A stretch of 64,000 nucleotides of DNA from Antedon mediterranea. Lineage: Eukaryota > Echinodermata > Crinoidea > Comatulida > Antedonidae. Made by a program: the position numbers and the translations under genes. Location: positions 22,505,201-22,569,200 of the forward strand of contig NC_092670.1 in assembly GCF_964355755.1 (NCBI RefSeq). Direction: 5' to 3'. Position 1 is the stretch's first letter. The number at the start of each line of letters is the position of its first letter. Below the pieces are notes generated by a model, which saw nothing but the letters and a program-made list of their open reading frames with translations, ran no database searches and was not told where the DNA came from. Shown here piece by piece: positions 1-64,000 of the stretch.

Positions 1-152
1 TCATGTATCCTTCCTATATGCCCTGCCCACCTCCATATTGTATATTTTGCTGCTGGTTGGTTACAGCTATAAATGTGGTTTTTTTTTTTGTTGGTCTATA
101 ATTTGCTCCCTGCTTTCTTATTTTATAACATTATTTCTGTTTATTTAAACAG

Positions 153-3051
153 GTTCAAAATATTGCAGAGGAGCGTTATCTAAGCTATGAAGGCGTCAGT
201 ATGCCTTTTCACATTAATAATGTGGACACAACGGTAGCAGCTAATTCTATTTATGGTCTGACTTCAGCGGTTTTGTACGATTTGTCAAGTGATAGTAGTT
301 GGTTTGATAATGATATCCAGGTATGTTTTTAATTTAAATTAATTGACAAATTTTTCTAGTTAAAAATCATTTTTTTTTAGCAGTCATCAAATCATCAATT
401 TATTTCTATCATAACCTTTTTAACTTTATTTGAATTTTTAACTTTGAACAAACGAAAATAATTTCAAACCATGTACTTGTACATGTATTTTACTTTGTTT
501 GACCATGAATAAATGAAATGAATCATAATATCATTATCGCCATAGATAACAATAACAATATATTAACATAAATAAAGTACAAACAACTTAAATCAAATGT
601 CAATTTGATAAAGTAAATTAGTATATCCAATTATATTTACTGCACTAAATATTATTGGAATGTAATTTAATATATAAAAACATATATTTTTCAAAATGTT
701 CATGTTGACTAACCTTAAGCTCTGTCTATCACTCAGTATTAATCTTTATGTGACAAAAAAATGAAAAATGTGCCCATATATAGACATGATGATGTCATGT
801 CACTGCCATGTTTAAGCATATAACTACCATATTTAGGTACATCCCACTTTTTTGATAGTGTAAACAGAGCTTCAAACCTAATATTTTGTGTAAAACTATT
901 CACAGGCAATTTACGCAAACTCAACTAGCTTGATTGTGTGGCTGATTAATCATAATGTGATTGAAGAACGTCCAGACTTGGCGCTCACGTATTATCCGTC
1001 ACGATACAGTTTCTACTACTACGTTGCACGTACATTGTTTATCTTGGAAACTAAATACGCAAATGACGGAGAACTTCCATTTGAAGTACTTGACCAAATG
1101 AGGATGAACTTAAAAAGAGCTTTACAAGGCAAAGTTAGCAAGATGATTCAAAGTGAGGCTATTCTCGATTATGATGATATGATATTCTTTGAGGAGTTTA
1201 TTGGAAATGGAGACACAGATTTATCTGGTCAACCTTTAGTAAGTATAAAGGAGTTCGCACTAAAATCATGTTGATTGAGAATAGAATGTTACAATTTGTC
1301 CTTTCTTCACTATTAGAATCATTTAGTTAGTCTAATCTACAAATAGTATACATTTTTTGTAATCAACAGGGCACAAATACTTGTTACATGATAAATATCC
1401 TTATGTGATAAATATCCTTATATCATTAAAATATAATTAAAAGAGGGGGTTTCCTTAATATATAGCGCATGGTTGAGAATGTAATGTTACAATTTGTCCT
1501 TTTTCCATTAAAGAATCATTCTCATAATGGCAGACAGATAAAGAGTACTCCTCTTTAAAGAAACTTAGCAGAGGAATGTTGGGTTACCTTTACCTACGGG
1601 ACTTAATACTCCCTTTAAAGCCAATAAAAGTCTTTTTTCTTTTAAAGAAACGTGGAGAGGATCGTTTGTTTTCAACTTCAATGGTTATAAACTTCTACAT
1701 TGCTACTTGGACAACACAGAATAAGGCAACAGGCAAACTTGACTGGGCAGAGGGTAAGTTGACAGCTTGCACTTGTTCCACCACTGTCTGGTTAAAAACC
1801 GATTCCAAATGCTTTACACACCCCTTCTTGCTTGACTGCACTGCTCATTGAGATAAAGTACTGTAACAGTAGTCCAGGTAAAAGATGTTTAACACCTATT
1901 ACAGCATCCCTCTTCTTCTGCACTGCCTTTCAGGCAGTATAAGTTGGTATGCACAGTTTTCTAGCTATTGGTTATCTTTGACTGAAGAGCTTAGAACAAC
2001 ACATCACCAATTCATATGATTAATACCTAAGAGAAAATATCAACAGAAACACTGTTTAAAACTAAAAGCATTAAATGAAATAAAAGTTACACAGGAGTAT
2101 ATAGGTCTGTATACTGCATTTGGTGCAACCTGGAAGTCATTTATGCCAACAAATAAAATGAAACAGTAGTTTATTTTCAACAGAAACACCAGATTACGTC
2201 ACGAGACTTGTTGACGGTGCAGTTGAAGGATTAAATAGGTTTATCCTAAAGAATACCTACAAAACATATGGTGCATTTTTTTCTGGCTCAGTCAAAGGAA
2301 ATGGGGTAGGTAGTGAAGTCTCCCTGATCTATCTATTTATCCATTTTTATTTTACTTTATCTTTTACAGACTATTCCATTTTTATTTTATCTTTTACAGA
2401 CTATTCCATTTTATTAATCTTTTACAGACTATTCCATTTTATTAATCTTTTACAGACTATTCCATTTTATTAATCTTTTACAAACTATTCCATTTTATTA
2501 ATCTTTTACAGACTATTCCATTTTATTATTCTTTTACAGACTATTCCATTTTTATTTTATCTTTTACAGACTATTCCATTTTATTAATCTTTTACAGACT
2601 ATTCCATTTTATTAATCTTTTACAGACTATTCCATTTTATTAATCTTTTACAGACTATTCCATTTTATTAATCTTTTACAGACTATTCCATTTTATTATT
2701 CTTTTACAGACTATTCCATTTTTATTTTATCTTTTACAAACTATTTACTTTTTATTTTATCTTTTACAGACTATTCCATATTATTATCCAGCCAATCACA
2801 TTGAATCATTAAACGGAACAATTTTGCCGAAAAACACAACTATAAATTACAACATGTTTGTAGCAGTATCTGGCGTTATTGATGAAGATGAATACAATGA
2901 GCTTTTGACACAGCCTCATTTTGGTAAGATGACGCCTACTAACTTTACTGGATATAACGACAAAGAAGCTTTCTTCCCTTTTTGGTCATCCGATGCTTAC
3001 ACATATGCCAATAGCTTATTAGCACTGGCACAATTTCTAAATCTAAACTAA
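153..3051 (+). CDS. Unnamed secreted-protein family, copy A, 3' part (5' end outside window)
   Basis: I do not recognise this family. Five exons with matching phases are visible: 153-320, 906-1238, 1648-1753, 2184-2305 and 2770-3051, ending in TAA. All junctions are GT-AG and the frame stays open for about 337 codons. Seen motifs include VAANSIYGLTSAVLYD, VWLINHNVIEERPDLALTYY and FWSSDAYTYANSLLALAQF. The residues look like a soluble alpha-helical globular protein, without membrane segments or low complexity. Copy B begins with a signal peptide, so this one is probably secreted too; that start lies outside the window. AATAAA follows the stop directly. The copy is intact at four sites where copy B is disrupted. 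Its first visible intron carries a MITE absent from copy B, and a 28-bp minisatellite precedes the last exon. Exon structure is well supported; function is unknown. Confidence 0.8.
716..872. mobile_element. MITE family 1, copy 1 (intron of copy A)
   Basis: Non-autonomous DNA element with ends aagctctgtc and cagagctt and internal 'cccatatatagacatgatga' and 'tgatgtcat' segments shared by the other family-1 copies. The matching intron of copy B lacks it, so it inserted after the gene duplication or was lost cleanly from B. Confidence 0.7.
2340..2778 (+). repeat. 28-bp minisatellite containing a 3' splice-site motif
   Basis: About 16 tandem units of 28 to 33 bp with core cttttacag-actattccatt. 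The unit equals the real acceptor (tttacag) plus the first codons of the last exon of copy A (ACT ATT CCA). Copy B has only one such sequence at its last exon, so the array grew from an intron-exon junction. Only the last unit continues into open reading frame; upstream units hit TAA soon after the junction. Confidence 0.9.
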
Positions 3052-3218
3052 TAAAACTTAATTCAAATAAAATAACAGTAAAAAAATGTATGCCTTAATT
3101 ATTCGTATGAGATCTGTGATCGCATTCTGAAGAGTTTACCGTACTTACTTCCGGGACATCACACCTTCGTACTGTGTTTTTTTCTGTGATTAGTGTTGTG
3201 TATATAATTTAAAAATAA

Positions 3219-3672
3219 GGATTAAATAGGTTTATCCTAAAGAATACCTACAAAACATATGGTGCATTTTTTTCTGGCTCAGTCAAAGGAAATGGGGTAG
3301 GTAGTGAAGTCTCCCTGATCTATCTATTTATCCATTTTTATTTTACTTTATCTTTTACAGACTATTCCATTTTTATTTTATCTTTTACAGACTATTCCAT
3401 TTTATTAATCTTTTACAGACTATTCCATTTTATTAATCTTTTACAGACTATTCCATTTTATTATTTATTCCAATAGCTTATTAGCACTGGCACAATTTCT
3501 AAATCTAAACTAATAAAACTTAATTCAAATAAAATAACAGTAAAAAAATGTATGCCTTAATTATTCGTATGAGATCTGTGATCGCATTCTGAAGAGTTTA
3601 CCGTACTTACTTCCGGGACATCACACCTTCGTACTGTGTTTTTTTCTGTGATTAGTGTTGTGTATATAATTT
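3219..3672 (+). repeat. Second, internally deleted copy of the 3' end of copy A
   Basis: Direct duplicate of 2230-3210. It carries part of the fourth visible exon (GLNRFILKNTYKTYG), its donor, a few minisatellite units, the last codons (LLALAQFLNLN) and the 3' flank. Most of the minisatellite and of the last exon is missing, which fits unequal exchange or slippage between minisatellite units. It cannot encode the full last exon and is a pseudo-copy. Confidence 0.88.
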
Positions 3673-3857
3673 GACTATATAAAATGAAATTAAAAATACA
3701 TTCATGATGGCATGGTGGTGCTGCGCGTAGTGGTGTAGTGTAGCCTCTTGGTCTTTAGTTACCTAGGCCTAAATAATCCACTACTAGGGCCTAGGTCTAG
3801 CCCTAACTACTAGTATTAGGCCTTTGACGCCTAATAAGCTAGGACTATGTATCCAAT

Positions 3858-4260
3858 ATGGCTTTTAAATCAAAAATAAATCTTGATTGTAGTACTGAAA
3901 TCTGTACCGAAACCAGTTGCAGTTCCAAACTAAATACCTCGTAGGGAAATGCAGTTAAAGAGTTTTATGAATGTGTTATTAAAACTGAACCAAAAATTTC
4001 TGAGTGTTCTACTAGTACTAGTACTAGTAGTTGTAGTGAAGTTAAACCAATCAAGAATGTGAATTTAAAAAGAAAGAGAAAAAATAAAAAAAGATTAATG
4101 AGACAAAATACTGTGAATTCTTTTTTAAAAGACAGAAGGGGACATAAAAACTTATGACATTAACATGAAAGACGCATTCGGTTGGACGGCGTTAATGCGG
4201 CGTTGGCGCGCACAACAAACTGGACAAATGCAAATTGTAAATTTACTTACAGATGAGATC
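3858..4260 (+). pseudogene. GPANK1: Decayed GPANK1-like (G-patch and ankyrin repeat) fragment
   Basis: From ATG at 3858 one frame reads through TAG at 3942 to TGA at 4155. After the TAG it encodes AVKEFYECVI and the basic run LKRKRKNKKRLMR. These resemble the GPANK1 N-terminus, where a KAFYEALI-like segment is followed by a KRKKRR-like basic run. Just downstream in another frame is INMKDAFGWTALM, like the first ankyrin repeat of GPANK1 (NARDAFWWTPLM type), then the degraded QTGQMQIVNLLTDE. No G-patch is visible. An in-frame stop, a frame change and the missing C-terminus make this a pseudogene remnant between copies A and B. A one-line protein search of the pieces would settle the assignment. 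Confidence 0.5.
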
Positions 4261-4754
4261 GGGAAAGGAATTGGGAAATAGAGTACAGGCAGTCTTGGAA
4301 TGCTGAACCAAACTAGATACTGCCTGTTTTGTGTTATATATGAAAATGAGTCGGCTATTTATATTATTGCTTGTAAAAATTGTAACATAAGATGGACATT
4401 AAAAATTAGAGCGCAGGTCTCGGTCACCATATACAACTTTCAAGTAACAAACTTTGACTTAACTTATTTACAGTTGTATACTACAATTCATTTATGTTTA
4501 ATGGCCTCAGTTTAAAACTTAAATTGTTTAAATTCCAAACAAGAATCATAAAGAAATAAGCCTTGTTAATTATTAAAATGCTTAATTTGTATCCATAGTT
4601 ATGAAATGTATCTTATTTCAATTTTAATATTTCAATAAAATATTGAATATATTTTCTATTAATACAATTCTTTTTATTTTTTTGTGATGTGACTTACTTA
4701 CAATGATAGTATATGACATCCATGTAACTTGTTCTGGTATACATGAAAAAAACT

Positions 4755-4765
4755 TATATAAAAAG
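4755..4765 (+). promoter_or_regulatory. TATA box upstream of copy B
   Basis: TATATAAAAAG lies about 150 bp before the ATG at 4915, a plausible core promoter distance if the 5' UTR is ~120 nt. No other gene starts here. Transcription itself is not shown. Confidence 0.45.
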
Positions 4766-5363
4766 CAGTGACACAGATTTGGTGACGCGACCATAATGAT
4801 AATGACTAAATGTAAATATAGTAGTACATAAATAGATTAGATTACTATAAAAATAACAATAAAAAATCTAAAGTCCAAATGTAGACATCTCAAAGCAGTT
4901 GGTCAACCAGCACCATGAAGATTCCTTTAGTCTTTGTTTTAATTAGTTTTAGTATAGAATTAGTAGCGGTTTATGGAAAGCCGGAGTTGTCAACAGATTC
5001 GCCAATTCCTGAAACAATAGACACACTTCAGAAAGCATCATTTCAGGCTCAAGAAGATAGGAATTACACACCTCCGATAACATGGGCGACCTCAAAGGGT
5101 GCTTACCAAAGTGATATACACCTTAACTGACGAGGGTCTCCGTTTTTATCCCTTGCCCGTGATAATCTTACATGCTACGATACAAATTCGTTCTCATCCA
5201 TATGGATAACAACAGTGTTGATTAGGCATGCAAGTAGGGGGTGGCACCTCGGCCTAATGATGATCAGATGATGCTGGCGCTGGATGCTATTAGTGCGTTC
5301 CACAACAAGAACAACCCTGCAGGGGATGGTGACATGAATTTCTGGCTACAGGTAAAGACAGTA

Positions 5364-5397
<34 letters not shown>
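5364..5397. repeat. (ATT)n microsatellite
   Basis: Eleven or so ATT units directly inside the intron after the exon ending at 5351. Confidence 0.9.
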
Positions 5398-5398
<1 letters not shown>

Positions 5399-6149
5399 TG
5401 GTTTATTAAAACAAAGACATGGCAGTACAAAACTGAATTACGTCCAGTAACATTAACATAAAAAATATATCAAAAACGAGAATATACAATTACAAATTTA
5501 AAAACTGCGAGTAAAATTATATGTATATGACCAAAGTCACTATATTATGAATTTTAATTACTATGTTCTATATATTGTATATACAAAATCCACAAAAGAT
5601 ACACATGATAACAATAATTGTACAATGGAACTCCTTGTTTGGGAAACACCTATTCAATGTACAGCCGTTTAAAGGAGACACTTAATTTTCTGTGAAACTA
5701 TCAAAGCCAAGGTAGATGAGGCGTTCGCTTTGTCTGAAATTTTCAATTTTCACCACCCACCCCAATTCCCCAGCACAGATTGTCATATTTTATATTAATT
5801 ATATTTAAAGCATCTTCGCCTCGTCTGTTTGTAACCTCTCGCTACGGCCTGTCAAAGGGACACTTTTTTGGTCACAAAGGTGTGCTCCTAATGGGTGTTC
5901 TTGTATTTTTCTATGTTTGTGTGTGTTCTATTTCAGATATACAACAAGACTTCTGACATGTGGATAAGTCACCCTGAGAATGTGTATGAAGGAGTAGAGT
6001 TCATTCACAAATACACGCCTTTCAGACTTCTGGAATCAATCTTTAAATATTTCGACTGGGAAGCGGGACTGGAGATACTAGAAGTGCGGAGTAAGTTTAG
6101 AGTCATGGGAACAAGTTAATAGCCATAATGAGGAGGTTGGTTTTCAAAA

Positions 6150-6260
6150 CAAAGGCGAAAAATCGTCATGAGCTAGTGGGTTCAAATTCCCCCGCTACTG
6201 GCTTTGGGACGGTATAGGCCTTGTACAGTGAATTTTATATGCATGGCGATAGTCAATAAA
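6150..6260. mobile_element. Possible tRNA-derived SINE fragment
   Basis: Contains tgggttcaaattccc, similar to a tRNA B box, followed by 'ctactggctttgggacggta'. No clear A box or target duplication. Lies in an intron of copy B. Confidence 0.25.
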
Positions 6261-6643
6261 ACAAATCTATTTTTTATGGCCCTAGCTTTTGCATAAACAC
6301 CAATAAATAATCCTGTTATTTATTTATGTTTTTAGTATTTATTTCCCAATATTTACGATCCCGTCTGACTTTGATGACACATACTTAAATGTTGGAATGG
6401 GGGTGATATTGAAGCATTACCAAAAAGAATTTCCAACTCTCTACAACACATGGTCTAAGCAAAACACAAACTATCAAACTGCGTTTCAAGATCTTAATAA
6501 GTTTGCATATCGGCCAATGAGTGAAGAGCTTGATGAGAACGCTATTGATACGAGAACTTTTATCTACGTGGCTTTCTACAAGAAGCAAAGGAGAATTCTC
6601 AAAGCGTTTCTCTGATAACTACTTGGGTATGACAATCTATTTG

Positions 6644-6773
6644 AAGCTCTGTCTACACTCTCAAACTATTTTGACAAAAAAGTGTGATGTGCCCAAATAT
6701 GGTATTGATATGACATCATTATGTCCATATATGGGCACACATCACATAAAGTTTGATAGTGTAGACAGAGGTT
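6644..6773. mobile_element. MITE family 1, copy 2 (intron of copy B)
   Basis: Near full-length: agctctgtctacactctcaa at the left, gtttgatagtgtagacagag at the right, with imperfect inverted ends and internal 'gtccatatatgggcacacat'. Same family as the copies at 716, 10589, 43925, 44664 and 53597. Confidence 0.8.
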
Positions 6774-9149
6774 TATGGTACCACCTTATGTTAATAGGTT
6801 GTTAATAACACTGTCATATTATTAACTGAATTTATTTGTGTTATTAATTATAGCCATATAAAAATGTTTTTTTTGGTTGGTCTATATTGGCTACAAGTGG
6901 TCCCTGCTTGCTAAAGTATATTTATTTAAACAGGTTCAAAATATTGCAGAGGAGCATTATCCAAGCTATGAAGGCGTCAGTATGCCTTTTCACATTAATA
7001 ATGTGGACACAATGGTAGCAGCTAATTCTATTTATGGTCTGACTTCAGCGGTTTTGTACGACTTGTCAAGTGATAGTAGTTGGTTTGATAATGATATCCA
7101 GGTATGTTTTTAATTTTATAGCCATAGATGATAACATAAATAAAGTACGAACAACAACAACGAATCAAATGTCAATTTAATCAAATTAAAATATTATGTC
7201 CAATTATATTTACTGCACTTAATATTATAGGAATGTAATGAATATATATATATATTTTTTTTGTTGACTGACCTTAAGCGTAATATTGTCTTAATGTTTT
7301 GTGTAAAACTACTCGCAGGCAATTTGCGCAAACACAACCAGCTTGATTGTGTGGCTGATTAATCATAATGTGATTGAAGAACGTCCAGACTTGGCACTCA
7401 CATATTATCCGTCACGATACAGTTTCTACTACTATGTTGCACGTACCTTGTTTATCTTGGAAACTAAATACGCAAATGATGGAGAACTTCCATTTGAAGT
7501 ACTTGACCAAATGAGGATGAACTTAAAAAGAGCTTGACAAGGCAAAGTTAGCAAGATGATTCAAAGTGAGGCTATTCTCGATTATGATGATATAATATTC
7601 TTTGAGGAGTTTATTGGAAATGGAGACACAGATTTATCTGGTCAACCTTTAGTAAGTATAAAGGAGTTGCCACTAAAATCATGTTGATTGAGAATGGAAT
7701 TTGTCCTTTCTTCACTATTTATTTAGCTAGTCTAATCTACAAATAGTATACATTTTTTGTAATCAATCAGGCATAAAAACTTTTTTATGTGATAAATATA
7801 CTTATATCATTAATATATAGTGTATGCACCTAACATTGAAATTAAAATGCCAGGCATTTTTTTAAAAATACAAGTTAAAATGTGAGTTTTTAAAACTGCC
7901 TTAAAATTTTCAAATTGAAATTTCCTGACGGATAGAGATTTAACCTCTTTTTAAAAGAAACTTAGCAGAGGGGTGTTAGCCTTTAACTACGAAACTGACT
8001 ACTCTTTAAAGCTAATAAAAGCCAATTCCTTTTTTCTTTTAAAGAAACGTGGAGAGGATCGTTTGTTTTCAACTTCAATGGTTATAAACTTCTACATTGC
8101 TACTTGGACCACACAGAATAAGGCAACAGGCAAACTTGACTGGGCAGTGGGTAAGTTGACAGCCTGCACTTGCTCCACTGTCTGGTTAAAAATCGATTCC
8201 AAATGCTTTATACACCCCCTCTTGCTTGACTGCACTGCTCACTGGTATAAAGTAAAGTAATCCAATTAGATAAAAGATGTTTACATCATCCATCTTCTTC
8301 TGCACTGCCTTTCTGGCGGAATATGTTAGTATGCACAGTTTTCTAGCTGTTGGTTATCTTTGACTGAAGAGCCTAGAAGTACACGTCACCAATTCATATG
8401 ATTAATACCTAGAGAAAATGTCAACAGAAACACTGTTTAAAACTAAAAGCATTAAATGAAATAAAAGTTATACAGGAGTGCATAGGTCTGTATACTGCAT
8501 TTGGTGCAACCTGGAAGTCATTTATGCCCTATAAAATTAAACAGTAGTTTATTTTCAACAGAAACACCAGATTACGTCAAGAAAATTGTTGACGGTGCAG
8601 CTGAAGGATTAAATAGGTTTATCCTGAAGAATACCTATAAAACCTATGGCGAATTTTTTCCGGCTCAATCAAAGGAAATGGGGTAGGTAGTGAAATTTGC
8701 ATGGAAGTATAGATATCACTTTTAAACCTTCCTTATTATCTATCCATCCATTTTATTTTATTTATGTTTTTTATTAAATTTTATCTTTTACAGACTATTC
8801 CATTTTATTACCCAGCCAATCACATTGAATCATTAAACGGAACAATTTTGCCCAAAAACACAACTATAAATTACGACATGTTTGTAGCAGTATCTGGCGT
8901 TATCGATGAAGATGAATACGATGACCTTTGACACAGCCTCATTTTGGTAAGATGACGCCCACTAACTTTACTGGATATAATGACAAAGAAGCTTTCTTCC
9001 CTTTTTGGTCATCCGATGCTTACACATATGCGAATAGTTTATTAGCACTGGCACAGTTTCTAAATTTAAACTAATAAAATTTGATTCCAGTCAAGACAAT
9101 AACAGACAGATTTCTGAAGAGTTTGCCATACTAACCTCATAAAATATCT

Positions 9150-12100
9150 TCAGCTAAAATAGAAGTAATCTTCTCCTTCCACCAGGTTGAGTGATTCTAT
9201 GTTTCTTTCTAATCCTCCACCAGTTAAATCCTAGAGAAAGTATTATAAATAGATATTGATAGATATTGGAGACTTCAAAGTCAGTCTTAGATTAGATAGT
9301 ACCAATCAAATTCAGTCTTAGATAGTACCAATCAAAGTCAGTTTTAGAAAGTACCAATCAAAATCGGTCTCAGATAGTACCAATCAAAATCGGTCTCAGA
9401 TAGTACTAATCAAAATCATTCATGGGCCGAGTAATGTAAATAAGTCTAGCTTACCAGTTTTACACATATAATGAATGGTGGTGATGCCTCTGAAAAGTGG
9501 AGAATAGGAACCTTTGGTTTGGGCGATTCCTAGATAAATGAAGTAGATAAATAAAGTAATTAATTACGGCATGAAACTAATTTTAATGATTTAATATGAT
9601 TTAATTTCAATTTGGATGAGTGCTAAATTGAGAGAGAGTTGATGGAACAAAACCCACCTCTCCCTGGTGGTACAAATTAATCCATGTTTTCAATCAAAGA
9701 TTTGTTTAGAATGATAAAACATTAACATAATAAAAGTAAAACATATATATATATATATAAAACATATAAGAGAAAATGACATACCTTACACTCTTCATAG
9801 GTGTACACTTTACCAATCTTCTTAGCATCAACGTCACAAAATGCTTTAACCTTTGACCTGTTTCCTGTACTAAGTGACCTGTAGAACCTCCTGCCTTCCT
9901 TCCCAGCATTCCATATTGTAAAATGTTTCCACTGATTTATTATATTTTTTTGTATTGCAGTTATTCTAATGTCCCATATTGTATCTCTACAAATTAAAAA
10001 TTTAAAGAACCTTATTAAAATGTACAATAAATAAATATGAATTACAGTAACTTCATTTTCTTATTATTGACTTTATAATATTAACAAATAAAAAAATAAA
10101 TCACCTGTGAACTGAATGTGTAGTGCATTCTGGGTGATATCTATACGTTAATAGATATTCATCAATGCGGCATACTGCGCCACCAAGTCCTAAGAACTTA
10201 TGAAAAAACAACAGATCCTCTGGAATGCCCTGAATTAAATATGATAATTAAATAAAAAAATTATATATTCTTTTCATTTTCTATTAATATCTATTATACA
10301 TTCTTTTTAGAGCAATATAATTAAGCTTGCTCAAAACCCTTTTATGCAATACAACATAAGACATTATTTCATAGTTTCTATCTTTTACATGTTTAATCAT
10401 GAACATTCAACATAATAATTACCTTTCCTCTTTCATCAAAGCCACCAACTTTATCATAAACTTGTCTTGAGCAGAACCATGTTGGCATTAGTACTGTTGG
10501 CCCATGTGATGTGAACACCTGACACAGAATTAAGAAAATAAACAACAAACGTTAGTACAGAACCAATTTTTGAAATGAGATTGGTATAAAGCTGTCTACA
10601 CTACCAAAGTAGTTTGATAAAGTGTTATGTGGTAGTGATATGATGTCATGTCCATATATGGGCACATCCGTCACATATTTTTGTCACATAAAGTGTGATA
10701 GTGAAGACAGGGCTTTAACAATGAAAACAACAATGTACACTGTCAATAAGAATTATGATAGCTTCCACAATCTTACCTGTGTGAGCAGTTGTTTTTGGGT
10801 CATTCCATTACACCAACGTGTATAGCGAATGGTAGAGTCTTTGGGAATCCGTGTAACTTTGCATCCTATTATCTTCGGGAGAAAGCAAAGGTTATCTTGT
10901 ATTATATGTATTTTTTTTAAACATAAATAATATTGGATTTGTGAGGAATAAGCAAAAAACCTACTGTATTTTGATGTTTCAATGCTGCTTGGTATTGTAA
11001 TTTGATTCTCATAGGGTCCATTATGTCATCCTTAAATAAAAAGAATTACACAATATTTATTAATTATTGTTTATAAAAATTACCCATTTTTTACACATAT
11101 AATAAATGGTGGTGATGCCTCTGAAAAGTGGAGAATAGGAACCTTTGGTTTGGGCGATTCCTAGATAAATGAAGTAGATAAATAAAGTAATTAATTACGG
11201 CATGAAACTAATTTTAATGATTTAATATGATTTAATTTCAATTAGGATGAGTGCTAAATTGAGATAGAGTTGATGGAACAAAACCCACCTCTCCCTGGTG
11301 GTACAAATTAATCCATGTTTTCAATCAAGGATATGTTTAGAATGATAAAACATTAACATAATAAAAGTAAAACAAAATATAAGAGAAAATACCCTTCCCC
11401 ACATCCCTGGTGTTCTTCCCCACATCCCTGGTGTTCTTCCCCACACCCCTGGTGTTCTTCCCCACACCCCTGGTGTTCTTCCCCACACCCCTGGTGTCCT
11501 TCCCCACATCCCCAGCATTCAAAATCAGTGCCCTTGAGAGGCATGTGTCAACTTACAGCATCCTGAAAACATAAAAATCTCCCACTGCTCTGCCTTACAG
11601 CTTGATTCTTTGCATAACCAACTAAAAATACACGTTATTATAACAATATTATTGAAAATACATAGACATCTGCAGAATAAGTTAAAAAATTCAATACCGA
11701 TTGAGAATAGGGAATATACCAGTTGTGGAAATTACCCCACTTTCTAGCCTGCAGGAAATCATTCATCATTCATATATAAGATATAAGAAAATGTTATTAT
11801 CTCAATCCAATAAAAGTATGCGCTTCAATCAAACATACATAAAAATATAGATATATAACAAAATAAAATAAATTAAAAAATCTAAAAATGACGACATTCT
11901 CAACCTTAGTGAGTTTATATTTTGTTTACAATTTACAACTTGTCTTATACGCTTGAGAATGAGACAATATGGTAGTATCTGAGACAACAATCAAATTATT
12001 CATTATTGTTGTCACAGATCTGTAATCATCAGGGAAAGGTTAAAAAAACTTCTCTGATTGTATGAAGTTGGTAGTAAATAGGCCTACAGGTCAGGAGCTT

Positions 12101-13477
12101 TTGATTTGCGACGACCAATGATCAAACTATGGCATGTTAATTCAGAGATATTGGGATGTGTGTCCTTGCTCCCCATCTCAGCACAAGTCTGGTCCAGGTA
12201 ACAACACATCAATTGACCTGACCTAGGTTGGTCGTTGGTCGTCACAAATCAAAATCTCTTGAGTATGTACCTCCTTTAGGTTCTGCATTTGAGTGGCCAC
12301 TCAAAATAACATGGATGCCAAAACTTATTAACATGTCCTTCCATGATTTGAGAATATCTAATGAATCATCCTGGAAAACATATGAAAATAGATATATAGT
12401 TATGAGACACTGATTGATTTATTTATTTATTTATTCTTTCTTTATTCTGCAGGCACTTTCAGTACTAGTGCACTGATTTCCAAAGTGGTACAGTAATTGA
12501 AAATATAACAAACATAATAAAATAAAGACAAAGAGTAATTGAAATATACATTAAAAATAGCAATCAATTTTAGAAAACAAAAAATTCAGTTTAAAATGCT
12601 GAGTACTAATTGTATTTTGGAATGAAGTTATTAATAGACATAGACATAGATTAATGAAACAAATTGAGTTATTTGTCATTAAAGAAGAACATTTTACTTT
12701 CTTTAGTACTCCTAACCATGCCAAGCATTTCTGTAGGTGGGTTAATATACGCTACAAAAAGATCATTGATTAATAACAAATAGAAAAAGAGCATAATATT
12801 AATAATAGCTGGAACAAATGACAAGTGTGAGGCCATTGATTCTAGGTTTTATCCTTTATTAGAACGTCATCAAGAATGACAATGATTCCAATGTTGACAA
12901 TGTTCTAATAAAAGGACGAAATAATTTATAATAGCCTCACGGTTGTCATTTATTGGAATTATCGGGCTACTAGTTGTGGTGGACTTCAAGATATGCATGT
13001 CTCATGGCAGACAATGCAAGAAAATAGGAGTATGAAATTACTGGGAAAAAGTGGGATAGTAGGTGATGCAGCTTTACCTTGCTTGAATCGTTAAATATTG
13101 ACAACTCTACTGTCATTCCTTCTCCAAGATCCTGCTGTCTCTTGATTGATCCTAAACATTCATCCAGCCATTCTGCGGCATTGTATACAGGTAATATGAT
13201 GGACTGAAATGTAATCATATTTAATCATTAATTCAATCATACTGTGTATGTACCGGTAATATTGATTATTGCTTATGCATCATCATAATAAATCTAGGCA
13301 ATATCAAGCCTGGCCCTAGAGCTACATAAAACATGGAACAACTCACTATCCTGTCTGTGCCTGTGACAGTCTATTATCATAATCTATATAGTATATTCCT
13401 TCTATCTTGGCCTAGCCTAGCCCTAGAGCATTTAATTTGGTAATTTTACTTACGACATCAACTGGAGTAATCCCCAT
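9150..13477 (-). CDS. B3GNTL1: B3GNTL1-like GT2 glycosyltransferase, complete
   Basis: Eleven exons on the minus strand, 5' to 3': 13454-13477, 13078-13203, 12271-12370, 11557-11621, 10965-11030, 10777-10872, 10423-10518, 10105-10229, 9785-9986, 9455-9529 and 9150-9230. They join in phase to 1,056 nt, 351 aa plus stop, against 361 aa for human B3GNTL1. The start is MGITPVDV in its own small exon; the ATG at 13218 is intronic. Family features: [17 protein letters not shown] (GT2 nucleotide-binding start), [21 protein letters not shown], the DxD-type CFQDADDIM, the GIPEDLLFF region, [31 protein letters not shown] and the C-terminal [15 protein letters not shown]. The family is predicted to add beta-1,3-linked GlcNAc, but activity is poorly characterised. 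No signal peptide or membrane segment is seen. It ends 75 bp from copy B, tail to tail, and its start faces the polycystin gene. Identification is strong. Confidence 0.95.
10589..10715. mobile_element. MITE family 1, copy 3 (B3GNTL1 intron)
   Basis: Between B3GNTL1 exons 6 and 7. Ends aagctgtctacactaccaaa and gatagtgaagacagggcttt, internal 'catgtccatatatgggcaca'. Confidence 0.8.
11089..11390 (-). repeat. Duplicated B3GNTL1 exon 10 with flanks, dead copy
   Basis: About 300 bp nearly identical to 9457-9779, which carries real exon 10 and its upstream intron. This copy lies in the intron between exons 4 and 5. It keeps the acceptor and codons for [19 protein letters not shown], but the donor is changed: the real site reads aaactg-gtaagc, the copy reads aaaaaatgggtaat. 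Including it would place C-terminal codons before the GT2 DADD region, so it is taken as a non-used pseudo-exon. Confidence 0.85.
11393..11515. repeat. 21-bp minisatellite
   Basis: About six units of ttccccacacccctggtgttc, directly beside the dead exon copy. The open minus-strand frames across it are repeat translations, not genes. Confidence 0.9.
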
Positions 13478-14706
13478 ATTACAATTATTGATGATTTAAT
13501 TGTAGTTCCATACTAAAACAAATTTATTGTAATCAAAATAGTAGTCGGTAGGAAAATTTCCCCAAATATAACAAATTTATACGCTTTGTCGACCTTGAGG
13601 GGAATTCCCTACCACATAATCAAAACAAACATACTGTAATATATAGAGGGCGCCATGCATGTTAGTTTTATCAAAGATAGTTTTACTACACTATCTTTGG
13701 TTATATTACGACGAGAGGTGAAAATATTCCAGCCATTTACCGGTCACTAACTAACCATGGAGGTATTTATACCTCATGAACTAACTAACTCGTGCAAAGT
13801 TACTTAACAATTCACCATAGAATTGTACAATTAAAAACATTTTTGTAATTGATACCTCATATTTTTAATGACGCTTTTATCATCTAATCAATATACACAT
13901 TATTATTTTCTATGAATAAAATACAATGACTAAATTAAACATAAATATTATTAACACTCACAAAATTAAAACAAAATTTAACCATTAAAAATAACATGTA
14001 TACTTCTGTGTTAAAAATAGAAAACCGTGTATTGTTTGCCAAAAGTTATGTTTTATAATAAAATACATAAAATTTGTTGCTAAATAATTGTGTTCGTTCG
14101 ATCTTTGATGATAAACTGTATATTTTAGTTTAACGCGAGTATAATTAAATAAATTGATGCAATAGTATCAAATAATTCTTTACCGATGAATTTAAATTTC
14201 GAATATTATTACTTAATAAAACTGACAACACTTAACTCAATCGATAAACTGTGTACTACAAAAACGTACGTACAATTTAAGTAATCATATAAAACATTTT
14301 TATTTCATTTGCTATTAAGAGTTTGTTTAAGATGTAAGTCTGTGACGATTTTGAAAAGGTAAGTTTGTCATCACAACCTACACAAGCGAATATAGGTGGT
14401 GGAGTAATTTATTGTTTTATTATTATTATTGCATTTGAAATAGCTCTCGGTATTGTACTTAGGGCATTCATTGGTGCTATCCAAAATCATATTTTGAGAG
14501 AACGAAATATTTCATTGACAAAAGTTAGTTAATTTTAATTTTTAAAAACTGTTTGGAAGGAAAGAGATTAAGTTGTAAGATTTCACTCATCATAGTTCCA
14601 AGTTTACTTTTTACTGGTATTAATCACCGGCATTTTTATTAAAGTTTATTACAGACTTTATATGACTTTGTCAGAAAGCTAGAGACGGATTATTCTTCAA
14701 CTATCT
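13478..14706. promoter_or_regulatory. Head-to-head intergenic region of B3GNTL1 and the polycystin-1-like gene
   Basis: The two start codons are 1.23 kb apart and diverge, so this segment should hold both promoters. A plausible non-coding first exon of the right-hand gene ends at 14358 (AAAAG before gtaagt), and an acceptor (attacag) ends at 14654, giving a 5' UTR intron before the ATG at 14707. No strong TATA or CpG-rich block is seen. AT-rich otherwise. Confidence 0.4.
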
Positions 14707-17700
14707 ATGGAGATGAACAGGAACATAGTTATTCTTGTGTTCTTGTTTAATTTATTGATAATCATTGCTAATGGTGATGGTAAGTTTGTCATTAAAAAAA
14801 ACTATTATTAGTACAGTATTGTAGATTAGTTTGCATTCGAGTTAACAGTAGTAGCTGGAATGTCAATGTAATTTGTTCGTGTGATCTTTGTCAATCTGTA
14901 CTGTTGCACGTTATGGTGTAACCACACTGTAAAAACTATTAAATATCTGGAGGTGTGCTATAACAACTCATTGAGAATGTTGCTAGGCTTACATAAGGAC
15001 TGTGGTGCTAGTAACGTGTTTCCACGGGAGAATTCCCTCTTTTTACAAGCAAGTGCGTCTATGGTTGTAGATTAAGAGTTGTGAATAGTGAAAATGATCT
15101 TGTTAGATGTAGGCCTAACTACGAACTATCTGTTACGATCGTCATTCTTTAAATGGGAGCAAATCATATTTTAGTATGATTTTCCGTTTTGTATTTGTTG
15201 TAAATGATTCAATTGGATTTATCCGTTTAAAACACAAATAATTTTGTACATTTATTTAAAATGTTATCACCATAATTTAATCATATAATTGCCATTTTAA
15301 CTTTTTAATTTAGTTTCATATTCGTAATTATTTACTAACACAGTATCTTGATTATTAAAACGTATTGTAAATAACTGATCGTTATTATATTTACCAAAAT
15401 CAATATTTACCACAACTATCTACCATTTATGATATTTCATTTTTATTTAAATAATTGATGCTAAGTTTATCGTATTGGCCATAAGTTATCAATTTTATCA
15501 TGTTATAGAATAGGCGTACTATTAATACTCTGTTTTTGTGACTTGATTTGTCACGAACGAATAGGCTAAGATATAGGCATAGGCTTAGTTTATTTATTTT
15601 TTTTATGAAAACAGTCTAATAGATACGGATAATTAACACCAACACATTTAGGAAAATAATTAAAATTGTCAACAATCGAACGTGTGCCCAACTATTTAGA
15701 CTAAAACTGATTGTTAGAACATGGTTGATTATCATCTCGTATACTTATACACACCAGAACCACCAGAACCACCATCACCATGTGAAATGAATCCATGTAA
15801 AAATAACGGTTTGTGTTCAGACGTGGGAATGGAATATACCTGTGATTGCACGCACACTGGCTATGTGGGTGAAACATGCCAAACGGGTAAGTTATTGTTT
15901 CTTCTTCTGTTTCTTCTAATTCTAAAAATTCAATTTGATGAAACTAAGATTTAGATTTATCTGAATATCGACAGCCTGCAGAGGCGGACGAAGGGGGTTT
16001 CCCCAGTGCCATGGCAACACTCTTAATTTCATGCTAAATGTTTTTTTCTGTCACTAAATTAATTAGATCCCATTTTATCATAATAACCAATAAAGTTATA
16101 GAATTCCAGTTTTGGAAGAGCATATTCTGTAAATTGACAGACTGTAGCGTAAAATTAACCAGCTTTACAATACTGCGCTCAATTTATCGCCGACTGTCAG
16201 CGTATTTGTGTGTGGATTTATTTCTGAACGTGCTCTCAGAATGAATTTCTTACTGTTTGAATTGCTTGTGTGCGTCATGAGAAGGTACGAAAGGCCACTA
16301 CACACTGTGTTCGTGGAAACCCCCCTAGGCCTAATATGGGTCGTTGATTTGTCCATAATTATTGCATTTTTACGGAGATTCCCCATCATTTAAGTATTCC
16401 GTATAGTATCCTATACGGTATTTATCTTCATCTTATGTCCGTAATATTTGGTCAAATTTTCGTAGTAATTACAGACGTTCCAAACTTTGAAATAACAGTG
16501 TTTAATTGCTTCTTTTTGCATATTTTCTTTTTCTTAAGCAACACTGTTGGATAAATGAAAATGAAATTTTGGTTTTACTGACTTATTGATCAAAATAATA
16601 CAATTTAACGTTTTGCTCAATAGGATATATTTATAGCAGCAGCTTAATATGTTAACTTTTTAAAATTATTATTTGATAATAATAATGTATTTATTGATTA
16701 TATAATTGCCAGAATTTATTAGCTTACCCGAAGTACTTTCGCGTGTGTATTTTACCGGTGGAAAAAATAAGCGGGATACGATGGTAGGCTGTTTGGTAAC
16801 CCGATATAGAGTACCATTTGCGGCCATCTAGGAGTGTCATTTTACAAAATGTGCGCAAAAACTCGTTATATATGGTCCTGGACTCGTGGAAAACCCCCTT
16901 AAAATAGTTCTGCGACCGCCCCTGGCCTGGGAATGATCACCTACTGCTCAAAACCACAGTGATAGTAGCAAAAATCGTAGATTTATTTTTGCAATTCAAA
17001 CACTGTTACGGGTTTCGCCAAAACTGAATAAATCGTGTAATTTTTTTTTTCAATATTGCTTCAACATTAGTTGTAGACGAGTACAGTATTGAGTAAATGT
17101 TTAATTTGATATAGCATTTATGTTATGTGAATATGATTGGCCTAAAGTTATGAAGGCTTTTGATTGGCCTAAAATTTGATCTTTAAAGGTCACTCGCTCA
17201 CGCTCTCTTCTGCTGCGCGCGCATCATGCATGCGATCTCTCTCCCCGGCCCAACAAATAGGTTCATTTTGGAGAAAAATTTGGTCGAAGTGTCGGTTTCT
17301 GTATAAATAAATAGTATCCACGAGGTATTCAATTATATCTGCAGCATTATGGCTAGGCCTAGCTAGGCCTAGTTATGTTATGAATGATGTGTATATCTTT
17401 AGCTCTAGCTAGCCTAGGCCTAGGCCTGAGTCTGAGTGAGTGGCTGGGGTCTTTCTTACCTTAATAGCCAAGTGAGGTTAAGAGGTTGAAGGAAGCAACA
17501 AGTTGAAGGAGGAGTAGGACGAGGGGAAGTTTGTTAGTTTTTAAATAGGCGGCATAGGCCTAGGCCTAACTAGGTAGGTAGGTAGGTTTGCTGGATCTGG
17601 TAGCTACTGTACAACCAGGGAGTTAACCACCATCATATACTATGCTATCTTGTACAGGTTGCGCTTCCATGGGCATAGCTGGTTGAAATTAAGTTTTTAA

Positions 17701-20700
17701 GTGGGCAATCTTAGTGATGCTGTCGATATCTAGTGTGTCCAGTTGGGTTTTGAAATTAGTTAGAGTTGGTGCACATTAGTCGGGTCGGGTAGAGCGTTTC
17801 ATATTCTGGTATAGAGAATAAAGGTAGTTGTTTTTGTTCGTCTGGATCCTTTTGTAGATGAAATTCCCTGTGGACTGTCTGGTTAATCTTGTTGAAGACT
17901 ATGGTGCTTTCGGGTGATTTTGGAGTAAATGTGATATGTTGCTGTGAATCAAGCTGTTGATTTGTTTAAATATAGTGCATAGGCTGGCTTTGGTACATTT
18001 TGACTCAAGCGAATCCCAGTTGAGTTGGGTTATCATGTTAGTGACACTTGAAGCTCTATCTGGAATAGTCATTGAAGACAAATCTTGCTGCTTGTCTTTG
18101 AATTTTGTTGAGAGAGTCGATGTTCGTTTGATGGTGAGGATCCCATATTGTCTGGCAGTACTCTAACAATTGGCGAACAAATGCCTTATATGCCACCACT
18201 TTAGTCTCCCTGTCACAGTTACTGAGATTTCGCTTAAGGAGGCCAAGAGTTCTATTTTCTTATATAGTAATCTGATTAATGTGTCTCTTCCAGCTGAGGT
18301 CAGATAAAAGTTCAACTCCCAGGTAGGGGTAATGGTATATTTCTTCCAGCAGACTGTCGCCCATCCTATATCGGTTGATGATTGGTTTGTTTTTGTGAGT
18401 GATCTGCATTGAGTAGCATTTAAAGTGATTGAAGCCCATCTTCCACAGTCACATAGTCGATTTACGTCATCTTCAAGGATTCTGAAGTCGTCTGCATTTT
18501 TTATATCACGATATAAAATACAATCATCTGCGAAAATGCGGACTCTCGATGACAGTTTATCTGGTAGTATAAATTAGGAAGAGCAAGGGTCCCAACACCT
18601 GTGGGACGCTGGGCTTGACTGGAGATTGTTCAGATGTTTCGCTGTCCACATCTACTCTTTGATGACGTTTGGTGAAGAAGGAATCAATCCAGGAGTGTAT
18701 ATGTTGTTCTGAACTCCAACATGATGAAGTTTGGCCAGCAGCCTACTATGGGGGACATATCACTAGATCGACCTGTCTTTGTGGTATTATATTGAATAAA
18801 ACAGTAATTATAATATTAAGTACAATTTTAAAGACCCCTTCCCTGCAATTTTGGACGTTTTTTGGAAAATAATACATATATATCACTTTAAAAACATTAA
18901 ACCATGTCATTCCTTGTCTTAAATGTACGTTTTATGGTAAATTATGATAAAAAGTGAGAAACAATGCACTACCTAAGTAGCTCGCGGCGATCGACCTCTC
19001 GTGGACGGTCTTAGGCCTAGCCTAGCTAGGCTTAGTTTTGTAGGCCTAGCTGGTAAACATCGATAACGTACGAACATCGTACGCTAGCTATATACCTATC
19101 TTGACGTTGTATAGTTGCTGCATTAATTGTCTTTCTATTTTTGCCAGACTCCGTTGATACAAATTGGGGAAAATCCGGTATTTTCGCTGAAAAGTTAGGA
19201 GTCTTCCATTTGTTTTGGCTTCACGATCGATCGAAAAGTGGGCGAATTACAGGTGAAAAACAAAAATATCAATCCGCGCGCAATGCATTTTGGGATTTAT
19301 AGCGGGCCGCTATAATTATTAGAATCGATTTATTTTTCACATTTTTAACCGTTTAGAGACGAAAAAAGTTATCGCAATAGGACCATATAGTATTATTTTT
19401 ACATTAAATATAGTTTGTGATCTTAAATTAGATCTAAAAAACGTAGGGATTAAGACTCCGTCCCAATCACAATATCGGGGTCTTCTGTAGCAAGAATGGT
19501 TTAAAATTTAAATTTAATTTAAAGTTTATGTTAAGAATTTTCTAGTTGGTAATATAATGTTTGCGTTTTGATTTTGAGTTCATTTTGGAATTACACTGAC
19601 CTTTCTTGGGCTTTCGGCTAGATGACCAATGACCTCTACTATTCTAGGTGGTGCCCAACTACAAAGGCCTTAGTCTAATTTATTATATTACTTAAGTATT
19701 GTTTTTATTTTGAAGCATCACCATGCCTACCAAACCCTTGTATGAACAATGGAGAATGCGTGTACGACGACTCCACTTTGAATGTGACCTGCGTTTGTGA
19801 AGCAACCAGCTACACTGGCACCAAATGCGAAATTTGTAAGTGTTCAAAGACTATATTGTCCCGTGTGTTGTTGATCTATAAAATCACTTGATGTTCTATA
19901 AGTTAAGCTGAGTTTATTAACACATGTACACAATGACAATTGTCACAAATTACAGTAATACTCTAGTCTTGGTTCCAGACGGAGTTTTGACTTAATATTA
20001 GTAAAAAGATAAATATTTGTGCACATATAGAGTTTCATATTTATACTACTTGAGCTGTAAACTCCGTCTGGGGAAACACGTACAAGTCACATGGTTTGAC
20101 ACCGAGAATTCTTGGTGCATACGATTAACCGGTTGACTAGTTTCAGCTGCATGATTAGGCTACTTTCACTATAAAATATATTGATATGCACTTTTGGAAA
20201 TTTCAAAGATTCAATAACTAAGATGATGGACATATGCTATGTTACGTTTAGACGGTGTATAGACACACGTATGTACTTTTTGGTACTCAAACTCGACTGC
20301 AACATGTTTCTTCGCAAAGTGAAGTGATGATGTAGACATTATTTTATATGCCTATCTGGTAAACATTTGATGGGATTTTTCCCAAGAACATGAAAAATCA
20401 TCTTGATATGATTCTAGCTTCTCTGCAAATCAAACAGAGATAATTTGATTAATTCCCACCCAACCAGACACTGCCCTGTGTGGTAGATGTGCTGCTGGTA
20501 TGTACCTATTGACAGGTCATATGTACGAGTACGATGCCTAGGCTTAGACTTGATAATGTAATTAACAAAAAACTCACCACAATATATTTCAACAGTTGTT
20601 ATTTCAGTGATACATACTCTTACTGAAACTAAATGACGTCTGTTTGGTCATTCATTCAGTCTGCAAAATGATTTCTATACGTGTTTCACAAGTCTATTTT

Positions 20701-22025
20701 TCCAGACAAAAATCGAAATGACTAACATAAAAAAGACAATACAAGTCTATATACTCTGGTTTAAAAGCAATCTATGTCACTACATTTGTTTTTGCAGATA
20801 ATCCATGTTTGGGTAACCCGTGTTCACACAATGGCACATGTATCAATAATAGTGAAGATTATTATTGTTCCTGTCCACATGGATTTATTGGAGATTTGTG
20901 TCAAATAGGTAAGGGTTTGAGCAGTATGAAGTATTATGTTTGATCATTATTTCTCCATGGTTTGATACTGTTTCTAAAAATAGTGTAATTTCAGCAGTGT
21001 ACAAGATAGTGTAATGGTTTGGGGTTTGACATTACAGGATTCTAGTTCATTACAGATCTGTCTTTAAGACCAAGATGTGTTGTGTTTGTGTGAAGTTGAC
21101 AAATGACCTTAACCAGGATTATTGTCATTACCAGTGTTCAAAATGATATGGCATTTCTGTCATACAGTTGTTTTTATATTTAAATTCATTTATTTCCTAG
21201 CCATTTCAGTTATGACACTGAATTATAATATAAAATATATATTAATATGAAGCATTATTGTTTTTTTCTTATTTTGTATAGAATCTATTGGTTGCTATCA
21301 AGATAACCTTGTTGGCCGAGCATTATCAATAAATCCTGGATTTGCAGATTTTGATGAAAGTCAGAAATATTGTTCGAAAAATGGGTGGTAAGGCTATTAT
21401 ATCATTACCATCATCATCAACATTCCTTTTCATTTTTCACAATGCCATCATCAGAACCAAGATGAATTTTTCAAAAATCCATCCTTCTGCAAGCTGAAGA
21501 AAGGGACTTCTAGAAAAGGTGTAATTGGAAAGGAAAACCAGTTACCCACCATTCAGAGCCTATTTTCCAACATTATTAATCCTATATCAATGATTGCCTT
21601 ACATGTTACACATTTCAGAAACATGGTTAGACTACCTGTGTAGTTATATGGCACGTGAAAGGTCTCATTGTCTTTATTTCAAGGTATACTGGAGTGCGAG
21701 ATACAACCATCATTCTTTGTGCAGACAGTTTGTCCAACTCATTTGTGGATGATCATCTTTGTGATGCTATATGCACAGGATCTGATGTTGAATGTAACAG
21801 CCATTTCTATTACCAGCTATTTGACAAGAGTGATGTCATCAGTAACCTGGGTATCAAGTTCATCACAGATGGTCTTGATTTGACAGGTGTACTTGCTGCT
21901 AATACTCTGCTTACCATCGATGTCAATTTTACTGACAGAAATGTCTTTAGAGATTATGATGTCATCACTGGTGATGGGTACACTTGGCTCAGGGCAGAAC
22001 CTTCTTCAGCAAAACATATATATGT
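14707..22025 (+). CDS. Polycystin-1-like exons 1-6: signal peptide, three EGF domains, WSC
   Basis: Exon 1 encodes a signal peptide (NIVILVFLFNLLIIIANG). Exons 2, 3 and 4 each encode one EGF domain with six cysteines (for example PCEMNPCKNNGLCSDVG; PCLPNPCMNNGEC; PCLGNPCSHNGTC), residues about 25-68, 68-108 and 108-145. All three exons are phase 1-1, the usual shuffled-module phase. Exons 5-6 carry a WSC domain starting SIGCYQDNLVGRALSINPGF, residues about 146-235, then the beginning of a PKD-like segment. This part probably binds carbohydrate or matrix ligands. Large introns 2 and 6 hold transposons. Confidence 0.88.
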
Positions 22026-25000
22026 GTGAGTAGTGATCCAAAATGCATTGGTAATTCATTATTAGGTTATTATTATACAGATATTGACTGCTTAGAGGTT
22101 AAATATAAGATTTGACATCCCCGAGGGAATGATATTAAGTTCGAGGGAATATATATTTCCCGAAGCGCCAGCTGAGGGAAATATATATTCCCCGAGAATT
22201 TAATATCATTCCCGAGGGGATGTCAAATCTTATATTTAACCGATATAAAAGGCAATATCTGTTATATTATATAGCCAAGAACAAGTCTGCTGGGTTGGGT
22301 GAAGCTAGGCTAGGCCTCCTATACTTTTGTATTGTATGTAAACAAGCCTGCCTAGACACCTTACCTTGCGAAGAATAATATACAGATAATTACTAATTAA
22401 TGATTCCTTGGCAATAAAATATTCACTTAGGCCTAGGTCGTTTAAATTAACAGAAGAATTTCCATCAATAAGCCTATTAAAAATAACAATATTAATCAGG
22501 TAGGCCGAATAAACAATTCGTCTTCTTCTCGATCTTCGAGGAGCCGAATCACCGGATGTTCAGCGCGTACTAGTTACTAGGTTACTACCGTGAGTATTGA
22601 CCAATCACAAACGGTGTTTCATCACATTTAGGGTGGACTTATAACAAATGAGGGCGCTATGTATGCATAGTTTAAATAGTTTAGATGATTAATTTCTTCA
22701 AGCAACTTCCGTGACGCAGCGGTTGAAGCGTTGTCTTGCGATGGAGTGACAATTCCACCCGAGTTCAAGATCGAGTTGATGACTTTTGTTTATTTATCGG
22801 CAACGCGAATGTTGGCACACGAAAATTACACAGTCAATATCATCGTACTCGAGAATCTATATGTTTAATGACAGGGGACACGATAATTACGCGAAAATTA
22901 CACAGTCAATATCATCGTTCTCGAGGATATATACGATTTACGATCCTCGCAGCGATAGTCATGTGATGCAGTTTCAACCAATCACGTTAGCGTATTTACA
23001 TAGGCTATGTAATATTATATATTATGTTATATTACATAGCCTATGTAAATACGCGAACGTGATTGGTTGAAACTGCATCACATGACTACCGCTGCGAGGA
23101 TCGTAAATCGTATATATCCTCGAGAACGATGATATTGACTGTGTAATTTTCGCGTAATTATCGTGTCCCCTGTTATTAAACATATAGATTCTCGAGTACG
23201 ATGATATTGACTGTGTAATTTTCGTGTGCCAACACTCGCGTTGCCGATAAATAAACAAAAGTCATCTACTCGATCTTGAACTCGGGTGGAATTGTCACTT
23301 CATCGCAGAGACAACGCTTCAACCGCTGCGCCACGTAGCTTGCTTAAAGAAATTTATCATCTAAACTATTTAAACTATGCATACATAGCGCCCTCATTTG
23401 TTATTAGTCCACCCTAAATGTGATGAAACACCGTTTGTGATTGGTCAATACTCACGGTAGTAACCTAGTAACTAGTACGTGCTGAACATCCGGTGATTCG
23501 GCTCCTCGAAGAGAAGAAGACGAATTGTTTATTCGGCCTACCTGATTATAATATTATTATTAATAGGCTTATTGATGGAAATTCTTCTGTTAATTTAAAC
23601 GACCTAGGCCTAAGTGAATATTTTATTGCCAAGGAATCATTAATTAGTAATTATCTGTATATTATTCTTCGCAAGGTAAGGTGTCTAGGCAGGCTTGTTT
23701 AAATACAATACAAATACTATAGGCTATAGGAGGCCTAGCCTAGCTTCACCCAACCCAGCAGCAGACTTGTTCTTGGCTATATAATATAACAGATATTGCC
23801 TTTTATATCGGTTAAATATAAGATTTGACATCCCCTCGGGAATGATATTAAGTTCTCGGGGAATATATATTTCCCTCGGCTGGCGCTTCGGGAAATATAT
23901 ATTCCCTCGAACATAATATCATTCCCTCGGGGATGTCAAATCTTATATTTAACCTCTAAACAGTCAATATCTGTATAATATTATTATTGTTATTATTTAC
24001 CTCCGCCAAGGAGGTATATGTAATCGGTAGCGTGTGTTTGTTTGTTTGTTACTTGGCAAAAAAGAATTTTGCCAAGTATAGTATTTACTTTGTTTGTATG
24101 TATGTTTGTTTGTTTGTTTGTTAGCACGATAGCGCCTACAGTTTTCAAGTTATCGTTCTGAATTTTTGGGTGTAGATAGGTATATATTGTCAGACCATGC
24201 CTATTGAAAATTAACAAAATTGGTTTATTAATAACTTCACAAATAACAAAAATGATATTATTTTCAGACCGGCTAGTGTTAAAAGATAGGAGACAATTTT
24301 CAAAAGCCGGCGAGCAGTCTTAAAGTAACATGTGTACTGAAATTGCATTTTCTCGAGAACTACTTGTCCAAAAAACATCATTTTTGTACAAGAGGCAAGA
24401 GTTATAAATTGTGATTTTTAATTTTAAAACAAAAGTTGATTCAGTGTACCAGCTTTTTTATACGAGTAGTTTTAAAAAAACCTATTTCTTTTCAAATTCA
24501 CCCGTTTGTTTTTGGCGTTGCTGTTCTATTGTTATTCAAATTAAACTATTGTAAGTTGATAAGTAGTTTTGTTAGCACCAGCGTGTGTCCTTCCTTATTT
24601 CATCAGGTATATACTTACAGAACATGCCTATTGATTTTCAGGTAAATTGATATATTACTACATGGGTTAAGGCAGAGGCGCCGCAAATCGGTACAGCTTC
24701 AAGACACTCCTCGATCATTATTCTGGTCAATCTTGATTTTAGAAAGGTCATTGTTGCAATGCCGGAGTTGTTTGTATCAAAAAATTATTTAAACAAATTA
24801 TTAACCCCAGCAGGATTTTAACAATGTAAAGCTAATACCTAAAGCAAAAAAAATGTATCTTTCAACATGCTCCGAGTCAGTGGATATATTTTGCCAAGTA
24901 TTTCACTCAGTTTCTGAGTGCTTTCATTTGTTTGTTTGTTTGTTAGCAGGATTACTCAAAAAGTAATTACAAGATCTTTACCAAAATGAATAGACAGATA

Positions 25001-28000
25001 GATATGTGGTCAAGGACCATTCCATTAAATTTTGGGACCATTTGGGACCACAGTCCCAATTCTGGACCACTTTTTAGTATACTTTTTTAGACCTGCTAGT
25101 GTTAAAAGATAGGACAGAATTTTTCAAAAGCCGGCGAGCAGTCTTAAAGTAACAAGTAAACTGAAATTGCATTTTCTCGAGAACTACTTGTCCAAAAAAC
25201 TTCATTTTTGAACAAGAGGCAAGAGTTATAATTTGTGATTTGTAATTTTAAAACATAATTTGATTTAATGTGCACGTTTTTTTATGCGAGTAGTTTAAAA
25301 AACCTATTTCTTTTCAAATTCACTCGTTTGATTTTCGCGTTGCTGTTCTATTGTTAGTCAACTGAAGCTATTGTTAATTGAAAGGCTTGTTAAATAACCA
25401 TTACACCAAACTCGCATACACATGCTTGTAATGAAATTAGCCTAAATCACACAAACAGCATTAAGACACACACAAATATATATATATATTTTTTTTACCG
25501 GAGAAATCTTATGTAGGAGAATTTTACAGTAGGCGGAGGTATGCCCTCTCGGAGTGGCTTTCTAGTTATTATTCTCTTTATCCCAGCTGAGAGCTGCAAT
25601 ACAATTCCTCCATTTCATCTTTTTCCATCTGCTCTTTCCCAATTTAGGTTTTCTTTATTTAGGTCTTGTGGTATGGTCATCTTCAGTACAGCAGCTGTTA
25701 GAGCTAATAATAATATTAAAACAATTTAATTTAATGTTTGTCTTTAGGGTAAGCCTGAATTAAGATATCAGCGAAAGCATGTCCTAGGCTGGGTTGAAGC
25801 ATCAAAACCTGTAACGTTTTCAATTTTCACGCGGGCCCGGCTGCGTTTCGCCGGCCTTGGTTTTGCAACACTTCACATCCGCATGTCCCAGCAATGCTCG
25901 AGAAAACCAAGAAACTATGAACGATTTCGTAAAAATATGTAAATGTTAAGCGGTCCGACTTGATCATCGTTATTTTATTTTCAACTTTAACGATTTTACT
26001 CAACTCAACGATCAACACAAGAAAACAGGCTTAAGTGGCCCTCCAATGCTGGAGGCCTCGGGCGTTTTTAATATTTTAAGGCCGTTTTTATTTTCCTATG
26101 GGCACTGCTCAGGGGCCCCCGTAAGCTCTGGGGCCCCTGGATTTAACCAGTGAGCGCTTATATCTGTTGCGCCACTGGATCAAATGCTTATTGATTGATT
26201 GCATCATGAATTCATGTATTTAAACAATTAAGGCCAATCATGTTTCTCCAATATGTCCTCTAGATCTAGATTAAACTGATCACATTGTTTGGTAATTGTT
26301 GATTTACATAGAATGACTGGCTTGATCATGATTATTTAAATGTGAACCTACCATTATCATCTTCAATAAAATTCTTTCTTGTGTCACAGATTCCCTGACA
26401 ACTATAAGGTTGAGGTGACTGCAAGAGATGTTTCTGGAAATTCTTATCCACTCATTCAACCAATAGAAGTGGAATATGGCATTCAGGTGGGGTCACCATT
26501 ACACTGTGACATGATTGGCTTAGATATGTCCTGCAAATTTCAATTGACATCTGGTAGTGGTGTATTGGTGAATGTTGACTTTTTTGATGGAGATGACTTA
26601 AACATGACAGTTGGTAAGTAAAAGGTGAATGATTCACAAGTGGACATGTTTATAAGACTGCATAATTTTTGAGTTTTTGGAAATTTATAACACGTACACT
26701 CAAAGTGTACAATGTCCTTTTCTGCAATCAATCAGGTTACAGTCATTTCTCTTGAGTTTCTTTAATTTTCTCACAACTATAATTTATGTATAGACAATGA
26801 AAGGTAGGAATTTTATCAGCTGTAATGAAATGGTATAACATGGTGTACTGACTCTCAAAATCTAACTTTTATAATATATTTATTATATTATTAGATTGCC
26901 CAGTAGTTATGTATGGATCTGATGCAAAGGTCGCAGATTTAAACTTGACCTGGGAATACCCACAAGCACGATATATCAAGTATAATGAAATGATAAAGCA
27001 GGAAGGACAGCTGATTGGTTGGGAAGTAAATATTTTATCATCAGGCTTTATTGTACTTGAGGTAAGTAGGCATTTGGTACATGCTCAAATGCTTAGAAAC
27101 TTTTGGGCATGCTCAAAACTTGTGAGCAAAGCTCAGACACATGTCAGCATGCTCAGGAAACTGTTAGCATGCTCAGAAATATGTGTAAATGCTCAGAAAC
27201 CTGTGAGATTACTCAGAAACCTGTAAGACTGCTTAGAAAGCTGTTATCATGCTCATGCAGACACCTGTGAGAATGCTCAGAAAACTGTTATGATCAGGCA
27301 CCTGTAAGAATGTTCATAAAACTGTTATCATGCTCTGTGAAAATGCTCAGAAACCTGTGAGAATGCCCTGAAACATTTGAGAATGCTGAGAAAACAGATA
27401 CTTGTTAGACTTTGTAACAGGTGAAGCTGCAGCTTGGTGGTTTGACTTCCAATCATAAGGTCCTGGGTTCAATCCAAACCAATTGTGACTTAGTTTATAA
27501 CCACGATAAACTTTAAAAGTGTTTATCTATCCTGTATTGGGCAAGTTGCTTGCTGTTACATATTTTTTAAACTGCAATTCCTATTGTATTTTGTGCACTA
27601 CTTTTTTGTTATCAAGATTATATAGTTTTTTGGGTTAAATCATAATATATATTATTAAAGTTTTAATTTCATATATTTTCAAAATTGAAATAAAAATGAT
27701 TGAACCAATAAATTTAATGTATTTACAGGTCTACCGCCCTCATACAGTAAATTGGCCAAAGATATGTGATTCATCATATTTAAAATTCAGGAAAAGAAAA
27801 TGCAGCAGTGAAATTAAATTGATGAGTCATGTTTATTTTCCATCTGTACCTGATGTAAACCTAACAATTGTGTATTCATATACATTTTATGCAAATTCAA
27901 GTGGCAAGAACTACTTCCAGGTCAACACGCCATTCAATGTCACTGAGTTCGACATCATTGGATGGCACTACATTAAAAGTGGTGTCATCGCTCAGGCACC

Positions 28001-31000
28001 AGGAACTCGAGGACCAGAGTTTGTAAGGCCGACATACTATGGTGAAGGTGACATATTGCAAATTACTCCAGAAACTATAGTGTCAAGTAGTGATAGCAGT
28101 CACATAATACGAGCTGTCGTCGTAAGACCAAGCACGGCAGTTTTTGAACATCATTGTAATTATATTCATTTGGACGACGTCAGCCATTATTGTGCTGTGG
28201 AAGTGAATCTGTCAAACGCCATATCAAATGTTGAGATGTTAACGTACATAAGAATAGCTCCACCAATTTCTAACGTGACTATTAACAGTACTGGATTTGG
28301 TTAGTTACATTAACTTTTACATTTTTTAATACAATAATACTATATATTGCGTCATGGTAGTGTTTATTTCTCATCTGTTACAATAAAGTTTGGCTTGACT
28401 TTTTAACACCCATTATTCCAGGGTTTTTTCACCTAGAATGATTGGATAGAATGTATTCTTCCTGTACCATAAAGGGAAATTCACTCTTTTCTTTTACTCA
28501 TATTATTTATTATAAATTTATTTTAGTTTAGATCATGGGACTGCTGACTCTTGTAGTTATAACTTATTACCTCCGCCAAGGAGGTTATGTTTTCATCATT
28601 TTCACCCCTGTATGTTTGTGTGTGTGTGTGTCTGTGAACAGCCTGGAGGCCACAGTTTTTATCCGATTCTCACCAAATTTAGCCACAATGATCTATACCT
28701 CAAAAGCTCGGACGAGTTAGAATTTGAGGGAAAAAGGTCATAGGTCAAGGTCACAACTAAAAAAAAACTATTTTACTGCCTAAAGCTGACCACAGTTTTT
28801 ATCCAAATCTCACCAAACTTAGCCACAATGATCAATGACTCATCATATAATTGTGGTTACTGGTCAGGGTCATAAGATCAAGGTCTACAAAAAACAAAAA
28901 CAAAAAAAAAAAAAAAAATAATAATAAAAAAAAAAATTTCTGTAGGAGGCTGGATACATAACCATTACACCAAACTCTCATCCACAACTTTGTAGTGTGA
29001 AGTTAGCCTATTTACACTTGGAACTAATAAAAAAATAAAATTTAAAAAATATATAAATTCCGGGGACATTTATGTAGGGGAATTGTACAGTAGGCGGAGG
29101 TTTGTACTCTCGGAGTAACCTCTAGTTTTTATTATACTTTAGTAGTCCCTGACCAATTAATCTCTGTATATTTTATATTTGTTGGTCACTAAATAAATGA
29201 AATGTTTAAGAAACTAAGGTTAATCAATTTTCCTCCTCACTTAAGTCAGTAAATATTTAAGGATTCACTTAAGTGGTATTACATTGTTTTAAGAGTAATT
29301 GTTTTTTTTACATTTTTTTTTCATGGGATTCTTTCAGCAAAGATTTTTGAAGTAGCCACGTTATCTGTTCTGGACCACCCCGGAATGGATATTTGTGAAT
29401 ATGAATGCAAAAACTCTACATACAATTCCACCACATTTGTGAATGAATGTTATGTATATCCATATCCCTGTCTACTGACCACAATCAGTGAAGAGGTGCA
29501 TTACAGCTGGGACTTTGGCAATGGTAATTCGACTATCACCTCGAAAAAACCTGTAGAAGTATGGTACGCTTACCCAGGAACTTACAACATATCTGTACGA
29601 GTGCATAACAACAACACAGAGGCAATTGATTATGTAAGTTTAAGTCTTGTGCAGAGCTATGAGTTGAGCAGAAATGCTCATCAGATTTTCTGCTGTCAAT
29701 GCTGTTGTTGGGTTTGGTGAGGCATGTTTTAGAAACCGCAATTAGAATTGTTTTTACGCTTGGTTCTCCCACTTAAACTCAACGCAATGACCTAAGTGCG
29801 TGGAATGAATTATTTGAACTGTCAACTCACTTGCAATGTACCTACATTGTTGCATTGTATTCAAGTAAGAACCAAGCTTAAATATGTGATAAGTTAGTAT
29901 TTGTATTGTAGATAGAGTATGTGCAACATGTTTTCAATACATCAAATCACACAAAGAATCTAGGTTAAGCATAGTTAGTTTCTTTTTCGGTTGGAAATAA
30001 GATTTTATGTGCTGTAACAAATAAAGTTTGTTATTTTATTTTAGATACTTTTTGAAGTACAAGAAGAGGTTTGCAATATTTCGTTTAAACAAATAACACC
30101 ATTGCCAGTCCTTGATAACTACACTATTGGTATCACCAATATCAGTCAGGCAGCACATGCTAAGTTGGCTCCTAATGTAGGTACTGTACATCACCCCAGG
30201 GCTAGAAATGTATTTATATTACTTACTGTATATACTTTATATGAAGTATAGCAAAATGCCTGAGCAATCCAAGTACAAACACATTTTCTGGGCAAATTTA
30301 TAAAATAATCAATCTTAAGGTGGCAGATCAAGTCTACCATAATACATTAACTAGTTTACAAAACATACTAGAAAATTGCTAGTTGGGCTAGGGTGATTTT
30401 TAGCACTGTCCCTCAACCCCCTCCTCCTTGAGTATACATTTTTGGAATGAATATTTTCTACAGTCCATAATGAGTTAATAATAAACAACTTTTTATGTAT
30501 CAATTTCTTTAAAACAACTACAGTAGTAAAACATGAACTGAATAATCATCCTTAATTTGTTATGTTATATGTTAGGAACAAAAACAAATATGACTGTGGT
30601 GATAGGATCAGAACACAACGTTTCATTTAATGTGTCACATGGTGAAGTTGTCACTTTTGAAGAAATACAGGCAGATAACACAACATACAAGAATGTCATT
30701 CTTTCAAACAAAGGTTTGTCACTAAGAAAGTTGCTTACAGAAAATGACATTAAAGAAATATTTCCCCCCACTCCCCAGAAGAAAACAATGTTATTTTAAT
30801 GTATTGTTAATTTTGACAAAAAAAATTAAATTGGGGGAAAAATAATATAAATTACAAAAATAGTCAACGTCTGTCAATTGGCTGTTTGCTTGTCTTTTTA
30901 TAGTAAAATCACTTTATTTTATTAATCATAATTTTTCATATTTGTTGGGGAATAATACAATGCAGTGAATATGCAAGAGTGAAACATTATTGATGTCAGT

Positions 31001-34000
31001 TCCAGCCAACACAAGCCAGATGTTTTTTAAAATTGATGATTGAGAATCACAAATATTAGAAAATATAAATTTGTTTTGTTTATAGGATTATGTCGAAATC
31101 CGCTTGGTTTACAATCTTCAGATATTGTTAATGATGCACAGTTTAGGGCGTCCTCTACTTTGGTGAAATCTAATATGACGTTTTATCCATACCTTGCACG
31201 TCTTGATAAGCCTTATGGTGCTTGGGCTCCAGATATTAATGACACTGAACCTTGGATAGAAGTGAGTATGTATTCTATTCTTTGACCTTTTTTTACAGTT
31301 TATCTTGAAAGAGTCCACTGCAACCTTAGCAGGTCACAGAGCTGAAGAGGATGGATGAAATGGTTAGCTTTGTTGGAATATGTAAGGTAATGTTATTTCT
31401 TCTGGTCCTAAACTAAGTAAATTTGGATTATGCCCTCTAGGACAACACCTACCAGATCAGCTCCCCATGAGAAGTATATACTTTAAATGTATTTAGAAAA
31501 GCAAAAAATGTACAAGAATATCAAAAGATTAACTTTGAGTTGAGATTCTATATTATGCTGAAAATATGGAGAAAGCAGACAATGGACTATGAAATGACAA
31601 AAATACCTGGGGGTAAAGTCTTCTTTCAAAAGAGCATAAAGGAGCTCTTGTTCTTCCACCAGCTCTGTTCTTTGCAAGTGAAAAACTTAAAGATGTATTG
31701 TCCCCCTGAAAAAAATATATTTTTAAATGTTTTTTTTTAATATGCCATTGTAATGTCACATATTATTTATTAACTTTGACCAAAACTTGGATTGAGAAAA
31801 AAAAAATTTACATCAAAAAACAGAAATAACAAAAAAAATTGTCAAATTGACTGTCTACGGAAGTGCATTTATATTAAAATTGCTAAATGGCCTATTCAAA
31901 GTCTATTTTAATTAATCTTAATTTTTTATGTTTTTGTGCGACAATACATCTTTAAGTCTATTCAGAGCAACATTTAAGTTAATATTGATAATACACACTT
32001 TTTTAGGTTGATCTCAAGATGATGTTTGTTGTTACTGGTATAATAACTCAAGGCTCTGATTCTGATATTATTGGATGGACCGAGAACATCACTATCAAGT
32101 ACAGTCAAGATGGTGACGCATGGTTTGAAGAACTTTGTTATAATAAGGTTTATTTGATTTTTATTTAAATTCTGATTTATAAAAAAGCCAACCTCACGTC
32201 CATTATGATCTTTGAAAACACAGTAGAAATGCGAGTTTTAAAACTTAATTTATCTTTGTTTTAAACAAAATGAATACCTTTGAATCAACGGAAAAGGGCA
32301 TGTGACATACTATAGATTATTGAGATATAATGTTGACATTTTGGGCCAAGGCAACCATACATGCAGTACATATTATTGAAATTATTTTTTTCTTTGTTTG
32401 ATAGCAATATAATACCAATTCTGACAGACATTCTCATATGACAAACATTTTTAGTAGTGCATTTATTGCAAGATTTGTACGAGTAATAGTTGGTGAACAA
32501 TCAAAGCAGCCGGCACTTAGATTTGAACTTCTTGGGTGCAACTGTAAGTATCAAACTTAAATATGTACGCTTAACTAAAGTCCAGGCTACACACTAGCAA
32601 GTAATGTGATCCTTAGATAGAGCTTCAGTTTACTAGTGTTGACTAAGATTTAGCTGGAGGCTGTCCATATGCGGATCACATGACTACAGTAAGTCATGTG
32701 ATCCTCAGATGAAGCCTCCAGTTTGCTTGTTTGGACTAGGCTTTAGCTGGAGGCAATCAATCTGCAGATCACCTGATCTACAGTAAGTCATGTGGTCCAC
32801 AGATTGACAGTAACACAACCATCTCAAAACAGTGCCAAACGCAGAGTTTTCAAATAAAGTTTGTTTTCAGTTGCTGTAGGTTGTACTCATCAATTGGGCA
32901 TGGAGAGTGGTCTAATAACTGATGAACAAATACAGATAACAAATATGGATAACATTACCAACAAATCATTTGTTAGACTTGAAAAGGTTGGCCATGAGAG
33001 CACCAATGGATGGTGTCCAGGGATCTCAAACGGTACTGACGATTGGGTACAAGTAGATGTCAGGAAGTTGACACTGATTACTGGTATTGTTATACAAGGC
33101 ATAGTGAAAATGGGGAATGCTACATCAGGTAATCTGCCTGATATTTATCTAAGCTACAGTGCTGATGGAGAGTCGTGGAACTATACTCAGGTAGGTAGAG
33201 TATTCTGTTTTTTTTTTAATTTTCAGAGTTACTATTTGCAGTAAAATTATGTAGTCCACCTACAATTGTTTCGTCCATCAGATATCAGAATAAGCAGCAT
33301 GTATGCCTAAAGCTCAAATAGGTTTAGGCCTTTATCCCACCTAATTCAACTGAATTCCAGCACGGAGCGGCATACATCCCAGCCATGTATCCATCGCAAA
33401 AACCATTTGTAGACAGGAGAACAACCGTAAAGATTTTTTAATATTGCACCACTTAAAATTGATAAGCCAACTTTTTGAACATGATGAAATAAAAATGAAA
33501 AATAAAAATTTTCCATAATCCAAGATTCTGCCAAAATGAATTATAAAACTAAACTTTAGCCAATCTTTATAATGTTCAGTTTTGGGAAAAGTAACTATAC
33601 TTAATAAATATTTTTTACTTAAGACCCTTTCTGGAGGAAATCAAAATGGTCGTCTACAAAAAAGAATAATATTTGAGGATGATATACTTACAAGGTATAT
33701 TCGTCTGCATATCATTAATCTGGATAATCTTTGTGTTCGTTTTGATCTTTTGGGCTGTAAAGGTTAGTACTGTATCTTTATCATTGTCATATTAAACAGT
33801 TTGTGATGTATGGTATGAATTTTCTGGATTCAGAACCGTGACAGAGATTAGAATTAACCACAGCCGCCAATTCCAATACAATTTAATTTTTTATATATAT
33901 ACTAATATACAACTAAAGGTCAAAAGCAATAATGGTAATCGGAAACCATGTACACATTTTGTGTAAATGTTCATAATAAATAACATAGTTGAAAATGTTC

Positions 34001-37000
34001 ATCTGGTTTGTAGATATAAGTTATTTTGGAAATATTCTTTTTTTCAAACCAACAATTAGTAAACTAACCTTCTTGACACTAGAGGTCAATCTGTTTGATG
34101 ATAGATCGTCATTATTTCTAAAGAAACTGTCCGATCAGGACAGCGAAACTGTCAAGAAGGTTAGTTTACTAATTGTTGGTTGAAAAAAAAGAGTATTTCA
34201 TAAATAACATAGATTCTATATTTTGGTTTTTTGCTTACCATTTACCAATTACCACCAGTTTACTGCTCGCCTGTGTAAATTGGCCTTTAGTAACTTATAT
34301 GGGCTAGTCCAAATAAGAAATTGGACACATGGAAAGAATGTTTGAGAACATTGTATGTACATACATTTGTATTCACATTTAACAAAGACAAACTATTTTT
34401 AATTATAAGACTTTCCAATTATACCACACTTGAATGTACTGTATCGACCTGCCATCTGGTTAATTTTATATTAATCATTTGTTGTTTAATTTTTTTAACA
34501 GTTGTATATGATGTGAATTTCTTTTATTTTACAATAAGACTCTCGATTGTGCCATGGAGTGCTAGGCCTAGAAAGTGGTATTGTTACAGATGACCAGATA
34601 ACAGCATCTTCAATTAGAAGAACCAATGTTGCATATTGGCCACATTGTGCTCGTCTGAATGATCCAACATGTAGTTGGTGGCCATATACAGTCGTTAATG
34701 AATGGATAATGGTCATGTTTGATAGAAAGATGATATTGACAGGTTTAATTACCCAAGGTTCTCCGCTTAGTACACCTGCATGGGTAACCCAATTTCATGT
34801 GGCGTTTAGTATTGACTTGCTCACATGGACATATTTAAAAGACAAAGAGACTGTTAAGGTACATTTTTGTTTTATGAATTAAAAAGGTTTATGTGTATAA
34901 ACATTCTCTCACCCAAACTGTGCTAATGCTGGATTAGATTTGCAAGATTTTTTTATGCCAGAAAATGCACAGATTTTAACTTTTATTTGATATTATTAGA
35001 TGATCATCTGTGATAATTTATATGCAGGTGTTATGCAACAAAACTGAGCATAACATTTACATTTTTTAAATACTGTTTTTTTATGTAGTACTTGGATTAA
35101 AAGAAACAATATTCATTTGAATGTATCATTCCTACAAAATATTTCGTTTAGTGTCTTGTTCTGTCAAAAGCATTTTTTTATCAACTCAAGTTCTTTTGTA
35201 TCATGAGAATAGTAATAATAATTATTTTTTTTGCAGTTATTTAAAGGAAATACGGATCAACATTCATATAAAAAGAATGTGTTTGATTACCCCATCATTG
35301 TACACTCTGCACGAATTTATCCTGTTGCTACTGATAATTTTCTGAGAATTAGGATGGAATGGTTAGGGTGTTATGGTATGCTTGAATTAAATACATTTTA
35401 TACTGAATATTTGTAAAAGATTTGTTAAAGATGAGCAAATCTGTGAAAATGAAAAAAGGTTGCCCCTACCTGACCTAAACCATTAGACTACTGGGGCTTT
35501 CATGGTATTGTTGAAATGTGATTGATTAGCTACTTTTTAACACCTTCACCGTGGTATGACGGTGGATATAGCACTCAATTCTAAGCAAGCACAACAGATA
35601 AATTTTGTAGGTTCGACATCGGTGTTCATTCCAACAACTATAATCAAGGTGATTTAAATAAAAACCTTAATCTACTCTCCTTTAGTGATCTCCATTTATT
35701 CCAATAAAAAAATCTAAAGCTAAAGCCTCAAGTTCACACACTTTTAATCATTACATAGAAAATACAGTATGTGAACAATATGACCTTTCTGCCACTCTTC
35801 TCAGCATTTTATTTTTTTTAAATTCCAGCACCACCAGTTTGTCAAGATGAAATACGAATTTTCACAAATGATGAATTAAAGATTCCATGGCGAATTGATT
35901 CAATCAATCCGGAACTGATTGTTGACCTCGGTCAAATATATACTATCACTGGTATACTGATTAAAGGAACTGATGTTGGCTGGTCATTCGAGTTAGGGCA
36001 CAGCTTCAATGAACATAACTGGAACTATTTCAGTGATAGAACTGGAAATATACAGGCAAGTGCACATGACGTGATCACTTCAGAATAAGTTAATGTTTCT
36101 ACTTGATCAAATCAATCTCTTTATTTACCTAAAAAACAATACAAATAGCAAAAAAGGAGTAAAACAAATTAAAAGAAGATAAAAATGACCTCCAGGGCTT
36201 GTAATAGGAGACCCACTAAAAAGTGATTTGACCAATGACAAGCGATGAATTATTCGAACAGTGGCTTGTGATCGGTCATCTCGCTTGCGTTGCACGTACG
36301 CCCCTTTCTTAACAGTCCTCTTGGAAGACTGCTGATTGGTGGGTAGATTAGATGTCAGTCAGGCTTCAACCTCCAAGGATTACAGTACAGTATGTATATG
36401 TGTTCTCCACCTACAAATTGTAAAAAATATATACTAGTGATTTTTTTCTGTTTCTGCCCATTAGAAATTCAAAATTGCTGGGCCTGAGGTTGAAATGTTT
36501 TCAACTACTTTTGATACAAGATTTATTCGGTTTGAAATATTGTCAACATCAACTTGGCTAGATGATTTGGAATTTGTATTGTATGGTTGCAATGGTAGGT
36601 CACTGGCTTTAATTGGTAAATTACAATATTTCGTCTACCATCCAGTATAACAAAAACGTTCCAGTACTATTTTAATCTTGTTGTTCTCGGGTTATTAATG
36701 TATAAAAATGTGTTATAAATACTACAGTACTGTGATATTTCATTTTGTTTTGTTTTCTTTAGAATCAAGTGATATATACTTAACTGGTTCCAATGCGACG
36801 AATATAAATATCATCATCACATTTTTTAACCTCATCAATAGTGTATCAGTTTCTGCTAATGTATCGTTCATTGAAGAAATTCAAAATTTTGATCTGGTAG
36901 AGTCACCACAGTATGCTGTGTATGGAAAAGACATAGTGATTGCTGGGTCAGTGTCATTCGGTTCAAATATGACATCAGTAGTGGAAATAAATGATGCGCG

Positions 37001-40000
37001 TGTACTGTCATATACAGAACAAGATTCTGCCAATTCACAAATTATTTCTATTATTGTTCTAATCGACTGGAATATATTTGGAAAATGGAATTTAACTGCT
37101 AATGTTATGGTGGAACTGTTAGAAAGATGGAATTTCACTGCTAATGTTATTGTTTACAATGATATAAGTTACCCTGTGACAGTATCAAGACTCTTTCTTA
37201 TACAGTATGAAATTGTAGATTTAAAAAATTGGCTTTCTGATAAATATATAAAAACTTTTCAAAAAATGGATGCATTCTTTGACATGAAGGTGGGGTCGCA
37301 TTTACATTGTATTGTAGAACAGGGAGATGGAATTTATTTTGTCGAGGAAATCAATTATATGAGTAGAGATGGTAATAATATATACCAAACAAAATTAAAA
37401 TACACAGAACCAGGATTTTATATTTTTAGTGTTAGCTGTGTAAACAATGTCAGTTTTGGATATGTCAGCACAAACGCTACTGTTCAAAATGAAGTTTCCA
37501 AAATAAATGTAGCAAATTTTACAGAAATTGTACGTATGACATCATCTAAGAATAGTACTTTTGAGGTGATATTATTCTTTACGGGAGACATAAATTACCC
37601 ACCGACAGATGCAACAGCTCAATTTACATTCATAGATGAATTAAACGATGACTATCAGTACTTTGAGGAACTTGACTATATTATATCAGTACCTGAACTG
37701 AACGTATTCTATTATTTTGAAATAGATCACTGGAGTTCATATTCTGTTAAAATAAAGATTATTAACGAAGCCAGCAAATCAAATACTAAGATTAAATTTG
37801 AAGCAGAGGACAGCATTGAAAACTTGGAATTTTTTTGCCCTGGAACAGCCAAAGTAAATGAAAAAGTAATTTTCAATTTCTCAGTATCTGCCGGTTCTCG
37901 TATTCAGTACACGATTGATTTTATGGACGGAAACGTTGATATCATTGATGGAGAAAGTAATTTCGCATTCATGCATAGTTATTCTATTAGCGGTGTATAT
38001 ACAGTCAAGCTAAGTGCAAGAAACCTTGTCGACGTGGTTAACAAAACTGTAGCAATAATTATTCAGCTTCCAATTGATGGATTTGATGTGTACGTACCTT
38101 CGTTAATCAAGTTGGACACGGACATAATGCAAGCAGATGTTGAAGTAATGTTGACGCATTCAAATGACTTTAACTTCCCGACAGATGCTCACTACAAAGT
38201 TGATGTTAATGAGGTTAATTTTCATTCAGGAGTGTTATATGAAAACACTTCTGATTTCTTGTTGTCGTTAAGTCTTAATCAGTCAGGAAAATATCGATTA
38301 GAATACCATATTTGGAATCTTGTATCATATGAAATTTATGTGTCAGACTTTGTGGTTATGGAAGAGATAAATGGGTTAACAGTTATTTTGGCTATGAATA
38401 AAATGAATTTATCAATGGATTTGGAGGTACCAAGTCATGACGGTAAGTTGTACCAACCACTAGATCATTCTCTTATCATGACAACGCACATCGCAACAGG
38501 AACTAACGTAACTTACACCTGGATGTATGAGCCGAATGGACAGACAAAAACTTCACAGAATTCGCAAAGTTATTACTCATTTACAATACCAAACAAATAT
38601 GAAATAACTCTCAATGCATCAAATGCAGTGAGCTTTGTCGAGTGGACATCAACCGTGGTCGTTCAAGAAACCGTTGTTGAATCTAAATTAGTAGGAGTCG
38701 GAACAAACGTTAAAAATTCTACTGTGGAGTTTAAATTAGAACTTGGAAAAGTTGGTAGTGATGCGTGTTACCGTGTTGATTTTAAAGATGAAACTTCAGA
38801 AGGTAATTATATCCAATATTTAGGAGCGTGCCATACTTGTAGTGATCGTTACGGAACGTTGTCCGGATCCTGCACAGAATTAGATTCCAAGTCGCTCTGG
38901 CAAACAGTTCAAAATGGTGGATCAGTAACTCAACAGCTTGAAAATAAGTTCATGACTCCAAATGTATATCAGATTGAGTTTGTCGCATTTAACTATGCTT
39001 CTTATATAATGCAAAATTTCACACAAGTTATCACAAGACTGCCATGTTTTTTCCCGAATGTTACCGTAGCAGATCTGAACGCTTGTACTGATAATTTTTT
39101 GTGTAATTTATTGACGCAAAACCGACAATATTTAGCCTCGGTCGACATTTTCGTATTTGCTGAAGTTGTTCTGGATTGTAAATCAACCAAGTTTGCTGAT
39201 TTTACTTGGGAAGTTTATAAAAAAAATGATAGGAAAGAAGAGAAGTATACTTTACCAGAAAACATTAAAACGACAAATATTGGATTGAGCGAATTGGTAA
39301 TCCCGGCCAAGACGCTTTCTTATGGAACGTACAGATTTTCTTTGACAGTTACAATGCTTGGCAATGAAATAGGATTAGTTACTACGGATTCAACAACTAT
39401 CGAAATAATTCCAACGTCCCTTCATATTGGGATAAACTATGGAACATTTAGGAGCATTGGCTGGAACAAGTTGATAATGTTAGATGCAAGTGAGCTGACC
39501 TATGACCCTGATATTGATGAAATGGATAAAAGTGGAATGAACTTTACATGGCTATGTCGTCGCAAGACTTATAAAATGGAAAATACAGTGATAGAGAACA
39601 TAGAAATGTTTCAACAATGGGATGAAGAGTTTAAAGTATTTATTGCCGAATCATCCAGCAACAATGCATTTAACAGTTATAAAGAAGTTGATGATACTGG
39701 AGGGTGTTTTGGAAGATTTGGAGATGCCAATGGCCATGTGCCAGGAGGTACGTGTGTATGTATACATGCTTGTTAATATTTTGCAAGCTAGTATGGCTAA
39801 TCAATGCCTCTTTTTAATACAATATTTTTTAATGTTATTGAATATTGTTTTAAAGCCTTGATTCTGAATAAATAAGTTCTCAAATTAACTCAACGATCTG
39901 TAGTTAAGATACTTGAACAATTGCAGACTTCCACTCCACATCACATAACGATGTTTTCTTCTTTTAAACTGTAGGAGTGTTAAATGTAAGTGGGCCTGTT

Positions 40001-43000
40001 GTAACCATTGATTCATACGGAATGTACTGGGATATGGAATATGAGGTTTGGTTGACAGTTTGGAAGAAGGACCGTTCAGCTACATTTAAACAAATTCTTG
40101 ATGTTCATGAAGGCACACCCCCAGATGTTGAGTTGAGGTTTGCTATTGTTTCATTAGAATGTAGGCCTACACATTTAAATGTAATAAGCTGTTATTGATA
40201 TATTTATCAGTATTTTTCATATGAAATGCTTGATTTAATAGATTACCAACAAATAAACATAAACAAATGATTTCACTTTTCACAGAGACAATATATATTT
40301 AAGAAAAAGACTAAAACAGTTGTATCTGATATGTCAGAATTATAGTCTTTCTTTACTATTTTTAAAATTGTTTTTAACTAATTTATTTAATTGTTTGCAG
40401 TTGCAAATTGAATTGTAAGATTAAAAAGAATCCAACAAATAGGCTATCTATTGAAGCCAAAGAGAAAGATGCAAAAAGAGGAATTATTTTGTACTACAGG
40501 TAAGATAATGTAATCACAATTTATGACAGTTTAAAGCATTATGTCTTACTGTCGCACATAGTGTAATTGGAGGTATTGGTGTTGGAAAGCCTGGACTCTC
40601 TGTCTTTACTTTCTAATCCTTGACTCATAACAAACTTAATTCCTTCACTCACACTCAAATAATCAGCAACTATCACACACTTCTCAACCAATCAACAACT
40701 ATCACACACTTCTCAACCAATCAGCAACTATCACACAATTCTCAATCAATCAACAACTATCATACACTTCTTCTCTCACACTTCTCAACCAATCGGCAAC
40801 TATCACACACTTCTCAACCAATCAGCACATATTACACACTTCTTCTTTCACACTTCTTAACCAAACAGAAACTATCACACACTTCTCAACCAATCAGCAA
40901 CTATCACACACTTTTCAACCATCAACAACTATCACACACTTCTTTTCTCACACTTCTCAACCAATCAGCAACTATCACACACTTCTTCTTTCACACTTCT
41001 TAACCAAACAGAAACAATATAATCACACACTTCTCAACCGATCAGCAACTATCACACACTTTTCAACCATCAACAACTATCACACACTTCTTCTTTCATA
41101 CTTCACAACCAATCAGCAACTATCAGATACTTCACAACCAATCAGCAACTATCAGACACTTCTCAACCAATCAGCAACTATCACACATTTCTCAACCAAT
41201 CAGCAACTATAACACACGTCTTCTCTCACACTTCTCAACCAATCAGCAACTATCACACACTTCTTCTCTCATACTTCTCAACCAATCAGCAACTATCACA
41301 CACTTCTCAATTAATCTGCAACTATCACACACTTCTCAACCAATTAGCAACTATCACACACTTTTTCTCTCACACTTCTCAATCAATCAGCAACTATCAC
41401 ACATGTCTCAATCAATCAGAAACTATCACATACTTCTCAACCAATCAGCAACTATCACACACTTCTTCTCTCACATTTTTCAACCAATCCGCAACTATCA
41501 CACACTTCTCTCACATGCCTTTTGCTCCCATTTACATACTCTGTGTCAATAACTACTTTAGTTTAGAACATCTCTAATAGATCAAATGAAAAAACTCAAG
41601 TTGATGTTACAGAATGAGTATCAAGAGAAAAAACAATAAAGCAATAATAACATGCCATGTATTTCTTCATGCACCAACAAGCACCAAAATAAATTAACCA
41701 GGACAGAACGAAAATAAATAAACTTGCTAGTCATTTTGGTTATTTTCTTTTAAAGGTGGCAATTGTTTATGTTCCAAACAAGTTATCTAGAAATAGAACA
41801 AGATATTCTGATGTCTTACGCAACTACAGGCATAGACGTTGCAAATCTATCTCTCGAACCAGGAATTTTTCTTGAAAATACAAAATATCGTATTCACCTG
41901 ACGGTGTCAAGAAATGCTGATTTAAAGAATGCAGGTAACTAATTTGTTTTATTATGATTTAATATATTAATTATTAAATAAATATCATATTAAAAAGTCC
42001 TGCTTTTCATAAAATTCCAAGTATGATCATCCTAATTTTATGTGAAATTGGACCTTACACATTTATTTGTATGTAGCAAAAGCAGTCTTTTAATAGAAAC
42101 TAATATATTGTGTATGAAAGGAACTACCCAAGGTTTTAGAGTATACTGTTTCATGTAAAATCTTGAGTCGTTTTGAAGATAGAATTAACACTATGTATTA
42201 CAGATTTCTAATAAAAGTGCTTTTGCTAAATACAAATGAATGTGTAATGCTTAAATAATTTTGTGAAGTCAAATTTGGTTTCATTGTAAATTTAGAGATA
42301 TTTTAAAGGATGCAGTATCTTCAAAAGTACCACACAAAATAAATAAGTAATTCTAAGACCAAAACTGCTATAACTTAAAGGTAAAGAGAGGCTTACAATT
42401 CTTTTGTTAAACTTTTTTTCCTTTTAGGGTTAAGTAAATTGGATTTTGATACCAATGACACACCTGTAAAAGGAGAATGCCAAGTGAATCCTTTGACTGG
42501 TGTTGAATCCGTTACAGACTTCATCATAAGTTGCTCAAACTATAAAGACAATGATATTCCGCTTGTTTACCAATACTCTATTAGACAAGACAATACAACT
42601 AATTGGGCTATTATTTATAGTGGTAAGTAGAGTCTTATACCAATTTTACATCACCTTTTAAAACTTACAAAATGCCAATGTTGTATGTAAATTCTGGATT
42701 GAACTTGCCTAGATGATTGAAAAACATCTTCGTCATTAAATTCAATGGTGTACTATATGGTACCACTCTTGGTTTAGGCATCTGCTTGTAAAAATAATCT
42801 ATAAAATTTAATATAGTTCCATATTAACACCTAATTTATTTTTATCTTAGGTTATGAAACGGTGTCAAATGCTGCTCAGTTTCCTGCTGGACTGGAGTCT
42901 AATAACTACAATGTGACGATCCGTGTCAGAGTTACTGACAGTTTTGGTTCTTACATTGAAGATGAATCGATCTCCGTACAAGTATGTTTAGTGAATTGTT

Positions 43001-46000
43001 TATTCATTATTGTTTATATTGAAATATTATTCATTACTGCACTTTGGTATAAGCCCACCATAAGATAGAAATGGAATGCAAATTGATGCAAACTCTCACA
43101 TGGTGTTTATAGGCCAGCATAACATTTCAGAGTTGTGCTATACTACTCTATAAATGTACACTTGTTATTTAATACACAGGTAAAACCAAGCTTATGTAGT
43201 TACGAAATGATCTCCGACAAATATGACGAAGTTGTTGATTCTGTGGCATCACTGGCAGCAACTGGAGGGTTTGGTTCTGTCTGCAATGCAGCTATTTCAA
43301 TATCGGGGTTTTTAAATCGCTGTACTAAAATGGCAGGTACAAGTGCAGAAATAATAAAGACACCACATAATTACAGTGTTATATGTACTTTATCTGGGAA
43401 ATAACCAAACGAATAGATTTTTCTATAAATTTCTGTCTGTCATTTCTTTGGGTGTCCGTCTATAATTTATCTTTTATGGTGCGTTATACTGGTTTTGCTA
43501 AGCTCTGTTTGGGTTGCCATAGTAGCACATCTGAAATTACCTCTTCTTTGCTGTGCTGGAATCAGTGCCCTGCAAATTTAATCTTCATGTATCACTGTAT
43601 TGGAACTAAACCACAATCCAATTTTTCTATGTTGCTATTGAACTACTACACTGTATCTCTTCATTTTTCTCAGATTTTCAAGCTTGATTTCAAACTTACT
43701 TGACCACATTTTTGCATTTGTTCGTCCTATTTTGTCTTTTTGTAGAAGAGGAATATGTAGTGAACAATACCATCATGGAGATGCAAGCGTCAATACGGGA
43801 ACAGCTCCTAAATTCAATGTCCAGCTTGACTCCAGCTTACACTCTGAGTTCAATGAACCAGATGGCTTCAGCATTGGATCAACTTACCCAGTATATAGAC
43901 CAAATTACCTTAGAAGCAATGGTAAAGCTCTGTCAACAATATCAAACTTTTTGTGACAAAAATTGGGATGCGCCTATATATGGACACGATGACATCATAT
44001 CACTACCATATTTGGGCACTTCACACTTGTTTTGTCAAACTAGTTTGATATAGTGTAGACAGAGCCTAAGGAAACAGTTTTCCAGCCTACCTAATGTACA
44101 AATACACATATACCACTATTATCTGTACTGTCATATGCAGGGTCATATGGCATGCATAGGCAATCTGAAATACAGTGTCACATTAGTTGACTGTATTATT
44201 AAAAACACTTCATGTGGTTTTTATTACTAATATTTTATTGATTCATGTTCATTTTTGCAGCAATTTCTGGAATATTTAGTTAGTACTTTTGTTGAAACTT
44301 TGAGGTTTGTTGTGGGCGTGTCAGCTGAAGAGTTGGAAGAATCTGCTAAGTTAGCTTTCTATTCCTTAGGTATGTTAAGTTAAGAGTTCACTCTTCCCTG
44401 GTTGTACGTTGTTCAGTCAAGTGTATAATTAAGGGTGTAAAGGGTGGCTAGAAAAAACGATATTAATATAAAATTTCTAAACTGAATTTAAATTTATAAA
44501 AGTAATACATTTTGTTTTCCTATGTTTGTGCAGGACGATTACAAAACAGTAAAAATGTAAGTGTCTTCATTTAATGTTTTTGTAATGTATATTTACTTTA
44601 TAACAGAGATCAACATATGAAATAAAATGCTTAATAATATTTAAGTTAAAGCTCCTGCCTTTTAAAGCTCTGACTAGACTATCAAACTAGTTTGACAAAA
44701 AAAGTGTGATGGTAATATGGTAATAGTATGACATCATTTTTCCATATATGGGCACACCACATTTTTTTTTGTCACATAAAGTTTGATAGTGTAGACAGAG
44801 CTTTACAATAGCTATCCAAGTTTCTATTTTTATTTCGTTGTATTAGTCAAATGACACTGGGTCAAAGGTTATTCAATACATGACAGACAGTGTCACAAAG
44901 CTGATGGTCACAGGGCAGAATGATGTCAAGATCTCATCTCAGACTGTGGCAGTTACAGTTTCAAAAGTCTTCACTTTGGCTATATTAAATGGTATTTCTA
45001 TTTTGTATAATTTTTAGAATTATATGTTTTTTGTAATGAACATGAGTTTTCTTACTAATTAAATTATCTATTGTATGTAGTATTAGACCAGAAAAATAAT
45101 ATTATTTATATGAAGTACATCCAAATGATAGACCTCTATTACTTTTTATTCTACATATATGTCCATATTTCTTCTACAGTGGGTTGGTCACCAGCTCGAA
45201 CACTACTCCTCTAAACTGAAGTACATGAAAATAACATTTAAAGAAGTTGTTAAGGACACTTAACTTTCATACAGAGAGACCCGGGTTCAACTCCCGACAA
45301 CTCCCAGTCTACTCAGCTGTAAATTAGTACCTGGGTGAAAATACTAGGGAGGATAAGGCAACATGGAAATGAACTGGCCACCCTACCACATAATGCTAGG
45401 CTTAAGTAAAATTAGCTCCTAATAGCTGATTACCCTATGTTCAGAATTTAATATGGGACCTTTATAGGTTTGTAACAACAGTAATTTTGTGTCTTTATAA
45501 TGGAATTGATAATAATGTTATATTATTATACAGGGACAGAACCATTCTCAGATCAGAATAACAAACCAATTATGAAGATTCCAGATGTTCAAGATTTGTT
45601 TGGTATAAGTAATGACTCATCAACGGAATTACAAGTACAGGTATTTGAATGTAAAGGCTAGGTCTACTAGCAAACTTGACCAATTTTTTGTTTAACTCTA
45701 GAGTTTGCTTGATATTGTAGCAAACATTAGTCGGAGATTGCTCAAGTTTGCAAACAAAAATGTGCCACTGTAGACTATGTTTTACTGTTAATTATTTTGA
45801 CTCTATCACAATTGCCCTTATACAAAATAGAATATAATACTAAACTAACTTTTACTTAGGTTATTGCAAGAACTAACAACCCATACCCGCTAGACAACTC
45901 AAGTGTTGAACTTGGGTCAATGATAAGTCTAGACATGAAGAACGACACAGGTCAAACCGTCATTCCAGCTCATCCTGATGTGCCTATAGAGTTTATGATC

Positions 46001-49000
46001 CAGTTACATTTAGATAACTCAAGCCAGAACGCAAGCAGTCTCATGGAAGATGTTTACAGCTATGAGGAGTCTGAAAATGGCCTGTTATCTTGCAAAAATC
46101 TAGATGGTATATATAGATATATTTAATTTGATTCAAATTGTTGACAGTGTCGATCTAAGTGGCTGAGGCATGGACTAGCTGCTGCAAACCATAGCTATAA
46201 AATTGGCATAGATTAAGATTAAGATTACTATAGTTTTGGTGGTCATACAAGTCCTCTTAGAAGGTCTGAAGATCCAGTGTACACATTTGGCTTAAGGAAC
46301 CCAGTATACCTGCATCTAAAAAGTAGCGGATTACCCTGCTACTGGCCCATATGTCTGCATCTATCGCTGTGGATAGGTAAAACTGGATCCTAAATGCAAA
46401 GAAAGATTAAAGTTGTTGCGTTTTTAGAAAGGCGATTATTGTATCCATTATCCATTTTTTGAATTCAATAAAAACAATTTTTTTTTCAGATATACAGAAG
46501 TATTCAGCTGTGGTTGTGGAGGTAACAGCACACAGCAATGATGACATGCTACCTAACATAACTTACCAATATGACATTGAGGTGTTCTTGAAGGTCAATG
46601 GTACTGCTTCTGAAGGCAAGATTGTTTTCACTTCTTTTTGATTAATTATGCAATATACTGTAGTGCTAGGGTAATTTTCATTGAATGCGTATCACTTCAC
46701 TAAACTATTTTTTTCTTTGTAATTTGGAGATTATTTGAAGATTCTATAACCAAAATTGGGAAAAAAATGTGTGATATTATTTTGTTTAGACCAGAGCACT
46801 CACTGGCAAAACTCATGAACAATCTAATGCAACTAACTAGCAGTGGGGTCCCTTAGGAGTGCTAAAGTCTTTGTCCCCTGCAATACACCACTGTGTAATA
46901 TTCTTTTGTTTTGATTTTTAGATGATTATGATCTAAGCTGTACGTTATCGCAGCTTTTAACAACACATAACAAGACTGCGAATGAATTTTATCCTAATAT
47001 ACCGTGGAACAAGACATTGCTATCAACTGTAGAAGGCGAGACCTTATGTTTATTTTCAAATAACATGCTTTCAAAGTGAGTATAACACATACCGCACTCA
47101 CTGCGGGATGTCATACCACATTGTTAGGTTGAGATAGGGTGAAGGTCACACATATTGCACTCAGTGTGGGACGCCATACCACATTGTTAGGTTGAGATAG
47201 GGTGAATGTCACACATATCGCACTCACTGTGGGACGTCATACCACATTGTTAGGTTGAGATAGAGTGAATGTCACACATATCGCACTCACTGTGGGATGT
47301 CATACCACATTGTTAGGTTGAGATAGGGTGAATGACACACATATCGCACTCACTGTGGGCCGTCATACCACATTGTTAGGTTGAGATAGGGTGAATGACA
47401 CACATATCGCACTCACTGTGGGACGTCATACCACATTGTTAGGTTGAGATAGGGTGAATGACACACATATCGCACTCACTGTGGGATGTCATACCACATT
47501 GTTAGGTTTAGATAGGGTGAATGTCACACATATCGCACTCACTGTGGGATGTCATACCACATTGTTAGGTTGAGATAGGGTGAATGACACACATATCGCA
47601 CTCACTGTGGGCCGTCATACCACATTGTTAGGTTGAGATAGGGTGAATGACATACATATCGCACTCACTGTGGGATGTCATACCGCATTGTTAGGTGGAA
47701 ATAGGGTGAATGTCACACATATCGCACTCACTGTGGGATGTCATACCACATTGTTAGGTTGAGATAGGGTGAATGTCACACATATCGCACTCACTGTGGG
47801 ATGTCATACCACATTGTTAGGTTGAGATAGGGTGAATGTCACACATATCGCACTCACTGTGGGACGTCATACCACATTGTTAGGTTGAGATAGGGTGAAT
47901 GTCACACATATCGCACTCACTGTGGGATGTCATACCACATTGTTAGGTTGAGATAGGGTGAATGTCACACATATCGCACTCACTGTGGGACGTCATACCA
48001 CATTGTTAGGTTGAGATAGGGTGAATGTCACACATATCGCACTCACTGTGGGACGTCATACCACATTGTTAGGTTGAGATAGGGTGAATGTCACACATAT
48101 TGCACTCACTGTGGGATGTCATACCACATTGTTAGGTTGAGATAGGGTGAATGTCACACATATCGCACTCACTGTGGGACGTCATACCACATTGTTAGGT
48201 TGAGATAGGGTGAATGTCACACATATCGCACTCACTGTGAGACGTCATACCACATTGTTAGGTTGAGATAGGGTGAATGTCACACATATCGCACTCACTG
48301 TGGGACGTCATACCACATTGTTAGGTTGAGATAGGATGAATGTAAAGCACTCACAGTGGGACGAGACACATACTATGGAATATCATACTACAGCTTGTTT
48401 ATTGACATATACTTCTACAGATACATATACTCGACAGGGAGTGTATCAGTTTGTGTGAGAAATAATGCTCAAATGATGAGTTACTCGGCCTCTGAAGAAC
48501 CATCAGTATTGAGGTTTCTTATGGGATTGTATACATCAGCATGCTATTACAGAACTGGAGATACTTGGAATCAAGAAGGATGTGAAGTAAGTATTCAATT
48601 TTTGAATTTTGAAGCCAATGAAGTGGTTTTTGTTATTCATCCCATAACATCTCCACAAACTTTTTTAATTACCTTAAATATTTCATATGCATCCAACAGT
48701 GAGAAACTTGCCAATTACATGATGGATAAATTATTTAATAATATATCGTGCTTATAAACTAAGTCTCATTTGAGGCTTAGGGAGTGGAGTTGAAAGAGTT
48801 GTGAGTTACAACCCTGGCACTAGATTAGTTCAGCACTAAAACCCCGGACCTTGAGATTGGAAGGAAAGCATGTTAACCACTTATTTATGACTATTATACA
48901 TACATGTGTACCATTGCATCCATAGGATAAGATTCATTTTAGTTTTATGTGATCATAGGTTGGAAATAAAACAACAGTTGATCAAACACAGTGCTTCTGT

Positions 49001-52000
49001 CTGCTTATTCCCCCGGAAACATCATATGAAGAGACTACACCAATGCGTAGACGACGATCCACAGAGGGCATTGAAGACTTGCAGAGTGATGTAGCAACCT
49101 TCAGTGGAGGACTGGCTGTGTCTTTTAACAAAATTGAATTGACAGTAGGCCTAAACCAACTGGCAGAGAACCCTACAGTGTTTGCATTTATGCTCAGCTG
49201 TATCTGCTTTTATTTTGTGGTGATATTCTGGGCTAGAAAAGAAGATAAAAGAGATATGATTAAAGTAAGATACTCATGTGTAACAATTGAGAATGAAATA
49301 TATGGCCTACTGATCTAGACCTATTGTAACAAAACAACTTATTCGTCTGCAGGGATTTTGTTTAGTAATGTAAATTTGTTGACAGTAAGGTCAGCATGAT
49401 AACTCTACAATTTCAATGAAAGTACACCATGTTCACTTTATTGAGTAGCTAGCTAATCTACATTTTCCATTTATATACTACTTATCGAAGATTAGTTTAT
49501 TAGAATGTGCGTTATTCTGTACAATTGTATGAATTATTATTTTCCATTACAGGCCGGTGTTTGTCCAATGATTGACAACAATCCTTGTGATTACTACAAC
49601 TACGAAGTTACTTTTTTCACCGGTGTACGAATGGGGTCAGGTACAACAGCAAATGTGTTTTTTATTTTGAACGGTGAACAAGGTCAAACAGAGATTCGAG
49701 CTGTCAAAGATAAAAAGCGTTTGATACTCCAACGAAGCAGCATAGATTCCTTTGTAATGGCAGTGCCTCGTAGTCTTGGAACTCTGGTACATCTTCGAAT
49801 ATGGCATGATAATTCCGGGAACGCTAAGTGGTTTTTGAGCCGCGTACTTATTAAAGATTTGCAGACGAATCGGAGTTATTACTTTATGATTGATAGATGG
49901 TTCTCGTTAGAACACGATGACATGCAAGTGAGTTATTACCATACGGTGTTACAACATAAGTACATGAAATCATAAATTTATTATTTATAATCAAATTTAT
50001 TTTTATGTCTATTTTAGATTGAACGAGTTATCCCAACAGCTGGTATAAGCGAAATCACCAGTTTTGGCCATTTATTCTATAGTAAAACTCGACGAAATTT
50101 AAGCGACGCTCATCTCTGGTTGTCTGTCTTCTTTCGCCCGGCAAGGAGCACATTCACTCGGTGTCAAAGAGCAACTTGCTGTCTTTCTCTTTTATTCTGC
50201 ACGATGATGGCAAACATTCTTATGTACCAAACTGATGAAGATCCTGATGCAGCACAGTCAGGAACGTTTGCAATCGGATCTTTTAAAATATCTGTCATGG
50301 AGATTACAATCGGAGTCATTAGTAGCCTTATGGTATTTCCTGTCAACATTGCTATTGTGCAGTTATTCCGGTTATCACGTCCAATTTCATTCAATCGCAA
50401 ATGTCATAGGCATAAAAAAATGAAGAGCATGTACGTTGAGAACAATAAAACCAAGGTAGAGCAAGAAATATCGCCTGAAAAAGCACCTGACAATGGCATG
50501 AGTGGTCAAGATCCGAAGCTTACAAGTGTCGTGATTACCATAAATGAAGGCAAAAAGACCAATAAGTCAAAGAAGAGAAAACCATTGCCTTGGTGGTGTT
50601 TGTATGTTGGTTGGGTTTTATCTTTCATTACTATTGGGATTGCAATGTGGTTGACAATTGGAGTGGCAGCAAACTTTGGAGCTGAGAAAGCAGAGCAGTG
50701 GCTGATGTCAATATGTGTATCACTTACTCAAGATATTCTGGTTTCACAGCCAATTAAGGTAAATTGATTTAGGAGTTATAAGAATTCTCCTGTCTAGTAG
50801 CAGTAAAGGAGGAGGCTTCATCCCTCAAAACTATGACAGAACCCTATTCAGGAGACACATCTATTATCCTTGAAATGATTGAGGGGAATGACAGTAGAGT
50901 CCTACTTTAGGACACCCTATTCAGGACACTTTTCTGTTGATTTTTTAACACCTATTAAGGGACATCCTATTCAGGATACACCTCTATTCTAAAGTGTTCT
51001 CTGAAACAAAAAAAGGGGAATTGCAGCAGAGCCCAGCTTCTAAAAGAATTTGTTGTGTCTAGGGTGGTTGCAATATAGAGGTTCTACTGTAAGTAACACA
51101 CAACCCAGCTCTTCACTGCAGCTTCTGATCAATAGACAGGTGGACCAATTTTAATGTGGTAAATTATTATTATTTTTTTTTTTTTTTAAACTAGTTTTAC
51201 CTTTTATACATAATGTATTTATATATTTTTATCAAATTTTGTAAAATACTACTTTTCAGCCTTTTGGCTGCCGTTGTATTTTGATGTCTTTTTATGAATA
51301 AATATACCTAAATGAATAGATTACTACTTGAACTTTTTATTCTAGTAATTATTTGTCTTTTCATAAAATTCAGGTAATATTTCTGGCGACTTTCTATTCA
51401 CTTGTGATCAAAAGTCCAGATAAAGATGAAGATGGCCCATCACCAGAGCTAAAGACAGATGAGGAATGGCTGCATGAACAGAAGCAGGACGGCAAAGGAG
51501 ACAAGAAAGTTATAAATGACAGTGATGAAGCATTAAATAATGCATTACCGCCTGACTCTGATGAGATTGAAGAGTTGAAAAAAGAAAGGTAACTAAATTC
51601 ATTATTTAGTTATAGTCCAGGGGACTAGAATTTGTACACTTTTATTTTGTTTGTTTTTTCATTTCAATACTTTGATTTTTTAGGATAATTTATTTTCATG
51701 TTTGTTTTACATCTTGCTCGTAAGATTTTGCTGTTAGCTGGGTCATCCTTAATAACTAATTTATATTTGTATTACAATATTTCACCATAGCTAATTGAAC
51801 TTGACATAGACACTTATCCAGTTTACATTACTGTATATTACTGTGATTTTTCGTCTCAATTTACAGACAAAAAGACATTCAGATGAGTAAAATTCTGAAA
51901 GAGATTGTTACATACCTGTTATTCCTCATCATTATGATTATAATTACTTTTGGTAATATTGGGAGCGGTGTCAATGGTTTACAGAGGTCGATGACGGCCA

Positions 52001-55000
52001 GCTATATCAATGCGGACTACAATGGCAAAAAGCCATTTTATAAGGTATACCTTTATTAATACAATGAACATAATACACAATCATCGTATTCTTAAAAGTA
52101 CAGATGAGATACATGCTGAGAGAAAAAGTAAGAAATAATATTTGCATTATATTAGGATTCTACACAAGAAATTAATTCTTGTCTTGTGAAAAAAACACAA
52201 ACAAGTAAGGAGAAAATTAAAATAAACAATAAGCTGTACATCCTGCAAGGCTATGTAATAGATAGAAATAATAGCAGCATCAATTAAAATGTTTATACTA
52301 GTAATAAAAAAATAACGTCATTACTTTATTCTTAGATTTATTCCCGGGAATATTTTTGGGATTACATGGATGAGGTGTTTGTACCAACACTGTATTCCAG
52401 GGTGGGCTTTAATGGAACAAGAAATGAAATAAATGAAATCGAACAACTTGCTGCTGATAGGACATCGTCTTTATTAAGCACAGCTAGGCTACGACAGGTC
52501 AGAGTTCAAGAAGGTTTGTAATAGAATTCAATATAACAAAGTACTATAAGAATTTATATAACACCTATATAAATTCCTGTCATTTGATTGGACGAATGTG
52601 GGTCACATGGCGTGCAATAGTACGCACTATTCAACGATCGTTAAATAGTACTTTTTGAAACATTTTTGTGTACGAAAAAAAAAACGTCTCGCGGATGAAA
52701 AAAAATCTAGTACACAAATTATCCTATATGATATGGCTATGTACTGTGAAATACAACAGCGCCACCTGTCGTCTGGTCTCAGTTTCATTTGTAAACACCA
52801 CCGCGAGATATGCAACAGCAGCAGATATTTGTGTACGATTTGGACATTATGTACTAATTTCATTCAAAAAGGCATTTAAATTAGCTTTAGATCGTTTTTA
52901 GGATTTTGATTAATTAATGGGGACATCCCTACAAGACGTGGAATTGTTGGAAAAACCATAATTAGCTTAGATAAGTTCCAATTGTCTGTCGAAGTTTTGC
53001 CTTTCAGCCAAGCTAGTACTAGCCTAGGCTACTAGACCTAGCCTAGGCCATGCTAGTATTTAGGCTAGGCCTAGCCTAGGCGTTTTAGCCTTGCTAGGCC
53101 TAGGATTGTTTGGTCGTTTGTTGACATAATTAACACAAAAGTAGGTGTGTTTACGAAATCCATATAAATATAACATTTAATATAACATTATTAAAAACCA
53201 AATGTTACTGTTTTTAATCAATGTGTGTGAATGAAATGTAGTAAGCTTTGGCTAGGGTAGGGCTACCTTTTATTTGATTCAAATAACTAGAATTTATTTA
53301 GATGTTATATAAAACAAATAATGAATGTTTTGTATTCGTGTAATGGTACAAATAATGGCACTTGGTGAATGATGAAAGTTTATATCAACTCGGCTTTGCC
53401 TCGTTGATATAACCTTTCATCATTCACCTCGTGCCATTATTTGTACCATTACACTCATAAACATTCATTATTTGTATAATATGCCATTTGTTGGTGGTAG
53501 GGTGATTTTCCTTTGCAATGACCTAGGAACTAGTTATGTCATTTTAATTCATGTGCTTCCTCATTTGATTCCTTGATACAACATGCATAGGTTCTGAAGT
53601 TAGTCTACACTACACTTTATGTGACAAAAAAAATTTGCTATGCCCATATATGGACACAGTTATGTCATATCTGGACACGGTGATGTCATACTACCATATT
53701 TCGACACATCACATTATATACGGCCATACTGCGTTGAAACACCGGTTCTCATCAGATCACCGAAGTTAAGCAACGTTGGGCCCGGTTGCGTTCTGGATGG
53801 GAGACCGTCCAGAAATCGGGGCGGGTGCTGTATATACTGGAGAGTAATGGTAATATCGGACTCGCATGTGATAGGCATGGGTTCGAGGTTATCTGTACCA
53901 TACTAATTGCATCCTTAGGCAAGATGCTTTACTCTCATTGCCTCATCCTTCGGATGGGATGTAAAGCCGTTGGTCCCGTGTACTTAACAGTGCACGTTAA
54001 AGAACTTGGTACACTATTCAAAAAGAGTAGGGGATCGTCTCCCGGTGTGCTGACATGGTAGGCGCTGCACTGCTGGCTGCCGTGGGTCCGTGGAGGGCCT
54101 AATCCGAATTTCCTCAGTTTCCAGTTAAGCTTGAGGACAAATATATATAAAATAAAATTAAAATATAAAAATCACACTTTTTTGTCAAACTAGTTTGATA
54201 GTACTGTATAGACAGAGCTTAAGTTGTTGCAATAACAAATAAAGCATTATAGACACAGGTAAGTTGTCCCAAATCAAAGGTTTCCTATTATCATGGTCAG
54301 TTTGTTCTGTTTAAGATCCTTTAATTACAATTTTTAGATTACTGTGATGTACCAAATGAATTTGAGACACTTGGTATAACATGTAAACCAGCGTACAGCT
54401 TTGGAGCTGAAGAAGACAGACACTTTACAGAGAATTGGATTTTGCTGAATCAAACTGGTGATTGTTTAATAATAATAATATATTAATAATCATAATGTTA
54501 ACCTAAAATGAAAAATATTATACTCTGTTAAAATAAATCCTAGATGCCAGTGATACTGTATGTATATTTAATAAGCACTCTATTTTAAATAATTTCCCTG
54601 CTTGAATGTCAGTTAGAATGTATCTGAACTTATGGCCCCTTGATCATCTTTCAATATAATGTGTCCTGATGTAATTTTAGCTCAATGCCAAAGGTCAATC
54701 ATAGCATTTATAATGTACTTACTAATATTTTTTTGTTTCCAAACAGAAGGCAGCTGAAAAAACGAATATATTTATTATTTTATCTTTAAGGCCCTACAGT
54801 AAAAAATGATTATGAAAATCTGTGGAAATACAAAACTTGGTACGAATTGGATAACTTGCCACTTTGGGGAGTATATGGCATTTACGGAGGCGGAGGATAC
54901 ATTGCAGACCTTGGTGACACGGATGAAGCAGCCTGGAAAACAACCAAATACCTGCGTGAATCAAAATGGGTTGACCAGCATACACGAGCCGTCTTTATTG

Positions 55001-58000
55001 AATTTTCTGTGTATAATCCAGCAACAAATTTATTTGGAGTATCGAACATGGTTGTTGAATTCCCTCCAACAGGAGGTAAATACATGTTTTATATTAGTTT
55101 TAAAAGAATCTTCTTGTGAGAGACCTCTTCATTACAAGACTTTTCTTCCAAAAATCCCAGTACAGGGACATGATTACAGTAACACACCTGGAGATGGTCT
55201 CCTCTCTGTGAAAATAGTGTCCCATTTTTTGTGTTTTTGCACAATGTATGTAAACCAGACCAACAACTTTATTGCCCAAGTAAAGATACAAACAATATTG
55301 CATAGACGGATCTCGGACCCATGCTTCTAATATGCTAGTCCAACATCCCATACCATTATGCCATACCTCTAACAACATTTACATTGTGAAGTGTTGAATG
55401 ATGGAGTGAAACAAAGCTGTTTTCTTTACAGGGGCTGTGACATTTTACTCGTTTCAAGGTGTATTCCTTGATCGCTACATTGGAGGTCTAGGCCTATTCA
55501 TCAACTTATGCGAGGTGGTCTTCAGCTTTTTCATACTGCTGTTCCTAGTTAGAGAATACTCCAACATCAAGCAAGAAAGAAAAGCATATTTTAAGAAATT
55601 TTCCAATCTTATTGAGTTCGCCGTGTTGTTGTTGTCTATTCTAGCTTTGATAGCATATATAAATCGCTACATTTTTGGTAAACGGTTGAAGACTTTAAGA
55701 GAAGACGATATCAAACAATATTTGAATTTTCAGCATTTTGCAATTTGGGAACAGGTTAGTAAAATAAGTTAATTTGATTTATTTTGATACCATACAGAAA
55801 CAAAAACGTTGTTAATGCACTAGTCACATTACATATTGCATTATCATTATTATTATAAATAAATATTTTCACATTTAACATTTTTTCAGATGTATTACTA
55901 CATTCTTGGATTCATTCTATTCATCTCTACTGCTAAGTTTCTCAAATTACTGCGGTTTAATCGCCGTATGCTCTTGTTGTCCAACACTATTAGTTGTTGC
56001 TGGTTGGAACTTCTTCTTTTCCTGATGGTGTTTCTCATCATATTTGCTGCGTACGCATCGTGTGGGTACCTACTTTTCGGCTCAACATTGAAAGACTACT
56101 CGAGCTACTTAACAACGCTGGAGTCACTCTTTGCAACACTTCTTGGTAACCATAGTTTGATTATAATATGAAATTTCTGATAAGAAAATTACAAACACAA
56201 CTCTTTAATCAAAGAATGCTAATATTAAGTTTTATACGTATTTACAATTTTTTACATATATTATTAATATCATGATGATATATATGGCTTTCTTTGTAAC
56301 ACCCAATTAGTCTGTTGTTGCTTCGATGTTATTATCATATTTTATTTGTGACAAACTAATAAAATCACTCATCAATATTTTTCTTTCACTTAACACATAA
56401 TAATACTGCTAAGTACCACCTAAATCAATAGAGGATATAGCAATGTTTTATTCATATCAAATTGTTGTTAATAAAAGATCATAATAAAGCTACTCTGTAA
56501 ATCCAACTTAAATCAATAGTGTATTACATAAAAGTATATTTCTACAGTACATATAATTTATGAAGTTCCAACTTCATCCCCCACCTCCCCCACCATTGCT
56601 ATGAACAGTGTGCTGTTTTTTTTCAATGAAATGAATGAATCGTACCCGGGTCAGTGGTATGATTCCAGGCTATTTTAGGGTATCATGTACTTAACATTCA
56701 ATACATTATTACTTCATGTTAATATACTGCCATAAATACTGGTGTTACAGTAGAACTCCTATTAACCTACCCTTGAATAGGGGTAGGCTGTAGTGTTATA
56801 TTGACCTCATTCAAGAGACACCTTCCCTTGAATAGGGGTAGGCTAGGTAGTGTTATATTGACCTCATTCAAGAGACACCTTCCCTTGAATAGGGGTAGGC
56901 TGTAGTGTTATATTGACCTCATTCAAGAGACACCTTCCCTTGAATAGGGGTAGGCTGTAGTGTTATATTGACCTCATTCAAGAGACACCTTCCCTTGAAT
57001 AGGGGTAGGCTGTAGTGTTATATTGACCTTATTCAAGAGACACCTTCCCTTGAATAGGGGTAGGCTGTAGTGTTATATTGACCTCATTCAAGAGACACCT
57101 TCCCTTGAATAGGGGTAGGCTGTAGTGTTATATTGACCTCATTCAAGAGACACCTTCCCTTGAATAGGGGTAGGCTGTAGTGTTATATTGACCTCATTCA
57201 AGAGACACCTTCCCTTGAATAGGGGTAGGCTAGGTAGTGTTATATTGACCTCATTCAAGAGACACCTTCCCTTGAATAGGGGTAGGCTGTAGTGTTATAT
57301 TGACCTCATTCAAGAGACACCTTCCCTTGAATAGGGGTAGGCTGTAGTGTTATATTGACCTCATTCAAGAGACACCTTCCCTTGAATAGGGGTAGGCTGT
57401 AGTGTTATATTGACCTTATTCAAGAGACACCTTCCCTTGAATAGGGGTAGGCTGTAGTGTTATATTGACCTCATTCAAGAGACACCTTCCCTTGAATAGG
57501 GGTAGGCTGTAGTGTTATATTGACCTCATTCAAGAGACACCTTCCCTTGAATAGGGGTAGGCTGTAGTGTTATATTGACCTCATTCAAGAGACACCTTCC
57601 CTTGAATAGGGGTAGGCTGTAGTGTTATATTGACCTCATTCAAGAGACACCTTCCCTTGAATAGGGGTAGGCTGTAGTGTTATATTGACCTCATTCAAGA
57701 GACACCTTCCCTTGAATAGGGGTAGGCTGTAGTGTTATATTGACCTCATTCAAGAGACACCTTCCCTTGAATAGGGGTAGGCTGTAGTGTTATATTGACC
57801 TCATTCAAGAGACACCTTCCCTTGAATAGGGGTAGGCTGTAGTGTTATATTGACCTCATTCAAGAGACACCTTCCCTTGAATAGGGGTAGGCTGTAGTGT
57901 TATATTGACCTCATTCAAGAGACACCTTCCCTTGAATAGGGGTAGGCTGTAGTGTTATATTGACCTCATTCAAGAGACACCTTCCCTTGAATAGGGGTAG

Positions 58001-59008
58001 GCTGTAGTGTTATATTGACCTTATTCAAGAGACACCTTCCCTTAACTAGGGCTGTCTGTCTGTCAAAAGAAGGGTTCTAGTTATTGAAATAAAACTCTTG
58101 TTTTTTATAGGTAAATTTGATTTTCTGTCAATGCAAGAAGAAAATCGTGTTTTGGGAGCATTATTCTTTTTCTCTTTCATGATGACCATTGTCTTTATTT
58201 TGATGAACATGTTCTTGACGATAATAAACGAGGCTTTTTCACAAACAAGAGCTGATAATGAGAGGCTGAATAATGAATTGGAGATGTTGGATTTTATGAT
58301 TAATCGTTTCAAAGTTTGGACAGGTTTTAAAGAAAAACGAGCGAGGGTACGGAGGAGGTACACTTACATTGAAGGTAGGTTTTATGAATTACTTATATTT
58401 TTTTATTAGGTTTATGAAGAGTAAGCCTTATGGTTTGAATTTATTTTCCCATTAGCAACATATCTACTTATTTTAATTACCGTATTGGGGACACCTCCGT
58501 GACCCAAAAAAATGTCCCCTTAATAGTTATTGTTGGTAGTAATAAATTAAACATACAAAGAAGGGAGTAGAACCCCTGTTGACAACTTTGTGACCCAAGA
58601 AAGTGTTCCAAAGGTCCAACTTAATTTGTTGAAAGTTTATTATAACTTTTACTTTATCGTTTTTTTTAGCTTTTTGCTTATTTTATTTTGTGCCTCCATT
58701 GAGATCCAGCCATTGTCATTTTTCAGTAATTTTCTTTACATTTATAAGAATAGAAATGATTACAATTATTATTTTCTTATTAGCCTCTTCACATTTTTTC
58801 AGTGTTATTGCATAACATTTGAGAGTCTCTCTTTAATATAATACTAGCTATTCTGTTACTAGGTGTTGAACCAATACAGTCTGACTGTGACACTATGCAG
58901 CAGAAGTTGAACGAAATGGTTGAAAAACTTAATGAGTTTATTCGACTTGAAAAATATTACGAACTTGGAATTATGAAGAGTGGAAGTCGCAAGATTTACA
59001 CCTGCTAG
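14707..59008 (+). CDS. Polycystin-1-like / REJ-family receptor-channel protein, complete (4,230 aa)
   Basis: Forty-nine coding exons, all phases consistent, 12,693 nt: 14707-14779, 15758-15886, 19716-19835, 20798-20908, 21282-21387, 21684-22025, 26390-26613, 26895-27061, 27729-28299, 29338-29633, 30045-30180, 30576-30713, 31086-31261, 32007-32147, 32405-32543, 32871-33190, 33624-33762, 34539-34858, 35237-35375, 35829-36055, 36465-36594, 36763-39747, 39975-40137, 40401-40499, 41756-41934, 42428-42622, 42851-42981, 43180-43336, 43746-43921, 44261-44369, 44534-44556, 44847-44991, 45534-45640, 45860-46106, 46490-46615, 46922-47075, 48421-48586, 48959-49264, 49553-49927, 50018-50758, 51374-51588, 51867-52044, 52336-52513, 54338-54457, 54791-55075, 55432-55754, 55890-56145, 58111-58374, 58863-59008. 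Human PKD1 is 4,303 aa with 46 exons. The protein should be a plasma-membrane adhesion receptor with a large ectodomain and 11 membrane segments, possibly pairing with a PKD2-type subunit (family inference). Two introns use GC donors. Exons 5' of 14707 may exist as UTR. Confidence 0.93.
14881..15075 (+). mobile_element. LINE C-terminal fragment in intron 1
   Basis: An open stretch encodes LEVCYNNSLRMLLGLHKDC, typical of the region after the reverse transcriptase of animal non-LTR elements (AYNNSLRxLLGLP type). No catalytic domain is left. Intronic remnant. Confidence 0.55.
17640..18760 (-). mobile_element. LINE reverse-transcriptase remnant (minus strand, intron 2)
   Basis: Read on the minus strand in shifting frames: a VDVDSETSEQSPV segment, LPDKLSSRVRIFADDCILYR with the catalytic FADD box, LEDDVNRLCDCGRWASITLN, then near the 3' end RASSVTNMITQLNWDSLESK. 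The order fits a non-LTR retrotransposon of the CR1/L2/RTE-like kinds. Many frameshifts and stops make it inactive. It lies antisense within the polycystin-like gene. Confidence 0.82.
22071..23980. mobile_element. 1.9-kb near-perfect palindrome (foldback element) in intron 6
   Basis: Arms of about 950 bp run from tattatacagatattgact at the left to its reverse complement at the right, centred near 23022 where cgtatttacataggctatg faces its complement over a ~20-bp AT loop. Each arm also begins with its own ~140-bp hairpin (22100-22240 and 23812-23953). Inside each arm is a tRNA-like stretch (acgcagcggttgaagcgttg, then gagttcaagatcgag) and two direct repeats of a ~40-bp segment (gaaaattacacagtcaatat). 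No coding gene. Arms differ by only scattered bases and small indels, implying recent origin or gene conversion. Confidence 0.92.
23999..25568. mobile_element. 'ctccgccaagg' DNA element, composite, abutting the palindrome
   Basis: Left end acctccgccaaggaggtata; right end tacagtaggcggaggtatgc followed by cctctcggagtggctttcta. Related to the element at 28569. Contains two ~175-bp direct repeats (about 24265-24430 and 25090-25260) sharing 'gctagtgttaaaagatagga' and 'ttctcgagaactacttgtcc', so it looks like one copy inserted into or duplicated within another. Noncoding. Confidence 0.7.
26390..28299 (+). CDS. Polycystin-1-like exons 7-9: PKD-like region and unnamed module
   Basis: Exon 7 continues a PKD-like fold (FPDNYKVEVTARDVSGNSYP). 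Exons 8-9 encode an unnamed beta-rich module, residues about 400-560, with GWEVNILSSGFIVLEVYRP and later TEFDIIGWHYIKSGVI. A similar pair of motifs recurs in the N-terminal region of the second polycystin-like gene at 61143-61619. Several NxS/T sequons are present. Phases: intron after exon 8 is phase 0, after exon 9 phase 1. Confidence 0.75.
27080..27410. repeat. Degenerate ~20-bp tandem repeat after exon 8
   Basis: Irregular units around atgctcagaaacctgtgag starting some 20 bp after the exon 8 donor at 27062. The open frame continuing from exon 8 into it is repeat translation. Confidence 0.7.
27415..27560. mobile_element. Possible tRNA-derived SINE
   Basis: Contains ggtcctgggttcaatccaaa, a B-box-like motif, preceded by a tRNA-like 'agcttggtggtttgac'. 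Downstream tail ends in AT-rich sequence. No clear target duplication. Confidence 0.35.
28569..29125. mobile_element. 'ctccgccaagg' DNA element (intron 9)
   Basis: Left end acctccgccaaggaggttat; right end gtaggcggaggtttgtactc then tcggagtaacctctagt. Shares both ends with the element at 23999. Internal 'cacagtttttatccgattct' and 'caccaaatttagccacaatg' segments are each repeated, followed by an A-rich stretch. Noncoding. Confidence 0.75.
29338..30713 (+). CDS. Polycystin-1-like exons 10-12: PKD domain and linker
   Basis: Exon 10 holds a typical PKD domain: VHYSWDFGNGNSTITS with the WDFGxG signature, then YAYPGTYNISVRVHNNNTEA, the GxYxVxVxVxN signature; residues about 660-713. Exons 11-12 (residues 714-805) encode a second beta-rich segment with many sequons, probably another PKD-like fold. 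PKD domains are Ig-like repeats that form the stalk of polycystin-1. Confidence 0.85.
31086..36594 (+). CDS. Polycystin-1-like exons 13-21: three F5/8C (discoidin) domains and a degenerate fourth
   Basis: Domain 1 is exons 13-15 (residues about 805-957), starting LCRNPLGLQSSDIVNDAQF with VTGIITQGSD and ending RFVRVIVG..LRFELLGC. Domain 2 is exons 16-17 (957-1110): LGMESGLITDEQIQITNM, ITGIVIQGI, YIRLHIIN..VRFDLLGC. Domain 3 is exons 18-19 (1110-1263): LGLESGIVTDDQITASSI, LTGLITQG, RMEWLGC. Domain 4, exons 20-21 (1263-1382), keeps ITGILIKGTD and FIRFEIL but lacks the N-terminal LG(M/L)ESG part. Domains 2 and 3 are each coded by exons of exactly 320 and 139 nt. Exon 20 ends with a GC donor. Such domains bind lipids, glycans or matrix. 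Confidence 0.9.
31687..31955. mobile_element. MITE with TTAA-flanked inverted ends (intron 13)
   Basis: Ends ttaaagatgtattgtcc and cgacaatacatctttaa form a ~16-bp terminal inverted repeat with TTAA at both borders. About 270 bp, AT-rich, noncoding. TTAA suggests a piggyBac-like or related mobiliser (inference). Confidence 0.75.
32590..32815. repeat. Two ~110-bp degenerate direct repeats with small palindromes
   Basis: Two units each containing tagctggaggc..atcac and 'acagtaagtcatgtg', with an internal palindrome around gatcacatgactac / gtcatgtgatc. Intron 15, noncoding. Confidence 0.5.
34031..34198. mobile_element. Hairpin MITE (intron 17)
   Basis: A ~48-bp inverted repeat, aatattctttttttcaaacc to accttcttgac at left and its complement at right, encloses a ~70-bp loop. 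Noncoding, short foldback element. Confidence 0.7.
35550..35660. other. tRNA-like segment, possible SINE head (intron 19)
   Basis: Contains ccgtggtatgacggtggata followed about 50 bp later by taggttcgacatcgg, which is B-box-like. No complete tRNA fold or intact acceptor stem could be built. Weak. Confidence 0.22.
36763..40499 (+). CDS. Polycystin-1-like exons 22-24: large PKD-repeat exon and start of REJ
   Basis: Exon 22 is 2,985 nt, a single open frame of 994 codons (residues about 1382-2377). It carries several PKD-like repeats; clear ones include IQYTIDFMDGNVDI with SISGVYTVKLSARN, and VTYTWMYEPNG with NKYEITLNASNAV. Near residue 2140, LPCFFPNVTVADLN marks the entry to the REJ (receptor for egg jelly) region, followed by LIMLDASELTYDPD. 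Exons 23-24 continue REJ with GTPPDVELR and SCKLNCKI. Human PKD1 likewise packs most PKD repeats and the REJ start into one large exon (exon 15), supporting orthology at family level. Confidence 0.9.
40650..41512. repeat. 29-bp minisatellite (intron 24)
   Basis: About 29 imperfect units around aaccaatcagcaactatcac plus acacttctc, with insertions of ttcttctctcacacttc. The 127-codon open frame here is repeat translation. Confidence 0.92.
41756..48586 (+). CDS. Polycystin-1-like exons 25-37: rest of REJ and GAIN-like region up to GPS
   Basis: Exons 25-27 complete REJ, with GECQVNPLTGVESVTDFII then SIRQDNTTNWAII and YNVTIRVRVTDSFGSYIED. Exons 28-36 (helical, then beta segments; for example ASIREQLLNSMSSLTPAYTL) fit a GAIN-like domain that normally precedes GPS. 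Exon 31 is a 23-nt micro-exon (GRLQNSKN). The exon 29 donor at 43922 lies 3 nt before a MITE. Exon 35 uses a GC donor (GAAG-gcaaga), and exon 36 ends where the 63-bp satellite starts. Exon 37 ends with YRTGDTWNQEGCE, the Trp/Cys start of a GPS motif. Confidence 0.85.
43925..44068. mobile_element. MITE family 1, copy 4, at the exon 29 splice donor
   Basis: Begins aagctctgtcaacaatatca at the fourth intron base and ends gatatagtgtagacagagcc. Internal 'ctatatatggacacgatgac'. The ORF running across it from exon 29 is not coding beyond 43921. Confidence 0.82.
44664..44804. mobile_element. MITE family 1, copy 5 (intron 31)
   Basis: Ends aagctctgactagactatca and gtttgatagtgtagacagag-ctt; contains 'ttccatatatgggcacacca'. 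Lies 40 bp before exon 32. Confidence 0.82.
45240..45430 (+). mobile_element. Probable tRNA-derived SINE (intron 32)
   Basis: Contains gacccgggttcaactcccga with a perfect B box (ggttcaactcc), followed by 'ctcagctgtaaattagtacc'. The A box is less clear. No poly(A) tail of length. Confidence 0.45.
47071..48350. repeat. 63-bp satellite array starting at the exon 36 donor
   Basis: About 20 highly similar 63-bp units (core: cacatatcgcactcactgtg, then cataccacattgttaggttg, agatagggtgaat). The first unit, more diverged, overlaps the splice donor: gtgagtataacacataccgc at 47076 aligns with gtgaatgtcacacatatcgc of the unit. Occupies nearly all of intron 36. Confidence 0.95.
48959..49927 (+). CDS. Polycystin-1-like exons 38-39: degenerate GPS, first membrane segment, PLAT
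   Basis: Exon 38 supplies the GPS C-terminal half, TQCFCLLIPPETSYEE (residues about 3112-3127). The canonical HL-T/S cleavage tripeptide is absent (LLI instead). A tetra-arginine follows (MRRRRSTEG, residues 3132-3135). The first membrane segment is FAFMLSCICFYFVVIFW, residues about 3176-3194. Exon 39 is one PLAT/LH2 domain (residues 3205-3329): YNYEVTFFTGVRMGSGTTAN, RRSSI-like SSIDSFVMAVPRSLG, LRIWHDNSGNAKWFLSRVLI. PLAT sits intracellularly after the first helix in all polycystin-1 proteins and binds lipids or proteins. Confidence 0.93.
50018..58374 (+). CDS. Polycystin-1-like exons 40-48: membrane segments 2-11, TOP domain and channel-like core
   Basis: Exon 40 has segments 2-4 (for example LYVGWVLSFITIGIAMWL) and a charged cytoplasmic loop. 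Segment 5 starts exon 41; VTYLLFLIIMIIITFGN in exon 42 is segment 6, the first of the PKD2-like core. Exons 43-45 form the extracellular TOP domain with YGGGGYIADLGDTDEAAW and WVDQHTRAVFIEFSVYNP. Exons 46-47 hold segments 7-10 (GLFINLCEVVFSFFILLFLV; FAVLLLSILALIAYI; YYYILGFILFISTAKFLKLL; ELLLFLMVFLIIFAAYASC). The pore region is LLGKFDF and exon 48 gives segment 11 (FFFSFMMTIVFILMNMFLTI). Total of 11 segments matches polycystin-1 topology. Confidence 0.92.
53306..53483. repeat. Large hairpin (inverted repeat, intron 43)
   Basis: Arms of ~80 bp: left includes gtgtaatggtacaaataatg, right its complement cattatttgtaccattacac, meeting around atatcaactcggctttgcct. Looks like a foldback MITE. Upstream is a run of cctagcctaggc-type short palindromes (53016-53105). 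Confidence 0.8.
53597..54221. mobile_element. MITE family 1, copy 6, split by a SINE (intron 43)
   Basis: Left part tagtctacactacactttat to about 53714; right part from ~54171 (atcacacttttttgtcaaac) to gacagagctt. Together the two halves give a standard family-1 element, so the 5S/Deu SINE between them inserted later. Confidence 0.85.
53715..54170 (+). mobile_element. 5S rRNA-derived SINE with Deu-type core (SINE3 class)
   Basis: The first ~120 bp follow 5S rRNA: 'acggccatactgcgttgaaa', 'tcagatcaccgaagttaagc', 'ttctggatgggagaccgtcc', 'ggcgggtgctgtata'. These include the internal pol III promoter boxes. Then comes a conserved core with 'gatgggatgtaaagccgttg', 'gtcccgtgtacttaacagtg' and 'gagtaggggatcgtctcccg', matching the Deu domain known from deuterostome SINEs, and an AT-rich tail. 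It is a retroposon, not a functional 5S gene: bases differ from 5S and the sequence continues past the 5S end. Confidence 0.85.
56755..58050. repeat. 55-bp minisatellite (intron 47)
   Basis: About 23 almost identical units of ttcccttgaataggggtagg, ctgtagtgttatattgacct, cattcaagagacacc. Two units have a 2-bp longer form (ctaggtag), some a 'ccttatt' variant. The rest of intron 47 (56146-56754) is AT-rich with nothing recognisable. Confidence 0.95.
58863..59008 (+). CDS. Polycystin-1-like exon 49: cytoplasmic tail and stop
   Basis: Encodes the last 48 residues, including CDTMQQKLNEMVEKLNEFIR, a heptad-like helix that may form a coiled coil as polycystin tails do, then SGSRKIYTC and TAG. The tail after the last membrane segment is about 110 residues, shorter than the ~200 of human PKD1. 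Confidence 0.88.
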
Positions 59009-60653
59009 TGGAGCATCAAATGTTGTATTTATAAACATTATGTTGGAACAATTTATAAAACACCTTAATACCAGGATTACGCCTGCAACAACAATGTTTA
59101 AAAACATAACTTAATTAACACTTATATAGCACATTTTTAAAAGTAATTTTTTAACATTACTGTTTCAAGACTTGTTACTGTTGGTGAACTATGTATTGTC
59201 TTAGTAAGGTTTTTAAATCATGTTACTTTAACATGTAACATTTTATTATAAAAATAGATAATACATAATATGGCTTATGAATGTTTAGAAGTGTTTGTCA
59301 TTGATCTTGTTGTGTATACATGGTATTATTATATATCCCATTGTTGTCATAATAATTAACAAACTATATTTATTATTATTATTATTGTTTAAAAAAACTT
59401 GTATTGATTATTACTGACAAATCAATAACTACACAAGGTAGTTGCACAGTGTAGTGAATTTTATAGTTGGTTCCGAGCGTATGCTTTCTCTGGCGTATTA
59501 AATCCACGAGACCGTACACTGACTGCCAAAATGATTCTACATACAAAAAGTATACTATATTCAACTAAAACTTTTATTTCTGGTAACTCAGTATTAATAC
59601 AACTTTCTACCAGTCTAGACCTTTCTTCTCTATACTCTATACGTCTTTCTACTATCATGTTATTTTCTCTTCTTTTCAATATCTATAACATTTCCCTTAT
59701 ATACTCAACATGCAAATAAGGGACTTCAGAGGAGGATAATAATTGTTCCCTTCAAAAGTTTCCCTCCAAAATAGTACCATATGATTGACTCATAAATTAA
59801 GCAGACCTAGTCTGAAGCATCCTTTATCTAACCATAGAAAATCAGATACATAATATTATGACACGCAGTATTATTGCATTGACCTAATATTTAAAAAGGT
59901 TTCGCTGCATTTTAAGTTATACTGCAAACAAAAAGTTTTACACTACAATAATTTATTTGTTTTGACACCAAACTCTTATATACTTCATGCATCAAACAAT
60001 TTCAACTTTAAAAAGGCTTATTAGTTCTAAGTCTCTCTAAGATTGTGGAGCAACTATTCCAGAATTAACATTGTTAGTTTATATTGTTTTGTGTTTTTAA
60101 GTAATTGTTGATCATAGGTTAGGTCTACCAATGATTCGATATTCAATAAAAAAAAATTTTTATAAAAAAGATCAATATCGTAATTTTTGCAAAACATCCA
60201 CGTAAATCAATAAAGTTGATGCATATAAATTGACGTATTCTCTCATTTTGAGATAATGAAAATTCAACTTATTGTTCTATAAATTCTAAAAGCACGATTC
60301 TTGAATATTTTTTATAGTATAAAACATCCTCTTTTTAATTACATACTTAAAACGAACGTAGTTTATGTCGTCGCATATTATATATTGAATTAGCATGTAT
60401 AACCGTTCAATATTATACTGAATAAATTAGCAGCAGTAAGAATATTTTCACGAGTTAAACAGATCGTTGTGTCTTGTCAAACAATAGTTTTATTTCACTA
60501 ATAACTTTAGTGACGGCATGTCATATTTGATTGGTCAATCAATTACGTTTGCGCATGTGCTTATATTCTTATAGAGTAACAGAACATTGAAATATAAAAC
60601 ATTATGTGTCGCTCCTTGTTTCATCAACATGACGCTCAAGAATAACTTGTAAA
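59009..60653. other. Intergenic region between the two polycystin-1-like genes
   Basis: Holds the 3' UTR of the first gene and the promoter of the second. Possible promoter marks are a reversed CCAAT (gattggtcaat, about 60530) and a TATA-like atataaaa at 60592, 60 bp before the ATG at 60654. Minor AT-rich repeats elsewhere; no gene seen. Confidence 0.4.
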
Positions 60654-63600
60654 ATGAGGTTATTAAATTTACTTCAGGTAGGAGGTATATATTATTATAT
60701 TGATATTATTGTAGTTCTTGACAATTACTTATATAAAAAGACAAAACTGGAACAATATGACTTTTTTTTAAAGAACTTGCTATACTATTTTTAACCTACA
60801 ATAATTACTACAACTGTATACTATTTTCATTTTCCCAAAGATTTTGTGTATGCTTAATTGTGTCTTTTCGTCCGTTTATGATGGTAAGTATACATATTAG
60901 TTAAATTTAGATTTATTTTTCAATAAGCAAATTCGTTTGGTGGTGGGTTGCAAGAAGGTTTTATAACTTAGACATATTAGGTCTAAACCTAATTAAAAGG
61001 GTTTTTTAAACTAAATGAAAAAGATAATAATCAAATGATCAGATCATATCAGTTTGCAATCATATTTGCAATTTTCTTTGTTTTTTTGGCAAATTAAATA
61101 CTTTTTTTATCTGTTATAAGTCTATGTTTATTCGTGTTTCAGACGCAGTGTGCGAAGAGCCTTACAAAGTTGGCTGGTCAAATGACACTGATATATTAAC
61201 AAGAGATGTTGGAGCAATAGTCGTACTTGATAGTATTACATCCAAATGCTTCGGGAAAATAACAAAATGGGAGTTCATCTCTGCCAAAAATAATGGAACG
61301 ATCCAGTTCTTTGTCCTACAAAGAGTACCAGACATCACCGGAAAGTTCATCATTACTAGGAAATTGACAGTTGATACTTTTGGAAATGGAGTGACACATC
61401 ACGTGAGCTTGAATTCAGAAGATAATCTGGCAATTGGTTATGGCGATCTTATTGGTTTCTCTTCTGTTACCAATGGCATTGTGTATAAAGAGGGTGGTAG
61501 CTCTGTTTGGTACTCTGCAACTGATGACGACACACAAGATCTCGGTTATAGGTCTGAATTGGTTTTATCAAATACTGCAAATCGGTCATATGCTCTGGTT
61601 GTTCACATTCAGACAATATGTAAGTAAACTTCCTTAATATTTGATTCCATGATACAACGTTCTTTGACATAACAGCATCATCTTCCTTTACCATACAGAA
61701 CCTCATTTAATTAAACTAGCCTACTTTACATAAGGGATTTTTTTTCTCATTTCTTTTGACTTCCTGTCTTCTAAATTTCAATATTTCATAAGATCTGCAA
61801 TGCAATGAAAATAATGCTTATACACAGGCCAGTGTTTCTTTAAATTTTTATGTACTGTATTAACGTATATTTTATTTTAAACTTGTCATAATAATATAAT
61901 ATGTACTTTTTCATATTTTAACAGCCTCTCTTGGATGTCACGTGGACAATATTATAGGGCGCGAAATTAACATAAATCCTGGATCGTATGGTGCACCAGA
62001 TGATGTTATAGACTGCCGTCAAGTCTGTGCCGAGAATAACTATGCGTAAGTACATACAATGTTTGTACTCTATACAAGTTTTATGCACTGCTGGAGATGT
62101 ATCATCCCTTAAAACCTAAAAATAGGTGAATAAAATCTAACTTTAAATGCCATTTTGTAGTTTTAATAAAAAATAAAGTTATTCATTAATTTTGCCCAAA
62201 AAATAATGTATTTTATTATTCATTTGTCTACCTCTTATTGACCCTCTGTTTAAATAACACAACAGTCCAGTACACCCCAGCAGAGGGGTTGTTATTTGTC
62301 AAAAGTAGGTAAACGGTCATAATCTTTGATTTAAATACCATGTTCAACCATAAATTGATTAAAAAGCTTAACTTTATACACAGACCTCACTTGGAACTTT
62401 TCAAACAGTCTTTAGCTTCAATGCTCCAACTTTTTTTTAATTCTCTTCCTTTAGATATCTGACTTGCCTTATCTTACCCTTCTTTAAATTTCTGCTCAAG
62501 AACCATCTTCTTGTTTAGTTACTTCCTTTTTCCTATCTTTTCTTCTGAGAGGGCCAATTTAATTTAATTTATTTTTTATTCTAAATTGTTTGTGCTTTAT
62601 TTTAATCTTTATAAATTATATTTATTTTAATTTAATTATTATTGTCTCGTCATGATGTATTTCTGTGAGAGTCACTAATGATCAGCTGGATGGACCACCC
62701 TCGTAAAATATTGTTGAAATAAATAATTGAGTACACATAACAAAAACTGTTCAATTATTAAGTTAGTTAGGCTTTAGGTCGTGTTGGAAATCACAACTTC
62801 TGGTATTTTGTATTCACTTTTCAGTGCATAATTTTGGTTAATATTAGCCAGTAGATATTTATATTCTAAATAATGTCATATTACAGATTTACGGCATTTC
62901 GTGCAGAAATGTGTTTATGTGCCAACGACTCAATTACCAACAATTATGCCGAAATGCATTCTTGCACTGAATGTCCTGCAATGTTGCACGATGAATGTCA
63001 AACGACAATCCATAATGTAGTGTTCAATAATGACGATGTTCTAACTGCTTTTAACACAATGTGGTATAAGGATGACGATAATAGGTCTACAGGTAAAGAT
63101 ACATATATTTATTTACAAATCTTCTATTTTACAAAGAGTGAGATTTCTCTTCCCTCTTTACGAACAGTCTTCAAATGGAGTCTTTTCTGAATTTTTTATT
63201 TCTATTTTTTTACCTTTGTGAAAAAAAACCCATTTTAAAGTTAACAATAACATACTATTTTTTACATACATTGTTTAACCCAAATTAACCTCCCCCCCCC
63301 CCCCCCCCACTTTCTTCTTCTTCCTCCTCCTCTTACTCCTCCTCTTATTCCTACTCCTCCCCCCCCCCCCCCAGCATACTGGCATGATCAATTCAAAGGT
63401 TTTATTGTCATTTTCTCTTTTAAAGTCAAACATTAACAGCGCATATTAAATTTAATTAATACTTAGAGGCATAGTATAAAACTAGAGAAGAAATTCATGA
63501 CAATGAACAATACATACCCAGATAAACTACAGCTAATAATTGATCATGCATATTTTATGAATTAATTAATTTTTTTTTAGCTGACGGTATAAAAGATGAA

Positions 63601-64000
63601 ATTCAGGGAAATGCATGGTATAACATATCTGTATACCCTACTAATTCAGCTAAAATTACCAGTTTTAGTTATGATTTCGGAGACAAACAAACACACAAAG
63701 GAACAATGAGATCTGTGAAGCATGTGTTTCTGTAAGATGTTAATAACAATAATACTATTTCATTTTTTTTTTAAACAAACATTTTTCTTAAAAAATTAAT
63801 ATTTGTTAACAAAATAATGTGCTAGTATACTAAAACATGAATAGAAATGTTTATATTATTGTATTTCTTTAATAAAGGTAGATTGATTATTAAAATGAAT
63901 AAAACAAATCAAAAATCTACTTCATTACTGTAGGTCACCTGGGCAACGGTCAATTAGATTTGAAGTGACAGATGAACTTGGTAAAACTTTGAAGACTACT
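60654..64000 (+). CDS. Second polycystin-1-like gene, 5' part (runs off window)
   Basis: Seven exons in phase: 60654-60677, 60841-60883, 61143-61619, 61925-62045, 62887-63092, 63581-63731 and 63934 to the window end; 363 codons. Signal peptide MRLLNLLQILCMLNCVFSS. Exon 3 encodes an unnamed beta-rich module of ~160 residues with WEFISAKNNGTIQFFVLQR and YGDLIGFSSVTNGIV, similar in pattern to exons 8-9 of the first gene. Exons 4-5 are a WSC domain (SLGCHVDNIIGREINI; MCLCANDS; cysteine-rich). Exons 6-7 are a PKD domain (SFSYDFGDKQ; RSIRFEVTDELGK). Same strand, 1.6 kb after the first gene's stop, so a tandem paralogue is likely. The REJ and channel parts lie outside the window, so the full type is inferred. 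Confidence 0.8.
63290..63374. repeat. Polypyrimidine tract with poly-C ends
   Basis: Two runs of 13 to 18 C flank (ttc)n/(tcc)n sequence, 85 bp without a purine except few A. Intronic in the second polycystin-like gene. Confidence 0.9.

Follow-up and report, generated by a model that had tools for sequence, protein, structure and literature searches.

Polycystin-1-like genes at the locus

The 64,000-nucleotide stretch of the Antedon mediterranea genome analysed here (the window) carries two polycystin-1-like genes, whose features are collected in Table 1. Gene 1 combines PKD domains with a polycystin cation-channel end, the combination that marks the PKD1 (polycystin-1) family. An initial annotation of the window had described, in exons of both genes, a common pattern of short motifs; both segments translate as quoted there, and the quoted motifs occur in the correct order. 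The segments correspond to two subtypes of one module, referred to below as module 1 and module 2.

Table 1. Features of the two polycystin-1-like genes, in window coordinates.
Feature	Position	Strand	Evidence and remarks
Gene 1, EGF-like exons (near 15.76, 19.72 and 20.80 kb)	15750..20920	+	PF00008 for the last two; first by sequence only
Gene 1, WSC domain, two exons, upstream of module (approximate)	21287..21860	+	PF01822 E=5e-5, below Pfam cut-off
Gene 1, PKD domain preceding module	exon 26391-26615		Read by eye; no Pfam score
Gene 1, module 1, exon 1	26895..27061	+	Phase-1 start, phase-0 end; splice signals; IKQEGQLIGWEVNILSSGFIVLE
Gene 1, module 1, exon 2 (module part ~27729-28130)	27729..28299	+	Phase-1 end; splice signals; profile match to family
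Gene 1, PKD domain directly after module	29340..29636	+	PF00801 E=6e-9
Gene 1, polycystin cation-channel end	58112..58375	+	PF08016 E=2.5e-9
Gene 2, module 2, whole module in one symmetric 1-1 exon	61143..61619	+	Leave-out profile E=2e-10; intron phases
Gene 2, WSC-like domain, two exons, between both module copies	61925..63020	+	PF01822 E=0.0047, below cut-off
Gene 2, PKD domain	63581..64000	+	PF18911 E=1e-7
Gene 2, module 1	equivalent to 64627-65619		Just past window end

Domain order is EGF-EGF-EGF-WSC-PKD-module 1-PKD in gene 1 and module 2-WSC-PKD-module 1-PKD in gene 2, while a third PKD1-like gene (gene 3) has module 2, module 1 and a PKD-like exon, with a WSC-like stretch between the modules that was read by eye. 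Module 1 thus keeps a constant position, with WSC-PKD before it and a further PKD domain behind it in each of the three genes; module 2 is an extra copy on the N-terminal side, ahead of WSC, in genes 2 and 3, and a profile search of the window did not detect it in gene 1. The module had been thought to move as a unit, since it follows EGF and WSC in gene 1 and precedes WSC in gene 2. The proposed movement falls away, because gene 2 also has a second, gene-1-type module after WSC and PKD, and different copies had therefore been compared. With both subtypes in fixed places in genes 2 and 3, the arrangement consists of two positions rather than one jumping unit.

The gene 2 module and its genomic family

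The gene 2 exon is bounded by the splice signals cag|AC...T|gtaagt and encodes KITKWEF near 61262-61276 and YGDLIGFSSVTNGIV at 61439-61483. Used as a query against the 354-Mb genome, it gives matches at 14 places, the strongest being an exon of gene 3, about 340 kb away (E=1e-5), and a more typical member of the same family retrieves at least 35 matching exons on several contigs of the genome. In an alignment of 20 members, the G, W and D-I-G positions are invariant, and the family is characterized by the motifs GxITxW and VxxGDxIG[FW] together with a conserved Arg. A profile built from the family members minus the copies of genes 2 and 3 ranks the gene 2 exon at E=2e-10 among the 1403 open reading frames of the window, the next reading frame having E=0.16, and alignment of the exon with the family by hhalign gives a probability of 94.7% over 128 columns. 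The exon matches the family profile with GxITxW, Arg and GDxIG[FW] in place and, judged by these matches, is a divergent member of a family that has no name.

A second subtype in gene 1

In gene 1, module 1 is split between two exons with the splice signals ag|AT...CTTGAG|gtaagt and cag|GTC...TTTG|gttagt, respectively. The phase-0 intron inside the module follows LE or FE and is conserved in position in genes 2 and 3, both of which contain paralogues of these exons; the copies are highly diverged, with 28-36% identity between genes. The second exon encodes EFDIIGWHYIKSGVI at 27945-27989, carries an insertion with two Cys residues in its module part, and extends beyond the module; HIIRAVVVRP, the last strand of the module to be matched, finishes near 28130. 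The subtype motif is EFDIIGW, which lacks the usual Gly. The gene 1 exons also lack the pair formed by the N-terminal Cys and the Cys before GxITxW. The latter residue is missing in three of three module 1 copies and in the module 2 copy of gene 3, and is nearly invariant in the other family members; the Cys pair is common in the family rather than strictly defining for it.

Whether the two segments share an origin was judged by profiles. Pairwise BLAST between the gene 1 and gene 2 segments is not significant (best piece 19 residues, E=0.13), and G/W/D turn patterns are frequent among beta-sandwich proteins; on these two grounds the segments might be taken for unrelated beta-rich stretches of PKD-repeat receptors, alike in short turn motifs that are common by chance. 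A profile of the three module 1 copies from genes 1, 2 and 3, however, scores 38.6 against the family in hhalign, or 42.7 with query and template swapped, at probabilities of 75-87%. The best of 200 column-shuffled profiles reaches 20.6, the reversed profile 14, and profiles of unrelated domains from the same genome (PKD, WSC, F5/8, SUEL and C-type lectin) 7.5-13.7, so that the score is about twice that of the best shuffle and three times that of the unrelated domains. When the insertion of the gene 1 type is left out, the score rises to 43.4/48.4 and the probability to 90-94%, the matched length increases from 46-51 to 87-103 columns, and a single alignment holds both motifs. The gene 1 exons thus match the family profile with the same motifs (score 38-48 against decoys of at most 20.6), and the profile-level similarity that the initial annotation had named as a test of its proposal is present (38.6-42.7 against the same decoys). 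Chance resemblance is thereby strongly disfavoured already, and we consider it very improbable. The comparisons indicate instead that both segments are homologous and the shared module is real, the gene 1 segment representing by its profile similarity a second, more divergent subtype of the unnamed family with a Cys-bearing insertion.

In the tree, the module 1 copies form one clade (100/100), which is joined to the module 2 copies of the polycystins at 86/81; a common origin of the subtypes within polycystins is not claimed, because the branches are long.

Intron phases and neighbouring exons

Phase 1-1 boundaries are typical of shuffled extracellular modules. The introns at the module boundaries are in phase 1 on both sides in genes 1 and 2, and among the family members examined, phase-1 acceptors occur in all 14 and phase-1 donors in most. 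The same-strand exons adjoining family members, assigned to one gene by strand and distance only, encode Lectin_C, SUEL lectin, F5/8 type C, PAN and EGF domains. Because of these boundaries and neighbours, the module has likely been shuffled in a wider sense.

At two loci (L028 and L032), module exons and F5/8 type C (fucolectin-like) exons alternate closely. The module exons of L026-L028 are near-identical and lie about 2 kb apart, which suggests a recent tandem duplication.

Relatives in actinobacteria

A consensus of secreted actinobacterial proteins served as the first bacterial query; when bacterial genomes were scanned with it, one record matched along its whole length (53%), and this sequence in turn gave matches in 14 of the 199 genomes scanned from its class. 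At a threshold of 1e-4, the bacterial profile matches in at least five of 296 genomes of the phylum. Profile-profile comparison of the bacterial and animal families gives a probability of 98% and E=7e-14 over 139 columns, with decoys scoring at most 16. A profile made from animal members only, run against the same 199 genomes, ranks the same bacterial gene first (E=1.3e-8) and a second gene at 9.6e-7. On this evidence, secreted actinobacterial proteins carry the same domain as the animal module. The link to module 1 runs through the animal family, since the bacterial profile scores only 24 against the gene 1 subtype directly, near the decoys.

The actinobacterial domain (L057, L060-L067), likewise unnamed, resembles the animal module in its length of about 150 residues, in being secreted and in the order of its motifs (GVITSW, L.V.RP, YTVVG, F..RIPV.AGD.IG). 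It differs in being a stand-alone N-terminal domain, followed by a tail with the calcium motif DxDxDGxGDxTQD, in its identity of only about 15%, and in that the Cys pair seen in the animal members is missing from most copies. Plasmids yielded no match to the module, and viral contigs a single match of 12 residues, which is taken as chance.

Known families and predicted fold

The claim that no named domain shows this pattern holds up: neither segment has a match among Pfam or PDB sequences, nor the gene-2-type family in NCBIfam. Neither the family nor its bacterial relatives reach a curated cut-off in Pfam-A or NCBIfam (module 1 was compared with Pfam only), all matches being at chance level, and PDB sequences gave no match for the animal family or the bacterial relatives. 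Ku80 in PDB (E about 0.04) was taken as a chance match. A literature search found no description of the module, which is weak evidence. The module is also distinct from the PKD domain (PF00801/PF18911), the adjoining extracellular beta-sandwich domain of the same genes, to which it has no profile similarity (hhalign score 7.5-10.9).

The AlphaFold model of the gene 2 module, from an alignment of three rows, is too poor for use (pLDDT 44). The bacterial model (mean pLDDT 56, core 60-78) is all beta except for a low-confidence end helix, so that the module is weakly predicted to consist mostly of beta strand, and a beta-sandwich fold common to both segments is plausible. This low-confidence model also weakly resembles C2 domains, PTEN C2 and CBM22 (Foldseek best E=0.03, Z up to 7.2), and the module may accordingly be viewed as a diverged form of one of the known beta-sandwich classes, whether C2-like, TNF/C1q-like or a carbohydrate-binding jelly roll. 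Against such membership stand the low pLDDT of the model, the fact that Z values under 8 are common among unrelated proteins, and the lack of sequence matches in Pfam and PDB; we regard it as possible, with the odds somewhat against it.

A candidate ligand-binding unit of polycystin-1-like receptors

Taken as a whole, the observations are best explained by an extracellular module that is autonomous, about 150 residues long and probably mostly beta strand, from a family without a name, which occurs as two diverged subtypes in PKD1-like receptors and has relatives in lectin-associated exons and in actinobacteria (probability roughly 0.85). Homology, copy number, gene order, intron phases and relatives are observed; beyond this, we infer its fold, ligand and signalling role. 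The module would act as a ligand-binding unit in the outer region of the receptor, with glycans or matrix as its probable ligands, and the PKD domains would relay binding or pulling at it to the channel end. Ligand binding as such seems somewhat probable; glycans or matrix are the best guess because of the companion domains, and a glycan in particular is a tentative choice, a little short of even odds. The module could instead be a mere structural spacer in the receptor stalk that binds nothing, as its place among the stalk-like PKD repeats and the high divergence of module 1 between genes would suggest. Family members, however, adjoin lectin and F5/8 exons and not stalks alone, and module 2 is positioned at the N-terminal side, so that a pure spacer is rather unlikely.

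Vertebrate PKD1 and sea urchin SpREJ6, 7 and 10 are, like the genes described here, members of the PKD1 family with WSC and PKD repeats, and the searched portions of the two sources describe no further domain of the module's kind in them (PMC5318412, PMC1934368). The module might nonetheless be an ancient domain of polycystin-1 receptors, a diverged copy of which would survive in vertebrate PKD1, in the unannotated stretch between its lectin domain and its PKD array. We think this improbable; if true, a kidney-disease protein would contain an unnoticed ligand-binding domain. Domain annotation would gain a missing entry from an unnamed family that links the outer parts of polycystin-1-like proteins with lectin-associated proteins and with secreted proteins of bacteria, and the module offers a defined piece to express in the hunt for ligands of polycystin ectodomains. 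The view of how polycystin-1-like receptors work is unchanged by it.

Other features of the window

Two tandem arrays are present: one at 56765-58051, intronic and close to the 3' end of gene 1, with about 23 copies of a 55-base unit at 98% identity, and one at 47085-48343 with 20 copies of a 63-base unit at 96% identity. At 22727-23299 either strand carries the same reading frames of 70-80 residues, suggesting two repeat copies in inverted orientation within an intron. Upstream of gene 1, the near-identical coding stretches at 894-1274 and 7307-7537 (NYSQAI.ANSTSLIVWLINHNVIEERPDLALTYYPSRYSFYYYVAR) constitute a tandem duplicate of an unassigned gene, the longer copy having no Pfam match. The minus strand at 12970-13224 resembles a family 2 glycosyltransferase (PF00535, E=2e-6).
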